NCBI GenBank assembly: GCA_015057525.1
Contig: SVEE01000003.1
Location: forward strand, 62,001 to 126,000
Length of the DNA stretch: 64,000 nucleotides
Direction of reading: 5' to 3'
Origin: Lachnospiraceae bacterium
GTDB lineage: Bacteria > Bacillota > Clostridia > Lachnospirales > Lachnospiraceae
Below, piece after piece: positions 1 through 64,000 of the stretch. How positions within the stretch are numbered: the stretch's first letter is position 1; every line of letters begins with the position of its first letter. A model generated the notes under the pieces. The model had not been told where the DNA came from and made no database searches. It saw nothing but the letters and a program-made list of their open reading frames with translations. A program made the translations under genes and the position numbers.

Positions 1-1959
1 ACCTGCGATGTTAGCATGTCCACCGCCACCAAGTTTTTCCATGACAACCTGAACATTTACATCATCCACAGAACGGGCACTGACGTACACAACATCATCC
101 TTCTCTGTTACAACAAATGAGGCTCTTACACCTTCAACATCAAGGAGCTCATTGGCCACCTTAGCCGCAACAACTGTTGGTGCATCGGAATCATCAGGCT
201 TAACCTGCGATATAGCAAAGGCATCCATATATACCTCTGAATTCATAACACCTTCAGCAAGCTGTTTAAATGAATACATATCGCTTCTGAACATCTTTCT
301 AACACGGACAACATCCGCACCAATACGTCTTAAATATGAGGCTGCCTCAAAGGTTCTTACACCTGTCTTTGTAAGGAAATTGTCTGTATCAATAACTATT
401 CCCGCATACATTGCATCTGCCTCAAGAGGTCTTACCTTTACTTTCTCTTCAACATACTGTAGCATTTCCGCTACCATTTCACAGGCAGAAGATGCATATG
501 GCTCAATATACGAAAGTGTAGCATTTTCAATAATGTCATTAGTTTGTCTGTGGTGGTCAAATACAACCACAGAATTAGCAAGCGTAAGTAATTCCTCACA
601 CTCTGTCATAGTAGGTCTATTTACGTCCACAACTACAACCAAGGTATTTGCATTAACTTTGCCTATAGCCTCCTCACTGGAAATAATCATGTCATCTCCA
701 TAGATACTGTTCCCCTTAAAACCACTGAGAACAGGTCTTATGGCAGATGTTACTTCGTTAATTACGATGTGAGCGTTTTTACCTAAAGTCTTAACAAGAC
801 GATAAACACCAACTGCTGAACCAAATGAATCTGCATCCGGACGCTTATGTCCCATTATGATAACAGTATCCTTGTCCACCAGAAGTTCCTTAAATGCCTG
901 AGCTTTAACTCTTGCTTTAACTCTTGTTGACTTCTCTGTTCCAGCACTCTTGCCTCCAAAATAGAAGGTCTTATCCCCTGATTTAAGCACTGCCTGGTCA
1001 CCACCTCTTGCAAGAGCAAGTCCTATGGCAACACGAGAATACTCATATGCTTCAGCAAAATTATTAGTGTCTGCTCCAATACCTATACTGAGTGTAATAG
1101 GAATTTCGTTACCTACATTTATACTTTTTACTTCATTTAAAATAGCAAACTTAGTCTCTCTAAGCTGTGGTAAAAACTTCTGCTGAAATACAAATAAATA
1201 TTTGTCCTTCTCTATTTTCTTACCAATTGCCTCAATAGTAGCAAGGTACATATTTATACGACGGTCAACCAAGGCCTCAACAAGAGAATGTCTTACTTCC
1301 TCAGTATTTTCCATAACCTCATCATAATTATCAATATAAAGAAGTCCAGCTACAAGTTTTTGTTCTTCGTTTTCTTTCTTGTAATGTTTTAATTCAGTTA
1401 TATCAAAAAGGTAAAGTGCAATTAATGCTTCTCCCTTTGGTGCTACTACAGTATCCTCATCTTCGAAAACTTCATCAAATGTAATTCTACGAATAAGAGC
1501 ATTGTAAGAAACCTCATTATATTCTAAATCCATATTCACAGTTTCCTCTGAATTGAGCACATCAGAACCAATAGTAGGGAAAAATGCCAATATATTCTTG
1601 CGAATTCTCTTCTTTGAGCCTTCACCTATAGCATCAATAAATAATTTGTTTCCCCATAAAATCTTGCCGTCTGTGTCAAGAAGAGCATAAGGCACAGCAA
1701 GCTCATTCAAAAGCTCCTTCTGTATCTGTCCCTGCTCTATTGCAAATCTTATAAGAGCTGGCATAATACCTGCTTTGGATACAAAGTAAACTACTAACTC
1801 TACTAAAATAACGACTGTTACAACAGTAGTAACAATAATGGCACTCTTTGTATCAACCAAAAACAGTAATCCACTTAGCACCATAAACACAATTGATATG
1901 AGCAATGGTGTAAGCAGAAATTTTTCCATTTTCTTTTTAAGAATCTTTTCGTTGTTCAT
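1..1959 (-). CDS. gdpP: GdpP-type cyclic-di-AMP phosphodiesterase (3' end beyond window)
   Basis: Membrane-bound DHH-family phosphodiesterase expected to hydrolyse c-di-AMP. The 653 codons visible start at an ATG followed by MNNEKILKKK. Two membrane helices lie at about residues 15-60, then a PAS-like region (ALLDTDGKILWGN), a degenerate GGDEF domain, and the DHH domain with GHKRPDADS and the VVVFDHHR motif. The DHHA1 signature GGGGH is at the very end of the window, so only the last few residues are missing. This order TM-PAS-GGDEF-DHH-DHHA1 is diagnostic of GdpP/YybT. It starts 31 bp after the valS stop and is probably the last visible gene of the operon that begins near 11.66 kb. The family is well characterised, so the call is firm; activity is inferred. 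Confidence 0.95.
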   Translation of the reverse strand, partial: MNNEKILKKKMEKFLLTPLLISIVFMVLSGLLFLVDTKSAIIVTTVVTVVILVELVVYFVSKAGIMPALIRFAIEQGQIQKELLNELAVPYALLDTDGKILWGNKLFIDAIGEGSKKRIRKNILAFFPTIGSDVLNSEETVNMDLEYNEVSYNALIRRITFDEVFEDEDTVVAPKGEALIALYLFDITELKHYKKENEEQKLVAGLLYIDNYDEVMENTEEVRHSLVEALVDRRINMYLATIEAIGKKIEKDKYLFVFQQKFLPQLRETKFAILNEVKSINVGNEIPITLSIGIGADTNNFAEAYEYSRVAIGLALARGGDQAVLKSGDKTFYFGGKSAGTEKSTRVKARVKAQAFKELLVDKDTVIIMGHKRPDADSFGSAVGVYRLVKTLGKNAHIVINEVTSAIRPVLSGFKGNSIYGDDMIISSEEAIGKVNANTLVVVVDVNRPTMTECEELLTLANSVVVFDHHRQTNDIIENATLSYIEPYASSACEMVAEMLQYVEEKVKVRPLEADAMYAGIVIDTDNFLTKTGVRTFEAASYLRRIGADVVRVRKMFRSDMYSFKQLAEGVMNSEVYMDAFAISQVKPDDSDAPTVVAAKVANELLDVEGVRASFVVTEKDDVVYVSARSVDDVNVQVVMEKLGGGGHANIAG

Positions 1960-1990
1960 AACTGAATCTCCATAATTCTAAAGCTTTACC

Positions 1991-4633
1991 CTATTTCTCC
2001 ATCTGGGCAAGTCTTTCAGTTACCTGCTCTAAAGTCTCTGTGTACTTCTTGAGTTTGGCCTTCTCCTCCTCAACCTTTGCGGCTGGAGCCTTATCTACAA
2101 ACTTAGGATTAGCAAGCATTCCTGATGCTCTCTTGATTTCGCCCTGAAGTCTTGCTTCCTCCTTCTTAAGTCTCTCTATTTCCTTTGCAACATCTACAAG
2201 ATCAGCAAATGGCATATAAACTGTTGCATCATGAATAACAACAGCAACTGCATCATCTGCAATACCTGTCTTATCTACCTGAATTATTACCTCGCTTGCA
2301 TACGCAAGAGTTCCAAAGAAGTTCTTACTAGCTTCAAAAATTTGTCTAATATCTTCCTTAGGAGATACAACATAAACTGCAGCCTTCTTGCTTGGCGCTA
2401 CGTTCATTTCACTTCTAATATTTCTTATAGCTCTTACAGCCTCTTTAATTTTGTCAACAGAAGCCTCATCCTGCTTGTAAGAATATTCTTCAGAATATAC
2501 AGGCCAATCTGAAATCATAATAGATTCATCTCCTGTAAGAGTACAGAAAATCTCCTCTGTTACGAATGGCATGTATGGATGAAGAAGCTTTAAGCCTGCA
2601 ACCAAAACAGTTTTTAAAGTATAAAGAGCTGCTGCCTTAGTAGTATCTGCATCATCCCAAAGTCTTGGTTTAACCATCTCGATGTACCAATCACAGAACT
2701 CCTCCCAAAGGAAACCGTAAATCTTATCTGCAGCAATACCAAGCTCATATTTCTCCATATTGTCAGTTACTTCTTTGACAAGGTCATTCATCTTGCTCAA
2801 AATCCACTTGTCAGCGACTGTAAGGTCAGAGGTCTTAACATCTGAAATATCAGCCTTTTCAATATTCATCATAATGAATCTTGAAGCATTCCAAATCTTG
2901 TTGGCAAAGTTTCTACTTGCCTCAACTCTCTCCCAGTAGAAACGCATATCGTTACCAGGAGCATTACCTGTAATAAGTGTAAATCTAAGTGCATCTGCAC
3001 CATATTTGTCAATAACCTCAAGTGGGTCAATACCATTACCAAGGGACTTACTCATTTTTCTACCCTGGTCATCTCTTACAAGACCATGGAAAAGTACTGT
3101 GTGGAAAGGTAATTTACCTGTCTGTTCAATAGACGAGAATACCATTCTTATTACCCAGAAGAAAATAATATCGTAACCTGTAACAAGTACATCTGTTGGG
3201 AAGAAATAATCGTAATCCTCTCCTACATTTGGCCAGCCAAGTGTTGAGAATGGCCAAAGAGCAGATGAAAACCAAGTATCAAGAGTATCCTCATCCTGCT
3301 TTAAGGTGGCAGACTGACACTTAGTACATGTACAAGGAGTTTCCTTCGCTACAATAATTTCACCACAGTCCTGACAGTACCATGCAGGAATTCTATGTCC
3401 CCACCAGAGCTGTCTTGAAATACACCAATCTCTAATATTATCAAGCCAGTTGTAATATGTCTTATTCATACGCTCAGGTATAAGCTTAAGCTCACCCTTC
3501 TCTACAGCCTCCTTGGCAGGTTTTGCCATCTCAGCCATCTTCACATACCACTGTGGCTTAACAAGTGGTTCAACTGTAGTCTTACATCTATCATGAGTAC
3601 CAACCATATGCTTGTGTGGCTCAATCTTAACGAGTAGACCAAGCTCCTCAAGGTCTTTAACCATAGCCTTACGAGCCTCATAACGGTCCATACCCTCATA
3701 CTTGCCACCAAGAGCATTGATAGTTGCATCGTCATTCATAATGTTAATTTCTTCAAGATTATGTCTCTTACCAACCTCAAAGTCATTAGGGTCATGAGCA
3801 GGTGTAATTTTAACCGCACCTGTTCCAAACTCTTTATCTACATAAGAATCTGCAATTACAGGAATCTCACGATTCACAAGCGGTAATATAAGAGTCTTAC
3901 CAACTATATCCTTATATCTGTCATCCTCAGGATTGACTGCAACAGCAGTATCACCAAGAAGTGTCTCTGGTCTTGTAGTTGCTATCTCAACGAAACGACC
4001 TTCCTCACCTGCTACCGGATAATTAATGTGCCAGAAGAAGCCATCCTGTTCTTCGTGAATTACCTCTGCATCAGAAATAGATGTCTGACATACCGGACAC
4101 CAGTTACCGATACGAGAACCCTTATATATATATCCCTTATCATAGAGCTTAGTAAATACTTCTGTTACCGCTGCGTTATTACCATCATCCATAGTAAAAC
4201 GCTCTCTATCCCAGTCTGCAGAAGAACCAAGCTTCTTAAGCTGGTTAACAATACGTCCACCATACTCATCCTTCCACTCCCAGGCTCTCTTAAGGAATCC
4301 ATCTCTTCCAAGGTCATCCTTCTCGATGCCCTGCTCTCTTAAATGCTCAATAATCTTAACCTCTGTTGCAATAGCCGCATGGTCAGTACCTGGCTGCCAA
4401 AGAGCATTATAGCCCTGCATTCTCTTGAATCTAATAAGAATGTCCTGCATAGTATTGTCAAGAGCATGTCCCATGTGGAGCTGTCCTGTTATATTTGGTG
4501 GTGGCATAACAATAGTAAATGGTTTTTTACTTCTGTCTACCTCTGCATGAAAATATTTGTTTTCTACCCATTTGTCATAGAGTCTTCCCTCAATTTCGGA
4601 AGGGTTATAATTTTTTTCAAGTTCTTTTGCCAT
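1991..4633 (-). CDS. valS: Valyl-tRNA synthetase
   Basis: Class I aminoacyl-tRNA synthetase charging tRNA-Val in the cytoplasm. The protein is 880 aa, the usual bacterial length. The N-terminus has the HIGH-class motif as HMGH ([15 protein letters not shown]), the editing CP1 domain follows, and KMSKS appears in [13 protein letters not shown]-terminal coiled coil ([20 protein letters not shown]) is typical of ValS. I chose the ATG reading MAKELEKN because GGAGG lies 11 bp upstream; a TTG six codons earlier would overlap that ribosome binding site. Only 60 bp separate it from the upstream gene, so there is no room for a T-box leader: expression must come from the upstream operon promoter or an unusual short element. 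Call is secure. Confidence 0.98.
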
Positions 4634-4693
4634 GATATATATGTCCTCCAATTATTAGCTCAGTAAGTCTCTATCTGAACTATTATAAACCTA

Positions 4694-5986
4694 TTAATGT
4701 AATTTTATATTTATTCCGTAGGTATTAAGACTTTCAGTTATGTATGTCTCCATACCTGCATCAACAGCCACAGCAGCTCTTAAAGCAGTCTGGGCATTGT
4801 CTTTTATTTTGGCACAGGTTTCCATACGCTCTCTAAGCTTTTGTCTTCTGACAATTAAACCGTGCTTTATTTCAACCATCTCACGTCTATCAATTATAGC
4901 GTTAGTTTGCTTAGGCCACACGTAAGGGTCCTCCACGCCTATAGCCGCAAGACTCTTTACAAGGCGGTCACAATGACCTTTAAATTCAGCGTTAGCCTGA
5001 ATATATCTTTTTGCATCTCTAACCATGGTGTTGTATTGCTCCCACTGATATTCCAATTCCTTGCATGAATTGACGCCATATTTTTCATAGATGTAATCCA
5101 ATGTGTTGGTGTTATTAATATATTTAACCTTTACCTTATTAAGAAGAGATATTGCTCTATTCACCTTTGCATCTATATCTCTAATCTCAGTCTTTAAATC
5201 CATGTACCTGACATAGGATATAGCAAATGACACAACAGCAATTGTTCCTGTGATAAGCAGAGGCATAATAATACTATTTTTAGTTGTGATTGCGTATATA
5301 CAAAGAATAAACATTGTAAACATAAAAAGAATTAAAACCGTTATATTTACACTTCGTATACGCACGATAGTATCTGTATTTTCGCCTCTCATATATCTCA
5401 AATCTTCTTTTTCACCCTCGAGATATCCCATATCATTTTTTAGCATAGAATCTCGCATCTCCAGCTCATAAAGTCTCTTGATTGTCTCAGTGACATCATC
5501 CTCAAGAGCTGCCAAGTTGTTATACTGGTCCATAGGGAGAAGATTTTCTGACTGTAAATAAGTCTGTCTGCTCTTATCGAATCTCTCAATATGATTAGCA
5601 GTATCTATCAGATTATTTGCCATATCTATTGGCAACTCTTCAATACGTTGAATATCTGTAAGATAACTGGTAACTATCTTATATTCTCTTTGTATCTCTT
5701 GCATGTGAGTTTCAACATCCACAAGCTGTTCGCAAAAATCTCTTATAGCTTTTCGCTCATTCTCATGGGCCTTCTTAGCCTTAGCTGAAGAAATTTCTGA
5801 AGAATCTATGGTCTTTGCTTTAAGCTTTTTCTTTGGTTGAAGAAGTCCCTTTACCTTTTTAGATTCTTTAGGTTCTTTAGATTCCTTAGGCTTTTTTTGT
5901 TTCTTTGGTTTTACTTCCTCTTCTTTCACCAAGTCTTCAGGCTCTTCCTCATTGAGATACGCTTTAATTTTATCAAATAAACCCAT
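4694..5986 (-). CDS. Uncharacterised coiled-coil membrane protein
   Basis: 430 aa, no recognised family. The first 60 residues are highly charged, with Lys/Glu-rich repeats of the type KPKESKEPKESKK, predicted disordered. Residues about 70-200 are helical and coiled-coil-like. Two adjacent hydrophobic segments follow at about 212-233 and 240-258 (VLILFMFTMFILCIYAI and IIMPLLITGTIAVVSFAI), then another long helical domain. Both soluble parts would face the same side, probably the cytoplasm. Its ATG overlaps the stop codon of the upstream gene as TAATG, which implies translational coupling. It is the fourth gene of a conserved-looking set (helical-repeat protein, Hsp70-like, TPR-like, this) preceding valS. 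A role as membrane anchor for that set is only an inference. Confidence 0.85.
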   Translation of the reverse strand: MGLFDKIKAYLNEEEPEDLVKEEEVKPKKQKKPKESKEPKESKKVKGLLQPKKKLKAKTIDSSEISSAKAKKAHENERKAIRDFCEQLVDVETHMQEIQREYKIVTSYLTDIQRIEELPIDMANNLIDTANHIERFDKSRQTYLQSENLLPMDQYNNLAALEDDVTETIKRLYELEMRDSMLKNDMGYLEGEKEDLRYMRGENTDTIVRIRSVNITVLILFMFTMFILCIYAITTKNSIIMPLLITGTIAVVSFAISYVRYMDLKTEIRDIDAKVNRAISLLNKVKVKYINNTNTLDYIYEKYGVNSCKELEYQWEQYNTMVRDAKRYIQANAEFKGHCDRLVKSLAAIGVEDPYVWPKQTNAIIDRREMVEIKHGLIVRRQKLRERMETCAKIKDNAQTALRAAVAVDAGMETYITESLNTYGINIKLH

Positions 5987-6819
5987 TAAATCGCCTGCTC
6001 TCTAAACTCATCCTTAAGCTGTCCTAATATTATGTCCATACGTTTATCGTAATCAATCATATCTTTATTCATACGGTTATATACCGCTCTTTGAAGCATA
6101 GAGAAAATAGTCATTTCCCTAACGTCATCATTAGAATCTCCCATTTCCAACATGAGATTCTCAAATGCATCGTCATCTAAATCAAACTTTCGCATTTCCT
6201 GTCTTATTGTTGTAGAGTCATTACCTGCCGCAAATACAATCAAATATCCTCTCAAGGACTGCTCGTTATTGTTAAGCTCATATGCCTTAAGAAAGTATGC
6301 TTTCGCATCTTCAGTATCTAAGTTGTTTGCTGCCGCCACGGCTCTGTTATGATATACATTTCCAAGGAATACTCTGTCCTGTATATCCGCCTGATTCTCT
6401 ATGATGTCATCATATATAGAAGCTGCCTTGATGTATCTTCTATATCCCAAATACCCATCTGCCTTAAGCTTCTTTCTCTGGCTTGATGTAAGTCGTCTGT
6501 ACTTCTGCCATGCTTCAATATATGTTTTTATTTCCTCTGACTCATAATAATCACCAGCATTAAGAATCTCCACAAGAAGATCCTGAGCAAAAGGTGTCTT
6601 GTTAGATAAAGCGGTAAGCTTCGCAGCAAGCTCAGGCATGTCAAGCTCATCTCTTATCCAATCAAACAACTTATCAGACAAAGAGGATTTGCTTATGAGC
6701 ACTGTGTTATTGTAAATATAGAAGCACAACTCTTCATAGTTGTTTACCTCCATCTTTGTATTAAGAAATATAAAAGGATGGGAAGCTTCTTTTTTTGTAC
6801 ATAAAATAATTTTTGACAT
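5986..6819 (-). CDS. Uncharacterised TPR-like helical protein
   Basis: 277 aa, soluble, almost all helical. The N-terminal part (residues 1-100) contains NYEELCFYIYNNTVLI, which I do not recognise. Residues about 110-200 look like tetratricopeptide-type repeats, for example KYRRLTSSQRKKLKADGYLG, FLGNVYHNRAVAAANNLD and AKAYFLKAYELNNNEQ, spaced as helix pairs. No signal peptide or membrane segment. The start ATG overlaps the stop of the Hsp70-like gene (TAATG), and the stop overlaps the start of the next gene, so three consecutive genes are translationally coupled. A protein-interaction adaptor for the Hsp70-like neighbour would fit TPR biology, but that is inference. Confidence 0.85.
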   Translation of the reverse strand: MSKIILCTKKEASHPFIFLNTKMEVNNYEELCFYIYNNTVLISKSSLSDKLFDWIRDELDMPELAAKLTALSNKTPFAQDLLVEILNAGDYYESEEIKTYIEAWQKYRRLTSSQRKKLKADGYLGYRRYIKAASIYDDIIENQADIQDRVFLGNVYHNRAVAAANNLDTEDAKAYFLKAYELNNNEQSLRGYLIVFAAGNDSTTIRQEMRKFDLDDDAFENLMLEMGDSNDDVREMTIFSMLQRAVYNRMNKDMIDYDKRMDIILGQLKDEFREQAI

Positions 6820-8075
6820 TAAACCTCAAACTCCTTACGGTATATCTTGTTGGTTGTAGGGAAAAGTTTTCCAAAGCCAACATCCTTAATAACAACTGCA
6901 CCTCTTCGTGGATCCTCAAACTCCACCTCAACAGAAAACTTTGAGGTCTTATTTGGTCTTTTCGGTATTCCGTGAAGTTTAACAACCTCTCTTATTTCCT
7001 GTTCTGTCTTTCTACTTCTGTATATAATAGTAATCTTATCTGTATCGTCTAATATAATATTAATCTTACCGTGAATGTTATACCACTGGCGACCACCTAA
7101 AGCTATTGGAATAAATTTATCCTCTTCCTCCTCGCCACTGGAAATGCCTACGTCATAGATAACATTTTCTTTAGTCTCAACGAAGAATCTTCTGTAGAAT
7201 TCTTCGTATTCACCACCTACTGCCTTATAACACGCACCCTTTGTGTAAATATTCTGACCAGCGAAGACACGTCTTCCCTGACAAAGAATATTTCTAGATT
7301 TATTCATCCATTTTTCAGAGAAACCAAGTCCTGTAAGGAACACCGAAGAAATATATGTCTTCTTCATCTCCTGCTCTGCAATCTTAGAGAATGTAGCATC
7401 CATAAGGATATTATCGCCGCCAAAAAGTGCCATGTTAAACTGTGCGGAATAATCCTCATGAGTAACTGAAATAACTTCCGGACTCTTACCTCTGGTAATA
7501 TCAATACGATAATAGTGAAGACCATCTGCATTATAGTCAAATAAAGCCACACTATTTATCCAAAGCTCCTGGCTCTGATTGAATATATAATAAAGTCCAC
7601 TATCCAAATGGCTTGTAATTCTTACATGTTCCTCTCCGATACCCAGTTCCTTGTGGAATCCCAAAAGTACCTTAAATAAATCCTTATTATACTCAGGGAT
7701 AGTTATGACTAGTTCCTTAACAGTAGCGCCTTCATATCTATAGAGAAATGAATTGATATGCATCTTAAGCATAAGCACAAATAACTGTTTGAATGTATAG
7801 GTTTTACCATATACATCCACTGTTTCCTCACTTCTCGCATTCTTGTAAAGTTCATCAAGGATTATACCCTCTTCCTTGAATCTTGCTTCCGATGCTTCAG
7901 AACCCACATACCAGTCACCACTTTCCTTGCTGTAAAACAATATGTTTGGCATCATATAAGTTTCTTTGTTATTAAGTTGGTTAACTGTCTCCGGTTCTCT
8001 CTTAATATCATTGTAAAAACTAATCTGAGTAGAATCAGAGCACAAATCCATGCCTATATAATATGCATCTGCCAT
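6819..8075 (-). CDS. Hsp70/actin-fold protein (DUF5716-like)
   Basis: 418 aa. The N-terminus IGMDLCSDSTQISFYN matches the phosphate-1 loop position of Hsp70/actin ATPases, PNILFY followed by WYVGSEA matches the Hsp70 region just after it, and ALFDYNADGLHYY sits where phosphate-2 should be but lacks the usual Gly-Gly. VFLTGLGFSEKWM resembles the adenosine motif and KGACYKA the ARGAA motif. The last 90 residues look beta-rich, reminiscent of a short substrate-binding domain. From memory, this kind of protein is named DUF5716 in Lachnospiraceae and is found beside DUF5717. AGGAGG precedes the ATG. Degenerate nucleotide loops leave ATPase activity doubtful. It sits 15 bp after the large helical protein gene and is coupled to the downstream TPR-like gene. 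Confidence 0.8.
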   Translation of the reverse strand: MADAYYIGMDLCSDSTQISFYNDIKREPETVNQLNNKETYMMPNILFYSKESGDWYVGSEASEARFKEEGIILDELYKNARSEETVDVYGKTYTFKQLFVLMLKMHINSFLYRYEGATVKELVITIPEYNKDLFKVLLGFHKELGIGEEHVRITSHLDSGLYYIFNQSQELWINSVALFDYNADGLHYYRIDITRGKSPEVISVTHEDYSAQFNMALFGGDNILMDATFSKIAEQEMKKTYISSVFLTGLGFSEKWMNKSRNILCQGRRVFAGQNIYTKGACYKAVGGEYEEFYRRFFVETKENVIYDVGISSGEEEEDKFIPIALGGRQWYNIHGKINIILDDTDKITIIYRSRKTEQEIREVVKLHGIPKRPNKTSKFSVEVEFEDPRRGAVVIKDVGFGKLFPTTNKIYRKEFEV

Positions 8076-8089
8076 GGTTGCCTCCTAAA

Positions 8090-11000
8090 CTAAAGAATAC
8101 TTAAGTTCTCCTCGAAAAGGTGAACTGTATTTAAATAAACATCAAGTGTTTCAAGTAACTCATTATCCTCACGCATTTCCTGATTAACAAGCATGCTGTT
8201 GATAATTTCAAATCTACTTCTGTCCTTACGGTTAAATGCCTTAGTCTTGAGAACTTCGCTCTCCACAACATAGGCTGTTCCAAGCATGTCATCATCAACA
8301 CTGTAAACAAGACGTTCGCCATGGAAAACAACAAACTCCTTGATATACATACCTGGTATCATCTCATCTAGACGTTCTGTCTTATAGGTTAATGACTGTC
8401 TTGAACCAGTATCAAATGCGTATTTAACCTGTACCTGCTTACCCGCATCACTCTTATATATGAGGTAAGTCTTAAGAAATACATCCTGTGGCAATTTAAT
8501 AAATGACTTGAAGCTCTTATAGAATGGCAACAGCTTACCAGCATCCATAAATCTGCCTACACTGTCACTAATCCACTCTCTTTGGTCTTCTGTATATCTG
8601 TCAAGCTTAGCAAAATGCATAAGCAACGCCATACGAGATATCTCATCATCAATATTGCCCTTCATAATCTCTAAATACAAGCAATCGAATATACTTCCTG
8701 GTGTCTGAACATCCTTAATGAGATAATTGTAGGCTGCAAATCTAAGAAATGCCTTAACTACAAGACCTCTGCTTCTTCCACCATAGTAAGCTGTAAATAT
8801 ATCGTATATATGCTCTACATTACCCTCAGCAAACATAAGCTGAGCCAATGTATTTTCAGCAAGTAAGGAAACATCCCTCACTCTGTTTCTAACTGTCTTA
8901 AAGAGAGTGGCAAGCTCATCAAGGTCACCCTTAAGGTTATTCATGATGTAAACTAACATTCTCTCATTAACCTTACCCATCTTATAAAGATGTACGCAAA
9001 TAGCAAGTAAGTCTTCGTTGACAAATCCGTTGGAATCCTCAACACCATAGTTTGCAAGTCTGTAAAGCTCCTCTGAATCAATCTCGTCAAATCCGTAAAG
9101 CTTAACAGCCTGGAACGCTTTGTCAAACATGTTCATATCAACTAAGTACGCAATAATTGTTCTGGCATTTGAATGATTCAAGTACTCAATATCAAACTTA
9201 CCTAAGTATTTTGAAAGAACATCTGCATCCAAGTTCTCATGGTAATATTCAATAATATTTAAATATGCCTGTTGCTTATAGTCATAAGAAATCTCTTCAC
9301 AGTTAACAATATCTCTAGCTGCATTAACCTCAATAGCCTTCTTATAAGTAAAGTCTCCTAACTGCTCATAGTTATAAAGAAGAACTCTATAATCTCTCGG
9401 ACTATAATCACAGCAAATCTTAATATATGCTTTCTCATCTACAATACGTTCAAGTCTATATGGAATAGAACCCGCATATCTGTTACCCTGCCCATCCTCG
9501 AAAATAATCGAAGCAGTGTTAGATAAGATTTCAACGTAAGCCTCACCATTGATAATAGGAACTCTCTGAACTTCTTCTAACTCCTGATGAGTTACAATTA
9601 CAGCTCTAACTCCCTTATTAAAACAAACTAGTTTTCTACGGAAAATAATGTTAATAAGCTTTCCTGCATAAAGAGGGCTTACTGTTTCAGGTTCAAGGAA
9701 CTCATCATAGATAACTGTAAGGTCATCACTGACATTCCCCTTTATAATCATATTTTCCATGAAGTCCTGCATAGTTGTACAGTACTCATGATACACCTTC
9801 ATATGCTGCGCTTTGTTGTAAATAACATTAGCATAAAGATATGCAAGCTCAGTCTCACTTAATGTATTCTTGTAATTCAAATACATAAGAACTGACTGTG
9901 GAATAAGGTCATATCTGGTGAAATTCATACTCTTAACAAAGCATTCATTGAGACCTATAAACTTCAAATTTTTGTCTACAGCATCTCTATAAAATCTGTG
10001 ATATTTATTTTCTAATTTGTTTGCCCCTATAAGCATAGAGCAAATACTCTTTAATACTTCTATATTCTTGTTACGATCATAGATTGCCTCCATGATTCCA
10101 AAAATCTTAGTATCAAACTCTTTAAAAGCTCCGGCTAATCTGATGAACTCATCAACCACTTCGTCCGAAATATATCCATTGCGAAGTCCCCATCTAATAG
10201 CAGTGATTTCTACATCAGTAATCTTCTTTAGAAGAAGAGGATTGTTGTTAAATATTTCACAAAGCTCAAGATACATAATCGGACTGTTATAACCAGCCTC
10301 ATACAATGACTTTATCTCCTTGTAAAGAGATACTGGATCACTTGTATATAAATCATCCAAGAAAATGAGCAACCAGAAATAGAATATTTTATCCGGCTCT
10401 GTACGGAAATTTCTCTTAATCATATTTCTAGCCTTGGAAATACTATCTTCATCCTTGCTAACCATAGCTTTAAGGTACGAATAATAGCATTTTTGAGCAT
10501 TGTTCATAAGGGAATTATCAACATCCGCTTCAATACGCAAGAATTCCTGCTCAACCTTAGCAATATCTCCCTGCATAATATTCATATGCATTGTTCCAAG
10601 TCTGTAAAGGTCTTCCTCTGGCATATATCTGGTAAGATTACCAAATGCAAAGAGGGAACGAGATACATATTCCTTCAGCGGAAGCTTGTCCATTCTGTAA
10701 TCAAGATATGCTCTTACAAGCTTAATCTGGTTGTTTTTCACCATATGTCTTTTATTGCTAGCCTTAGGTGAAATCACAGCCTTCGTCTGCTGTGGCTTGG
10801 AGAGTATAATATCTATTTCAATAGTCTGGTATATATTTTCAATAAGGATTTTACCTGAATTAACTCCATCAGGAACATTTTCCGGAGAAATGAGCACGTC
10901 AAGAACGAACATATTACCACAGAAGTCTGCGTTAGTTATGTTCTTTCTTGATGGTATTATAAAATCAGCTGTAGCTCTAACAGTGGAGTTAGTATAACCC

Positions 11001-11659
11001 CATGTGTTTTTACTTATATTAACTGATATTTTTGATAACTCGGAAGGCATTTCAACATTAATCTTAGCCTTAGATACCGACAATGTAAGTGCACGTTTCT
11101 TGTGTACATAAACGAGGAATTCTTCTAATGCCTGATTAACAGACTGACTTTCCATAAGGCTTGCATAAATCTGCTTAACCATAGGGTCTTTGTTAATAAA
11201 AGTACGTTTGAAATCATCTCTTACGAAAACTCTTGCTGCCTCTCCCCAATTACTTTCTGCCAAGGTAGCAAACTTAAATAAATCATCTATCTTCTGTCCT
11301 GCATGCTTAACAAATGGAGTGGTAATGTCAATGTCATACATAATCTTGAACTCACCACCATCAGTAATGATACTGATATGTCCCTTATAATTCTTACCTG
11401 CTTCAAGACAGGTAGCATCAAAGGAATACTTAACTTCGAACTTTCTGTTGATATATGTATGATTATCAAACCTAAGCATATATCTACTGTCATATACCAT
11501 GGCCTTTATTATATGGTCATTGGTAGAACTAACAAAGAAGCTACCCTCGTAAACAGTACCGGATTCAATATTTAATTTTAAGAACTTCTCAGATATTACT
11601 ACCTCTGGGCGGTCAAGGACAAACTCTCCCTTGGCGTAATGTTCTACAATACCTTTCAT
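8090..11659 (-). CDS. Large uncharacterised helical-repeat protein (DUF5717-like)
   Basis: 1189 aa starting MKGIVEHYAKGEF, chosen because AGGAGG lies 6 bp upstream. An upstream extension is possible but has no ribosome binding site. The first 320 residues are beta-rich, with repeated Ig-like stretches (VYEGSFFVSSTNDHIIKAMV; ISVNISKNTWGYTNSTV). The remainder is mainly helical and resembles TPR-type solenoids (AYLNIIEYYHENLDADV; LAYLYANVIYNKAQHMKVY). There is no signal peptide or membrane segment, so it is likely cytoplasmic. From memory it corresponds to DUF5717, paired with DUF5716 in Lachnospiraceae; function unknown. It is the first gene of the operon ending in valS-gdpP and has a promoter with an overlapping inverted repeat upstream. 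Confidence 0.85.
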   Translation of the reverse strand: MKGIVEHYAKGEFVLDRPEVVISEKFLKLNIESGTVYEGSFFVSSTNDHIIKAMVYDSRYMLRFDNHTYINRKFEVKYSFDATCLEAGKNYKGHISIITDGGEFKIMYDIDITTPFVKHAGQKIDDLFKFATLAESNWGEAARVFVRDDFKRTFINKDPMVKQIYASLMESQSVNQALEEFLVYVHKKRALTLSVSKAKINVEMPSELSKISVNISKNTWGYTNSTVRATADFIIPSRKNITNADFCGNMFVLDVLISPENVPDGVNSGKILIENIYQTIEIDIILSKPQQTKAVISPKASNKRHMVKNNQIKLVRAYLDYRMDKLPLKEYVSRSLFAFGNLTRYMPEEDLYRLGTMHMNIMQGDIAKVEQEFLRIEADVDNSLMNNAQKCYYSYLKAMVSKDEDSISKARNMIKRNFRTEPDKIFYFWLLIFLDDLYTSDPVSLYKEIKSLYEAGYNSPIMYLELCEIFNNNPLLLKKITDVEITAIRWGLRNGYISDEVVDEFIRLAGAFKEFDTKIFGIMEAIYDRNKNIEVLKSICSMLIGANKLENKYHRFYRDAVDKNLKFIGLNECFVKSMNFTRYDLIPQSVLMYLNYKNTLSETELAYLYANVIYNKAQHMKVYHEYCTTMQDFMENMIIKGNVSDDLTVIYDEFLEPETVSPLYAGKLINIIFRRKLVCFNKGVRAVIVTHQELEEVQRVPIINGEAYVEILSNTASIIFEDGQGNRYAGSIPYRLERIVDEKAYIKICCDYSPRDYRVLLYNYEQLGDFTYKKAIEVNAARDIVNCEEISYDYKQQAYLNIIEYYHENLDADVLSKYLGKFDIEYLNHSNARTIIAYLVDMNMFDKAFQAVKLYGFDEIDSEELYRLANYGVEDSNGFVNEDLLAICVHLYKMGKVNERMLVYIMNNLKGDLDELATLFKTVRNRVRDVSLLAENTLAQLMFAEGNVEHIYDIFTAYYGGRSRGLVVKAFLRFAAYNYLIKDVQTPGSIFDCLYLEIMKGNIDDEISRMALLMHFAKLDRYTEDQREWISDSVGRFMDAGKLLPFYKSFKSFIKLPQDVFLKTYLIYKSDAGKQVQVKYAFDTGSRQSLTYKTERLDEMIPGMYIKEFVVFHGERLVYSVDDDMLGTAYVVESEVLKTKAFNRKDRSRFEIINSMLVNQEMREDNELLETLDVYLNTVHLFEENLSIL

Positions 11660-11767
11660 GTGTATCCTCCTGTCAATGTAACTTTGGCAAATTACATATG
11701 ACATCTAAATAAATCATTTGAATAAATTTATATTTATTGGCTTGATATTATCTTCCACAATGATATA

Positions 11768-11797
11768 ATTATACTAAATTTAGGCATAATAAGTCAC
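11768..11797 (-). promoter_or_regulatory. Promoter of the DUF5717-valS-gdpP operon
   Basis: On the minus strand a TATAAT -10 box (11768-11773) is preceded at 17-18 bp by TGACTT/GTGACT, a fair -35. It lies about 110 bp upstream of the start codon at 11659. Confidence 0.55.
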
Positions 11798-11819
11798 TAT
11801 GTATTTTATCTCATAGTGA
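11794..11819. promoter_or_regulatory. Inverted repeat overlapping the operon -35 region
   Basis: Arms TCACTATG (11794-11801) and CATAGTGA (11812-11819) with a 10-bp AT-rich spacer. It sits between the two divergent promoters and overlaps the minus-strand -35, with no run of T typical of a terminator. Operator-like; binding protein unknown. Confidence 0.45.
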
Positions 11820-11841
11820 TTATAGCAAAAAACTTTTGATT

Positions 11842-11870
11842 TTGAAAGTAATATATATTAATTATATAAT
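11842..11870 (+). promoter_or_regulatory. Sigma-A-type promoter of the HisC-like gene
   Basis: TTGAAA (11842-11847), 17-bp spacer, perfect TATAAT (11865-11870), followed by a GGGGGA ribosome binding site and the ATG at 11899. Confidence 0.8.
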
Positions 11871-11898
11871 TTTAATAAAAATATAGGGGGATTTATCT

Positions 11899-12951
11899 AT
11901 GAGCAACGGACCACTTCGCATTGAGCAGTACGACACTGTACTCTACAATGCTAATCTTAATCCAATGGGAATACCGGAATCAGTCAAAAAGGCTCTTTCT
12001 GAAAATATTGACAACATTATCCGTTACCCAAATGATTACTACGGAAACTTAAAGAAGGCTATTGCAACTTATGCAGGATGTGCCGAAGAGCATTTAGTGT
12101 TAGGCAGTGGCTCTTCAGACCTAATTAGACTATATTGTGCACTCATTGCACCTAAGAAAGCACTTCTACCAATTCCATCATTTTCAGAGTATGAAAATGT
12201 ATTGAACATATATGGTTGTGACATTGATTTTTATGAATACAAGGAAGAAAATGATTTCAAATTTGATTTAGCTGATTTTGTAGGTCATCTTAACTCATCT
12301 TATGACATGATTATTCTTGGCAACCCTAACAATCCTACTTCACAAATCATTTCAAGAGATGATATAGAGACACTAGCCGAGGTCTGTAAGGAACTGGAAA
12401 TCTTCCTTGTTATCGACGAAATGTACATAGATTTTGCAGAAGATTACCACAAGCTTACAAGTATTCCATTAGTTAAAGAATACAGCAATATAGCAATATT
12501 ACGAAGTGTATCCAAATTCTTCGCTGTACCAGGACTTCGCCTTGCATATGCAGTTATGAACAACCCTGAATACATGGAGGTTTTAAAAATCACTTCTACC
12601 CCTAACAGCATTTCTACGCTCACTGCAGCAGCATGTACAGAAATGTTTAAAGACAATGGTTATATCAACGAATCACAATCACAGATATTTACTGAACGTA
12701 ATCTTATTTATTCAGCTATGAGCACAAACAAGAATGTAAAGCTCTTCAAGCCTTATGCAAACTATATGTTAGTCAAAATACTTAAGGATGACGTTTCTGC
12801 GAACCAGATTGCGGCTCAATGTAACCTGAAGGGCATTGTAATTAGAAACTGCGAAAATATACGAGGATTAAACAACAAGTACATAAGATTCTGCTTCATG
12901 AAGCCTGAGCAGAATGATTTACTTGTCAATACAATACTGGAATTACTATAG
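11899..12951 (+). CDS. HisC/CobD-like PLP-dependent aminotransferase
   Basis: 350-aa class I/II aminotransferase of the histidinol-phosphate aminotransferase/threonine-phosphate decarboxylase group. Visible residues: GNPNNPTS (PLP-contacting Asn near 144), VIDEMYIDF (Asp173, Tyr176) and the Schiff-base Lys206 in SVSKFFAVPGLRLAY. Its length is normal. There is no other his or cobalamin gene nearby. It is a single-gene unit with its own promoter and shares a bidirectional terminator with the convergent gene at 13029, whose C-terminal half is a homologous aminotransferase. The context suggests a surface-glycan or amino-alcohol-phosphate function, but histidine biosynthesis cannot be excluded from sequence alone. 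Confidence 0.85.
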   Translation: MSNGPLRIEQYDTVLYNANLNPMGIPESVKKALSENIDNIIRYPNDYYGNLKKAIATYAGCAEEHLVLGSGSSDLIRLYCALIAPKKALLPIPSFSEYENVLNIYGCDIDFYEYKEENDFKFDLADFVGHLNSSYDMIILGNPNNPTSQIISRDDIETLAEVCKELEIFLVIDEMYIDFAEDYHKLTSIPLVKEYSNIAILRSVSKFFAVPGLRLAYAVMNNPEYMEVLKITSTPNSISTLTAAACTEMFKDNGYINESQSQIFTERNLIYSAMSTNKNVKLFKPYANYMLVKILKDDVSANQIAAQCNLKGIVIRNCENIRGLNNKYIRFCFMKPEQNDLLVNTILELL

Positions 12952-12970
12952 TTTCCAACCCTTTACTATA

Positions 12971-13017
12971 AAAAAGGTTGTCACACAGTGAAATTCACTA
13001 ATGTGGCAACCTTTTTA
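12971..13017. terminator. Bidirectional rho-independent terminator
   Basis: AAAAAGGTTGTCACA pairs with TGTGGCAACCTTTTT across a short loop, with A and T runs on both sides. It serves the convergent genes ending at 12951 and 13029. Confidence 0.9.
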
Positions 13018-13028
13018 CTTGTATATTT

Positions 13029-14834
13029 TTATAACTCAGCCTTAAGAGCGTTAATCAACTTATCATTATCTACCTTGTCCCTAACAGCAAGTCTAAGAAA
13101 TTGCTTACCACCTAGCTTAGATGACAAATCCTTAACAAATAAATTATATTTGATTAACAGCTTCTTCGTTAACGCCTTAGCTGTAACTCCACCTGTTAGC
13201 TCAACCATCACATAGTTTGCCTGAGACGGAATAACTCTTAATCCAGGAATCTCAGCCAACATCTTTTGAAAATAATCTCTTTGAGCACGAATTTCTACCA
13301 AAGACTTAGCATAATCCTTCTTATATTTTTCTGCAATTTGCATGTAAAACTCACCGAAAGAATTAATGTTCCATATGGCAACATCTTTCTTCATCTTGGC
13401 AATTACGTCTACATTTCCAGATGCTAATACACCAAGTCTTAAACCTGGCACACCATATGACTTAGATATACTCTTCATTACATACAAATGAGAATTTGCA
13501 TCTACTATTTCCTGCTCAATCAAAGTACAATTTTCTTCATCTGCAAAGTCAACAAAAGACTCATCAAGAATAAAATTAATATTTTGTGCCTTTGTCCAAT
13601 CAACAAGTCTGAGCACATCTGACTTCTTAATGTAATTTCCCGAAGGATTGTCAGGATTGATAAGCACAATATTATCCACCTGTTTATCTTTAAAGAACTC
13701 CATTAAATCATCTGCACCGTATGAGAAGTCCTCATTATTAGGTGTAAATACAACTGAATTTGCTTCATCATAACGATTTGGATATTCCTCAAATGTAGGG
13801 CGAATAAATCCAACCTTACCTTTAAGAATTCCCATTAAAGATTTGATAAGTTCAGCCGCACCATTACCCACAAGAATATTCTCCTGGTGTATGTCAAAAT
13901 TCTTAGCAGCAAGAAGAGAATTTACTCTCATTCCCGATGGGTACTGAGTAAGCAAAACCTCAAAGCTTGCTTTCAACTCATCAACAAGCTTCTTTGGAGG
14001 AAAATACGGATTAACTAAGTAACAGAAATCTACAAGCTTTGGATATCTCCAGTAACCACCATATCTTCCCGAAATACGTTCTAATCTATCATCCTCATCT
14101 GGAGCAAAAAGTGATGATGCGATATCTAAATCCTGAATATCGTCTATCTCGTACCAAAGCTGTCCATCAAGACGTTTGCCCTTGATTTCAGGTTCATCAA
14201 GCATAGTGATAACACGAAGAACCTGCTCATAGTATTCATTGTCACCCAAGGCCTTAGTATAGGCATCGAGGAACGGCACATAGTGAGTACAAGAAAAATT
14301 CTTGCTAAACTTATATATATTTACAGTTTTATAATATTCATCAACTTCGTCAAACTTAAATTTCTTTCCCGGAACAAAATCATCTATGCTGTCATCTGCA
14401 GCAAGCTTAACACAAGTTCCATCCATCCAGCTCTCATATTTATCAACAAGAGCAAGTGTTTCTCTTGGATCATCGAGAAGTACATCAATCAAAGAATCCT
14501 CAAATATAATATCTGATTCAAAAAGAAGGGTATCCTCTTCAAGAAGATAATCCTTAGCCAAGGCCAATGAATAAATATTATTAGTCTTGTCGTAAATAGG
14601 ATTATTAACATACTCTATTGGTGTTTTAATATCCAACGTAGCGATATAGTCCACGAGTTTTTGTCCCTCATAACCTATAACGATTACTATTTTGCTAAGG
14701 TTGTGTTTTTCTATTTGGTGTAACATTCTGTCAATCAAGGTTACCCCATTAACCTTAACCATACACTTTGTATTATTCTCTGTTAATTCCTTTAATCTTT
14801 TGCCCATTCCGGCAGCTAATATAATTGCCTGCAT
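13029..14834 (-). CDS. Nucleotidyltransferase-aminotransferase fusion (LicC-like + HisC-like)
   Basis: 601 aa with two catalytic domains. Residues 1-240 are a sugar-phosphate/choline-phosphate nucleotidyltransferase: MQAIILAAGMGKRL, Lys23, and FESDII with the acidic residue. Residues 255-601 are a class I/II aminotransferase with NPDNPSG, LDESFVDF (Asp424) and Lys458 in SISKSYGVPGLRLG. The N-terminal domain resembles LicC-type CTP transferases; the C-terminal one resembles HisC/CobD. Together they could make and activate an amino-alcohol phosphate as a CDP derivative. It is the last gene of the 20.6-13.0 kb operon, two genes after a TagF-like transferase that would use a CDP-linked donor. AAGGAGGAG precedes the ATG. 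Substrate is unknown. Confidence 0.88.
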   Translation of the reverse strand: MQAIILAAGMGKRLKELTENNTKCMVKVNGVTLIDRMLHQIEKHNLSKIVIVIGYEGQKLVDYIATLDIKTPIEYVNNPIYDKTNNIYSLALAKDYLLEEDTLLFESDIIFEDSLIDVLLDDPRETLALVDKYESWMDGTCVKLAADDSIDDFVPGKKFKFDEVDEYYKTVNIYKFSKNFSCTHYVPFLDAYTKALGDNEYYEQVLRVITMLDEPEIKGKRLDGQLWYEIDDIQDLDIASSLFAPDEDDRLERISGRYGGYWRYPKLVDFCYLVNPYFPPKKLVDELKASFEVLLTQYPSGMRVNSLLAAKNFDIHQENILVGNGAAELIKSLMGILKGKVGFIRPTFEEYPNRYDEANSVVFTPNNEDFSYGADDLMEFFKDKQVDNIVLINPDNPSGNYIKKSDVLRLVDWTKAQNINFILDESFVDFADEENCTLIEQEIVDANSHLYVMKSISKSYGVPGLRLGVLASGNVDVIAKMKKDVAIWNINSFGEFYMQIAEKYKKDYAKSLVEIRAQRDYFQKMLAEIPGLRVIPSQANYVMVELTGGVTAKALTKKLLIKYNLFVKDLSSKLGGKQFLRLAVRDKVDNDKLINALKAEL

Positions 14835-14885
14835 CTTCTCCTCCTTGACGCATTTTTTGTACTATATGCTTCAGTATCCTCTTTA

Positions 14886-15380
14886 TCATTCATACACATA
14901 CCAGATAAAACCTGACAACTGTTCTTCTGTATATGCCTTTTTTATTATATCAGGTACGTCAACTGTTCTGTTATAAGAGTTTTTGTCATAAAAACGAACC
15001 GCCCTCTTATTATTGGCTGACACACACCAATATATCTTTGAGAGCCCCAACTCTTTTATACCCATATTAAGTATTTCTTTCATACCATAAGCAGAATAAC
15101 CCTTACCCATGGTTTTCTTTCGGACAGTTATGGCAAATTCTGCAATCTTTTCTTCTTTGTTTATGTGTTTTAAGCTTACAGTGCCCATATATTCATCGGC
15201 GTCATCTACAATAGCAAGATGTAAATCCTCATCATTATTCTGGGCCCACTCAATGAATTTCTTACAATCCTGAAGAGTTTTCTCGGCAAAATTTGCACCC
15301 ATAAATTCAACAACACTTTCATCATGCATCCATTCAAGCATGAAGGTTGCATCCTTTTCTTGAAGTTTTCTAAGTTTCAT
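14886..15380 (-). CDS. GNAT-family N-acetyltransferase
   Basis: 165 aa starting MKLRKLQEKD. Acetyl-CoA binding region is visible as VRKKTMGKGYSAYGMKEIL (R/Q-x-x-G-x-G/A-like), and the C-terminal SANNKRAVRFYDKNSY is a typical GNAT beta6-beta7 segment of the RimJ/RimL type. I chose this ATG because the upstream gene ends at 15394; two upstream in-frame starts would overlap it. It lies between the TagF-like and the nucleotidyltransferase-aminotransferase genes, so acetylation of an amino group produced by an aminotransferase (the fusion protein or FdtB) is plausible. FdtB-type amino sugars are usually acetylated by hexapeptide enzymes, so the pairing is not certain. Confidence 0.85.
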   Translation of the reverse strand: MKLRKLQEKDATFMLEWMHDESVVEFMGANFAEKTLQDCKKFIEWAQNNDEDLHLAIVDDADEYMGTVSLKHINKEEKIAEFAITVRKKTMGKGYSAYGMKEILNMGIKELGLSKIYWCVSANNKRAVRFYDKNSYNRTVDVPDIIKKAYTEEQLSGFIWYVYE

Positions 15381-15393
15381 CCTGCGTCCCTCT

Positions 15394-16665
15394 CTATCTC
15401 TTTGCATCCTTGCGAATAGCATCTACAACATTGGCAGGAATTGACCCTATATCATCTCCAAATATTTGCTTTATAAGCTTTCTACGAGTTGATTTAAGAG
15501 GGTCCTCACCATTCTTAAGTTTCATCAATATATCAAAGGTTTCCTCTTCACTATTTGAAACATAACAGCCTTTAACAAGCTCCTTGGAATTCTCAGCCAG
15601 TTCTAACTCTACATTAGATGCACAATATATAACCGGCTTTCCCGTAAGAAAATACTCATACATCATACCAGAAATATCACTGAGAAGAACTGATGACTTC
15701 CAAAATGTTGCACCGTATTCCTTCTCTTTATCAAAGGAAACATTACCCAACTCTTTGATTTTATTCTTATACTCATTCACTTCATCCTGAGTCATCTCAC
15801 CTGTGTTGAGAAAGTTATCAAACATCAACGGATGAGGTCTAAAAAGAAAATCTATGTCTTTATTATTCTCGGCAAACTCCACTAGAGAATCCTTATATGT
15901 GAAGAAATTGCTTCCTCCCATAGCTTTATCTGTAGTCCACCTAGGTGTCCACATAACCCTGAACTCATTTGATGAAAAATCCCACGCAGGAGCTTCCAAT
16001 TCCTTCGCCTTAATTATATCATCAAGTCCTGCCATTCCAAGACATATAGAATGCTGCAATCCCTTCTTGTGACTACGTCTGAAATGTCCTATATTTTTTC
16101 TCATAGGATAATCACATTCTGCAAAATATAAATATACACTGCGGAAGAAATCCTCATTAAGTGTGGAGTGATATGTATCCTCCAACAATGTATAAGCATA
16201 TAGCAATACACACACCTTAGTATACTTGCTTACGGAAAAGCTTGAATACTCCTTAGGCATATAGTTGTTATAAGGTCTGGTGTAGAATAAATAATCCAGC
16301 TCTAAGCTCTTTAAATCAAGCCATTGATTCTTGCCAACCAATGCATTTACAGCATCATAGCCTTGACTGGTAAAATATTCGTAGGTGTCATTAGATTCAT
16401 CTTCTGGGTCATCAAGCTTATAATCGTGAATACCCATAGGCAGGCATATTAAATATGTCTCAAAATCATCGCTTTCCTTCATAATACGGTATACAGGTTC
16501 AATCTTACCCCAAGAAGGAAGATACTGACAAATAAAACCTACTTTTATTTTATTTCCTGTTCTTTTTATTTTACGTTCTGCTCTAAAGTTTTTTCTGGCC
16601 TTTACATCCTTAATACTATTAGTTACTTTTAAGCAGGCACGTCCTAATTTGTGGTATAAGCTCAT
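15394..16665 (-). CDS. TagF/TagB-like CDP-polyol glycerophosphotransferase
   Basis: 423-aa GT-B-fold enzyme of the CDP-glycerol:poly(glycerophosphate) glycerophosphotransferase family. Indicators are FLFRPHPLMF (RPHP motif) and the donor-binding segment LLSDISGMMYEYFLTGKPVIY, close to the conserved D-x-S-S...E...KP of TagF. The N-terminus is basic and lacks a signal peptide. It would transfer a polyol-phosphate (or another CDP-linked phosphate group) to a lipid-linked glycan at the cytoplasmic face. It sits directly after the Wzx flippase gene and before the GNAT and nucleotidyltransferase fusion genes, which supports a CDP-linked donor made in the same operon. GAGGT precedes the ATG. Confidence 0.85.
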   Translation of the reverse strand: MSLYHKLGRACLKVTNSIKDVKARKNFRAERKIKRTGNKIKVGFICQYLPSWGKIEPVYRIMKESDDFETYLICLPMGIHDYKLDDPEDESNDTYEYFTSQGYDAVNALVGKNQWLDLKSLELDYLFYTRPYNNYMPKEYSSFSVSKYTKVCVLLYAYTLLEDTYHSTLNEDFFRSVYLYFAECDYPMRKNIGHFRRSHKKGLQHSICLGMAGLDDIIKAKELEAPAWDFSSNEFRVMWTPRWTTDKAMGGSNFFTYKDSLVEFAENNKDIDFLFRPHPLMFDNFLNTGEMTQDEVNEYKNKIKELGNVSFDKEKEYGATFWKSSVLLSDISGMMYEYFLTGKPVIYCASNVELELAENSKELVKGCYVSNSEEETFDILMKLKNGEDPLKSTRRKLIKQIFGDDIGSIPANVVDAIRKDAKR

Positions 16666-16680
16666 ATATCTACCTCATAA

Positions 16681-18123
16681 TTATTTATTCCTAATCATAT
16701 TTACATAACTAAAAATTCTCTTGAAATTAACTGCCACACCAAGAAGTACAACAACTATTACTATATATCTGATAACAATATGATTATACAATACTAAGGC
16801 AAGTCCTGACAGTGCAAGAAAAACCACAAAAATAATCACTAAAAATTTAATATCATAGGCATTATTTTCTTCCTTCTCATCCTTTAGAACCTTCTTCATA
16901 GCAATATAATTTGCCACTACAAAAACGATGTAACTAACAAGTGTTGTATATCCTGCTGCCACATATCCCACTGTAGGAATAAAAATAGCATTGAGTACAA
17001 TATTCAAAATCGCCGAAAAAATTGATGCACCTACCAAATGACCTTTCTTCTCAAAATAGAATTCAACATTTATAAATAGCTGAGAATAGAAAAGCAAAAG
17101 TACACTCACTGCAACAGGAGGTACAATCCAAATAGCCTGTGCATACTGCTTACCACCCATGAGAAGAACTATCTCTGGTGCAAGCCAAATAACTCCTGAA
17201 AGCAAAAATGCCATAAGTATGGATATCATGCAGGATATTGATTTATTTTCCTCTTTCTTACCTTCTTTTATCTTTCCGTAAAACCATGGAACATAGGAGT
17301 TGTTAATGGCATTGAGAACGAAGGTAAGTATCATAGCAAGAGTGTATGCCACCCCATATATTGCAGCCTCTGATTTGCCATAATAATGGTCAATCATAAT
17401 TCTGTCACTCTGATTAAATATAACCTGAGACAGATAGTAGCATACCAGTGGCAAATTAAAGCCTAAGGCATATTTCCAAAACTCTTTATTGAAAAGCTTT
17501 TTGCCTTTAACTAAATTACCTAAGAATATAATTCCCCCAACTACTATGGTAACAGAAGAATATCCTATTATACGCGCGTATCCCTTATCCTCTGTGTTAG
17601 TAACCAACACATATGCAAGAATTGGTGCCAACAAGGAATTAAAAAGGGTTACCACAATAAATGCCTTGTATTTATATTCAAATCTTTGCTTGCCGTTCCA
17701 AAACATAATTCCGGCATTGGCAAGAAGCTCAAAAACCATAATTATTATAAATAATGTTGGAAGCTCAAACAAATTGTTCCAATACTTTCTGAAAGGTAAA
17801 TATATAGCAAAGAACAATGCTGCAAAGCTAAGACAAATAGCTTCTGCCGAAGCAATATATTCATCCCTTTTATCCTCAAATTTAACCATGGCTGTAGAAA
17901 ATGAACCATATGGCAAATTAAGAGTTATAAATATAACGAGAATAGCTGACCACGATGAATATATGGTGAATTGACCAAACTGCTCTGTAGTCATTATTCT
18001 CGTAAAAATAGGCAAAGTTATAAAGCCTAAACAATTCTGCAGAATACTGCAGATTGCATAGGCCATGGAAACTCTCGCTTCTAAAGGTATATTCTTAAAA
18101 CGCGTTAAGCATTTCGATAACAT
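16681..18123 (-). CDS. Wzx-type polysaccharide flippase (copy 1)
   Basis: 480 aa, about 14 hydrophobic segments throughout, of the MATE/MOP polysaccharide exporter family. The N-terminus ([25 protein letters not shown]) is the typical Wzx opening with [10 protein letters not shown]. It would flip undecaprenyl-linked repeat units. The start codon lies inside the last 29 bp of the upstream aminotransferase gene, in another frame, so the two are translationally coupled. It is homologous to a second Wzx at 34898-36346; the shared TRLM/TRLL N-terminus and the segment [25 protein letters not shown] correspond to ALAFNLPLVPHYLAQVVLNHSDKIMIQ there, in shortened form. Two flippases imply two distinct lipid-linked glycans. 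Confidence 0.93.
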
Positions 18124-19189
18124 AACTTACTTCTTCCTCTGACATACCATAATACATAGGCAGACTAAGCTCGCTAGCCGAAAACTTCTCTGCTAAAGGA
18201 TATGTCCCTTCCGGTATATTTAAATCTTCATATGCACCCTGCATATGCATAGGAATCGGATAATGCTTATTAGTTCCTATTCCCTTATCTAATAGATATG
18301 CTTCAAGCTCATCTCTATTATCACAAAGAACTGCAAAAACATGATACACATGAGTCATACCTTCACATGTAACAGGAAGCTTTATCTTAGGATTCTTAAT
18401 CTCTGTTAGATATCTATTGGCAATTCTATTACGTTCTTCATTCCATCTATCAAGCTGTGTAAGCTTAACCCTAAGGAGTGCAGCCTGCACTTCATCAAGT
18501 CTTGAGTTATTACCCTTATAAATGTGATGATACTTATAATCCGAACCATAATTGCCAAGGGCGCGAACCTTGTCCGCCAACTCCTTATCGTTAGTTACAA
18601 CAGCGCCACCATCACCTAAAGCGCCAATATTTTTGCCAGGATAAAAGCTAAATCCTGCTGCATCTGCCAAACCACCTGTAATAGCACCCTTGTAGGTAGC
18701 TCCATGGGCCTGAGCAGAATCCTCTATCACCTTTAAATCATACTTCTTTGCAATTGCCATAATCTCGTCAATCTTAGCTGGATGACCATAAAGATGAACT
18801 GCCATAATCGCCTTGGTTTTATCTGTAATCTTATCTTCTATAAGAGCTGGATTAATGTTAAATGTCTCCTCCTCCGGTTCAACAAACACAGGAAGAGCAC
18901 CAGTATAAGAAACTGCAAGAGCTGTGGCAATATATGTATTAGAAGGCACTATAACCTCATCACCCTCACCAATTCCATAGGCACGCAAAATAAGGTAGAG
19001 TGCATCAAGACCATTGCCACATCCAACGCAGTATTTTGCACCACAGTACGCAGCAAATTCCTTCTCAAACTCTTCACACTCTTTACCCTGTATGAACCAG
19101 TTGCTATCAAGAACTCTCTTGAATGCTCCTTCAAGCTCACTTTGTATTTCTCTATGCATAACTTCAAATGAAACAAAAGGTACTTTCAT
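18095..19189 (-). CDS. fdtB: DegT/DnrJ/EryC1 sugar aminotransferase (FdtB/QdtB-like)
   Basis: 364 aa PLP-dependent sugar aminotransferase. Visible features are [20 protein letters not shown] near the N-terminus, EDSAQAHGA with Asp157, and the Schiff-base Lys186 in [15 protein letters not shown]. It lies 11 bp after an FdtA-like 3,4-ketoisomerase gene, which together would convert dTDP-4-keto-6-deoxyglucose to a dTDP-3-amino-3,6-dideoxyhexose (Fuc3N or Qui3N). The exact sugar depends on the isomerase and cannot be read from the sequence. AAGGAG precedes the ATG. RmlA/RmlB homologues that would supply the precursor are not in this window. The gene symbol is a family-level assignment. Confidence 0.85.
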
Positions 19190-19200
19190 AACTCTACTCC

Positions 19201-19605
19201 TTAAGCATGTTTATTTACATATTCCAAAAATGCATCATAATCTCTTATGTAATCAGCCTCATCATAAAGCTCGGAAGCTAAAACCATAAGAACTGCATCT
19301 GGGGAAAAATCATACATCTCTCTCCACATATCATTGGATACATACAAGCCCTCGTATGGCTTATCCAACGGTACAATCTCCTTCTCAGTTCCATTATCCA
19401 GCAAAATTTTGCAGGAGCCATGAATACATATGAGAATCTGTTCTAGACACTTGTGGGCATGGAAACCTCTTCTTACGCCCTCCCCTGTGTCATACATATA
19501 ATATACTCTTTTTATATCGAAGGGTACTTCCTTAAATTCTTCCAAAGCAATCAGCTGACCTCTGTCATCACCGTGTATCTGGAAAGTAATTTTTTTAACC
19601 TCCAT
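19201..19605 (-). CDS. fdtA: dTDP-4-keto-6-deoxyglucose 3,4-ketoisomerase (FdtA/QdtA-like)
   Basis: 134 aa cupin of the WxcM/FdtA family. The sequence [20 protein letters not shown] and then [21 protein letters not shown] is characteristic, with the conserved H-A-H active-site pair. [20 protein letters not shown] completes the cupin. Length is normal. Adjacent to the matching aminotransferase. Product stereochemistry (galacto versus gluco) decides FdtA versus QdtA and is not resolved here. AAGGAG precedes the ATG. Confidence 0.88.
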
Positions 19606-19633
19606 AAACTTCTCCTTATTAACCTTTATCCCA

Positions 19634-20572
19634 TTATATTTTGCCTGTGAGGAATAGAATTCTAAGGGCTATCTCTCCTGGAATTCTCTGTCTTAGGCGT
19701 GTAGGATAAAAGAACTTTCTTAATCGTATTCCTAACTTGTTCTTTTTATAACAAAACAGTTTTAATGTTCGTGTGTTTTTATCTGAGAGTTCATCCTTGA
19801 ATGTCTTGAAGAAATGCTGTAATGCCTTCTTCTCATTCTTTGCAGAATCACCCATCAGCTCTTCTTTTATGAAATGAGTTATAAGACTCTTATTATCCGA
19901 ATCACCGGCTGTCACAGCCTCATCATGTCTTATATGAGCAGCGGTAGAACGCTCGTCATATATAGCTTTGCCAAAGCATGCTGCCCCACGAAGAAGCCAC
20001 CTGTCATGAAGCTCAACCCCTGGATTGCAATTGAGAATCATCTTTTCTCTGGCAATCTCATTGAAAACAATGGTAAATCCAGAGCCTGGTGTGTAGTAAA
20101 GAACATCTCTAAGGGAAATTACATCCTTCTGCTTAGGAGACTTTCTTATAAACTCTCCATCCTCGTAAGTGTAATCACTTGCACTGTAATACACCAGCAT
20201 CTGACTGTCATCCTCTCCTGAAAGTTTCTCCACAGCCCACTCTATCTTCTCTGGATACCAATAATCATCCTGATCACAAAGGGCATAGTAGTCTGCCTTG
20301 TCACATCTTCGTATTATCTCATAAAAACTTCCCGGACATCTTAAATTCTTTCCATCTGGCTCTAATAATATTATTTTTTTATTACTTGTATTAGATTTTA
20401 TATATTCATTAATAAACTCAACTGTACCATCTGAAGAACCATCATCTCTTATATAAATATCAATATTATCATAGGTCTGAGCAAGCAAGCTGTCCAGTTG
20501 TTTCTTAAGATGCTTCTCACCGTTGTACACTGCAAGAATTATGTTGACTTTTTTATTGTTCGTAGATGACAT
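19634..20572 (-). CDS. GT2 glycosyltransferase (paralogue of the 21892 gene)
   Basis: 312 aa GT-A-fold glycosyltransferase starting MSSTNNKKVN, with GGGGGAG 6 bp upstream. Signature motifs: NIILAVYNGEKHL, YIRDDGSSDGT and YYALCDQDDYW (the DxD position). Resembles rhamnosyltransferases of O-antigen loci. It is first in the operon running to 13029, with a consensus promoter just upstream. It shares motif order and C-terminal segment (FFYPTRLRQRIPGEIALRIL) with the plus-strand GT2 at 21892 (FYPKMFRQKAVDELMLRF), so the two are paralogues flanking the Rpn gene in opposite orientation. Acceptor unknown. Confidence 0.92.
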   Translation of the reverse strand: MSSTNNKKVNIILAVYNGEKHLKKQLDSLLAQTYDNIDIYIRDDGSSDGTVEFINEYIKSNTSNKKIILLEPDGKNLRCPGSFYEIIRRCDKADYYALCDQDDYWYPEKIEWAVEKLSGEDDSQMLVYYSASDYTYEDGEFIRKSPKQKDVISLRDVLYYTPGSGFTIVFNEIAREKMILNCNPGVELHDRWLLRGAACFGKAIYDERSTAAHIRHDEAVTAGDSDNKSLITHFIKEELMGDSAKNEKKALQHFFKTFKDELSDKNTRTLKLFCYKKNKLGIRLRKFFYPTRLRQRIPGEIALRILFLTGKI

Positions 20573-20598
20573 GGTATACTCCCCCTTATCATCCTTAT

Positions 20599-20627
20599 AT
20601 TTTAGCATACTGAAAATGAACTGTAAA
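20599..20627 (-). promoter_or_regulatory. Promoter of the 20.6-13.0 kb glycan operon
   Basis: TTTACA (-35, 20622-20627 on the minus strand), 17-bp spacer, TAAAAT (-10, 20599-20604). It lies directly after the terminator of the Rpn gene. Confidence 0.75.
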
Positions 20628-20648
20628 GAACGCCATATTGCTACGGCG
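20628..20648 (-). terminator. Short terminator after the Rpn gene
   Basis: Stem ACGCC/GGCGT with a 10-nt loop, followed on the minus strand by TTCTTTAC. Weak T run, so only a probable terminator. Confidence 0.5.
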
Positions 20649-20656
20649 TCCCTTGT

Positions 20657-21571
20657 TTATTCATCCTTATCTATAATTTCTCTAGCTTCTTCATTAGTAA
20701 TTCCATAAACTTTAACAAGCTGTTCTATTATTACATTTTCCTCAGTGCCAACAGCTTTAAGTGCAGTTATAGTTCCTACAATTCCATGCTGTAATCCTTG
20801 TTGTAATCCTTGTTGCAATCCCTCTTCTCGACCAATATCCCTCATGGTTTTCTCGTGTAGTTTTTCATCATATTCGAATAAACTCATACTGATAGCCTCC
20901 GCTTTGTTTTTTTTCAGAAAGTCAGCAAGTATGCCACCTCTGATACATTCGTCAACTGCCTTTGTGACTGCTTCTGTAAGCGACATTTCACTTTGGTATG
21001 TACGTACTAATTCCACATATAACATGTATTCTTTCAATGTTTGACATTTATTAAGTAATTCGTCATTGTATCCATGATTAATATTTATCTGTGTTACAAC
21101 AAGCTCAAGACTTGGATTATTCTCTTGGTGATAGTAAGCGTCGGATAATTTCATCTCTCTTACAGCTGGTTGCTCATCCTTTCCGTTGTAGAAAACTATA
21201 AACTTTGGGTTAGGAAGCTGGATAAGCTTAGGTGCATATATATCCTGGTCTCGGGCTAATGATGAATATGAGCGTGCAACATAATCCAAATCTCTAAGTG
21301 GAATATTAGGATTAACTGTTGACTGATGTTCATACATGTTAAGGTGCAAATCAACAAGACATGAAACATCATTTTTTATTGACATATAAATAGAGTTATT
21401 AAGCGTGGTGATTGTCAATTCAGATGGATTACTATAATTTGTGTTGTTGACTGCATTATAAAGTGCGAGCAATTCTTTCTTTTCAGAAAACAGCATACTG
21501 AAAATTGTGCTCTTAAATGTGCGGTTAGGCACAGGTGTGACAGTTGTAATTCCTACAGGTTCCTTGTTCAT
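20657..21571 (-). CDS. Rpn-family recombination-promoting nuclease/putative transposase (PD-(D/E)XK)
   Basis: 304 aa. The N-terminus NRTFKSTIFSMLFSEKKELL and the nuclease segment DVSCLVDLHLNMYEHQST (acidic D then E-x-Q, the PD-(D/E)XK signature) identify the Rpn/transposase-31-like family. KFIVFYNG and LELVVTQININHGYN follow. The C-terminus carries GLQQGLQQGLQHG, a heptad-like tandem repeat usual in these proteins. GGAGG precedes the ATG. Rpn proteins have been linked to recombination and phage defence. It separates two paralogous GT2 genes and has its own terminator. No inverted repeats of an insertion sequence are visible at its ends. Confidence 0.88.
   Translation of the reverse strand: MNKEPVGITTVTPVPNRTFKSTIFSMLFSEKKELLALYNAVNNTNYSNPSELTITTLNNSIYMSIKNDVSCLVDLHLNMYEHQSTVNPNIPLRDLDYVARSYSSLARDQDIYAPKLIQLPNPKFIVFYNGKDEQPAVREMKLSDAYYHQENNPSLELVVTQININHGYNDELLNKCQTLKEYMLYVELVRTYQSEMSLTEAVTKAVDECIRGGILADFLKKNKAEAISMSLFEYDEKLHEKTMRDIGREEGLQQGLQQGLQHGIVGTITALKAVGTEENVIIEQLVKVYGITNEEAREIIDKDE
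20790..20825 (-). repeat. Three 12-bp tandem repeats in the Rpn gene
   Basis: Unit tgtaatccttgt, two perfect copies and one with two to three changes, encoding the QQGL/QHG-type repeats. Typical slippage region near the 3' end of Rpn genes. Confidence 0.85.
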
Positions 21572-21706
21572 TTTTATTCCTCCTATTCGTTGGGATAAGC
21601 CCTTGGTTGCAGGAGGACTGTTGTACTTAGAATAACAAATCCTCGCTGCTTTTGTTTTTTAGTAAATAAAGCATCGAAGTTCTGTGATTCTAAGAATGAT
21701 TAGAAG

Positions 21707-21722
21707 TGGTACAGATGTACCA
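21707..21722. promoter_or_regulatory. Palindrome, possible operator
   Basis: TGGTACA and TGTACCA around GA. Arms of seven bases match perfectly. No T run follows, so it is more operator-like than terminator-like. About 125 bp before the plus-strand promoter. Confidence 0.35.
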
Positions 21723-21823
21723 AGAAATAAGAAATTTAATGCTTTGTTTTATGCTATCATATTTTTAATGGCATAGCAATAAGTAACATCATCTTATATT
21801 ACAAGTTCATGATCTACATTATA

Positions 21824-21852
21824 TAGACTTTACGCTTTCAATATGATAAAAT
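21824..21852 (+). promoter_or_regulatory. Promoter of the plus-strand GT2 gene
   Basis: TAGACT (21824-21829), 17-bp spacer, TAAAAT (21847-21852), 40 bp before the ATG. Confidence 0.6.
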
Positions 21853-21891
21853 CCAGACAAATAATCAAATATATAAGAAAAGAGTGCAACC

Positions 21892-22818
21892 ATGAAAAAA
21901 ATCAACGTCCTTTTATCCGCATACAACGGAGAAAAATATATAAAAGAGCAAATCGATAGCATCCTTGCCCAGACATGGGACAATGTAGAAATATATGTTA
22001 GAGATGACGGCTCAACAGATAAAACTGCAGACATTCTGAAGGAGTACGAAAAGGCTGGAAAGATTAAGCTGGAGCTTGGCAAAAACGTGGGATTTATCAA
22101 GAGTTTTTTCTGGCTTGTTAGAAATTCTGGTGACGCTGATTACTATGCATACGCAGACCAGGACGATTCTTGGTTTCCTGAGAAGCTTGCTATGGCAGTT
22201 GAAAAACTGGAATCTGAGGTTTCAGAAGAAGACCTTTCAAGCTTGCCAGTTCTCTACTTCTCAAACTATGATTACTATGATGAGGAGCTTAATTTTGTAT
22301 CTCATGCATTCTCGGAGGATGATATTAAGAATCCTACATTCAGAAACTGCATTGTAGACTGTATGCCTTTAGGCTTTAACTCAGTATTTAACAAGGTCGC
22401 TAAGGACATGATGACTAAGGACACACCTAAGTATTCCTGTGGACACGACTGGTGGACTTACATGATATGTCAGGGCATGGGCAAGGTTATATACGACAAT
22501 CGTCCTACTGTCAAATACAGAAGAACAGGCAATAACGTAAGCGCTGGCGGGATGAGTTTCATCAAGTTCCAGATATGGCGAATTAAAAAATTTATCATAG
22601 GTGGTTATTTCTTAAACGTAAGAAAGATGCTTGCCGAATACAGATATTTATACAACCATAAGCTTCAGCCTGAGGACAGTAAGCTCCTATCTCTTTTCAC
22701 AAGAAAGAACTACAACCTAATAGTTGCATTAAAGAAAACCTTCTATCCAAAAATGTTCAGACAGAAGGCTGTTGACGAGCTGATGCTTAGATTCTTCTTC
22801 CTGATTGGCAGGCTATAA
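21892..22818 (+). CDS. GT2 glycosyltransferase (paralogue of the 19634 gene)
   Basis: 308 aa. Motifs NVLLSAYNGEKYI, VEIYVRDDGSTDKT and YYAYADQDDSWF mark the GT2 fold and the DxD position. It resembles O-antigen rhamnosyltransferases. It is the only plus-strand glycan gene in the cluster and a single-gene unit with its own promoter and a terminator shared with the convergent GT2 at 22836. The closest relative in the window is the minus-strand gene at 19634, including the C-terminal RQKAVDELMLRFFFLIGRL. The ribosome binding site is weak (AGAG). Confidence 0.92.
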   Translation: MKKINVLLSAYNGEKYIKEQIDSILAQTWDNVEIYVRDDGSTDKTADILKEYEKAGKIKLELGKNVGFIKSFFWLVRNSGDADYYAYADQDDSWFPEKLAMAVEKLESEVSEEDLSSLPVLYFSNYDYYDEELNFVSHAFSEDDIKNPTFRNCIVDCMPLGFNSVFNKVAKDMMTKDTPKYSCGHDWWTYMICQGMGKVIYDNRPTVKYRRTGNNVSAGGMSFIKFQIWRIKKFIIGGYFLNVRKMLAEYRYLYNHKLQPEDSKLLSLFTRKNYNLIVALKKTFYPKMFRQKAVDELMLRFFFLIGRL

Positions 22819-22819
22819 G

Positions 22820-22855
22820 AAAAAAGGTATGTTACTTACTGTAACATACCTTTTT
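22820..22855. terminator. Bidirectional terminator between convergent GT2 genes
   Basis: AAAAAGGTATGTTAC pairs with GTAACATACCTTTTT around a short loop. The stem overlaps the last codons and stop of the minus-strand gene. Confidence 0.9.
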
Positions 22856-23762
22856 CTTTAATCTCATATACTTTTTTCTGTCTCTTTGTTCTCATAGACA
22901 TAAAAAAGTATCCAGGATTCTTAAACATTATATTGATAAGTCGTTTCTTCAAGTCCTCAATATACATAAGCTGATGCATAACCTTACCTTTTTTAATCAG
23001 CTTATTTCCACGGAAATCATTCTCCATCATTTTCCAGTACTTATCATGGTCTTTTTTCATACGAGATGAATTACCATTACCGGCATTGGTAGAAATTCCA
23101 CTTCCATATTCATAGTACATAACCGCTTTATTAAGACAAGTGATTCTCTCGCCTGCAAGCAGTAGGTTAACCTGCAACAAGTCCTCACAATATCTAACAG
23201 TACCCACTATATCCTGAAGATAGTTCTTAAATACCTCAGTAACATAAAACATACTGGCTCCAGCTATCCATCCATGATGCACTATTGTATTCATCTTCAC
23301 ACGCTTAACATTGCCATCTATGTGGGCTTTGATGTCCTGAGGCACTGTAAGAGTCATGAATTTTACCTTGTCATCTTCCATGTAGTAAGCCTGCATCTTG
23401 CCAAAGCACATAGCTGATTTCTCATCCCTCAAATGCTTCTTCACCTTAGCTAAGGTATCCTCAGAAAAGAGCATATCCCCTGCACCGATACATTTTAAAT
23501 ATTTTCCTTCAGCATAGCTTAAAGCATCTGAAATATTCTTAACAGTTCCCACATTCTCCTTGTGAGCACATACCTTGTACCCTGCAAAACCCTTGCTGTC
23601 CAGATAATCTGTTGCCTCTTTGAGACAATCATTAGCAGAGGCATCATCAGCAAAGACAATCTCTAAATCCACACCCTTCTGACAGATTATGGAATCTAGA
23701 GTTTTCTCCATAGCAGCTTTATTCGAATTATAACATAAAACAATTACACTAAAATCTTTCAT
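22836..23762 (-). CDS. GT2 glycosyltransferase
   Basis: 308 aa, GT2 fold: FSVIVLCYNSNKAAMEKTLD, LEIVFADDASAND and YLKCIGAGDMLF, where GAGD takes the DxD position as in many capsular GT2 enzymes. A basic C-terminus may associate with the membrane. It is the last gene of the operon starting at 25356. Its 3' end forms part of the terminator stem. TTAGGA precedes the ATG. Donor and acceptor unknown. Confidence 0.9.
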   Translation of the reverse strand: MKDFSVIVLCYNSNKAAMEKTLDSIICQKGVDLEIVFADDASANDCLKEATDYLDSKGFAGYKVCAHKENVGTVKNISDALSYAEGKYLKCIGAGDMLFSEDTLAKVKKHLRDEKSAMCFGKMQAYYMEDDKVKFMTLTVPQDIKAHIDGNVKRVKMNTIVHHGWIAGASMFYVTEVFKNYLQDIVGTVRYCEDLLQVNLLLAGERITCLNKAVMYYEYGSGISTNAGNGNSSRMKKDHDKYWKMMENDFRGNKLIKKGKVMHQLMYIEDLKKRLINIMFKNPGYFFMSMRTKRQKKVYEIKEKGMLQ

Positions 23763-23776
23763 ATTATCCTAAGGAG

Positions 23777-24367
23777 CTATACTTTCTCCCATTCCTTTTT
23801 ATCAAAATTGTATTTTTTGATTGGCTTAGCAGGTACTCCACCCACAACTGTGTAGGCAGGTACATCCTTAGTAACAACAGCATTGGCTCCAACAATAGCG
23901 TGTTCTCCAACAGTTACACCTGGCATGATTCTTGCACCAATTCCTATAAAAGCACCGTCACAAATCTTTGTCTTCTTAACCTGGAGCTTATTGTCCATAG
24001 AGCCAGATGTCACATCCTCTATACCGTGACCACAGTCCGCAATATAAACAAAAGCAGATATGGTGACATCCTTGCCAATCTCAAGAGTATCAGCCGCAAT
24101 TATGTGGGAATTCTGCTCTATAGAAGTTCCATCTCCAATAATGATTTCACCCTTATGAGAAGCATCCCTCCACTGGCGTACACATTCCATTCTGGCGTGA
24201 TTAAGTATATAAACCTTCTTGCCTATTTTAATAAACTTAGGCTTAACCAATCTTAAAGGTTTAGCCATATAGCTGGATTTATCAAAAGCACCAAATCTGT
24301 GATATAAAATTATCCATCTGAAAATGTAAACCACAAATGTATACATTTTTCCTAAAATCTTCTTCAT
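23777..24367 (-). CDS. Hexapeptide (LbetaH) acyltransferase
   Basis: 196 aa. An N-terminal hydrophobic helix ([17 protein letters not shown]) is followed by left-handed beta-helix hexapeptides ([44 protein letters not shown]) and the characteristic end [22 protein letters not shown] carries the likely catalytic His. The family acetylates sugars in surface polysaccharides (WcaF/Maa-like). It could acetylate the amino sugar made by FdtA/FdtB, acting as FdtC/QdtC, but those are encoded in another operon; that is a guess. GAGGT precedes the ATG. Confidence 0.87.
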
Positions 24368-24384
24368 AAAAACCTCACTTGCAG

Positions 24385-25356
24385 CTACGCATCTTTAAAC
24401 ATTGTATCTATCCAGTTAGCTAATGAATAGGATTCAACAACACTTTCCGGTATATCCTGATAAACTGTGTCAAAAAATCCATCTGGCACCACAGGCTCAT
24501 CCTTATCAACCACACATATATTAGCAGGGTTGTAGAAATCATATTCCTTAACATATGGATTAGTAGTAATAAGCTTAGTCCTTGCAGCAACACTCTCTAT
24601 AGTTCGGATTGTAAGCCCTGACTGAGAACCAAACTGGACATCAAGAGCCACCTTAGATTCCTTCATAATCTGCGCCATGTCCTTCTGGCTCTTACCACGC
24701 ATATGAATGTACTTAGGCTTCATCCATTCGTCCTTAGAAGGTAGGATGGTCAGAAGATAATTCTTGATAGAACCACCAATCATAAAAAGATGGCACTGGG
24801 AAACATCAAGATTACACTTTTTTACAATCTTATCCCAAAGAGAAAGTCTTGCAGAATGCATTCTTCCCGAAAGGTTAAGGATATATTTCTTATCTTCTCC
24901 TTTATATTCATACTCATCTGTATAAAAAAGAGGCAAGTACTTGAAACCATAATTTGCAACATCAACTGTATCGAAGGAATAAATCTCATCATAAAACTTC
25001 TTGTTGTCTTCAAACCGCTCCACACGGGCTACATCATCCCAAAGATAAAGGATAAACTTGGCATCCTTTTGCATAGCCCTATACTGCTCTAATATATCAG
25101 TATCAAGATGACGTCCCACAACAACAAAGACATAATCATATTTTTTGTTGTTCTTAAGCATATATTTCTTCTGTCTTCTACGGCACTTATATGCCAGATA
25201 CGTCTCCTTAGTAAGAGCAAGAAGCACCTTCTCAAAAATGTTAATGTTCCCCATAGGAGTAAACTGAGTAACATCAAAGCCTGCATTATTCAGTTGTTCA
25301 CGAATTTTAGCATCATAGTCGTAAAATCCAAGGGAGATAAACATAACTGATTTCAT
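24385..25356 (-). CDS. GT-B-type glycosyltransferase
   Basis: 323 aa, first gene of its operon. The N-terminus [20 protein letters not shown] and the C-terminal [20 protein letters not shown] with the conserved E and ITTNPYV resemble the GT1/CgeB-like group seen in polysaccharide loci. Between them [15 protein letters not shown] matches the interdomain region. No signal peptide. A strong promoter (25401-25429) and AAAGG ribosome binding site precede it. Sequence identity to characterised enzymes is not obvious to me, so the acceptor is unknown. Confidence 0.7.
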
Positions 25357-25400
25357 ATAAATACCTTTGTCTTCTTAAAATATTGCTATTGGTCTGTATA

Positions 25401-25429
25401 ATTATAGTCTAATTTGGGGTTATGTTCAA
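25401..25429 (-). promoter_or_regulatory. Promoter of the 25.4-22.8 kb operon
   Basis: TTGAAC (25424-25429), 17-bp spacer, perfect TATAAT (25401-25406) on the minus strand, about 45 bp before the start codon. Confidence 0.85.
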
Positions 25430-25458
25430 TGAAAAAAGTGAAGATTGATTAAAACAAG

Positions 25459-25484
25459 TACCCCACCAAAAACATGGTGGGGTA
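25459..25484 (-). terminator. Terminator of the large EPS operon
   Basis: ATACCCCACC pairs with GGTGGGGTAC around an 8-nt loop; followed on the minus strand by TTGTTTTAATC. It lies just after the Wzz gene. Confidence 0.85.
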
Positions 25485-25499
25485 TCTTACTTTACATTA

Positions 25500-26963
25500 T
25501 TAATTAACATTTATTACGCCGTGAAGTTTTACATCACACTCGTCACACAATTCTTTCATCATTGCAAAAGTTTTAATCTTTGTACTACCTGCCTTCTCCA
25601 AAGCAATACAGTTACCTATACTAATCATTTTCTCTAAATCCTTACCATCAGACAAAGCTTTCTTTATCTCAACAAGCTCTATACCCTCTGACGAAAGTCT
25701 TTCCTTTAAACTAGTATAGATATCTTCATTAATACTATCAAAATCTGAGCTTATTACCGCCAGCTTGTTTATACCCTTGCAAGCAGCCTTAACCTTAATA
25801 GCAAGCAAACCAATAACAGTTGAATATCCTACAGATTTCAAGTCGCCATACTCTATTTTTCTAAGAAGTGAAGTCTTCTTTCCGTACATACTCTCTGGCA
25901 ATAAAACACCAAAAAGCTTTACTCCAAACATACTTTCAAAACCTGATACTGCAAGTACCTTTGAAGTAAACATAAACCAAACTAGCACTAGTCCACAATA
26001 AAGAACCAAGCCTAAAATAAAGCCAACCACAGCATACTTTACACTAAACTTTGCTGGGGTGATAACTGGAGTTGATAAATTATCTTCACCAGCCTCCTCT
26101 TCCTCAGATACCATCAAATCTACTGCCCCTATAGCATCATTATAGCAAATAAGTTGTTCTTCAGAGAAATTCTTCATCACTGTATTCAAACGAGTAGTAG
26201 CATTGTAAATATCTGTCTGAACACTTTCAATGGCATTAACCATAGAATTATCAATCTCAACAAGGCTATACTCTTCTACAGTTTTAATAGAAAAAGTTCC
26301 GTATACTCCATTTATTTCTGCCCCATAGTTCTCCAATCCACTTTTAACATATTCACTTATATCTCCCAAGTCGTCATCATTGATAATATAAATATCAAAT
26401 GTATCCAAGGAATACGAATCAGAACCATTCTTTGACGCACTAACTAATTCATTAATATATCTTGCTTCAACACCCGTATACTTCTCAACCACATCGGAAA
26501 ATCCACCATTATTAACATAATTAACAAGGCAACTTACTATATTATCCTTTATTACTTGTTGCCCCTCAAAGGAGAGATCCTCAACTACATCTAAACTTAT
26601 CATATAAGTTATAATAGTTTTATCAACCTTATATGGATTCTGAGCCATGTAAATAGAATTTTCTTCATATTTAGCATACTGTTTAATCATTCTGTAGTAT
26701 TCTACTGCCAACTCAACATTCTGAAGTTCAACTGCATCTAATGTTGCTTTAATTTCGTCTACATTCAGTTCATCATCTTCAGCCTGAGCTTCGAGATACA
26801 ACTCTTCACGTAATCTATTATTATCGTTCTTATCCTTGACATATATAAATGTAGCCAAAGCCATGCCACATAAAACAGCTACCAAAACTCCCAACCACCA
26901 GCAACGGATAAGACTGATAAAATATTGTTTTAAGTCAATTTGTTTTTCTACATATGGGTTCAT
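25500..26963 (-). CDS. Wzz-like chain-length protein with degenerate kinase-like domain
   Basis: 487 aa polysaccharide co-polymerase. Residues 1-20 are a Wzz N-terminus with DLKQYFISLIRCWWLGVLVA as the first membrane helix. A long helical periplasmic-type domain follows (KEELYLEAQAEDDELN onward). The second membrane segment is FSVKYAVVGFILGLVLYCGLVLVWFMF in split form, then about 140 residues resembling a BY-kinase/MinD-like domain (LAVISSDFDSINEDIYTSLKERL; ALEKAGSTKIKTFAMMK; GVINVN). The Walker A P-loop expected near LAVISS is missing. It is the last gene of the 20.6-kb operon. Likely controls chain length at the membrane; kinase activity unlikely. Confidence 0.85.
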   Translation of the reverse strand: MNPYVEKQIDLKQYFISLIRCWWLGVLVAVLCGMALATFIYVKDKNDNNRLREELYLEAQAEDDELNVDEIKATLDAVELQNVELAVEYYRMIKQYAKYEENSIYMAQNPYKVDKTIITYMISLDVVEDLSFEGQQVIKDNIVSCLVNYVNNGGFSDVVEKYTGVEARYINELVSASKNGSDSYSLDTFDIYIINDDDLGDISEYVKSGLENYGAEINGVYGTFSIKTVEEYSLVEIDNSMVNAIESVQTDIYNATTRLNTVMKNFSEEQLICYNDAIGAVDLMVSEEEEAGEDNLSTPVITPAKFSVKYAVVGFILGLVLYCGLVLVWFMFTSKVLAVSGFESMFGVKLFGVLLPESMYGKKTSLLRKIEYGDLKSVGYSTVIGLLAIKVKAACKGINKLAVISSDFDSINEDIYTSLKERLSSEGIELVEIKKALSDGKDLEKMISIGNCIALEKAGSTKIKTFAMMKELCDECDVKLHGVINVN

Positions 26964-26967
26964 ATAC

Positions 26968-27897
26968 TCATTCCTTTCTATTACTATCAGCCACTATATA
27001 ATGCGGTCTTTTCTTTACTTCCAAATATGTTTTGGCAATATACTGACCCATAATACCCATACAGAATAATTGAATTCCTCCTATAAAGGTTATTATTGAT
27101 ACCGTCGAAGCCCAACCGTCAACAGGATTTCCAAACATTAATTTTCTAACAACAAACCATACAACTGCTAAAAAAGCAACTATTGTCATGATAATACCAA
27201 ACCATGAAGCAATACTAAGAGGTACTTGGGAAAAATTTATAATTCCGTCTATTGCATATTTAAATAGCCTCCAGAAACTCCACTTTGTTTCTCCTGCCAC
27301 TCTATTTACGTTTTCGTAAGACAACCAATATGTCCGAAATCCTACCCAACCAAATATTCCTTTAGAAAACCGATTATACTCTTGCATTTCAACGATTGCT
27401 TGAACCACGTCCCTGCGCATCATTCTATAATCTCTAGCCCCATCCACTATATCTGTATCTGATATTTTATTGATAATTTTATAAAACATTCTCGCAAACC
27501 AACTTCTTATAGGAGGCTCACCAATTCTATCAACTCTTCGAGTTGCTACGCTGTCATATTCTCCACTTTTAAGTATATCCAGCATTTGAGGCAACAACTC
27601 CGGAGGGTCCTGTAAATCAGCATCCATCACAGCTACATAAGCACCTTTTGCGCTACAAAAGCCCGCATATATAGCAGCTTCCTTTCCAAAGTTCCTTGAA
27701 AAGGATATATATGTGGCATTCTCATCATCAACAGATATTCTTTTTATAGCATTTAATGTATCATCTTTAGAACCATCATCCACAAAGATAAGCTCATAAG
27801 AAACATTCATATTATCCAATACTTCTGTTGTCTTTTCATGGAAGATTTTCATCACCTCTTCTTCATTGTAACACGGCACAATAATTGAAATATCCAT
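26968..27897 (-). CDS. gtrB: GtrB-type polyprenyl-phosphate glycosyltransferase
   Basis: 309 aa GT2 of the DPM1/GtrB group: ISIIVPCYNEEEVMKIFHE, FVDDGSKDDTLNAI and VMDADLQDPPELLPQM at the DxD position. Two membrane helices lie near the C-terminus (about 230-250 and 265-290). Such enzymes load a sugar onto undecaprenyl phosphate. Here it lies directly after the F420-hydrogenase/GtrA fusion gene and near a GT39 transferase, giving all parts of a GtrA-GtrB-GtrC side-chain module. AAAGGAGG precedes the ATG. Donor sugar unknown. Confidence 0.92.
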   Translation of the reverse strand: MDISIIVPCYNEEEVMKIFHEKTTEVLDNMNVSYELIFVDDGSKDDTLNAIKRISVDDENATYISFSRNFGKEAAIYAGFCSAKGAYVAVMDADLQDPPELLPQMLDILKSGEYDSVATRRVDRIGEPPIRSWFARMFYKIINKISDTDIVDGARDYRMMRRDVVQAIVEMQEYNRFSKGIFGWVGFRTYWLSYENVNRVAGETKWSFWRLFKYAIDGIINFSQVPLSIASWFGIIMTIVAFLAVVWFVVRKLMFGNPVDGWASTVSIITFIGGIQLFCMGIMGQYIAKTYLEVKKRPHYIVADSNRKE

Positions 27898-27918
27898 TCT
27901 TTAAACCTCCTTTGGAAA

Positions 27919-29487
27919 TTATTTCTTTTTATCTGTAAAAACCCATAGTTTTTGCAGATAAAAATTGACTGGAACACTGACCGCTAAATTAAGTAATGGT
28001 GCAATATACTTTGACACTCCTATTAGTTTAATCCATACTGTTGACAGAATATTGTTCAATATTATTCCTGTAAAACCATATGCCATATAGGATTTCAACA
28101 GCTTTCTTCCAACGTTTTTTTCTTTGTTGCCCTTCCCGAACACGCATCTATTGTTCCAATAAAACGACCACAATACACTTAATATAAAAGCAACTATATT
28201 TGCCACTACATAATCATAATTCCACTTTTGTCCACTTAGGCATAACAACACAAAAACATTAATTAAATATGAGATAAGAGTGTTTGTTACCCCAACCATA
28301 GCAAATCTAATAAACTGTTTTTTAAAAACAATTTTCATCATTTTTCTAACTGCCCAACCAATAGCACTCATATATTTAGACTTCAATTTTGAAAATTCTT
28401 TTTTTTCATAATCCTCAAAAAAGTTTTCTCTTTTTGAATTTTTTTCAACAGACTTTATTATGCTTTGATTTCTTCTTATGGCAGATGCATATTCAACTTC
28501 TTCATAAAAAAAATCAGAACTAATTGCATCAAATAACTTTTTTCCATGTTCAGTGTGTATTAATATCAAAGATGTTCCTTTACCATCATTAAGATTTTTA
28601 TTTACATCATCCACACCCCAAAAATCGGCAATAGTAAAGTCAGTATAATTTTTAGGCATGGTTTTAAATGAACACTCATAACATGATGGTCTAAGGTACA
28701 CATCATCTAAAAATCCATTCATATACGGATCCTTAAATGCTGGCGCAAAGCTTTTTTCTTCTTTCCTAGCAAAAAACACCCTTGTCCCCATCTGCATACC
28801 AGATGAGTTCCATTTTCTATCCTTATTACGGAACCTAAATCCAACCACTTTATCATCATATTTTTCTTCCAAATATTTGATATAATCTTTAAATACTTGT
28901 GGTGAAGGCACACCATGGCATATAAAATCACATTTATAAAGATTATCCCTTTTTTTTCCTAAAAAGCTATCCAAAGCAGCTGTTTGACATGGTGTACCAA
29001 CAAAGAAAACATATCTACCATTATCAAGCAATTTTTTTATATCAACAAAAATCTCTCTTGTGTCACTTTGAACATATTTAGAACCTCTGAGTTTACCCAA
29101 TTCATCCAACGTGGTTGCTGCCATATGCCTTGGATACAAATCCTCATCAAGCCCACATCCATAAACAACTCCATTTTGCTTTATAATATATTTAGCAAAC
29201 AAAGAAAACGCTCCTCCTGATGAGCTGTCCTTTCTTGTATCCTCATCCTTTAGCCAACCGCCTATTGCTATTGGTTCAGAATCACAAGAAGTTTTTTCTT
29301 TTTTCACATTCGCAATTGGGCATACAATATCACACATACCACAATTCACACAATTAGCTTCATCTACATTTGGATATAAAAAGCCTTCCTTGTCCGTTTT
29401 CATTTCCAAACATTTTCTAGGACAAACATCTGCACATGCTCCACATCCACAACACATAGCCTTATTATCGTCACTAACGTTTATCAT
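27919..29487 (-). CDS. Fe-S / F420-hydrogenase-beta-like protein fused to GtrA membrane domain
   Basis: 522 aa. Residues 10-58 contain two 4Fe-4S motifs (CCGCGACADVCPRKC, CVNCGMCDIVCP). Residues about 80-370 are the FrhB/FdhB-type domain (GGAFSLFAKYI, RGSKYVQSD, FFVGTPCQTAAL, RPSCYECSFK) commonly encoded next to pyruvyl transferases. Residues 392-522 are a four-helix GtrA domain (FIRFAMVGVTNTLISYLINV; NFYLQKLWVFTDKKK). I see no stop or frameshift between. The start at 29487 has AAAGGA upstream and overlaps the PPT gene. This three-part fusion is unusual. GtrA proteins flip undecaprenyl-phosphate-linked sugars; the Fe-S part has no proven role in EPS synthesis. Confidence 0.88.
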   Translation of the reverse strand: MINVSDDNKAMCCGCGACADVCPRKCLEMKTDKEGFLYPNVDEANCVNCGMCDIVCPIANVKKEKTSCDSEPIAIGGWLKDEDTRKDSSSGGAFSLFAKYIIKQNGVVYGCGLDEDLYPRHMAATTLDELGKLRGSKYVQSDTREIFVDIKKLLDNGRYVFFVGTPCQTAALDSFLGKKRDNLYKCDFICHGVPSPQVFKDYIKYLEEKYDDKVVGFRFRNKDRKWNSSGMQMGTRVFFARKEEKSFAPAFKDPYMNGFLDDVYLRPSCYECSFKTMPKNYTDFTIADFWGVDDVNKNLNDGKGTSLILIHTEHGKKLFDAISSDFFYEEVEYASAIRRNQSIIKSVEKNSKRENFFEDYEKKEFSKLKSKYMSAIGWAVRKMMKIVFKKQFIRFAMVGVTNTLISYLINVFVLLCLSGQKWNYDYVVANIVAFILSVLWSFYWNNRCVFGKGNKEKNVGRKLLKSYMAYGFTGIILNNILSTVWIKLIGVSKYIAPLLNLAVSVPVNFYLQKLWVFTDKKK

Positions 29488-29500
29488 GATTACAAATCCT

Positions 29501-30589
29501 TTACACAACTATATTTTTACTTAAATATGTCATGGACTTTTCTCTTTCTACAATAATTCTATCCATTACATTGTCAATATCATAACATGTTTTATTTACA
29601 GCGGTATCATCTATATCAGCTTTAGCCTGTATATCTAATATCTTGAGTAAATTATCCATTCGAGAATTAAACCTGTTACTTGGTACTAAATAAAATTTTT
29701 TTCCAAAAATAATTGAAAATGCTAATCCATGAAAAGAGTTTGTACAAGAAAATGTTGCAAACTTATACAAATTAACAAACTCTAATGGTCCAACATCTAC
29801 TAATACCCTATCTACGCAATCCGCTTTATAACCATATCTACTAATACTGACAACTGGTATTTTTAACAATTCCTTTATTTTTTGCGCACGTTTGTATGTT
29901 TCCTCACTATTTTGCATTACATACAGCAAGATGTACTCTCCATCAATAATAGGATTTTCACCACCAAGCTTGTCCCAAAAACTTCTATCATGCAAAAAAA
30001 CAGGATCAATATTATGACTTATGTCATAATCAGATTCTTTGTTAATTAACGCAATTCCCTGTTCTTCTCTTATGGAAATTGCATCAAAACCATTAAGGTG
30101 ATTTTTTATTTTTTTTATATCCTTTTCCCTTATGTTCTCATGGCCTAAGCTAGCAGCATATGAGATTTTCTTTTGCTTCTGTGTAGCAAAATTTATAAAA
30201 TACGCATTACTAACACCTAATGTCACCGTTGGATTCCAAATCTGATCACTTCCACACACAATAACATCATAATCTGGAGAATTATTCTTTAACGCATTAA
30301 AACTATTATAACACTTACCTGTCTTATAATATTCTTCATAAAAACGGTTGAATCTCTTCTTCCTTTTAATTCGATGCGAAAATGTTTTTAGTCCATCTAT
30401 CATTTCTGATAAATTTTTAGTAATAGGAAACAATCTAACAAAATCTGTAAACCTTATAAACGGATTTCTATAATCAATTATTTCCACATCTTCATTCGTT
30501 ATTTTTTCTATTGCTTTTGATAAGGCATAAGTCTGAAGTGCCGCACCAAAATTATTTGCAAAATGAAATGTGATAATTCCTACCTTCAT
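29501..30589 (-). CDS. Polysaccharide pyruvyl transferase family protein (copy 1)
   Basis: 363 aa, PF04230-type. Indicators: GIITFHFANNFGAALQTYAL at the N-terminus, YDVIVCGSDQIWNPTV (the GSDQIW motif), and ATFSCTNSFHGLAFSIIFGKKF (SFHG motif) in the C-terminal half. The enzyme family adds pyruvate ketals from phosphoenolpyruvate to sugars. It overlaps the Fe-S/GtrA fusion gene, repeating the PPT-then-FrhB arrangement found at 40028-37669. Start could be the GTG three codons upstream. Substrate sugar unknown. Confidence 0.88.
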   Translation of the reverse strand: MKVGIITFHFANNFGAALQTYALSKAIEKITNEDVEIIDYRNPFIRFTDFVRLFPITKNLSEMIDGLKTFSHRIKRKKRFNRFYEEYYKTGKCYNSFNALKNNSPDYDVIVCGSDQIWNPTVTLGVSNAYFINFATQKQKKISYAASLGHENIREKDIKKIKNHLNGFDAISIREEQGIALINKESDYDISHNIDPVFLHDRSFWDKLGGENPIIDGEYILLYVMQNSEETYKRAQKIKELLKIPVVSISRYGYKADCVDRVLVDVGPLEFVNLYKFATFSCTNSFHGLAFSIIFGKKFYLVPSNRFNSRMDNLLKILDIQAKADIDDTAVNKTCYDIDNVMDRIIVEREKSMTYLSKNIVV

Positions 30590-30612
30590 ATGTCTCACTC
30601 TCTTCTAAATTA

Positions 30613-32370
30613 TTACTCTACATCTATTTCTAGTTTATATATGTTTACATCTCGATTACCCAAATAACCATCCTCTACTATGATCTCATATCTCAAATCA
30701 TTACTTTTTATCATAAACGCTGTCTCATCATCCATTTTCTTGTTCATAATCATCAAATACGTTTTTTCTTTATTTACAGTTGAAAAATCATAATCATCTA
30801 TCAGCTTGCATGTAGAACCATAAAAATAATACGTACCAATGCCTAATCTAACATGTGAAATATCTGTTATAATTTCATCAACATCATCAATCTTACTAGA
30901 TACTGTTTCCATGGTCCTCTCTATTTTTTTCGAGTTGGAAATATTAGATATTCTATCATCATATAAGCCCGATGCAAAAATTACTATCATGTAAAAAATC
31001 AAAATACCACAACATACATTTTTACATTTAAGTTTTGATAAAGTGATTATAATCAACATCCATGCTATCATTATATAATTATATAAATATTTTTCGCTGA
31101 ACATTGGTTTTATTAAATCTGTCAGCACCTTACCACATAAATACAGACCGATTCCACTTATAATACCTGCAAAAATCCAAATTGAATCATGAGTTATATT
31201 TATTTGACGATTAGTAACCTTAATCTTTACTGTTACATCATCTTCACTAATCGCCAACAACCTGCTTTCATAGCAAAATATTATCGCCAACAATATTACA
31301 ACAATTAAAATGGTTACACCATTAAACAACCCTGAATACAAGAAATCAACTGTCTGCTCCACAGTGGGCATCTGAAAATTCGCAGTTTTTACATCCTGTT
31401 GTGCTTTTCTCCATGACATTTTATGTAACCATGGCAAATAAGCTACCACTGTTATTACACATGCTATAATAGTTTTTGCAACTCGTTTTTTGTCTGTAAA
31501 CATATAGAAAAACATTACTACATATAAAAACGCGACAGTTATCAATGCGTAATAATGCGTGTATGCCGCAAGCAAGGAAAAACAAACATATTTTATATAA
31601 GTTGCTGTCTTATTATCAGCCAATATATTTCTTAATTCCCAAAAACTGAGCAAAACAAAAAGTGCTGCAAAGGAATACATTCTAACTTCCATATTGTATC
31701 TCAATCCTTGTTCAGACATTCCGAGAAACACAGCAAAGACTAACGCTGGACCCATACCGAATTTTTTTCTAATGCATGTAGCCGAAAATACAAAACTTAA
31801 AAATACAGGAATCAAGGATACAAAATGATAAACCCATGCCTTATAACCCAATATTTCACAGAAAAATTTTAATATTAAATAATAAAGTGGTGGATGAACA
31901 TCATTAGCTGTTTTCTCTATCATCTTGGGAATATTGTATTGTACTAACCTTATCGAATATATTTCATCTACATTAAATGTTCGATCTTTAATACATACTA
32001 GCTGTAATACAAACAAAATAATTATACTTACATAAAACAAATTTGCTAACGCCTTTTTATTACAAGTTTTATCAATATCAAACTTAAATTCCACTTTTCT
32101 ATTTACATTTTCATATACATAATAAATTAACCATACAAGAATTGTAGATATAACCATATACACTAATGCATAATAATCACTTTTTTGAATTAACATAACC
32201 CAAGTCTTTTGGCCACCTAAAATTGCATTAGCTGCCATCATAATTCCATTAACAAGAATCGTATAATATATACATTTAACAATTAAATCTTTAATGTTGT
32301 TTTTTTCTATGTTATATAAGTAATAGAATAATAAAATTCCAGGCAAACAAAAACATACAATCATACTCAT
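30613..32370 (-). CDS. GT39/PMT-like integral membrane glycosyltransferase
   Basis: 585 aa, about 12 membrane segments. The first lumenal loop carries RTFNVDEIYSIRL (catalytic acidic pair) and the following DVHPPLYYLILKFF is the PMT/ArnT signature; MEVRMYSFAAL follows. It uses a polyprenyl-phosphate-linked sugar made by GtrB. The last 120 residues are extracytoplasmic. GAGGAG precedes the ATG. Directly upstream lies the remnant of a second GT39 gene. It fits the GtrC role of the GtrA/GtrB/GtrC module and adds a side-chain sugar to the lipid-linked repeat or nascent polymer. Confidence 0.85.
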   Translation of the reverse strand: MSMIVCFCLPGILLFYYLYNIEKNNIKDLIVKCIYYTILVNGIMMAANAILGGQKTWVMLIQKSDYYALVYMVISTILVWLIYYVYENVNRKVEFKFDIDKTCNKKALANLFYVSIIILFVLQLVCIKDRTFNVDEIYSIRLVQYNIPKMIEKTANDVHPPLYYLILKFFCEILGYKAWVYHFVSLIPVFLSFVFSATCIRKKFGMGPALVFAVFLGMSEQGLRYNMEVRMYSFAALFVLLSFWELRNILADNKTATYIKYVCFSLLAAYTHYYALITVAFLYVVMFFYMFTDKKRVAKTIIACVITVVAYLPWLHKMSWRKAQQDVKTANFQMPTVEQTVDFLYSGLFNGVTILIVVILLAIIFCYESRLLAISEDDVTVKIKVTNRQINITHDSIWIFAGIISGIGLYLCGKVLTDLIKPMFSEKYLYNYIMIAWMLIIITLSKLKCKNVCCGILIFYMIVIFASGLYDDRISNISNSKKIERTMETVSSKIDDVDEIITDISHVRLGIGTYYFYGSTCKLIDDYDFSTVNKEKTYLMIMNKKMDDETAFMIKSNDLRYEIIVEDGYLGNRDVNIYKLEIDVE

Positions 32371-32389
32371 TATAAAATCTCCTCAACAC

Positions 32390-32689
32390 TTAAATATATT
32401 TTCTAATATTCTGCATACTATTTAATACAAAATATCCAACGATAACACATTGACAAAGCACATATACTAAGTAGTGCAACCTTGTCGCTATATATTTTTT
32501 TAGAATTAAAAATAAAAATATACCCGAACCAAAACCTATAAATACATTAAATAATCTAAACCATAATATAGATGTGCTAATTTTCAACCAAAAATGTATT
32601 ATGAAATTATATAGCATAGTAAAAAGAAATAATCAAAAAACTGCCACACTACATATATGTTCTTTTTTGATAGTCATATGTCTATTCAT
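32390..32689 (-). pseudogene. Remnant of a GT39-like membrane glycosyltransferase
   Basis: Reading from the ATG at 32689, a short N-terminus (MNRHMTIKKEHICSVAVF) meets an in-frame TGA at 32633-32635, then the same frame continues as a 75-aa hydrophobic segment beginning LYNFIIHFWLKISTSILWFRL. This matches the GT39 region after the lumenal loop (PLYYLILKFFCEILGYKAWVY in the intact neighbour). The catalytic loop with the DE pair is missing and the rest of the gene is absent. The 75-aa part alone could in principle be expressed, but it lacks a ribosome binding site and function. Confidence 0.7.
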
Positions 32690-32746
32690 CAACTTATTCT
32701 ACTATTTTACCATACCTTAAAACAGCCACGTATAATATATCAAGGC

Positions 32747-33661
32747 TTAATACATTTGTATTGTTCTTAAATAATCCGCATATTTCTCAATTCCATCTTC
32801 TATATCCAGCATATTGCCAGTATAAATCTCACATATTCTATCATTGGACAAAACTATTCGTCTCGCATCTACGCTTCTATGTTCTTTGTATATAACATCT
32901 ACATCAGCAATTTTATTTCTAATAATTGAAACTATATCGTTGAGAGACATTCCCTTTCCTGAGCTTAAATTAAATGTTGTCTCATCTCCGTTATATTCGG
33001 CCAATGTAATTAACATCTCACATACATCATCTATATAAATATAATCTCTGACGTTCTCTCCATCTCCCCATATTTCAATAGGTTTATGTTCTAATGTACA
33101 TTTTAATGCAGCATCTATGAATCCTACTCCTTTATGATAATCCTGACCAGGTCCATAAGGGTTAGATATTCTTGCCACTAATATATTTGTGCTATTTTGA
33201 AAGTTAAATGTACGAATAGTATTTTCTATACATAGCTTTACATTTCCATAGTGATTTATTGGAACAGGCACTGCAGTTTCCTTTATAGGCTGTATTTCCT
33301 GATTCCCATAGACAGTACCACCTGATGATAGAAAAATCATCTTAGTATTCGTATTTTTTAACCAACCACACAGTTTTACAGTTTGTACGAAATCTCTCTC
33401 ATATCCCTGCATAAATTTTTTATTTGAATTGCCAGGATTAACTGTACTTATAGCATGATATATAATATTTTTTCCTTGAATCAAATCAAACAATGTGTCA
33501 TCATCAAAAAAATCTCCTTGAATGTAGTTTATTCCTTCTTCATTTTTTAAAGGTAAACTCATATCAAAGCTATAAACAATATATCCTTTTTTATTCATAG
33601 CATGAGCAAGATTTCTTCCAATAAACCCATTGCCACCCAAGATTAATACTGTTTTCTTCAT
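32747..33661 (-). CDS. Extended SDR NAD-dependent sugar epimerase/dehydratase
   Basis: 304 aa. N-terminal GGNGFIGRNLA (glycine-rich NAD loop), FLSSGGTVYGNQEIQP, and the catalytic Y-x-x-x-K as YGNVK; ARISNPYGPGQ and WGDGENVRDYIYIDDV are GalE-like. It acts on a nucleotide sugar; the exact substrate cannot be read. It lies within the EPS operon between a GT4 and the GT39 remnant. AAAGG precedes the ATG. Confidence 0.9.
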   Translation of the reverse strand: MKKTVLILGGNGFIGRNLAHAMNKKGYIVYSFDMSLPLKNEEGINYIQGDFFDDDTLFDLIQGKNIIYHAISTVNPGNSNKKFMQGYERDFVQTVKLCGWLKNTNTKMIFLSSGGTVYGNQEIQPIKETAVPVPINHYGNVKLCIENTIRTFNFQNSTNILVARISNPYGPGQDYHKGVGFIDAALKCTLEHKPIEIWGDGENVRDYIYIDDVCEMLITLAEYNGDETTFNLSSGKGMSLNDIVSIIRNKIADVDVIYKEHRSVDARRIVLSNDRICEIYTGNMLDIEDGIEKYADYLRTIQMY

Positions 33662-33721
33662 TCTTCTGACCTTTCTTTACACTACTCACATCGTTAAATC
33701 TTCTTGAATCTGATATATCAC

Positions 33722-34876
33722 CTAATCAAATATATATTTAAGAACCTTCTTTGCCTTATCATCTAAGCTTAATTCTTTTCCTTTTTCAAGGCTTCCTTTA
33801 CTCAATCGTTCTCTTAATTCTGGATTGTTTTTTAATAACAGGATATTGTCACTCATTGCTTTAATATCATCTGGTTCTATAAGAATAGAATTTGTGTCAT
33901 CACAAATTTCAAAATTAAAAGCACGATTAGAACTAATAATAGGACATCCACATGCTATAGCTTCAACTATTGCAGTACAACATCCTTCATTATATGTTGG
34001 AAACGCAAAAACATCTATAGCACTATAAAACCAGCCCAAATCAACATGATTAATAGGCCCTGTCAAAACACACTTTTCACTTTGTGGTTGTATTTTTCCT
34101 TTGCCCACCGCTGCCAATACTATATCTGTATCTGCTATATCATCAACGGCTTTATCTAATCGCAAAACACCTTTTCTTTCATCATAACTACCACAGAAAC
34201 CTACTATGAATTTATCCTGTGGTAAATTCAATCGCTTTCTCGCCTCATGCTTATCTCTCTGATAAATTCTGTCTTTTCTATAACCAGAAGGTAGTATTAC
34301 AATTTTTTCTGAAGGATAGACTCCTGCATCAGTCAAATAATTTCTTGTATGCCCAGACAATGCTACTACACCTGTTAATCCATCAAGTAATTTAACCAAC
34401 TTTTTATTTCCATATTTTACATCACCTTGATATGTTGACTCTCCGCATTGCATATAAGCTTTCAAATTGTATTTTTTGCCAAGAACCGAAGCCGCAACAC
34501 CAGATGGGCACAAGAATTCTGCAAAGAGTACCACATCATCTTTCATTAAACCTTTCAGCACTTTTTCTACAGCTTTAATGTAAAATTTTGTTGTTAGCGC
34601 AACTCTTGTTTTTAAAAATAAAGAATGCGTTTGTCCAAATCCTACATATCTAGGATGATATATCTTTATTGTTTTACCCGATTCCGTAACTTCTTCTCTA
34701 ACACAAGGGAATTCCTTGTTTCTTTTATTATAATTTATAGCAACAGGACATATAACGATACATTCACAGCCCTGATCAACAAGACTCCATGTAATCTGTT
34801 GAGTGAATACATTTACATTTGGTTCCAAAAAATTAGGATATTTATTGGCTAATATTACTATTGTTCTTTTTTTCAT
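33722..34876 (-). CDS. GT4 family glycosyltransferase
   Basis: 384 aa, GT-B fold. The nucleotide-sugar-binding half is clear: FIVGFCGSYDERKGVLRLDKAV, then FAFPTYNEGCCTAIVEAIACGCPII with the E-x7-E pattern, and ISSNRAFNFEI. N-terminal half has IVILANKYPNFLEPNVNVF typical of GT4 acceptor domains. Cytoplasmic, adds a sugar to the lipid-linked repeat. AAAGGA precedes the ATG. Confidence 0.93.
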   Translation of the reverse strand: MKKRTIVILANKYPNFLEPNVNVFTQQITWSLVDQGCECIVICPVAINYNKRNKEFPCVREEVTESGKTIKIYHPRYVGFGQTHSLFLKTRVALTTKFYIKAVEKVLKGLMKDDVVLFAEFLCPSGVAASVLGKKYNLKAYMQCGESTYQGDVKYGNKKLVKLLDGLTGVVALSGHTRNYLTDAGVYPSEKIVILPSGYRKDRIYQRDKHEARKRLNLPQDKFIVGFCGSYDERKGVLRLDKAVDDIADTDIVLAAVGKGKIQPQSEKCVLTGPINHVDLGWFYSAIDVFAFPTYNEGCCTAIVEAIACGCPIISSNRAFNFEICDDTNSILIEPDDIKAMSDNILLLKNNPELRERLSKGSLEKGKELSLDDKAKKVLKYIFD

Positions 34877-34897
34877 ATATTGTATCCTTTCATAAAA

Positions 34898-36346
34898 CTA
34901 CTTATCTCTATAAGATGGCTTTAAGATAACAAAAATTCTATTTTTATTACACCATAAAACTAAACTAAAAGCAATAAATACGGCTATTCTAGCAATAAGA
35001 TTGTCATAAATAAAACAAATACCAGTTCCACATAAAACAAATACCACGGATATAATTAAAATTGGCCCTAGTTTATATATAGGTCTATTTTTACTATATT
35101 TTTTCAAAATTATCTTATTGGCTAAATAATGAATGCAAGCCATTAAGAAATATGAAAATAACGTTGTATATCCTGCAACGACGTAACCAAATTTCGGTAT
35201 GCATACATAATTTAACGCTATATTAACAATTGCACATATTATAGATACCACCATTGTAATCTTTGTTTTTTCATAATACAGTTCTATATCCACCAACATA
35301 TTGTATATAAATACAAAGAAAACACTCATGGTTATAGGTACCATCAAATCAACAGCATCCTTATAGCTAGATGGCGCGAATATGGTAACAACCTCTGGTG
35401 TAAATATGATTAAACACAAATTGAAAATCGCTACCAAAAATAACGCCCCCATTCCCACCGGTTGTATTTTTGTTTCTTCTTTTGCCTTGATTTTTTGGAA
35501 TATCCATGGTCGTAGGGTATTTAATATTGATGTATTCAATATTGTCATTATCATGGCTATATTATACGATAATCCATAAACTCCTGCTTCGCTCAAGCCA
35601 ACCATCTTCTGTATCATAATCTTATCAGAATGGTTCAATACAACCTGTGCCAAATAATGTGGAACCAATGGAAGGTTAAATGCAAGGGCATACTTCCAAT
35701 ATCCTTTATGAAAAAAGGTGCGACCTTTAGCTAATATTAATACGAACAAAGCACTATATATCACCAGTTCAACTAACGTTTGAGCAAAAATTCTTGCTTC
35801 TGTCTTATAATTTTCTGTATTTACAACTAGAAAAATGCCCAAAACGGGTTTAACTAATGAAACTATTATAGTTAATGCAACTAAGCTTTTATATTTGAAG
35901 TCATTTCTTTGTTTTGCTGCCCAAAATGTAAATGTAGCTGTAGTTAACACCATAACAAACATACATACTACCACAAACGTCGATAAGCCTAATATTTTAT
36001 TCCAAAAGTCACGGAATATTAAATATATAGCCAAAAAACTTCCCCACCACACAAACGTGAGACTTAACAAAGACGAAGAATACTTTTCTTGATCATCAGA
36101 GTACTTTACCAAACCTTGAACATATACACCATAACCCAATCTCAATGTTGCCAATATTGTTACTATTTCCATCCAAGAACTAAAAACATTATACTGACCA
36201 TATTCTGCCGTATCTAACAATCTAGTAAAGATTGGTGTAGTTAAAACAGAAATTCCTCTTTGTAAAAAACCACATATGGTAAACCACAGTGCAGCTTTTG
36301 CTACTTGAGACATTTCATCATATTTTTTCTTTAATGCAGCAAACAT
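34898..36346 (-). CDS. Wzx-type polysaccharide flippase (copy 2)
   Basis: 482 aa, about 14 hydrophobic segments of the MOP exporter family. N-terminus KAALWFTICGFLQRGISVLTTPIFTRLLDT is typical in order (first 20 residues shown here in shortened form: LWFTICGFLQRGISVLTTPI). It is homologous to the flippase at 16681, with matching NLPLVPHYLAQVVLNHSD. It belongs to the large EPS operon together with Wzy and Wzz. GAAGGA precedes the ATG. Confidence 0.93.
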   Translation of the reverse strand: MFAALKKKYDEMSQVAKAALWFTICGFLQRGISVLTTPIFTRLLDTAEYGQYNVFSSWMEIVTILATLRLGYGVYVQGLVKYSDDQEKYSSSLLSLTFVWWGSFLAIYLIFRDFWNKILGLSTFVVVCMFVMVLTTATFTFWAAKQRNDFKYKSLVALTIIVSLVKPVLGIFLVVNTENYKTEARIFAQTLVELVIYSALFVLILAKGRTFFHKGYWKYALAFNLPLVPHYLAQVVLNHSDKIMIQKMVGLSEAGVYGLSYNIAMIMTILNTSILNTLRPWIFQKIKAKEETKIQPVGMGALFLVAIFNLCLIIFTPEVVTIFAPSSYKDAVDLMVPITMSVFFVFIYNMLVDIELYYEKTKITMVVSIICAIVNIALNYVCIPKFGYVVAGYTTLFSYFLMACIHYLANKIILKKYSKNRPIYKLGPILIISVVFVLCGTGICFIYDNLIARIAVFIAFSLVLWCNKNRIFVILKPSYRDK

Positions 36347-36375
36347 ATCCTCTTAATCCTTCTTTGTACATTCAT

Positions 36376-37647
36376 TTATTCTTTTAAATAAAAATCTGAG
36401 TTTGATTTCTCCCTTTGTACAAAAATACCATGGAGTAAAAATACTGGAATCATACTAAATTCACTGTAGCTCTTTGAAGCAATACTTGATACAACCAAAA
36501 ATCCCATCATGCACAATGTGGAAAAATATAAGTATTTATTTTTTATTACAGCATTTATCATTCTCTTGTACAATAAAAAGAGAACACCTACAACCAGAAC
36601 GGTTCCTATAACACCAAACTGCCCTATAATCATAGGCCAATAATTATCATTAAGATAATCTGTGTGAACCTTACCAATTCCATAAACATCTAAAAAACCA
36701 TATTTTTCATACAAAACAGAATAATGTGTTTTGGCTATATCAGAACCATATGTTCCAAATCCTGAGCCCAAGGGAAAATAATCCTTCATTGTAACAATTG
36801 AATATCTAAGCAACATAGACCTTGCCTGTGTATCAGTTGTGAAATAAAACACTAGCTGTTCCCAACCTAACACCAATCCAACAACAGCAATGGGCATAAG
36901 ATATAGCACATTAATTTTCTTTACCCTTTTGTCCTTCATATAGAAAAACCAAAATGCAAATGCCACATAACATACAGCAAATGCTATTGCGCGTGAACGC
37001 AACGAAAACGCCCACAAAACCAAAGCTATAGCTATAATTATTTTTTTATAAAGAGTGTTGCCATACATTAAATCTGCGGTCAACAATGGAACAATAAAAT
37101 AAAACAACTTGCTATAATTTCCAGGACTTGACATTATAAAGGAATACGACTTAATTCCATGTCTTACCTCACCTAAAATTCCTAAATCCATAGCATATGC
37201 AAGCACCCAAACTATAAACATGATTATGACAAATGCTCTCATCCATTTTGCCAATAATCGTATTGCTTCATCCCAGTCTTCTTTAGGCATTTTAAAACCT
37301 ATTATCCAATAATAAGCAATAATTATCTTAACCGTAGATATTATATCAACTATAATCAAAAATGGATTATTCATCAAACCACTTATAACATTTCCCATCA
37401 AACCAATAACAATAACAAGCACAGTAAAAATAAGCGCAACCATTTCACTTCTAGTAAACTTTTGATTTTGACAAAAGGCAACATATATACTTGTGCCACA
37501 ACACAATATAGTAAATAATTCATCAAAATAACCTGCAAAAGAAATATGTTCAACTATAAGTCTTTCCAACACGAAGAAAGTTGTTATTATGGCAATCAAT
37601 AACAACTTAACATTCAATGTATTTGCTTTTTTAATTTCATAATCCAT
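36376..37647 (-). CDS. Wzy-like polysaccharide polymerase (O-antigen ligase family)
   Basis: 423 aa, about 10-12 membrane helices with a large loop near residues 265-330 (WEQLVFYFTTDTQARSMLLR; FPLGSGFGTYGSDIA). The pattern RYSIVTMKDYFPLGSGFGTYG is usual in Wzy/WaaL proteins: conserved GxGxGT after a basic loop. It is the only Wzy candidate in the window and lies between Wzx and the second PPT/FrhB pair. I used the ATG two codons after an in-frame TTG because AGAGAG is spaced correctly. Assignment rests on topology and loop motif. Confidence 0.82.
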   Translation of the reverse strand: MDYEIKKANTLNVKLLLIAIITTFFVLERLIVEHISFAGYFDELFTILCCGTSIYVAFCQNQKFTRSEMVALIFTVLVIVIGLMGNVISGLMNNPFLIIVDIISTVKIIIAYYWIIGFKMPKEDWDEAIRLLAKWMRAFVIIMFIVWVLAYAMDLGILGEVRHGIKSYSFIMSSPGNYSKLFYFIVPLLTADLMYGNTLYKKIIIAIALVLWAFSLRSRAIAFAVCYVAFAFWFFYMKDKRVKKINVLYLMPIAVVGLVLGWEQLVFYFTTDTQARSMLLRYSIVTMKDYFPLGSGFGTYGSDIAKTHYSVLYEKYGFLDVYGIGKVHTDYLNDNYWPMIIGQFGVIGTVLVVGVLFLLYKRMINAVIKNKYLYFSTLCMMGFLVVSSIASKSYSEFSMIPVFLLHGIFVQREKSNSDFYLKE

Positions 37648-37668
37648 ATACAATTTCTCTCTGATTTA

Positions 37669-38865
37669 CTATTTCTTTTTTATTGCTTTCTTTAGCCTTT
37701 TTGCCATCTTAATCACTCCCGTACGATACAGTATAGGTTTTACTTTCTCCAATACCTTATCCTTACTTGTGACTTTACCATATTTAACAATACATTCGTC
37801 TATTCCATGACCGTTCAAAACATTATAGAATTCATCACGGCCACCATGCTTCCTAGGCTGACCATTGACCATTATTCCATCTAGCTTAACCGCCTGTTCT
37901 AGGTCAACCGAATAACATACCATCATATCATTAATTTTCTCTAGTATTTTTTTCGCTTTATTGGTATGGACAATAACTGATGTATACCCCTTATCATTAT
38001 CCTTCTTACCAATTAACTCCTTTGCATGCCATGCATCAAACAAGGTGAAATCGCTACATCTCTCTGCGCCCTTAAATACACATTCATAGCAGGATGGTCT
38101 CTTGGCAATTCCACTTACAAAAAACTTCATCATAGGGTCAACTCGTCCACTCTTTGAATAAGTTTTCCCATTTTCGAATTCTAATTTCATGGTGCTACAT
38201 TGGTAACCAAAAGTCTTATTTCTAAAATTTGCAAATCGCACTTTTGAACCATATTTTTTTTCCTGCTTATCCAGATATGATCTCCAAAGCTTAGGTGATG
38301 GAACACCTGCACACACCAAATCAACGGTGATTAATTCATCATACTCTTGCCCTAAATACTTTTTTAAACCTGACACCTGACAAGGAGTTCCTGAAAAACA
38401 CACTAAAATACCTTTCTGTAAAGCCTCTTTTATTTTTACAAATACATCTCCCAGTTCACTTTGAACATATTTAGATCCTCTAAAGCCTTTGCATTCTTCG
38501 TATGTGGATGCTACATAATGTTTAACATTAAAATTTGCATCATAATGTGCACCGCACACTAAGCCACCCTGTTCTATAACATACTTGCTAATTGCAGTAA
38601 AAAAACCACCTGATGCACTTTCGAACAGATTCTCTTCATCCTTTAGCTGCATCGCTTTAGCACTGGTATTTTCATCTACAATTTCTGCTGGTGCATCTAC
38701 AGGACAAACCTTGTTACACAGACCACAATTTACACATTTACTCTCATCTACCTGTGGATACAGAAATCCCTCTTCATCTGATTTCATAGAAATACATCCT
38801 TTGGGACATACACTATAACATGCAGTACAGCCACAACATTTTGCTTTATCTTCTATACGAATCAT
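37669..38865 (-). CDS. F420-hydrogenase-beta-like Fe-S protein (PPT partner)
   Basis: 398 aa. Two 4Fe-4S motifs at about residues 8-60 (CCGCTACYSVCPKGC, CVNCGLCNKVCP), then FrhB/FdhB-type domains with ASGGFFTAISKYV, RGSKYVQSE, CFSGTPCQVSGL and RPSCYECVFKGAERCSDF. Its ATG overlaps the stop of the pyruvyl-transferase gene (TAATG), so the two are translationally coupled. It is the stand-alone version of the protein that at 27919 is fused to GtrA. Role in EPS synthesis unknown; a redox function is suggested only by the domains. Confidence 0.88.
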   Translation of the reverse strand: MIRIEDKAKCCGCTACYSVCPKGCISMKSDEEGFLYPQVDESKCVNCGLCNKVCPVDAPAEIVDENTSAKAMQLKDEENLFESASGGFFTAISKYVIEQGGLVCGAHYDANFNVKHYVASTYEECKGFRGSKYVQSELGDVFVKIKEALQKGILVCFSGTPCQVSGLKKYLGQEYDELITVDLVCAGVPSPKLWRSYLDKQEKKYGSKVRFANFRNKTFGYQCSTMKLEFENGKTYSKSGRVDPMMKFFVSGIAKRPSCYECVFKGAERCSDFTLFDAWHAKELIGKKDNDKGYTSVIVHTNKAKKILEKINDMMVCYSVDLEQAVKLDGIMVNGQPRKHGGRDEFYNVLNGHGIDECIVKYGKVTSKDKVLEKVKPILYRTGVIKMAKRLKKAIKKK

Positions 38866-40028
38866 TATTTATCGCTCCCTTTAAGTGCGTCGCATAAATA
38901 TGCCTTAGAATTTATTCTTAATTTTTCTACTCGTTTATCTACTGCTTCATAATCTATTTCTCTGTCAGCAGTTTCTATAATGTCACTCTTATATCTTCGT
39001 TGCGACAAGCCAAGTAACTCACATAAACTGTCGATTCTTGAATTTCTCGAATCCTTGCTGTCATCCATAAATCTATTAAAAGTCACAAACTTCTTATGAT
39101 TTAATATAGAAAATACACTTCCATGGAAGGAATCTGTCAAAATATACTCTGCATTACGAATAAGGTTCACAAAATCCGCTGCATCCACATCATACAAAGG
39201 TTTGTCGCCAAACGTCAAATCCCTCTCGACGAAGTTATCTAAGAACGGTATCGTAACTATCTCAAAGCCTGTCTTAGCTTTTAATTCTTCTGATATTTCT
39301 CTATGTTTTGGATTATCACCTAAAAAGTAGCAAAAAATATATTTCCCCTCTATCACCTTATTATCAGGTATATAATCAAACCACTCGTCACCAGAAAACA
39401 GCAATGTAGGGTCTGCAACTGTCACACTTTCTCTTCCAGTAAGTTCCTTGATTATTTTTGAACCCTGAAGTTCTCTAGAGCTAAGATACTGAAATCTATT
39501 TAAATAATTTCTTGTGCGTTTCTTTTGAAACCAAGGAATACTTCCTACACCAAAACTGGTTGCATAAGCCACCTTATTAACATTATCAGGTACAAACTCC
39601 TGTGTGTAGAAATGACTTCCAAGATTACCTGGTAGCCATAACTGATCGCTTCCGGTAAGCACACCGTCATATTTTTTTGCATTTTTCTTAAGTGCCTCAT
39701 AGCCAACATATGGTTTTGACAATTTGAGAAAATAACTATCCACAAAATTATCAAATCTCTTGTTACGAACACTAACCTGCTTAGCTATCTCCTCATGTTT
39801 TTTTATTATTCGTCTTTTTTTAATTCCACTAAGCTTACCTCTCATAAAGTAAGGATTGAATAATCTCGGTAATGATTGAAGCATAAAAACAGGGGTCAGC
39901 TTCTTTTTGTATCTGATGACCTCATAGTCGTAACCTAATTCTTCTACAGCTTTCTGCGTTGCTAATACTTGCAACTGACTACCAAAATTTTTGGTATCAT
40001 AACAGACACATAAACCTATTTTCTTCAT
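38865..40028 (-). CDS. Polysaccharide pyruvyl transferase family protein (copy 2)
   Basis: 387 aa, PF04230-type: KKIGLCVCYDTKNFGSQLQV, KKYDGVLTGSDQLWLPGNLG (GSDQLW motif) and AEYILTDSFHGSVFSILNHK (SFHG motif). The start is not certain: a GTG three codons upstream has a short 3-bp spacing to AAGGAG, while the ATG has 12. It pairs with the Fe-S gene at 37669. Compared with copy 1 the C-terminal extension is different (VTFNRFMDDSKDSRNSRID). Sugar acceptor unknown. Confidence 0.87.
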   Translation of the reverse strand: MKKIGLCVCYDTKNFGSQLQVLATQKAVEELGYDYEVIRYKKKLTPVFMLQSLPRLFNPYFMRGKLSGIKKRRIIKKHEEIAKQVSVRNKRFDNFVDSYFLKLSKPYVGYEALKKNAKKYDGVLTGSDQLWLPGNLGSHFYTQEFVPDNVNKVAYATSFGVGSIPWFQKKRTRNYLNRFQYLSSRELQGSKIIKELTGRESVTVADPTLLFSGDEWFDYIPDNKVIEGKYIFCYFLGDNPKHREISEELKAKTGFEIVTIPFLDNFVERDLTFGDKPLYDVDAADFVNLIRNAEYILTDSFHGSVFSILNHKKFVTFNRFMDDSKDSRNSRIDSLCELLGLSQRRYKSDIIETADREIDYEAVDKRVEKLRINSKAYLCDALKGSDK

Positions 40029-40045
40029 CTTGCACACAAGCTCCT

Positions 40046-40522
40046 TTATGACTCAATAAATTCTATGATACTCTCCATAACTTTTTCAGTATTAGATACA
40101 TATGGGACCATCTTTATATCCTGCACATTGATATATTTCTCCTCTAATTCATCTATATCAACACAGGTTTCTATAATCTTCATATCTTGAAACTGTTCTA
40201 ATAACTGAAGCTGATGGTCATCCACATGTTCTCCATATTTCGCCAATCTAGGAACTGCTATAACCTTTTTACCTTTTTTAACTGCACCTATAATAGCACC
40301 TGTACCACCATGAGTAATAAATAAGTCGCACTTGTGAGTATATTTTTCAAACTCTTCCCTATCTAAAAAATCCTTGTACTGATAATTCTTAGGAACGTAA
40401 TCACTAGCTCCAATCTGCGCAAATATATCTTCCTTGATTACACCCTTATCTACAAGCTCATCTATCTTCTTTAACAATCTATTAAACTGAAATTTCTGTG
40501 AACCTAATGTTACAAATATCAT
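40046..40522 (-). CDS. PssE/Alg13-like glycosyltransferase subunit
   Basis: 158 aa starting MIFVTLGSQKFQFNRLL, the standard start of Alg13/PssE catalytic subunits, with AGAAAGG 5-8 bp upstream. LFITHGGTGAIIGAVKKGKKVIAVPR is the GT28 C-terminal nucleotide-sugar-binding segment in shortened form (THGGTGAIIGAVKKGKKVI). It works with the membrane partner PssD encoded just upstream. With UDP-glucose dehydrogenase and a priming glucosyl-phosphate transferase nearby, the pair may add GlcA as the second sugar. Confidence 0.9.
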   Translation of the reverse strand: MIFVTLGSQKFQFNRLLKKIDELVDKGVIKEDIFAQIGASDYVPKNYQYKDFLDREEFEKYTHKCDLFITHGGTGAIIGAVKKGKKVIAVPRLAKYGEHVDDHQLQLLEQFQDMKIIETCVDIDELEEKYINVQDIKMVPYVSNTEKVMESIIEFIES

Positions 40523-40536
40523 AGTTACACCTTTCT

Positions 40537-41010
40537 CTAATATATTCCACCTACATATATAGCATTTGGGTATATCTCTTTCATACTTTCCCACTGAACA
40601 TAAAATTGATCAGCATACTTATACAACAGTTTTCCACTTTCTGTGGGAGATGTAACCTTGGCAAATGACTCAATATATATCAGCTTTTTCTTAAAAATTT
40701 TCGTCAAAAGACAAAGCGGTATCATAGCCAATACACCTGTACAAATAACGATATCTGGCTTTTCTTTTATGATTAATCCCAAGGATATAAAAGAATTGGA
40801 TATCAACCTAAATAAAAAAGTTTTTTCACGTCTGTTAACCTGTTTTACATAGTATACAGGTACACCCTTAACTCCCGTCACATATTTTGTTTTTTCAGTT
40901 ACTATGAAGCTATCGTATCTATCCATCAACGGTCTAAGCATTAATAGCTGTTCAAAGTGTCCGCCCGATGACGCAGCAAAACATATTTTCTTTTTCTTAT
41001 CTGCCTTCAT
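40537..41010 (-). CDS. PssD/Alg14-like membrane subunit
   Basis: 157 aa. N-terminal KKICFAASSGGHFEQLLML is the Alg14 family signature, followed by TGVLAMIPLCLLTKIF (membrane-associated helix) and the C-terminal SPTESGKLLYKYADQFYVQW. It recruits the PssE subunit to the membrane. The two genes do not overlap once PssE starts at 40522; only 14 bp separate them. Confidence 0.9.
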   Translation of the reverse strand: MKADKKKKICFAASSGGHFEQLLMLRPLMDRYDSFIVTEKTKYVTGVKGVPVYYVKQVNRREKTFLFRLISNSFISLGLIIKEKPDIVICTGVLAMIPLCLLTKIFKKKLIYIESFAKVTSPTESGKLLYKYADQFYVQWESMKEIYPNAIYVGGIY

Positions 41011-41027
41011 ATTAATCTAACCTCTAA

Positions 41028-42278
41028 TTAATCTCTCTGGAATATGTCTCTAGTGTATACCTTCTCTTTAACATCATTAAGGCAATCATCAAATCTGTTA
41101 GCAACGATGACATCGCAAGCATCTTTAAACTTCTCCAAATTGTTCATAACAATACTTCCAAAGAAGGTTTCACCGTCCTTAAGAGTTGGCTCGTATATCA
41201 CAACTGTAGCGCCCTTAGCCTTAATCCTTTTCATAACTCCTTGAATACTACTCTGACGGAAGTTATCTGAATTCGCCTTCATTGTAAGTCTATACACGCC
41301 TACAACTACTGGTGTTTCCTTACTTCTGCTGAACTCATTGTCTTCGTCATATCCATAATATCCTGCCATTTGAAGAACTCTATCTGCTATAAAATCCTTT
41401 CTTGTTCTATTGGACTCTACTATAGCTTCTATGAGATTCTCAGGCACATCCTGATAGTTTGCTAAAAGCTGTTTTGTATCCTTAGGCAAACAATAGCCCC
41501 CATAACCAAAGGAAGGGTTATTATAATTATCACCAATTCTAGGATCCAAACATACTCCCTTAATTATCTGTTGAGTGTCTAAGCCCTTCATCTCTGCGTA
41601 GGTATCAAGCTCATTAAAATAACTAACTCTGAGCGCAAGATATGTGTTAGCAAAAAGTTTTACAGCCTCTGCCTCAGTATATCCCATATATAAAGTCTCA
41701 ATATCTTCCTTAATAGCTCCTTGATTTAAGAGTGTAGCAAAGGTTTTTGCTGCTTCAACAAGCTTCTCGTCGCAAAGATCTGTTCCAACAATTATACGAG
41801 ATGGATATAGGTTATCATATAATGCCTTTCCTTCCCTTAAAAACTCTGGGCTAAATAATATATTCTTACATCCTAAAGTCTCTCTGATTCTGCTTGTGAA
41901 TCCTACTGGTATGGTAGATTTAATCACCATAATAGCATCCTTGTTATACTGCATAACAAGCTTAATAACTGCTTCTACAGCAGATGTATCAAAATAATTT
42001 TTCTGAGAATCATAGTTGGTAGGCGCAGCTATAACCACAAAATCAGCATTACTATATGCTAGTTCTGCATCGACAGTAGCAGTCAAATCCAACTCTTTAG
42101 TCACTAGATATTCTTCTATCTCCTTGTCAACTATAGGTGACTTTTTTTGATTAATAAGCTCAACTTTCGCTGGTACAATATCAACTGCATATACCTTATG
42201 ATTCTGTGCCAAAAGTATAGAATTAGATAATCCTACATATCCTGTTCCTGCAACTGCTATACAATATTTTTTATCCAT
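41028..42278 (-). CDS. ugd: UDP-glucose 6-dehydrogenase
   Basis: 416 aa. [20 protein letters not shown] (NAD loop, very like E. coli Ugd), [24 protein letters not shown] and the catalytic Cys in [18 protein letters not shown]. Product would be UDP-glucuronate. It lies next to PssD/PssE and the priming sugar transferase, fitting addition of GlcA to a lipid-linked glucose. GAGGTG precedes the ATG. Other nucleotide-sugar dehydrogenases share the fold, but similarity to Ugd is strong. Confidence 0.9.
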
Positions 42279-42301
42279 CTGTTTGTCACCTCGTATCTCT
42301 A

Positions 42302-43702
42302 TTATACCGAACCCTTTCTAAACAATACTGTTCCTACTGTTTTAAAAAGTATTCTTATATCCAAACTGATACTGAATTTTCTAATATATTCATTATCTAA
42401 TCGTACAACCTCTTCAAAATCTGTTATATCACTTCTTCCAGATACCTGCCACATCCCTGTAAGCCCTGGTTTAATAGCTAATCTACTCTTATGATGAAGT
42501 TCATATTGGTTGTATTCATCCTCTGTAGGAGGTCTTGTCCCTACTAGACTCATGTCTCCCTTCAGTATATTAATAAACTGTGGAAATTCATCTATACTAG
42601 TCTTGCGCATAAATTTACCTATTGGAGTTATTCTAGGATCATCATCCATCTTGAACATTAATCCAGACATCTTGTTTTTCTCCATAAGCTCCTTCTTGCG
42701 TTCCTCTGCATCCATATACATAGAACGGAATTTGTACATCCTGAATCTTCGTCCATTCTTACCTATACGAACCTGTTTAAAGAAGATTGGTCCAGGAGAC
42801 TGAATGTATATAATAGGGGCAAATATTACAAACAATAATCCCATTATTATAATTCCAGGTATAGCCGCACATATATCTATAGTCCTCTTAAGTACCTTCT
42901 GTTTAAAAGACATAAGATTAATACTAGTTGTGACTACTGTGTAGTTATTGATATTTTCCAAAACAACATTTGGCACATTTGATATAAAATTATTCAAACT
43001 TACATGTACCACAACTCCCATAGTAAGAAATGTATTTGTAATTTTCGATACATCATGACTATCAGATTCTATAAATACTTCATCAACAACATTTTCTTTT
43101 ACATAGTCATACATATTATCAATATTAGCAACGACAGGCACACCACATACATCTTCTCCTGTCTTGTCCTCATCCATAATTATTGCACCTAATATAGCAT
43201 AAGCACCATAGTTTAAGCCGGTTAAATCTTTTGCAATATTATCTATGTTATCAGTATTTGCAATTATAATAATATTTTTTTTACGTTTTGTTGTTTTATT
43301 TTGCTTAAAAATGAGTATCTTAAGTAGGTTTCTGATAAGCATCATAAATATAACATCTAAACCAATAAACAAACCCACTAACACTCTGGAATAATCCGAT
43401 GATAACTTTATAAAGAAGAAAATCGTCAACACAATTCCCAATATATAACAATTATGAATTATAATATTTTTCAGTTCACTAAGCAGACCCCTTCTCAATA
43501 TTCCAGAATAACATTCGTTCCAAAAAACAACCGTCAAATGAGCCATAAGCACTATAACATTCATCATCTTGTAATCGCCAGGAACCCAACCCTCATGATT
43601 CATTCGTATATAGTACGCCAATAAAAACGCTAATTCGACACATATAATATCCAATATAAGAAAATCCAAATGTTTACTTCTGCTAGTTTTTTTCTTCTGC
43701 AT
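42302..43702 (-). CDS. Priming undecaprenyl-phosphate sugar phosphotransferase (WcaJ/WbaP-like)
   Basis: 466 aa. Residues 1-140 hold four hydrophobic helices, a Rossmann-like middle domain follows, and the catalytic C-terminus has [36 protein letters not shown] and [20 protein letters not shown]. It transfers a sugar phosphate to undecaprenyl phosphate, starting the repeat unit. It follows the two DUF6077-like genes at the head of the EPS operon. AAGGAG precedes the ATG. Glc-1-P versus Gal-1-P specificity cannot be judged. Confidence 0.93.
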
Positions 43703-43715
43703 ATTTACTCCTTCA

Positions 43716-45023
43716 TCATCTTATAACATACCTATCTACTTTGGAGCTATAATCAGGTATCTCTATCCCCATTTTTTCAAGTTTTTTTCTTTCTAAATTA
43801 TTTAAGCTAGTGTATAATTTAAAACTACTCTCTGTGCTTATCACATCTAAACACATCATAGCATAGCCTTTTTCCTCATTTACCCCTTTATAATCAACAC
43901 TAAAAGTAAGTCCTGATACAGAAAAATCATCACCTATGTCAACATAATCCACTTCTATTCCAAAACTTTGATAATCATACTTATCTTCAATAATTGTGTA
44001 TATTTTACCTATTTGAATTTCTTCATTATTCTCAAGTATATCATGAAGTGTTGTAGCGTAAAATTTATCTGGGTTAGTAATAATCCACGCAGCTACTTGA
44101 TTTTCATATGATTTTATTTTTCTAGTGACATCGTTTAAATTGTATCCATTTCCACCATCTATAATTATAAGTTCGCCATTTCCATCCTCTATTGTGATAA
44201 AATTCATATTCCAACTTTGGGCTGTAGATGTCGCCTTCATAGTTATAAGCCAACCCTCATTGTTTGCATCCAACGACGGATTGTAATATATATGATGTTG
44301 CTTGTACGTATTTATTCTTTCATATCCATATTTCGCACATGTGTTGTCATCTATTAAATTACCACAGACAATAAAATTGCACCCCCTAGCACTACTCATT
44401 GCCATAACATAATCATAATCCGGCATCTCACTTCCCAGCTCTTGGTATATTTTTTTTGCAGAAACAGAAGAATTTACTATATATTTGTCCATTACATTTC
44501 TTCCATATAACAAATTTATATTTGAGCTATATTGTCTTACGTACGAATAAAATTCAATTGGAAAAATGCATTTCGGTGTATCATCTATAGACAATATTAT
44601 ATCACACACTTCTATAACTTCATTATTCAATTTGTACCAATTCTCTGCCTTCGAATACTCATTTTCTTTAAAAGCATTCTTACCACAAACCACAATCAAA
44701 GCAACTGCTGTAGCTAATATCCCCACCTTAAAAAGATTATTTTTTCTTGCTTGAATAAACTTAGTTCCCGCAAGCGCAATAATCATAGCATCAGGTATTG
44801 TCCAAAACAATCTCCAATATATAATTTTGCTAAAAACAAATTTATATAAAATGGGATTTACTATGCAAAACAGTATTAATCCTATTGGAAAAAGTATCTT
44901 TCCTCGTAATTCTTTACATGTAACAGCAAGATATATGAACGCTATAACAGCTATGCCAAGAAACACGAAATCACCGTAATACAGTTCTATATTGTATTTT
45001 ATAGTATTCAACGCCTCTGACAT
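43716..45023 (-). CDS. Membrane protein with degenerate metallo-beta-lactamase-like domain
   Basis: 435 aa starting MSEALNTIKYN, with AAGGAG upstream. Four hydrophobic segments occupy about 20-130 (VFLGIAVIAFIYLAVTC; ILFPIGLILFCIVNPILYKF). The C-terminal 190 residues follow a metallo-beta-lactamase pattern: GELIIIDGGNGYN, AAWIITNPDKFYATTLHDIL and FKLYTSLNNLERKKLEKMG. However, the usual H-x-H-x-D-H is replaced by N-P-D-K-F-Y and the later G-D by T-S, so metal binding looks lost. The N-terminal half resembles the C-terminal part of DUF6077-type membrane proteins; the gene upstream may be the other half. Confidence 0.75.
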   Translation of the reverse strand: MSEALNTIKYNIELYYGDFVFLGIAVIAFIYLAVTCKELRGKILFPIGLILFCIVNPILYKFVFSKIIYWRLFWTIPDAMIIALAGTKFIQARKNNLFKVGILATAVALIVVCGKNAFKENEYSKAENWYKLNNEVIEVCDIILSIDDTPKCIFPIEFYSYVRQYSSNINLLYGRNVMDKYIVNSSVSAKKIYQELGSEMPDYDYVMAMSSARGCNFIVCGNLIDDNTCAKYGYERINTYKQHHIYYNPSLDANNEGWLITMKATSTAQSWNMNFITIEDGNGELIIIDGGNGYNLNDVTRKIKSYENQVAAWIITNPDKFYATTLHDILENNEEIQIGKIYTIIEDKYDYQSFGIEVDYVDIGDDFSVSGLTFSVDYKGVNEEKGYAMMCLDVISTESSFKLYTSLNNLERKKLEKMGIEIPDYSSKVDRYVIR

Positions 45024-45065
45024 CAACAATAACTCCTTCACATAAGCAGGTTATTTATCAAACTC

Positions 45066-46103
45066 TTATCCAACCAAAACATTAACTAGATAATAAACCA
45101 CTCCCGGAACTACCGAAATAATCATCCCAAGAAAAACCTTTATATTCTTCTTAGCTATCCCATATACAAAGCCCATGCAACCAGTCATAATAACACTTAC
45201 GATAATTCCCATACCTGACATATGGCACATAGCCATAGTGTTTAAAACTAACAATACATAGTTGCCCCTATGCTTAATATCATCGTATATCCACATACAA
45301 ATCATGAATATAAGCGGTATCCCTATACTAGCCACAACAGCCTTTCCCTGCCATATTCTAGCTATAGCAAATGTCTCGGCACTGTACACAGAGTAGCTAC
45401 CATACACCGTAATAAGCAACACCAAACTTACAAATATTGACCTGCCACTTGTGTCATCCTTGAAAAACACCTCAGACAGCATCCAATACACCAAGCACAT
45501 AATAAATGTGAGAACAAGTTGCAATACAGTGTGCGCCATTATGGTTGGATGAATATCTGTAATCTTAGAACAGTATGCAATAAAAACTGCCCAAGGGGAA
45601 GTAACATCTTTTACCAGCTCACCTTCCCATATGGGAATACTCTCACCGGTAGCGGGGTTTGTAAGAAACATCTTATTTGTTCTTACAATATCAACAGCAT
45701 TTACAACAAAGCGAGAATCATCTGCATCAGTATGTTGCATAATTGCAGTAACTACAAGTAAAGCAAGTATGGCTAAGCACATAATAGCAAATGCAATTTT
45801 ACTTCCTGTATCCTTAAACTCAGGTATAGAAAATCCGTAATATTTCTTCTTGATTCCATAGATAATTAAGGCAATCACTGCTACTGATACCGTAACCACC
45901 ACAATCATAAAATTCTGTTTAAGAAGTACCAACGGAACCGTAATAAGCTGCAACAAAGCCCATAATCCTATATACCCTGTAACATAGCTTCGGCTTACTT
46001 TTATATCAATGCCAAGCATGCCACAAATGGTATTTCCCAAGAGTACAGGAGCTACTCCAAAAATTATAATCGCTAATATTAAACTAGGCACTGCATTTAA
46101 CAT
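45066..46103 (-). CDS. DUF6077-like polytopic membrane protein
   Basis: 345 aa, about 9-10 hydrophobic segments. Starts MLNAVPSLILAIIIFGVAP and has VTGYIGLWALLQLITVPLVLL, features I associate from memory with DUF6077 proteins. It is the first gene of the EPS operon with a consensus promoter 60 bp upstream and AGGAG ribosome binding site. Together with the next gene (43716) it may represent a split larger protein. No catalytic motif is visible; polymerase or transport roles are possible but unsupported. Confidence 0.75.
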   Translation of the reverse strand: MLNAVPSLILAIIIFGVAPVLLGNTICGMLGIDIKVSRSYVTGYIGLWALLQLITVPLVLLKQNFMIVVVTVSVAVIALIIYGIKKKYYGFSIPEFKDTGSKIAFAIMCLAILALLVVTAIMQHTDADDSRFVVNAVDIVRTNKMFLTNPATGESIPIWEGELVKDVTSPWAVFIAYCSKITDIHPTIMAHTVLQLVLTFIMCLVYWMLSEVFFKDDTSGRSIFVSLVLLITVYGSYSVYSAETFAIARIWQGKAVVASIGIPLIFMICMWIYDDIKHRGNYVLLVLNTMAMCHMSGMGIIVSVIMTGCMGFVYGIAKKNIKVFLGMIISVVPGVVYYLVNVLVG

Positions 46104-46163
46104 ATGGAAGTCTCCTAATACTCATTTTAGTATATTTCAACATAATTCTACATACTCCATCAT

Positions 46164-46192
46164 ATTATACCTCTACTAGAGAAAAAAAGCAA
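46164..46192 (-). promoter_or_regulatory. Promoter of the 20.6-kb EPS operon
   Basis: TTGCTT (-35, 46187-46192), 17-bp spacer, perfect TATAAT (46164-46169) on the minus strand, 60 bp before the first start codon. Confidence 0.85.
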
Positions 46193-46228
46193 TTCAACAT
46201 AGTAAATAATATGGTAATCTAAACAAAA

Positions 46229-46257
46229 GAGCAGACGCATCAAAATACGTCTGCTCC
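46229..46257 (-). terminator. Terminator of the GH9/acyltransferase operon
   Basis: Stem GAGCAGACG/CGTCTGCTC, loop of about 10, followed on the minus strand by TTTTGTTTAG. It separates the acyltransferase from the EPS promoter. Confidence 0.9.
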
Positions 46258-46288
46258 ATCATCTTATCTTTAACAAATATAACTTTCT

Positions 46289-47311
46289 TTACGCTTCCTT
46301 CTTAAACAGTCCAAGTATCCAGTCATTTAGCTTATACAACATCTTTGATGCGACACCTACCACAATAAGATAAAGAATAAAGAATATATAATTTTCTAAC
46401 CTTGTAAAAATTCTTCCTGCAAAATGGAACACTATTTCATTACTAATAACATGATGAGTTAAGAATACTGCATATGCATACTTACCTATTGTTCCACAAA
46501 TTTTATAGAAGAAATCCCACTTGATGAATGTGCATACCCATGTAACAAACAAGAATGTAACGATGCCCACAACTGTGTTTTTATACAACACATCAATCGC
46601 TGTCAAATCTGCAATGGCCGCATATGCAAGTATTCCTCCACTTACAAGTGCAACAGGCCACTTCACCTTGCCACCATAATGTATGAAGTACATTCCAAAT
46701 GCAAATTCAGGAATTCTAAACACAAAATAGTTCCCTGTTGGAATTGTGCCATGGTACACAAATGGTCCAATTGCATAGACTGCAATAATTATTACAGCTG
46801 TTATGATAGGATGTTTTTCTATACCCCACTTGAGAATAGGAAATAATAAATATAGTAACAACAGACATCCTAGGAACCATTCACCTAACAAGTAAAAATT
46901 AGCGCCATACCAGTTAGCGTACCCGTCCATCCCAAACACAGTAAGAATTATTTTCCAATATGGTACCTCTGTTCTAAACTGCCCAACCTTCCAGAAGAAA
47001 TATAGGAAAGCGATTAACCACGCTGTCCAATACATTGGAAAAATACCAAGAAATCTTTTCTTGAAATATTTCTTCAAATCCATCTTACCGGAATAAGTGT
47101 ACATAAGAGACACGCCTGAAAGCACAAAGAATACCGCGACACCAAAGCTACCCAAATATACATTAAATATTTCATTTGGCAGAATATATGCCAAATAGTT
47201 TATTCCTGCATATTCAAGGGATCTTGTGTAGTGACAAATAAGCACCGACATCATAGCAATAACTCTTAAAACATCTATATAAAGCAGTCTTTCTTTTTTC
47301 TTTACTTCCAT
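46289..47311 (-). CDS. Acyltransferase 3 family membrane protein (O-acyltransferase)
   Basis: 340 aa, about 10 membrane segments. N-terminus RLLYIDVLRVIAMMSVLICHY carries the family motif (R-D-x-x-R-x-x-A with catalytic His in ICHY). SGVSLMYTYSG and later LTHHVISNEIVF match the family. Such proteins O-acetylate surface glycans or peptidoglycan. It lies 16 bp after the GH9-module A gene and is the last gene of the secreted-enzyme operon, ahead of a strong terminator. AGAGG precedes the ATG. Acceptor unknown. Confidence 0.9.
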   Translation of the reverse strand: MEVKKKERLLYIDVLRVIAMMSVLICHYTRSLEYAGINYLAYILPNEIFNVYLGSFGVAVFFVLSGVSLMYTYSGKMDLKKYFKKRFLGIFPMYWTAWLIAFLYFFWKVGQFRTEVPYWKIILTVFGMDGYANWYGANFYLLGEWFLGCLLLLYLLFPILKWGIEKHPIITAVIIIAVYAIGPFVYHGTIPTGNYFVFRIPEFAFGMYFIHYGGKVKWPVALVSGGILAYAAIADLTAIDVLYKNTVVGIVTFLFVTWVCTFIKWDFFYKICGTIGKYAYAVFLTHHVISNEIVFHFAGRIFTRLENYIFFILYLIVVGVASKMLYKLNDWILGLFKKEA

Positions 47312-47327
47312 AATAAACCTCTAGTAT

Positions 47328-49424
47328 TTATATATTTTCAAAACCATAGCAAGCCTCATCTATAAGGTTGCCATCCGCGTCATATATTCTAAACAACGTC
47401 CAGTAATATCCATATACCGGTTGCCAGATTGTCCAAAGACAATTTCCTGAAGAAACTCCGCACTGTCCTGTAGTGTAAATCCAAGCATCTTTACCCTCTG
47501 CAAGAAGTGTACAGTCGAGTATAAGCATCTCGTATCTATATGACTGATTTGGATTATCATAAGATTCTATACCTATAAGATAGCCGCCACCTGGCCCATC
47601 ATATGGCATCTGACATATGCCCTTAATAGCTCTGTGAAAATCTATGCCTACGGAACATTGAACCATGGATTCATCATCACCCTCAAACCTTGCGTAACAT
47701 ACCAAAATATATTTGGCAGACTCTTCCGGTGTCCAATTTAACCATTCATTTCCCTTAGTCCAATCAGAAACCATAAACCACTGCTGGTCATCTTCTCTGC
47801 ACGCAACCCATTTGAATTCTATATTGGACTTATCCTTATTTGCGAGACACATTCCTGCCGAAATATAAGGACTATCCACTGCTACATAAATTCCAGTCGT
47901 ATTAATCTTTGTAGGGTCAAACAATGCACCTTCATCCACATAATAGTTAGCATCTACTTCCTGACCTGACTCACCAATATGTCCGCTGTAAATAGCCGCT
48001 GAAGCCGCAACAAGGGTAGCATTGTAGTCTATAGAAACCTCATTATACTGATAATTGCTGGCAGTGTCATCATACCCACCATTCATATCCTGTCCACCAA
48101 CAAGAGCTCCTATAAGAGTGTGCACCTGAGGCTTAGTTCCTTGAACACTTCCAGAGTAACCTGATGCGGCTCTATGATGAGGATATTTAGGTCCATAATT
48201 ATTATATCCCACCACATAGCACTGCTTAGCTGCATTATTACCTAAAAGATACTTCATCTGTCCCTCTGACCAGCTTCTGTATGTGTTAGTTCCTGTCATT
48301 TTGTCATATAAAAGAACTGTATACTGTAATGATGTGTTATATCTAGCTGAACCCCAATTGTTAAGGCATTTGTAACCACCATAAGTAGTGTTGCCTGAAA
48401 TATTAGCGGTGTTAGCCATTGCACTGCTGTCACCCACATAATATTTAAGGGCTGGAGCTACATTATCCCAGCAAAGTGGCCAGTATACATTCTTAGCTTT
48501 CTCTGCTCCTGAATATTTCTGATATTCATTATAGTATGTAGAATCCCCAGTAATATTATAAAGCATGATTGCTGCAAGACAGTAATCATCCTCCCAGCCT
48601 GTAGAATTATAAAACTGGCTGATTGTCGAATCAGGATGACTTGTTGTCTTGTTATTGTACATTGCAAAGGAAAAAAGCTTCTTTGCCATATCAAGATATT
48701 CATTTCCACCAAAATTCTTATACTGCATAGCCAGTGTTGCCGCAGAAAGAGAAATTATATCTGTACATGGTGTCCCAGCATTAGCAAAGTAAAAAGGTCT
48801 GTTAGCATTTGACTGATTCTCAGGTGCACCCCAGTAGCCATGGTCATAGCCACCACCACCCTGGCCAACCTGAACACAGTAAGCTTCAACATTACCGTTA
48901 GCATCTAAAACTGCACACTTCATAAGATAATCAGCAAATCTGGTTGTAATCGTCTGTAAATGTCCCACCTGACCTGCCGCCTCGTAAGCTGCCTTATCAG
49001 TGTCGTAGCTCATACCTAACACAAATCCTGAATATGCCTCTGGTAAACCGAACTTAACATGGTCTCCTGCATCATGGTATCCACCTGTTAAATCTACTGT
49101 AACTGTCTGTCCATCATTCCTTCTGTATGTAGTTGTATCAAATGTGTGACAATCATCTCGCCAGTCAAAAAGACTTGTTTCTCCTACATCAGTTCCACAC
49201 ATATTTGCATCATACAAGTAAAGCGAATACTGAAGGAGCTTGGCATAGTTATATTCTATATCCGAATAATTATAATCAGTCAATCCACCTGCTGGTATAT
49301 TTACATATGCCTGAGATGAAAGGTCACTAGTAACCACCAGAGAAATTAACATTGCAGCGGTGGTACCTACTGCAACAAAACGTTTTATTCCTTTAGTAAG
49401 CTTTGTAGCAAAACTTTTCTTCAT
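47328..49424 (-). CDS. GH9 cellulase with C-terminal module A
   Basis: 698 aa starting MKKSFATKL, with GAGGAGG 6 bp upstream. Signal peptide at about 1-39 (AAMLISLVVTSDLSSQA). GH9 catalytic domain 45-490: GGYHDAGDHVKFGLPEA with Asp118 and Asp121, PHHRAASGYSG, and Glu462 in NEVSIDYNATLVAAS; all three key acidic positions present, so likely active on beta-1,4-glucan. The last 188 residues (from GIYVAVDSPY) are module A, shared with three other proteins here. No CBM3 or dockerin. It is the paralogue of the GH9 gene upstream (49446), which instead carries module B. The junction occurs just after the shared IGESGQ. Confidence 0.93.
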   Translation of the reverse strand: MKKSFATKLTKGIKRFVAVGTTAAMLISLVVTSDLSSQAYVNIPAGGLTDYNYSDIEYNYAKLLQYSLYLYDANMCGTDVGETSLFDWRDDCHTFDTTTYRRNDGQTVTVDLTGGYHDAGDHVKFGLPEAYSGFVLGMSYDTDKAAYEAAGQVGHLQTITTRFADYLMKCAVLDANGNVEAYCVQVGQGGGGYDHGYWGAPENQSNANRPFYFANAGTPCTDIISLSAATLAMQYKNFGGNEYLDMAKKLFSFAMYNNKTTSHPDSTISQFYNSTGWEDDYCLAAIMLYNITGDSTYYNEYQKYSGAEKAKNVYWPLCWDNVAPALKYYVGDSSAMANTANISGNTTYGGYKCLNNWGSARYNTSLQYTVLLYDKMTGTNTYRSWSEGQMKYLLGNNAAKQCYVVGYNNYGPKYPHHRAASGYSGSVQGTKPQVHTLIGALVGGQDMNGGYDDTASNYQYNEVSIDYNATLVAASAAIYSGHIGESGQEVDANYYVDEGALFDPTKINTTGIYVAVDSPYISAGMCLANKDKSNIEFKWVACREDDQQWFMVSDWTKGNEWLNWTPEESAKYILVCYARFEGDDESMVQCSVGIDFHRAIKGICQMPYDGPGGGYLIGIESYDNPNQSYRYEMLILDCTLLAEGKDAWIYTTGQCGVSSGNCLWTIWQPVYGYYWTLFRIYDADGNLIDEACYGFENI
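47331..47894 (-). repeat. Module A copy in the GH9 protein (188 aa)
   Basis: C-terminal 188 codons. Begins GIYVAVDSPY, ends ACYGFENI. The first half is Ig-like (EFKWVACREDDQQWFMVSDW), the second is the near-invariant half starting KGICQMPY. Most divergent of the four copies in the second half. Confidence 0.9.
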
Positions 49425-49445
49425 AATCTGCCTCCTCACTTCCTG

Positions 49446-51668
49446 TTATCTAGAGCCTCTCATACTTCCATCTCCGTCCATATAAACGAGGTTGCCATTC
49501 CAATCATATGTCCATGTATCCTTCATCAACGTTCCATCTGCATTAGCATAGCCATATCCTCCACCCTGAGCAGCAGAGAACTGGAACCAACCATATCTCT
49601 CCATAACACCATATGGATTTGCGTAGTATAAATTAACTCCTGCCTGATCATATGTAACAACATCCACGTACATATATCCATAAACATTAAAGAAACATAA
49701 ATCATCTACAGGCTCTCCAGCAATACTCTTTTTAACATGAGCAAAATTGCTGAACACCTCATGACCTTCGCTGTCAAAATAAATAACATTAACTCCATTT
49801 GGATGATAAGTTAATCTATCCTTCATTGCCGTACCATCAAGCTGGAAGTAATATGTATAGACACCATCACACTTAAATTCATTGATAACGGGTTTCTTAC
49901 TGCTTCTGTAAAAGCTTCTTACATTACCATCACTGTACTTATAGAAATCGCATCCCTGATAATAAGCAAACCAAACACCATCACCGAAATAATTGTCATC
50001 TTCTTCGGAAATACCACCTCCGGCACTCTCTCCAGAGTTACCACCTGCATTTCCACCTGCATTTCCACCAGTGTTTCCGCCTGTATTTCCGCCTGTGCTT
50101 CCACCTGTATTGCCTCCTGTGCTTCCTCCGGTGCTTCCGCCTGTACTTCCACCAGTGTTTCCACCATTTCCTGTGTTGTCCTGGTAGTAATTTGTATCTA
50201 TGCTCTGTCCTGATTCACCAATATGACCACTGTAAATAGCCGCTGATGCCGCAACAAGTGTTGCGTTATAATCTATAGAAACCTCGTTATACTGATAATT
50301 ATCAGCAGTATCATCATAGGTTCCAGTGGTACTCTGACCACCTACAAGAGCACCCAAAAGTACATGTTCCTGTGTTCTTGTACCCTGTACACTTCCCGAA
50401 TATCCTGATGCAGCTCTATGATGAGGATACTTAGAACTGTAGCTATTGTACCCAACCACAAAACACTGCTTAGCTGCATTATTTCCAAGAAGGTACTTCA
50501 TCTGACCTTCCGCATAGCTTCTATGAGTATTTGTTCCTGACATTTTGTCGTACAAGAGTCCCATGTACTGTATACCTGTGTTATACCTTGCTGAGCCCCA
50601 GTCAAGTAAACAGTTATATCCACCATAGGTTGTGTTACCTCTTACATTTGCACTGTTATTTACAGCATTGGCATCACCGGCATAATATACGAGTGCTGGT
50701 GCAACATTATCCCAGCTAAGTGCCCAATATACATTCTGTGCCTTCTCTGCGTATCTATACGACTGATACTCGTCATAATAAGACTGTTCACCTGTCAGAT
50801 TATAGAGAAGCATTGCAGCCAGACAGTAATCATCCTCCCAACCTGACGAATAATAAAATGTTCCAATTGTTGAGTCAGGATGATTTGTATTCTTACTATT
50901 ATTTTTAGCAAATTCAAAAAGCTTCTTCGCCATATTGAGATATTTTGTTTCTCCGAAATTTTTATACTCCATGGCGAGACATGCCGCAGAAAGAGAAATT
51001 ATATCTGTACAAGGAGTACTTGAATTTGCAAAGTAAAATGGTCTGTTGGCATTTGTCTGATTCTCTGGTGCACCCCAATAGCCATGGTCGTAACCACCGC
51101 CACCCTGGCCAACTTGTACACAAAATGCCTCTACGTTGCCATTGGCATCTAAAACTGCACATCTATATAAATAATCCGCAAACCTTGCAGTGATTGTCTT
51201 CAAATGGCCTGTCTGACCTGCCGCCTCATAAGCAGCCTTGTGGGTGTCATAACTCATACCAAGAACAAAACCTGCATATGCCTCTGGTAAACCGAACTTG
51301 ACATGGTCACCTGCATCATGGTATCCACCTGTTACATCTACTGTAACATTAACTCCATCATTTCTTCTGTATGTAGTTGTATCAAATGTATGACAATCAT
51401 TTCTCCAATCATGAAGACTAGACTCTCCTACATCAGTTCCACACATGTTTGCATCATACATATAGAGTGAATACTGCAGTAATTTTGCGTAATTATACTC
51501 TATATCCGGATAGTTGTAATCCGTTAGGGAGCCAGCTGGAACACTTACATAAGCCTGGGAACTCATATCACTTGTAGACGCCACGGAAAACACCATAGCC
51601 GCAACTGTTCCTACAGTGACAAAACGTTTAAAACCATTTATAAACTTTGTTTTAATTCCTCTCCTCAT
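49446..51668 (-). CDS. GH9 cellulase with Gly-rich linker and C-terminal module B
   Basis: 740 aa starting MRRGIKTKF; AGGAGA lies 5 bp upstream. Signal peptide about 1-39. GH9 domain with GGYHDAGDHVKFGLPEA (Asp118, Asp121), PHHRAASGYSG and NEVSIDYNATLVAAS, so complete catalytic set. A Gly/Ser/Thr/Asn linker of repeating NTGGSTGG and NAGGN units follows, then a short acidic stretch (ISEEDDNYFGDG) and module B (last 175 residues). Secreted; module B may bind the cell wall or glucan. Very similar to the neighbour GH9 (47328) through the catalytic domain, up to IGESGQ, after which they are unrelated. Confidence 0.93.
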   Translation of the reverse strand: MRRGIKTKFINGFKRFVTVGTVAAMVFSVASTSDMSSQAYVSVPAGSLTDYNYPDIEYNYAKLLQYSLYMYDANMCGTDVGESSLHDWRNDCHTFDTTTYRRNDGVNVTVDVTGGYHDAGDHVKFGLPEAYAGFVLGMSYDTHKAAYEAAGQTGHLKTITARFADYLYRCAVLDANGNVEAFCVQVGQGGGGYDHGYWGAPENQTNANRPFYFANSSTPCTDIISLSAACLAMEYKNFGETKYLNMAKKLFEFAKNNSKNTNHPDSTIGTFYYSSGWEDDYCLAAMLLYNLTGEQSYYDEYQSYRYAEKAQNVYWALSWDNVAPALVYYAGDANAVNNSANVRGNTTYGGYNCLLDWGSARYNTGIQYMGLLYDKMSGTNTHRSYAEGQMKYLLGNNAAKQCFVVGYNSYSSKYPHHRAASGYSGSVQGTRTQEHVLLGALVGGQSTTGTYDDTADNYQYNEVSIDYNATLVAASAAIYSGHIGESGQSIDTNYYQDNTGNGGNTGGSTGGSTGGSTGGNTGGSTGGNTGGNTGGNAGGNAGGNSGESAGGGISEEDDNYFGDGVWFAYYQGCDFYKYSDGNVRSFYRSSKKPVINEFKCDGVYTYYFQLDGTAMKDRLTYHPNGVNVIYFDSEGHEVFSNFAHVKKSIAGEPVDDLCFFNVYGYMYVDVVTYDQAGVNLYYANPYGVMERYGWFQFSAAQGGGYGYANADGTLMKDTWTYDWNGNLVYMDGDGSMRGSR
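49449..49973 (-). repeat. Module B copy in the GH9 protein (175 aa)
   Basis: Begins WFAYYQGCDFYKYSDG and ends DGSMRGSR. Contains YYFQLDGTAMKDRLTYHPNG, CFFNVYGYMYVDVVTYD, YYANPYGVMER and YANADGTLMKDTWTYDWNG: repeated aromatic/glycine/DGT units resembling cell-wall- or glucan-binding repeats. Confidence 0.9.
50038..50168 (-). repeat. Tandem repeat DNA encoding the Gly/Ser/Thr linker
   Basis: Repeats of a 12-bp type unit (ccacctgtgctt, ccacctgcattt and variants), encoding STGG/NTGG/NAGG units. Prone to slippage; linker length may vary between strains. Confidence 0.9.
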
Positions 51669-51695
51669 AAAATCTCCTATCTTTATATACTTCAA

Positions 51696-51729
51696 ATTCG
51701 AGAGTACTCAAAAAAGAATACTCTCGAAT
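51696..51729 (-). other. Perfect inverted repeat inside the secreted-enzyme operon
   Basis: Arms ATTCGAGAGTA and TACTCTCGAAT (11 bp) around a 12-base loop, located between the transglutaminase-like gene and GH9-B. It is followed on the minus strand only by TTTGAAG, so it is a weak terminator at best; attenuation or transcript processing is possible. Confidence 0.6.
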
Positions 51730-51748
51730 TCATTAACCAACGATATAA

Positions 51749-53341
51749 TTAAATATTTTGGAATCCATAGCATGCTTCATCAAGCAAATTGCCATCAGCA
51801 TCATATACTCTGAACAATGTCCAGTAGTATCCATAAAGAGGCTGCCATGTTGTCCAGAAAGAAGTCTCTGGAACTAAGCACTGTCCTGTTGTATATGTCC
51901 ATGCATCCTTACCTTCTGCAAGAAGGGTACAGTCAAGGATTAACATTTCATATCTGTACTGTCCGCCCGGATTATCATATGTTTCAAATCCAATAAGATA
52001 ACCACCGCCTTCACCTGTATATGGCATCTGACATTTGCCCTTAATATATGGATGATGTTCTATACCCACTGATTTTTCTACATATACTTCCTCATAACCA
52101 CAAATTCTTGCCTGACACATAAGAACATAGTTACCATATTTTTCTGGATACCAGTCAAGCCATTCATTATTTTCAGTCCATCCTTGAACCTCAAACCAAA
52201 CCTCGTCCAAAGTGTTACAAGCAATCCAACGATACTCAACATCATCGTTATATGATACAAGAGTATCCATACCGGCAAATACATGGTCTTTATCGCTAGT
52301 TGCAACATATATACCACTTGAATCAATCATAGTATCACCGTAATTAGCATGGTTGCTATAGCACAAAGGTGCTATGTCATAATATGGGTCTTCTCTGTAG
52401 TGTCCACTGATTATATATGAATCAGATGTCAAGAAATAATCAATATAAGGAATATCTGAATATTCATCATCATCCCAGGTTGTATCAACGTTGTAATATG
52501 TACCATCTAAATTAACAACATTCCACGCATGGTCATAAGATGTAACACTAAGACAGTCAAAACCTGCACCGTTAGTAAGTAAAGCATAGAACTTAGCATA
52601 ACCTGCGCACACACTCTTACCTAAAATAATAGCACTGTATGCTGTCTGGTCATAATCATTAAAAACGTAATCTGTGTTAGCACAAACAATGTGCTGAGCC
52701 TTAAGTAATTTAGAATAGTTGCTTGAATAAGCGTTTATCTGTGATATCCAATTGTCAACCTTACCAAAAAGCTGATTAGTTACATTCTCTCTGGAATATC
52801 CATTTCCAAATATATCATATACACAAATTGCCACCTCTGAAGTCGCACTGCTGTAATATATACGACCCTCAAGGAAATAAAACTGAGGATTCTGGAATAT
52901 AAAAACATACGTCAAATCCTTAGCTCTCTGAGTGGTAATGCCAGCAAATGATACACGTCCAATTGTATAGCTACCAGAAATAGATGGTGCTGTAGCATTA
53001 GTTGTGAGGTAATAGTTTGCTGTATGATACAATGCATCATAGAAAGCCTGCTCTGTTGCAGTAAGATTACCTCTACAAGTGTAGCTTGCATAACGAGAAT
53101 AATCTCTAGAACCATAAACCTCAGAAACCATTCCCTCAGCCTGCATCTCTTCTGACTCAACAAGCTCCTGGTATTCTGCGTCTGTAAATTCAATTGCCTC
53201 TATTCCCTTGTATCCATTCTTAGCGTCTGTTTCAGGCATTGGCTGTTCTGCTGCCCTCACCCCTATAGGATTAGCTAACAAAGTAATCATGAACACAAAG
53301 GAAAAAAGTAACGCCCATAATCTCTTACTAATTTTTTTCAT
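51749..53341 (-). CDS. Secreted transglutaminase-like protein with C-terminal module A
   Basis: 530 aa starting MKKISKRLW, with GGGAGGG upstream. Signal peptide about 1-31. Transglutaminase/protease-fold core at about 210-300: GKSVCAGYAKFYALL with Cys245, SYDHAWNVVNLDGTYYNVD with His271 and Asp286, completing the Cys-His-Asp triad. An unassigned region lies at 60-200. The last 188 residues are module A, ending ACYGFQNI. Such domains in Firmicutes often act as peptidases or crosslinkers on the cell surface; no substrate is evident. It is in the operon of CAP and GH9 genes. Confidence 0.88.
   Translation of the reverse strand: MKKISKRLWALLFSFVFMITLLANPIGVRAAEQPMPETDAKNGYKGIEAIEFTDAEYQELVESEEMQAEGMVSEVYGSRDYSRYASYTCRGNLTATEQAFYDALYHTANYYLTTNATAPSISGSYTIGRVSFAGITTQRAKDLTYVFIFQNPQFYFLEGRIYYSSATSEVAICVYDIFGNGYSRENVTNQLFGKVDNWISQINAYSSNYSKLLKAQHIVCANTDYVFNDYDQTAYSAIILGKSVCAGYAKFYALLTNGAGFDCLSVTSYDHAWNVVNLDGTYYNVDTTWDDDEYSDIPYIDYFLTSDSYIISGHYREDPYYDIAPLCYSNHANYGDTMIDSSGIYVATSDKDHVFAGMDTLVSYNDDVEYRWIACNTLDEVWFEVQGWTENNEWLDWYPEKYGNYVLMCQARICGYEEVYVEKSVGIEHHPYIKGKCQMPYTGEGGGYLIGFETYDNPGGQYRYEMLILDCTLLAEGKDAWTYTTGQCLVPETSFWTTWQPLYGYYWTLFRVYDADGNLLDEACYGFQNI
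51752..52315 (-). repeat. Module A copy in the transglutaminase-like protein (188 aa)
   Basis: Begins GIYVATSDKD, ends ACYGFQNI. Over the last 97 residues it differs from the CAP-A copy at only six positions by eye count. Confidence 0.9.
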
Positions 53342-53367
53342 TGTTTCCCTCCCCAAAAAAATATTAT

Positions 53368-54627
53368 TTAGCATATATTTTCGAAACCGTAGCAGGCTTC
53401 ATCTAATAAATTACCATCTGCATCATACACTCTAAACAGTGTCCAATAATATCCGTATATCGGTTGCCAAATTGTCCAGAACGATGTCTCTGGCACTAAA
53501 CACTGACCAGTTGTATATATCCAAGCATCCTTACCTTCTGCAAGAAGGGTACAGTCAAGGATAAGCATCTCATATCTATACTGTCCATTAGGATTATTGT
53601 AGGTCTCAAAACCTATAAGATATCCTCCACCTTCACCTGTATATGGCATCTGACATTTGCCTTTAATGTATTTATGATATTCCACACTTGTTGAAGCCGT
53701 ATCTGTCTGTGTTGCATCCCAATAATCCATAGCCTCAACCTGAACAACGTAATTGCCATACTTATCAGGTGTCCATTCACATTTGTCACTGAGATTCCAA
53801 TCCTGAATAACAAACCACTGCTCATTATTTGGGTCACAAGCAAGCCATCTGTATACAACATAATCATAATCTATGTAATCTACCATTGCCTCCATAACAA
53901 TACCCGATGGATCATTAGATATTATCTTAATACTATCAACAATTAAATCATCAGATGCACTAGATATCTCCACTGGGTAGACTACATACTGGTCTGCCGG
54001 TCTCGCTGATGTTGTAGTAGCTGGACCAGAACCAAAAATCTGCGTCCAACAATAAGAACTATCGGTTGGTTTGAAACAACCAACACCAATTGACTTATAA
54101 TTTGCATTCAAAATATTACGTCTGTGCCCCTCTGATTGCATCCAAGCACTTACAACAGACTCTGGGCTTCTGTATCCCCATGCAATATTCTCTCCTGCGG
54201 CTCCGCCATAAGCAGGAAGATCATTAAATGCGGTGAAACAGCTCTTACCATTAGGTCTTGTATGATCGAAAACAATATTTATTTCTGCTGCTCTAAGCAT
54301 TGCTCTCTCCAGCATTTCCACATCCATAGAAAGCGGTGCAACACCTGCCTTAGCACGTTCTTGATTAATTAAATCAAGAACCTGATATGCCCAATTGTAC
54401 ATCTTAGTACCAGCCACATCCTGAGTCTTAACAACAGCACCTGCTACATGCTCTTCATCTACACTATATCCAACTGCATCCTCTGTACACGTAGCCTCAC
54501 CAAGCGAGCATTCTTCCATCTCTTCTGCATGCGCTGTCACAATTGTGGCATCAGAAGCAAAACATACAAGTACCATCATAAAACTAAGTAATAATGCAAT
54601 TATATTTGTTTTTGTCCCTCTTATCAT
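53368..54627 (-). CDS. Secreted CAP-domain protein with C-terminal module A
   Basis: 419 aa starting MIRGTKTNI; GGGAGG 6 bp upstream decides this start over upstream in-frame codons. Signal peptide about 1-36 (ALLLSFMMVLVCFASDATIVTAHA in shortened form: LLLSFMMVLVCFASDA). CAP/SCP domain at about 80-200: WAYQVLDLINQERAKAG, FDHTRPNGKSC, GENIAWGYRSPESVV, SEGHRRNILNANYKSIGVG with the conserved His and Glu positions. Last 188 residues are module A. Its CAP domain is paralogous to the CAP-B protein at 54740. CAP proteins of bacteria are secreted with unclear functions. Confidence 0.9.
   Translation of the reverse strand: MIRGTKTNIIALLLSFMMVLVCFASDATIVTAHAEEMEECSLGEATCTEDAVGYSVDEEHVAGAVVKTQDVAGTKMYNWAYQVLDLINQERAKAGVAPLSMDVEMLERAMLRAAEINIVFDHTRPNGKSCFTAFNDLPAYGGAAGENIAWGYRSPESVVSAWMQSEGHRRNILNANYKSIGVGCFKPTDSSYCWTQIFGSGPATTTSARPADQYVVYPVEISSASDDLIVDSIKIISNDPSGIVMEAMVDYIDYDYVVYRWLACDPNNEQWFVIQDWNLSDKCEWTPDKYGNYVVQVEAMDYWDATQTDTASTSVEYHKYIKGKCQMPYTGEGGGYLIGFETYNNPNGQYRYEMLILDCTLLAEGKDAWIYTTGQCLVPETSFWTIWQPIYGYYWTLFRVYDADGNLLDEACYGFENIC
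53371..53934 (-). repeat. Module A copy in the CAP protein (188 aa)
   Basis: Begins SIKIISNDPS, ends ACYGFENIC. Contains YRWLACDPNNEQWFVIQDW and KGKCQMPYTGEGGGYLIG. The four Cys of the invariant half are present. Confidence 0.9.
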
Positions 54628-54739
54628 CTTGTACCTCCCTTTAAAACTAGTTCTTCTTACACCCAAACACATAATTACATTTATTTTACCATGGCAAGGC
54701 TTTTTTGTACATAATAGAATTATCATATTAGTAAGTATT

Positions 54740-56383
54740 TCAATATGCCGTCATTGTTCCATTACCTTCCATGTAAACTAAATTACCATTCCAATCGTAT
54801 GTCCATGTATTTACCATCAATGTACCATCAGTATTAGCATAGCCATATTTACCAGCGGCTCCACTCCATGGTGTACCATCGGCACACATAACTGTGTCTG
54901 AAAATTGGAACCACTTTCCTCTCTCAAGCACACCATATGGATTAGCATAGTAAAGATATGTTCCTGTCTTATCATAAGTGACAACATCTACATAAAGATA
55001 TCCATATACATCAAAGAAACAATAGTCATTCACTGGATTACCCTCAATACTCTTTTTAACATGGGCAAAATCACTGAACACTTCATGACCTTCACTGTCA
55101 AAATAGATAACGTTAATTCCATTCGGATGGTAGGTGAGTCTATCCTTCATGGCAGTTCCATCATACTGGAAGTAATATGTATATACTCCATCACATTTAA
55201 ACTCATCTCTAACCATCTTACTGCCATCTCTATAGAAAGCTTTTATATTCCCATCATCGTATTGATAGAAATCACAACCTTGATAATATGCAAACCATGT
55301 TGCACCTTCTATTGCTTGATTACCAGCCTCTTCACTACCTGAATTTCCACCTTCTGATGCACCACCTGTACCACCTTGGCCTGGTGTTTCACCACCTGAA
55401 GTTTGGCCAGTTGAAATAACCTGCCCCTGTATCACAAGTTCAAGATTATCTACGCCTGAATTGACACCTATAATATTAAATTCTCCTGCTTTTATACCTG
55501 TAACAATTCCTTCGGAAGTAACAGTCGCTATATCTGTGTCACTTGATGTCCATGAAAAAGATTTTAAATCCAAATCCGCACCGAAGTATGCTGCTTGACT
55601 ATCTGTCAATTCGCTACCTTGATTTGAAATAGAAATATTAGGCCTAGTCTGCTCTCCCACCTTAACAGATATACTGTTGAAACTAAAATCTGATGAAGCC
55701 AAATATGCACTCATAATCTGTATCCTATGAGTAGCACTCTTGTCCGAAACACTCACTGCTTCTGTTGCAGTTCCTGCACCAAAGACCTGTACCCAGCAAT
55801 ATGCTCCGTTATCTTGTTTGAAACAACCTATTCCCACAGATGTATAATCTGGATTGAGAATATTCTCTCTATGCCCATCTGATTCCATCCATGCTTCCAT
55901 AACCTCTGATGGACTTGTCTGACCCATAGCTATATTCTCTCCGCAGTAATAATTAACTGCCGGAAGCTCCCAAAAAGGCTCGTAATAGGTTCCACCATTA
56001 GGTCTATAGTGTCCATAACATACATTACACTCCGCAGCTCTTAACATAGAAAGCTCTAACATATCCTTATCCATAGAAAGTGGTGTGAGACCTTCTGCCA
56101 CACGTTCCTGATTAAGAATATTTAAGACTTCATATGCCCACGAATACTTGTTGATACCGGTTACATATAAATCCGAATAATATCCTGCCACCACATCAAT
56201 TTCATCAATGTGCATATCCTCATGTATTTCTTCTTCCATCATTGCATAGTCCATTACGCAATCCGGGGTTTCTTCTGCTTGTAATTCAATATCTTTTGTG
56301 TTCATGGCAACAATTCCCAAGCCCATTACAAAGCTCATAAAATACGCCATCCCATGTGTTTTAATCTTAGTTTGTTTTAACAT
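54740..56383 (-). CDS. Secreted CAP-domain protein with Big-2-like domain and module B
   Basis: 547 aa starting MLKQTKIKTHG, with AAGGGGG upstream. Signal peptide or N-terminal membrane helix (MAYFMSFVMGLGIVAMNT). CAP domain at about 75-210: WAYEVLNILNQERVAEGL, YGHYRPNGGTYYEPF, GENIAMGQTSPSEVM, SDGHRENILNPDYTSVGIG. A bacterial Ig-like (Big_2) domain follows (FSWTSSDTDIATVTSEGIVTG in shortened form: SDTDIATVTSEGIVTG), then a Gly/Ser-rich linker and module B at the end. First gene of the R4 operon, with a promoter 40 bp upstream containing a LexA-like half-palindrome. Paralogue of CAP-A in its CAP domain. Confidence 0.88.
   Translation of the reverse strand: MLKQTKIKTHGMAYFMSFVMGLGIVAMNTKDIELQAEETPDCVMDYAMMEEEIHEDMHIDEIDVVAGYYSDLYVTGINKYSWAYEVLNILNQERVAEGLTPLSMDKDMLELSMLRAAECNVCYGHYRPNGGTYYEPFWELPAVNYYCGENIAMGQTSPSEVMEAWMESDGHRENILNPDYTSVGIGCFKQDNGAYCWVQVFGAGTATEAVSVSDKSATHRIQIMSAYLASSDFSFNSISVKVGEQTRPNISISNQGSELTDSQAAYFGADLDLKSFSWTSSDTDIATVTSEGIVTGIKAGEFNIIGVNSGVDNLELVIQGQVISTGQTSGGETPGQGGTGGASEGGNSGSEEAGNQAIEGATWFAYYQGCDFYQYDDGNIKAFYRDGSKMVRDEFKCDGVYTYYFQYDGTAMKDRLTYHPNGINVIYFDSEGHEVFSDFAHVKKSIEGNPVNDYCFFDVYGYLYVDVVTYDKTGTYLYYANPYGVLERGKWFQFSDTVMCADGTPWSGAAGKYGYANTDGTLMVNTWTYDWNGNLVYMEGNGTMTAY
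54743..55297 (-). repeat. Module B copy in the CAP protein (185 aa)
   Basis: WFAYYQGCDFYQYDDGNIKA to GNGTMTAY. It has an insertion of about 10 residues (DTVMCADGTPWSGAAGK) relative to the other copies. Confidence 0.9.
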
Positions 56384-56419
56384 CAAAAAGCCCCCTTCTT
56401 CCTAAAAAATTACTCTTTA

Positions 56420-56448
56420 ATTTTAACATTCGAACGTACATTTGTCTA
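56420..56448 (-). promoter_or_regulatory. Promoter of the CAP-GH9-acyltransferase operon
   Basis: TAGACA (56443-56448), 17-bp spacer, TAAAAT (56420-56425) on the minus strand, about 37 bp before the CAP-B start. The spacer and -35 overlap CGAACGTACATTTG (56431-56444), similar to a Gram-positive LexA box with one mismatch. Confidence 0.7.
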
Positions 56449-56463
56449 CAGTAAACAACAAAA

Positions 56464-56490
56464 AATGCACACGCATTATGCGTGTGCATT
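56464..56490 (-). terminator. Terminator of the 57589-56516 gene
   Basis: AATGCACACGCA pairs with TGCGTGTGCATT around a short loop and is followed on the minus strand by TTTTTTGTTG. Confidence 0.92.
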
Positions 56491-56515
56491 CTTAAAATCA
56501 ATAATTAAATTCTAA

Positions 56516-57589
56516 TTATCTAGAACCTCTCATACTACCATCAGCTTCCATGTATACAAGGTTGCCATTCCAGTCGTATGTATACTGATTACACATTAAT
56601 GTTCCATCTGGATTAGCGTAACCGTATCCGCCTCCCTGCTTAGCAGAGAACTCGAACCATCCTGTACACTCCATAACACCATATGGGTTAGCATAGTATA
56701 AGTTAACACCAGCCTGATCATATGTTACAACATCAACGTACAAATATCCGTAAACATTGAAGAAGCATAAATCTCTTACTGCTTTACCTTCAATAGTTTT
56801 TCTAACTATTTCGAAATTACTAAACACCTCATGTCCGTAAGCATCGAAGTAAATTACTTCAACACCATTTGGATGATATGTAAGTCTTTCCTTCATTGCA
56901 GTACCGTCTGCCTGGAAGTAATAAGTATATGTACCATCACACTTAAAGTCATTGATTACAGCGTTACCCTTCTTGTCGAAGCATCTTACGCTACCATCAT
57001 CATATCCAAAGAAATCATATCCCTGATATGAAGCAAACTTACCAGTAATAGGCTCCTCTAAATAGAAAGGAACTAAGTCATCTGCCTCTGCGTAATCAGT
57101 CCAATAGTAAACGTAGTACTTACCTGGATCTACTAACTTACCGCCTGCCTTCTGATCCCAGCTTAAGTAAAGCATATAATACTGTGGATCATATCTAAAT
57201 GTACCTTCGCTACCTACAAGAAGATTACCAGCTGTATCTGCAACTACTACATAATAGCTCTCACCATAGTAATCGCCGTGACAAGTCATTGTAAATCCAA
57301 TTTCTACTGTAGATGCATATGGCCATTCAGAATTAGAAAATTCAGGAGAAAGAACCATAGTATTATGTGTTCCTGCATAATCTCTATCCTCTGCGTTTGC
57401 ATCCTCAACCATTACCTCCTGAATAGAAAGTCCATCAAGCTCGCCTGATTCAATAGCAGCTTCAACAGCCTCCTTATCAAATGGTAACTGTTCTTTTTCT
57501 TCTGCAGCTGTATTAACAACACCGTAGTTCATAGTTGAAATAGCTAAAACTGCAGCAAGAACAAGTTTTGAAAGTTTTTTGAATTTCAT
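56516..57589 (-). CDS. Small secreted protein with module B (B1)
   Basis: 357 aa. Signal peptide about 1-30 (LSKLVLAAVLAISTMNYGVV), almost identical in its start to the B2 protein. Residues 55-180 are an unassigned beta-rich domain (STVEIGFTMTCHGDYYGESY; GSEGTFRYDPQYYMLYLSWD). Module B occupies the last 174 residues, ending GSMRGSR as in GH9-B. GGGGGA precedes the ATG. Single-gene unit with own promoter and terminator. Function unknown; no enzymatic motif seen. Confidence 0.85.
   Translation of the reverse strand: MKFKKLSKLVLAAVLAISTMNYGVVNTAAEEKEQLPFDKEAVEAAIESGELDGLSIQEVMVEDANAEDRDYAGTHNTMVLSPEFSNSEWPYASTVEIGFTMTCHGDYYGESYYVVVADTAGNLLVGSEGTFRYDPQYYMLYLSWDQKAGGKLVDPGKYYVYYWTDYAEADDLVPFYLEEPITGKFASYQGYDFFGYDDGSVRCFDKKGNAVINDFKCDGTYTYYFQADGTAMKERLTYHPNGVEVIYFDAYGHEVFSNFEIVRKTIEGKAVRDLCFFNVYGYLYVDVVTYDQAGVNLYYANPYGVMECTGWFEFSAKQGGGYGYANPDGTLMCNQYTYDWNGNLVYMEADGSMRGSR
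56519..57040 (-). repeat. Module B copy in protein B1 (174 aa)
   Basis: Begins KFASYQGYDFFGYDDG, ends DGSMRGSR. Shares FDKKGNAVIN/FDKKGKAVIN with the B2 copy. Confidence 0.9.
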
Positions 57590-57628
57590 CAAAACATCCC
57601 CCTTATTATAATTAATGCTGTAAAATGG

Positions 57629-57657
57629 ATAATAACACCAAAATGCCTATTTTGCAA
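57629..57657 (-). promoter_or_regulatory. Promoter of the B1 gene
   Basis: TTGCAA (57652-57657), 17-bp spacer, TATTAT (57629-57634) on the minus strand, 40 bp before the start codon. Confidence 0.65.
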
Positions 57658-57670
57658 TATCTGCAATAAA

Positions 57671-57698
57671 GAAAAGTCACATAAAAATGTGACTTTTC
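57671..57698 (-). terminator. Terminator of the B2 gene
   Basis: GAAAAGTCACA pairs with TGTGACTTTTC, loop of six, followed on the minus strand by TTTATT. T run is part of the stem. Confidence 0.85.
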
Positions 57699-57716
57699 TG
57701 TGTACTTTATAAGATT

Positions 57717-58688
57717 TTAGTATTTATAAATAGCTATCGTCCATGCTCCATTGGCTGTAATTTCCATGTGACCACCGTAGCAATTAAGATAAACATCATC
57801 CTCTACTTGAACAAAATACTCACCCTCGTCAGGTATACTATTTACAAGAAGCTCGTCATAATATCCCTCAGAATCATATGTCCATATAATGAAATTATCC
57901 CAGTCGTAGCTTTCGCATCTGCAAACAACCTTATAATGACCCTCTGGAATTGTTAAATTATTAATTACAACAGGAAGTGAAGGATCATCATCTCCATAGT
58001 TAACGCCAGAGTATCTTGCAACCATCTTGCTTGTTCCTCTTACATTACCGTTACCTTCAATGTAAACGTAATTGCCATTCTGGTCGTAAGTATACGCGTT
58101 ACACATTAATGTTCCGTCAGCGTTAGCATAACCCATTCCGCTTCCCCACTCTTCTGAGAACTGGAACCATCCTGAGCGTTCCATAACACCATATGGATTT
58201 GCATAATATAAGTGAGTTCCTGACTTATCATATGTAACAACATCAACATACATATATCCATATACGTTAAAGAAACATAAGTCATCTACTGGCTTGCCTT
58301 CAATACTCTTCTTAACATTAGCAAAATCACTGAACACCTCATGTCCTTCGCTGTCAAAATAGATAACATGTACTCCATCTGGATGATATGTTAATCTATC
58401 CTTCATAGCTGTTCCATCAAGCTGGAAATAATAAGTATATGTGCCATCACACTTAAACTCATTAATTACTGCCTTGCCCTTCTTATCAAAGCACTTAACG
58501 CTACCGTCGCTGTACTTGTAGAAAGAATATCCTTCGTACTGAGCAAAACGAGTTCCCGCTGCTACTTCATCAATGCTGTCTTCCTGAAATTCTACTTCTT
58601 CTGCGTTAGTAACAACTGTTCCGATTGCCATTGTAGAAACCGCGAGTACAGCTGCAACAACAAGTTTTGAAAGTTTTTTTAATTTCAT
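57717..58688 (-). CDS. Small secreted protein with internal module B (B2)
   Basis: 323 aa. Signal peptide about 1-29 (LSKLVVAAVLAVSTMAIG). Module B is residues 47-220, not at the C-terminus. Residues 221-323 form another domain (SGVNYGDDDPSLPVVINNLTIPEGHYKVV in shortened form: LPVVINNLTIPEGHYKVV), probably a beta-sandwich, ending AWTIAIYKY. It is the only module B protein with a domain after it. GGGGGA precedes the ATG. Single gene with strong promoter and terminator. No enzymatic motif recognised. Confidence 0.85.
   Translation of the reverse strand: MKLKKLSKLVVAAVLAVSTMAIGTVVTNAEEVEFQEDSIDEVAAGTRFAQYEGYSFYKYSDGSVKCFDKKGKAVINEFKCDGTYTYYFQLDGTAMKDRLTYHPDGVHVIYFDSEGHEVFSDFANVKKSIEGKPVDDLCFFNVYGYMYVDVVTYDKSGTHLYYANPYGVMERSGWFQFSEEWGSGMGYANADGTLMCNAYTYDQNGNYVYIEGNGNVRGTSKMVARYSGVNYGDDDPSLPVVINNLTIPEGHYKVVCRCESYDWDNFIIWTYDSEGYYDELLVNSIPDEGEYFVQVEDDVYLNCYGGHMEITANGAWTIAIYKY
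58029..58550 (-). repeat. Module B copy in protein B2 (174 aa)
   Basis: Begins RFAQYEGYSFYKYSDG, ends GNGNVRGTS. Internal rather than C-terminal. Confidence 0.9.
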
Positions 58689-58733
58689 AATTTCCCCCTA
58701 GAATTTATATTTCAGCAAATGCCGATACCAAAA

Positions 58734-58761
58734 ATATTATCACTAAATATTATTTTGTCAA
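58734..58761 (-). promoter_or_regulatory. Promoter of the B2 gene
   Basis: Perfect TTGACA (58756-58761), 16-bp spacer, TAATAT (58734-58739) on the minus strand. Confidence 0.75.
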
Positions 58762-58810
58762 GAAAATAGGACACAAAATAGCCCAAAATATCGTAGCAAA
58801 AATCCAACAA

Positions 58811-58837
58811 AAAAAGCCAACCTTTGTTGGCTTTTTT
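58811..58837 (-). terminator. Terminator after the amidase gene
   Basis: AAAAAGCCAAC pairs with GTTGGCTTTTT; followed on the minus strand by TTTGTTGG. Confidence 0.92.
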
Positions 58838-58844
58838 GTATCGT

Positions 58845-61800
58845 CTAATACGAAAGCAATTTCTTTATATATAAATATCTAAGGGAGTAACCGTAATCCT
58901 CTGCTGCTGCCCATCCCTTTCCCTGTGGGTTTTCCTTAATTCCAAGCCACTCAACATATGTTGCAGTACCTCTTGTTACATGCTGGAATCTTGGGTCAAC
59001 ACAAGGATTTACAAGAGCATCTTTAGAGCCATATGCCTTAAGGTGCTGTACCTGAGCTCGTATACCCTCTCTAACATTGGCAAATGTTGCACCTGCTACA
59101 CCACCACCGGTTGCGCCTAGACCCGCAAAGTTAAACTGCTCTATCTTCACATCTCCACCATATCTTAGATATCCTGTCTCTTTCATTGCCTGGCAAAATG
59201 CTACCTCAGCTTTAACGCCCTCTGCGGCACATTCCTCAAGATAAATCTGACAAAATGCTTCTATTGTCGGTGCATCAGAAGTAGCATAAAACGCAGGATA
59301 TGTTGCATTAGCATTATAATATGCCACCATCTGCTCCACAGTTGTAGAGCTTTCACCCATAATCTTATACATTGATGCTTCTGTCTGTTCGAAATTATAG
59401 CATGTGCTATATGGCATAGTTTCTACGCCGTCTTTATCAGTCACAAATATCTGAACAGCATATACCCCAAAGTTATACTTATGGTTTGTTATATTAACCT
59501 GTACCTTATATACACCGTCTTTAACCTTTTCAGCTGTGTAATAGTGTATATCACTAAGGTCAGAAGCTGTCCATGCAGGTACCTTAATCTCCTTAACCTC
59601 TGTATTCGAGTTTACACCAATGAAGACGTCAAATGTACCATTATTTACACTTGCATTCTTAATTGTAATACCTTCAGAAACCTGCTCAGTTTCTGGTGCA
59701 GGAGTAGCTGGTTTAACAAATTCAAAGCCCGTCTCACCTATCATTACACTTGTACCATCTGAAAGTGTTGCATAGGCATGAGCATAGAATTTTCCTTCCT
59801 TAGAATAGGCTCCATAAGGAACAACAACTATCCATCTTCCAAATTCATCTTTTACACATTCAAACCATCTGAGATCCGATGTAGCTTTTGGCCATACTCC
59901 AAATCTAACTCCTGTTACCTTATCACCATAAGGTACATTTTCGGCAACAAGAATATAGTTTTCTTTATTGCCTGCATCAAATGACCATACAGACGCCTTA
60001 GGCATATCAAACTTAAAACATGTACTTACAGACTGGTCTTCTATTCCATTTTCACCCTTAATATAAGCTTGTGCCGCATAAGTGCCATAATTGTAGTTAT
60101 GGTTCTTAATATTAGCCTTCGCTACATATGAGCCATCCTTCTGCTTAGTAGCTGTATACCAATATAAATCACTTAAATCCGATTTCGACCATACAGGCAC
60201 TCTAACCTGAGCTACTCCAGAAGGACACACAATGCCCGAAACAACCACATCAAATGTACCTGCACTCTTATTCATGTTCTTAACAGTAATGCTCTTTGCA
60301 TAAGGCGCATTAACGTTAAAGCTTGTACTTCCAATCATTTTGCTTGTTCCGTCACTGTAATACACATATACATCCGAGTAATGTGTTCCCATCTTCTGAT
60401 AATCAGAAACAGGAACGCATGTTATCCATCTGCCATATTCATCTTTACAGCCCTCATACCACTTAAGGTCACTAAGACCGTCCTTCCAAACGCCGAACTT
60501 AACTGCTGTTACAGTTGCTGGCTTAGGTACATTAGTTAATGTAAGGATAAATGTTTTCTGTCCATCTGCATCAAAGGCATCTACTGCAGGTCCTGCCTGA
60601 GTAATCTTATGAAGCTTTGTAGCAGTATTAACACGCACACCCATCTTATCTGTTACATATGTCTGTATTGCATATGTCCCATTCAAATATCCATGGTTTG
60701 CAAGGTCTACAGTAACCTTGTAAGTGCCATCGCTCTGGAGTGATGCAACATACCACTTTAAGTTGCTAAGGTCATCCTTTGACCAAACAGGAACCTCAAT
60801 CTTCTCGATTCCAGCTGGTGCGTATATACCAGATATAATTACATCAAATGTACCACTAGAATTATTCTGATTCTTAACTGTTATTGTACCACCTGAAGGT
60901 CCTGAAACATCAATACTTGTGCTTCCTACCTTTGTTCTATCGCCGTTACCAAGCACCACATAGGCATCTACGCTAAACTTTCCAAGTTTTGCGAAATCGT
61001 TTACGCTAAATGTAGAAAACCATATGTCACTTGAACGGAAAGAGCTATATGTTTTAGTCTCCTTTGTAGAAACATTAGTAATATCAAATTCTACTTTATA
61101 TGCAGAAGGTACACCTGCTGCCATAAGAGTATATTTACCTGAGCCCTCGTGTACAGCTGCTACAGAAGCATCTCCATTCTTATAGTCGTAAGGTGGATAC
61201 TCAGCAAAATACTCTAATATTGCCTTCGCATCTGCCACACCAAGTTGCTTTAAAGCGTCCTCTGAACCAAGATATTTTTCGCAATCAGCCTGATTGCTTA
61301 TATATGCATGCTCTATTAACACGCCAAGAATTCCTGCATTCTTACACTGTCTGATAACCGCATAATAATCTGCTGTTGAACCATCCTCATAAGTGTAATC
61401 TGAAGAGTTTCTATAGTGAATTCCTCTATCATTTAATCCAAGTGCTGTAAGTTTAGCTATTATCTTCTCTGCAAGAGCCTCACCTCTCTCACCAAGATCA
61501 GGTCTATAATTATCATTAGGATAATATACCTCTGTTCCATTTGGGGATGTGCTACCTGCTGAGTTATTGTGAATACTTACAAAGAGGTCTGCATTAACCT
61601 CCTTAGCCATGTTAACTCTTGTACCATCTGAAAGACCTGGGTCCTCAGCATTGGTAGTACGAGTCATATACACTTTTACTCCATTTTTCTCAAGCTCTTC
61701 CTTACAATACTCAGATATCTTAAGGTTAAGGTCTCTCTCACAGTAAGCCACACCATTCCATTCCTTGTATGCTCCGGAATCATAGCCTCCATGACCAGGG

Positions 61801-62471
61801 TCAATCATTACAACAAGCTCACCATCTGCGTAAAAGTCCTGAACAAACTCCTCAACCAAAGAAGCTTCCTGACTTTCAACCGATGCCAAATTATCAGTAA
61901 CGTAAATCTCACCATCTGCATTTGTAAATGTTACGTCTGCTGCAAATTCTTCTTCAACAAGAGCACCATCTGGTGTTGTTTCTATATCAACACCTACACC
62001 GAAACTGGCCTCCATACCTGTAGCTGAGACATCAACACTAGTGGTTAATTCACCAAAAACAAAATCAACCTTTGTAACAGTATATTTACCATCGGCATAA
62101 TCCTCTGTTATATCCATGGTAAATAATGCAGTCTCACTATCAAGGTATTCTGCATCTTTACTATATGCGTCACCTGTTGTTTCATTTGTGTAATATACTG
62201 TGGCCTTATCAGGTGTCACTCCACCTGTAAAACCAACCATCACATATTGAGAACCTGTGTGCTCAATATATCTTTCTCCCATTACCAAATAGTCCATCAA
62301 AAGCTGACTGTCTGCATCCATCTCTGTTGCCACTACATCATCGTCTACAACTATGACTTCTGTATTCTCTTGTATATATGTAGGGTCTGCAGCTATGGCA
62401 GAAAAACCATTGCTACCAATTACCATACAAATGCCAAGAAGCATTGCAACGTACTTTTTAATTTTTTTCAT
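58845..62471 (-). CDS. Secreted N-acetylmuramoyl-L-alanine amidase / glucosaminidase with six alternating Ig-like repeats
   Basis: 1208 aa. Signal peptide about 1-28. Residues 55-205 are an unassigned beta domain. Amidase_3 at 218-425 with all zinc ligands: His227 (DPGHGG), Glu245 (CERDLN), His301 (SIHNNS) and catalytic Glu387 (LIEHAY). Residues about 435-1045 contain six GBS_Bsp-like domains alternating in two types: type 1 (SGTFDVIISGIYAPAGIEKI...VWSKDDLSNLKWY) and type 2 (FILTLTNVP...FGVWKDGLSDLKWYE). The C-terminus 1060-1208 is glucosaminidase-like (FCQAMKETGYLRYGGDV, catalytic Glu; EQFNFAGLGATGGG). A dual peptidoglycan hydrolase for cell separation or remodelling. It follows the Big-A gene. 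Confidence 0.93.
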   Translation of the reverse strand: MKKIKKYVAMLLGICMVIGSNGFSAIAADPTYIQENTEVIVVDDDVVATEMDADSQLLMDYLVMGERYIEHTGSQYVMVGFTGGVTPDKATVYYTNETTGDAYSKDAEYLDSETALFTMDITEDYADGKYTVTKVDFVFGELTTSVDVSATGMEASFGVGVDIETTPDGALVEEEFAADVTFTNADGEIYVTDNLASVESQEASLVEEFVQDFYADGELVVMIDPGHGGYDSGAYKEWNGVAYCERDLNLKISEYCKEELEKNGVKVYMTRTTNAEDPGLSDGTRVNMAKEVNADLFVSIHNNSAGSTSPNGTEVYYPNDNYRPDLGERGEALAEKIIAKLTALGLNDRGIHYRNSSDYTYEDGSTADYYAVIRQCKNAGILGVLIEHAYISNQADCEKYLGSEDALKQLGVADAKAILEYFAEYPPYDYKNGDASVAAVHEGSGKYTLMAAGVPSAYKVEFDITNVSTKETKTYSSFRSSDIWFSTFSVNDFAKLGKFSVDAYVVLGNGDRTKVGSTSIDVSGPSGGTITVKNQNNSSGTFDVIISGIYAPAGIEKIEVPVWSKDDLSNLKWYVASLQSDGTYKVTVDLANHGYLNGTYAIQTYVTDKMGVRVNTATKLHKITQAGPAVDAFDADGQKTFILTLTNVPKPATVTAVKFGVWKDGLSDLKWYEGCKDEYGRWITCVPVSDYQKMGTHYSDVYVYYSDGTSKMIGSTSFNVNAPYAKSITVKNMNKSAGTFDVVVSGIVCPSGVAQVRVPVWSKSDLSDLYWYTATKQKDGSYVAKANIKNHNYNYGTYAAQAYIKGENGIEDQSVSTCFKFDMPKASVWSFDAGNKENYILVAENVPYGDKVTGVRFGVWPKATSDLRWFECVKDEFGRWIVVVPYGAYSKEGKFYAHAYATLSDGTSVMIGETGFEFVKPATPAPETEQVSEGITIKNASVNNGTFDVFIGVNSNTEVKEIKVPAWTASDLSDIHYYTAEKVKDGVYKVQVNITNHKYNFGVYAVQIFVTDKDGVETMPYSTCYNFEQTEASMYKIMGESSTTVEQMVAYYNANATYPAFYATSDAPTIEAFCQIYLEECAAEGVKAEVAFCQAMKETGYLRYGGDVKIEQFNFAGLGATGGGVAGATFANVREGIRAQVQHLKAYGSKDALVNPCVDPRFQHVTRGTATYVEWLGIKENPQGKGWAAAEDYGYSLRYLYIKKLLSY

Positions 62472-62506
62472 AATAACAACCTTTCTGATAGTATTTTAAT
62501 TATGCT

Positions 62507-64000
62507 TTAGCATATATTTTCAAATCCATAACACTCTTCATCTATTAAATTACCATCTTCGTCGTATAATCTGAAAAGCGTCCAATAGTAACCGTACTGT
62601 GGTTGCCATATTGTCCAAAAACAATTCTCTGGCACATAACACTGTCCTGTCGTGTATATCCACGCATCCTTGCCCTGGGCAAGAAGTGTACAATCCAATA
62701 TTAACATCTCATATTTATACTTTCCACCTGGATTATCATAGGTTTCAAATCCTATAAGATATCCTCCACCTTCGCCATCATAAGGCATCTGACATTTACC
62801 TTTAATGTACTTGTGGTGATTTATTCCCACTGAAGCTTCAGCAACACTGTCCTCGTTTCCTACAACTCTTACCTTACATAAAAGGACATAGTCACCTGAT
62901 TCCTCCGGCTCCCAGTCAAGCCATTCATTATTCAAAGTCCAATCCTTAACCAAAAACCATTTTTCATCACTTGTCTTACAAGCAAGCCATTGATATTCTA
63001 AATCACAATTCCCTGTAGTAGTTGTTGTCATTCCAACCAATGCATGTTCATTATCATGCTCAGCCACATATAATCCACCCGAAGAAACTGTAACATCAAG
63101 CTTATCAGTAGTAACCGACAGACCAGCTGTTGGGTCACTGCACGCCCAATAGGTTGTCGCTGTTTTCCTCATATAAAACGTATATGTCTTATTAGGGCTT
63201 AAACCTAAAAATGTATTTGATGTCTGCCAATTCGACTTATCCATAGAATACTCACAGCCGGCTACCTGTGTTAATGTTATTGAGTTTGTAGAAATTTCAA
63301 CAACACTAGGCATATCGGGAACATCATATTTTCCATAAACTGTTACAACACATGTATCTCTAGAAAAGCCATCGCCAGAAGTCGCCACTATTTCTGTTAC
63401 CCCCGGAGAAACGGCAGTCACAGTTCCATCGGCTGACACAGTAGCAACATTTGGATTTGAAGAACTCCATGTACATGTTTTATAACTTGCATTCTCCGGA
63501 AGAATACTTACTGTAAGATTTATCTGGTTTTCTCCTTCACCAAGTTGGAAACTATGATTATCTATATTAATATCAATATCAGTAACATATATTGGAAAAG
63601 TCCTCGTTGTTGTTGCAGCTGATGCTTTACTTGCACGGTAATAACCTTGCGCTGCTCTTCTCATATAAAAAGTATAACTTGTATCAGGTGTCAATCCTGT
63701 AAATGTGCTTGACGACTGCCAATTCACCTTGTCCATAGAGTATTCACAGCCTACTACATACACAAGAGTTATAGTGTCTGTACTTCTTCCCATAACGGTA
63801 GGTGCATTAGGCGAATCCTGAGAACCATACACATAAACTTTACACTCTGCTCTAAAATATCCATCTCCTGCAACAGCATAAACAACAGTCTCGCCTGGAG
63901 CTACAGCCGTCACAACACCATCATCTGATATAGTTGCAACGCTTGCATTTTCAACCCCCCACGAATAATTCTTGTCTGTCGCATTAGAAGGATATATTAA
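62507..64000 (-). CDS. Secreted Ig-like/fibronectin-like protein with C-terminal module A (5' end beyond window)
   Basis: 498 codons visible; the reading frame is open to the window edge, so the true start is upstream and no start codon is assigned. Two Big_2-like domains (NASVATISDDGVVTAVAPG and SNPNVATVSADGTVTAVSPG) alternate with fibronectin-like segments carrying EYSMDKVNWQSSSTFTGL and EYSMDKSNWQTSNTFLGL. The last 189 residues are module A, ending ECYGFENIC. No catalytic motif in the visible part; one may lie in the missing N-terminus. It is followed after 35 bp by the amidase gene, probably in the same transcript. Confidence 0.88.
   Translation of the reverse strand, partial: LIYPSNATDKNYSWGVENASVATISDDGVVTAVAPGETVVYAVAGDGYFRAECKVYVYGSQDSPNAPTVMGRSTDTITLVYVVGCEYSMDKVNWQSSSTFTGLTPDTSYTFYMRRAAQGYYRASKASAATTTRTFPIYVTDIDINIDNHSFQLGEGENQINLTVSILPENASYKTCTWSSSNPNVATVSADGTVTAVSPGVTEIVATSGDGFSRDTCVVTVYGKYDVPDMPSVVEISTNSITLTQVAGCEYSMDKSNWQTSNTFLGLSPNKTYTFYMRKTATTYWACSDPTAGLSVTTDKLDVTVSSGGLYVAEHDNEHALVGMTTTTTGNCDLEYQWLACKTSDEKWFLVKDWTLNNEWLDWEPEESGDYVLLCKVRVVGNEDSVAEASVGINHHKYIKGKCQMPYDGEGGGYLIGFETYDNPGGKYKYEMLILDCTLLAQGKDAWIYTTGQCYVPENCFWTIWQPQYGYYWTLFRLYDEDGNLIDEECYGFENIC
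62510..63076 (-). repeat. Module A copy in the Ig-like protein (189 aa)
   Basis: Begins GLYVAEHDNE, ends ECYGFENIC. Keeps KGKCQMPYDGEGGGYLIG and all four Cys of the invariant half. Confidence 0.9.

Follow-up and report, generated by a model that had tools for sequence, protein, structure and literature searches.

The 64,000-nucleotide stretch of DNA analysed here (the window), from a Lachnospiraceae genome designated G000, raises the question of why secreted proteins of different activity should end in one and the same block of about 188-189 amino acids. As a preliminary description of this DNA had reported, the block, here called module A, closes four proteins of the window. Their reading frames, with the two parts of each copy, a first half (domain 1) and a core (domain 2), are as follows.

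47328-49439, minus strand: ORF of the GH9 cellulase GH9a
47331..47624, minus strand: module A core (domain 2) of GH9a
47625..47909, minus strand: module A first half (domain 1, Y_Y_Y/FN3-like) of GH9a, approximate boundary
51749-53374, minus strand: ORF of the transglutaminase-like protein
51752..52042, minus strand: module A core of the transglutaminase-like protein
52043..52327, minus strand: module A first half of the transglutaminase-like protein, approximate boundary
53368-54726, minus strand: ORF of the CAP protein CAPa
53371..53664, minus strand: module A core of CAPa, including its final Cys
53665..53949, minus strand: module A first half of CAPa, approximate boundary
62507-64000, minus strand: ORF of the fourth module A protein (second transglutaminase-like/Big_2 protein), which runs off the window (full frame, L053)
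62510..62803, minus strand: module A core of the second transglutaminase-like/Big_2 protein, including its final Cys
62804..63088, minus strand: module A first half of the second transglutaminase-like/Big_2 protein, approximate boundary

The four carriers had been described as unrelated, and the fourth as Ig-like. The full frame of the latter (874 aa) does contain Big_2, but its N-terminus is transglutaminase-like (Transglut_core, 23.3 bits against a cut-off of 23) and matches the window's transglutaminase-like protein (42% over 360 aa); hence, the four carriers represent three families (GH9, two transglutaminase-like proteins and CAP). Across the source genome as a whole, seven module A copies were found at E 1.0e-50 or below.

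Module A consists of a fast-changing, Y_Y_Y/FN3-like first half and a core of about 95 aa. The core stretch KGkCQMPY...CYGFeNI had been noted as nearly invariant, and over 54 proteins the core indeed has a mean pairwise identity of 68% and domain 1 one of 33%; the latter value is, if anything, an overestimate, as members of the alignment (A2) were picked via the domain-1 motif. A2 comprised 50 of 75 loci and the four window copies, and omitted 23 loci (on regular expression, redundancy or length) plus L126 and L143, while a further alignment (A3) comprised 71 of the 75 loci (four near-duplicates omitted) and the four window copies. The claim of four conserved cysteines holds, with all four present in 81 of 102 cores and an additional cysteine following ENI in CAPa and the fourth protein. 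On some proteins, among them a CAP protein in L044 and a YkuD protein in L064, the core stands without the first half, which indicates that the two halves are separate domains. Between core copies, dN was 0.04-0.20, with synonymous sites near or beyond saturation (dS 1.0-5.2 in 15 of 28 pairs, and non-computable in 13 of 28, read as saturated). This combination indicates that core likeness is maintained by selection, and rules out recent duplication or gene conversion as its source. The two domains may share a common origin, as their folds agree, but a profile comparison gave internal duplication of domain 1 as the source of the core a probability of 10% (E 0.0032, single comparison).

AlphaFold gave a confident model of module A (pLDDT 95) comprising two FN3/Ig-like beta-sandwiches. 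The first half had been likened to triple-Tyr/Ig domains, and this is borne out by the predicted fold. Against Y_Y_Y (PF07495, gathering score 26.6 bits), domain 1 of the window copies stayed below the cut-off at 14.2-17.0 bits, and that of a relative, L061, passed it at 28.1 bits. The core exceeds no cut-off by sequence and is far more conserved than the neighbouring domain 1, which sets it apart from Y_Y_Y and fn3 (PF00041) domains, with whose fold the prediction agrees. No fn3 match fell inside module A; one fn3 row (protein 9, residues 62-95) lies outside it. Searches of Pfam, NCBIfam and PDB sequences provided no family that would name the core; the best PDB sequence hit to module A had an E of 0.059, with nothing convincing, and searches of open-licence PMC papers found the exact motif strings in none and, among the results listed for wider queries, nothing on the module. 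Based on these sequence comparisons, the core is a previously unnamed domain family.

The same holds for recognized attachment and binding families, in keeping with the initial view that module A is not a dockerin, SLH, LPXTG or known CBM module: Pfam profile searches gave no CBM match within it. Dockerin (PF00404) was unmatched in the scanned carriers (at E 1 for window proteins and E 0.01 in other scans), as was CWB2 (PF04122) in Pfam scans of module A and of carriers. ChW (PF07538) had no matches across the whole source genome, and SLH (PF00395) had none there and one among the 37 genus genomes (21.8 bits). Neither an LPXTG-like end nor a hydrophobic tail was found in any of 101 carriers, based on pattern and hydropathy. 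The source genome encodes one dockerin, elsewhere (protein C14), and a sub-threshold SLH row (13.6 bits) sits in CAPb, a protein without module A.

The core was identified in 101 distinct proteins, in nearly all of which module A is a single copy of two FN3-like domains. It lies at most two residues from the C-terminus in 91 of these and is internal in 10 (e.g., N-terminal of NlpC/P60 in L076 and L154), so the position given in the preliminary description, "always at the last residue", comes close for the window but does not extend to the family. Module A is present in 12 of the 37 genomes of the source genus, with up to 21 matches per genome, and in 2 of 397 genomes of a wider set (G000 and G203). 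A weak match in G361 (E 5e-4) was dropped, as its host protein looks SNase-like by eye, and none of 33 pattern matches in viral contigs was a module A relative. The suggested lineage restriction was upheld, all positives coming from Lachnospiraceae genomes or from database records whose titles name Lachnospiraceae, Clostridium, Clostridiales or Eubacterium. These hosts are gut and rumen bacteria, and one carrier in culture is Eubacterium sp. MSJ-21. So was the notion of a tag on secreted proteins of differing activity (GH9, CAP, transglutaminase-like, YkuD, NlpC/P60, GH25, LRR and Cna_B). Own-wall enzymes account for 4 of 50 scanned carriers (GH25, YkuD and two NlpC/P60), and others include CAP, LRR and Cna_B proteins, a GH16 with CBM4_9 and a Cthe_2159 carbohydrate-binding protein. 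As expected of a non-covalent wall anchor, module A is found on many predicted-exported proteins of varied activity that carry no covalent-anchor signal. Export was judged solely from a crude rule for signal peptides, under which 81 of 97 carriers have a signal-like N-terminus.

Exchange of end-modules on orthologous proteins, as read from gene and protein comparisons, is the main evidence that module A serves surface attachment. GH9 orthologues occur in 21 of the 37 genus genomes. Of the 20 that remain once a fragment (G017) is set aside, nine end in module A, six in ChW repeats, two in repeat C and two (G022 and G029) in a Lys-rich FN3 tail, and the G011 protein is cut off in the same linker type. 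The source genome has a second GH9 copy (GH9b) that is 78.5% identical to GH9a over 498 aa and ends in a different module, B. A comparable replacement affects another gene of the window.

58845..62471, minus strand: amidase - GBS_Bsp-like repeats - glucosaminidase

In G006 and G036, repeat C stands in place of the GBS_Bsp repeats of this protein, with a 175-177-aa end kept at 70-71% and the opposite end at 36-38%. Whole genomes follow the same pattern. Eight with at least five module A copies have only 0-4 ChW matches each, 14 others of the 37 have at least 18 ChW matches (from 18 to at least 150), and eight have 10-21 repeat C matches; by cut-offs set after the counts were known, 30 of the 37 are rich in one module and none in two. 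It is as if each lineage had picked its own surface "glue" for the same proteins. Nonetheless, minor module A copies occur alongside ChW in G032, G012 and G007 (2, 1 and 1 copies with 137, 83 and 49 ChW, respectively) and alongside 13 repeat C in G024 (one copy), indicating that attachment systems can coexist, which we counted against the reading proposed below. Also counted against it, module A may simply be ancestral on the GH9 tree and have been lost in several lineages (20 rows; G036 was omitted, its end motif not being found, and G017 is a fragment).

We consider it likely that module A is a new module for non-covalent attachment, by which secreted proteins are kept on the producer's own envelope. 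Surface retention is, of the three functions originally offered, the best supported, through the exchange, the range of carriers and the absent covalent-anchor signals. A carrier would be exported by its signal peptide and then fold outside the cell. Domain 1 would act as a fast-evolving FN3/Y_Y_Y-like spacer or support, and domain 2, the FN3-fold core under strong purifying selection, would carry the binding surface, probably formed by the invariant aromatics W48, W63, W66, Y70, Y72 and Y73 (CAPa core numbering). The core would retain the protein by binding a single envelope ligand common to the carriers, for which a wall glycopolymer is the likeliest candidate. FN3 folds are often protein-binding, which counts against attachment to a polymer. 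ChW itself may be active in protein-protein contact, which we counted against the wall-attachment reading.

Protein docking, with the core binding a surface protein (scaffold) or its own copies and so building a surface complex like cohesin-dockerin or RbmA-like assemblies, appears unlikely, although the tandem FN3-like fold would suit it. Vibrio cholerae RbmA ranked third in Foldseek (E 1.2e-5), though generic FN3 receptors score alike, and the high number of copies per genome is also consistent with docking. Module A copies group by genome (47 changes, whereas 200 shuffles averaged 73.2 and none went as low), as expected from adaptation to one local partner, but a polymer ligand accounts for this clustering equally well, and exchange with ChW and Lys-rich tails suits wall attachment. 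RbmA (4be6) is a bacterial tandem FN3 protein for which direct exopolysaccharide binding is reported (PMC5605196); it is a whole protein, whereas module A is a tag, and it resembles module A only in fold, as do many other FN3 proteins.

We regard as improbable a CBM-like, substrate-binding module that directs enzymes to plant or host glycans. Fusions to GH9 (in nine genomes), to GH16 with CBM4_9 and to the Cthe_2159 protein, the invariant Trp/Tyr residues of the core and the rumen origin of several MAGs (by title) would fit such a role, but the lack of a Pfam CBM match, the module's presence on own-wall enzymes and on CAP, transglutaminase-like, LRR and Cna_B proteins, and its replacement by ChW and other modules on orthologues all make it less likely. 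Least credible is that module A acts as a C-terminal signal for sorting or secretion, which a dedicated machinery would recognize and perhaps cleave off, since the core, while terminal in most carriers, is internal in others, has no membrane or sortase tail after it and forms a compact domain with a confident predicted fold, and sortase (1-3 matches in 32 of 37 genus genomes) does not follow module A in its distribution.

If module A is indeed an attachment module, a close functional counterpart would be ChW, which PMC5817068 presents as a predicted surface anchor or mediator of protein-protein interaction, with a ligand that is not known. Both terminate orthologous GH9 proteins of sister genomes, but ChW forms arrays of short repeats (35 profile positions), whereas module A, a single pair of FN3-like domains in nearly every carrier, has no sequence likeness to it. 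In the Clostridioides difficile CWB2/PSII system, a surface-protein family shares a common non-covalent anchor, and the anchor gene cluster adjoins a polysaccharide locus (PMC4973711). Module A, which would likewise anchor, is also shared by a set of surface-type proteins, and its cluster also adjoins such a locus.

16681..47311, mostly minus strand: surface polysaccharide locus adjoining the module A/B cluster

This locus encodes flippases, two pyruvyl transferases, an initiating sugar transferase, a UDP-sugar dehydrogenase, an acyltransferase and a sub-threshold Wzy-like protein. Unlike the CWB2 system, module A has no CWB2 match, and its adjoining locus is not common to more distant module-A genomes: the loci share little between G000, G020, G035 and the G001/G015/G034 group. 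This difference argues against the polymer of the adjoining locus as the specific ligand, a candidate further weakened by the repeat-C genome G036, 4 of whose 8 tested locus genes occur at ≥70% in the module-A genome G001. Glyphos_transf is present in all 37 genus genomes and does not discriminate.

More tentatively, it is possible that lineages of this genus each draw on one of several unrelated attachment modules (A plus B, ChW, repeat C or Lys-rich FN3) for an orthologous set of surface enzymes and switch genome-wide, presumably upon a change of envelope ligand. Module A would then represent a new family of anchors with an FN3 fold, whose envelope ligand is lineage-specific and has no known role in protein anchoring. 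If true, some Lachnospiraceae would have a new means of displaying enzymes, adhesins and CAP proteins. Orthologues with different anchors in sister genomes would provide a natural experiment in which anchor-ligand matching is directly testable, and the core could find use as a tag for protein display on gut commensals.

Two more unnamed modules, repeat C and module B, accompany module A. The source genome has 12 module B matches, among them those in the window.

49449..50015, minus strand: module B at the C-terminus of GH9b (GH9a paralogue), no Pfam/NCBIfam match at E 1
54743..55321, minus strand: module B at the C-terminus of CAPb (CAPa paralogue)
56519..57058, minus strand: module B of protein B1
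58026..58565, minus strand: module B of protein B2, approximate end

LicD was rejected as a module B marker, being missing in the B genomes G000, G001, G015 and G035 and present in G034, G020, G023 and G007. Choline/glucan-binding repeats (PF19127, TIGR04035) do not match module A, and module B resembles them weakly (B2 against TIGR04035: E 4.6e-4, 20.4 bits compared with a cut-off of 147.7). Module B occurs in 8 of the 12 module A genomes and in none of 25 others (Fisher P 1.3e-5, without phylogeny correction).

The same two-part module (module A), comprising a Y_Y_Y/FN3-like first half (domain 1) and a core of ~95 aa, forms the C-terminal end of four proteins in the window, all on the minus strand:

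47328-49439, minus: GH9a, ending in module A
51749-53374, minus: transglutaminase-like protein, ending in module A
53368-54726, minus: CAPa, ending in module A
62507-64000 (cut by the window edge), minus: second transglutaminase-like protein with Big_2 parts, ending in module A

This bears out the preliminary description of one block common to the C-termini of a GH9, a transglutaminase-like, a CAP and a fourth protein. The carriers were also described as four unrelated secreted proteins; there are indeed four, but they represent only three families because the edge-cut protein, previously set apart as "Ig-like", is a second transglutaminase-like protein. Its 874-aa frame (locus L053) narrowly passes for Transglut_core (23.3 bits vs a cut-off of 23) and aligns with the first such protein at 42% identity across 360 aa.

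The module A core is a real, unnamed and strongly constrained FN3-fold domain family. Among 54 proteins selected for the presence of both domains, mean pairwise identity was 68% for the core vs 33% for domain 1, which is missing or replaced in several core carriers. Eight core copies (28 pairs) gave dN values of 0.04-0.20 and dS values of 1.0-5.2 in 15 pairs, dS not being computable in the other 13. Duplicate removal left 101 distinct carriers with 102 cores. The expectation that the tag always ends at the last residue holds to within 2 residues in 91/101 carriers, but the core is internal in 10/101, being followed by NlpC/P60 in L076 and L154, by DUF5722 in L114, and in L075 and L083 by a part that is transglutaminase-like by eye only (Pfam gave no such match in L075). 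In one MAG, CAMBKU (L090, L092, L104 and L114), the core was internal in four of the six carriers seen. The four conserved Cys are complete in 81/102 cores but not in all, and are therefore not required throughout. Core copies group by genome (47 changes vs a shuffled mean of 73.2; 0/200 shuffles as low), on a tree with few columns and many unresolved forks; in G001, G015 and G034, which are close relatives, they group by orthologue, not genome.

Seven copies of module A occur in the window's own genome (G000). Matches were found in 12 of 99 genomes, all among the 37 of the genus, with none at E 1e-3 in the 62 genomes outside it. Profile searching across the family (397 genomes) returned the own genome and G203, from another genus (12 matches); a third, weak match was discounted. 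A pattern scan of GTDB contigs, which picks up close relatives only, confirmed 83 of 108 stretches as module A. The 75 distinct loci listed carry the record titles Lachnospiraceae, Clostridium, Clostridiales or Eubacterium (one from Eubacterium sp. MSJ-21), and the pattern scan found no relatives in viral contigs.

On the evidence of exchange and of its carriers, the core would work like a non-covalent surface anchor, and the main evidence is the exchange of end-modules. GH9a and its paralogue GH9b share 78.5% identity across 498 aa, and CAPa and CAPb share 42% across 234 aa, yet one of each pair ends in module A and the other in module B, a further unnamed module that is C-terminal and repeat-like:

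49449-50015: module B
54743-55321: module B
56519-57058: module B
58026-58565: module B

Module B has 12 matches in the own genome, where LicD has none, and 64 in G020. In GH9b (49446-51695), a linker of Gly/Asn/Thr-rich repeats (GGNTGG) also separates the GH9 part from module B; GH9a lacks this linker. Across the genus, 21 of 37 genomes have GH9 orthologues, with the following ends:

Module A: G000, G001, G015, G016, G020, G023, G032, G034, G035
ChW: G003, G009, G013, G019, G026, G031
Repeat C: G006, G036
Lys-rich FN3 tail: G022, G029
Cut within the same kind of linker as in G022/G029: G011
Fragment: G017

Repeat C (VDYSAVYDYNYY...YGMKEGR; e.g., loci L195, L240 and L244 in G006 and G036) is an unnamed repeat of ~91 aa that reaches as many as 21 matches in one genome and has none in Pfam. 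A tree built from 20 GH9 catalytic domains requires 4 changes for the five end labels, the minimum possible for that number (shuffled mean 9.8); label A alone needs 3, at least 2 of them forced by starred branches, and the ChW clade has the G000 pair as its sister (87/97). Hence, end-module type tracks lineage. End-modules switched at least four times among the rows of this tree, and the simplest history has module A first on GH9 and later replaced in several lineages. The amidase-glucosaminidase adjoining GH9 matches its G006/G036 counterparts at 70-71% over a 175-177-aa end and at 36-38% over the opposite end, with repeat C there in place of GBS_Bsp repeats; those of G001, G015 and G034 match the window protein over its full length (49-50%).

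One module also tends to dominate each genome. We tabulated modules A, B, ChW (scored up to 150 per genome) and repeat C in all 37 genomes. With richness cut-offs picked after the data were seen (A ≥5; ChW and C ≥10), 8 genomes were A-rich, 14 ChW-rich, 8 C-rich and 7 none of these; under these post hoc cut-offs none of the 37 was rich in two. Fisher tests, which ignore shared ancestry, gave P values of 0.015 (A-rich vs ChW-rich), 0.16 (A-rich vs C-rich), 0.015 (ChW-rich vs C-rich) and 1.3e-5 (B with A), and 0.48 for presence of A vs ChW without cut-offs. Exceptions combine few copies of A with many of ChW (2 with 137 in G032, 1 with 83 in G012, 1 with 49 in G007) or with repeat C (1 with 13 in G024).

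A polysaccharide locus directly adjoins the A/B cluster in the window, encoding flippases, an initiating sugar transferase, a UDP-sugar dehydrogenase, an acyltransferase, a Wzy-like protein (sub-threshold match) and two pyruvyl transferases, with two FrhB-like proteins nearby:

29501-30598: polysaccharide pyruvyl transferase
38865-40037: polysaccharide pyruvyl transferase

SLH had no matches in this genome. The arrangement resembles that in C. difficile, whose S-layer/cwp locus has a polymer locus immediately downstream, and where PSII is the polymer to which CWB2 binds (PMC4973711). Matches to such genes are found close to the cluster in G020, G001, G015 and G034, less clearly on the module-B contig of G035, and also in the repeat-C genomes G006 and G036. 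None were seen in the 52 kb surrounding the pair of A copies in G032 or in 15-51 kb stretches of the ChW genomes G003, G009, G013 and G026, and only an epimerase in the G022 and G029 stretches. Over the compared stretches, 0-2 of 29 G000 genes recur at ≥50% in the other A genomes; G001 shares 32 with G015 and 12 with G034; and of 8 genes tested from the repeat-C genome G036, 4 match the A genome G001 at ≥70%. The neighbouring polymer is thus not supported as the specific ligand, because the loci differ among A genomes.

Module A belonged to none of the named anchor families tested, in line with the earlier view, which did not recognise the tag as a dockerin, SLH, LPXTG or known CBM, and an LPXTG-like end or hydrophobic tail occurred in 0/101 carriers. 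A signal-like N-terminus was found by a crude rule in 81/97 carriers, the 16 misses including frames apparently truncated or masked and others signal-like by eye. Besides the nine window proteins, we scanned 50 carriers with Pfam, so that each of 43 sequence clusters had one or more members included, except the GH9 cluster (covered by the window proteins) and L085 (a 139-aa frame, left out); 16/50 had no match at E 0.01. Matched parts in the others included CAP, Transglut_core, GH16 with CBM4_9, GH25, NLPC_P60, YkuD, Peptidase_C1 with a lectin-like domain, Peptidase_M6, LRR_5, Big_2/Big_3, Cna_B, MBG/YDG, beta-helix repeats, Cthe_2159 and DUF5722. Own-wall enzymes made up 4/50 (L160, L154, L076 and L064), and from their predicted domains the carriers may be read as a surface proteome. 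In the YkuD protein L064 and its cluster-mates L050 and L078, repeat-C-like parts precede the module A core, combining both module types in one protein.
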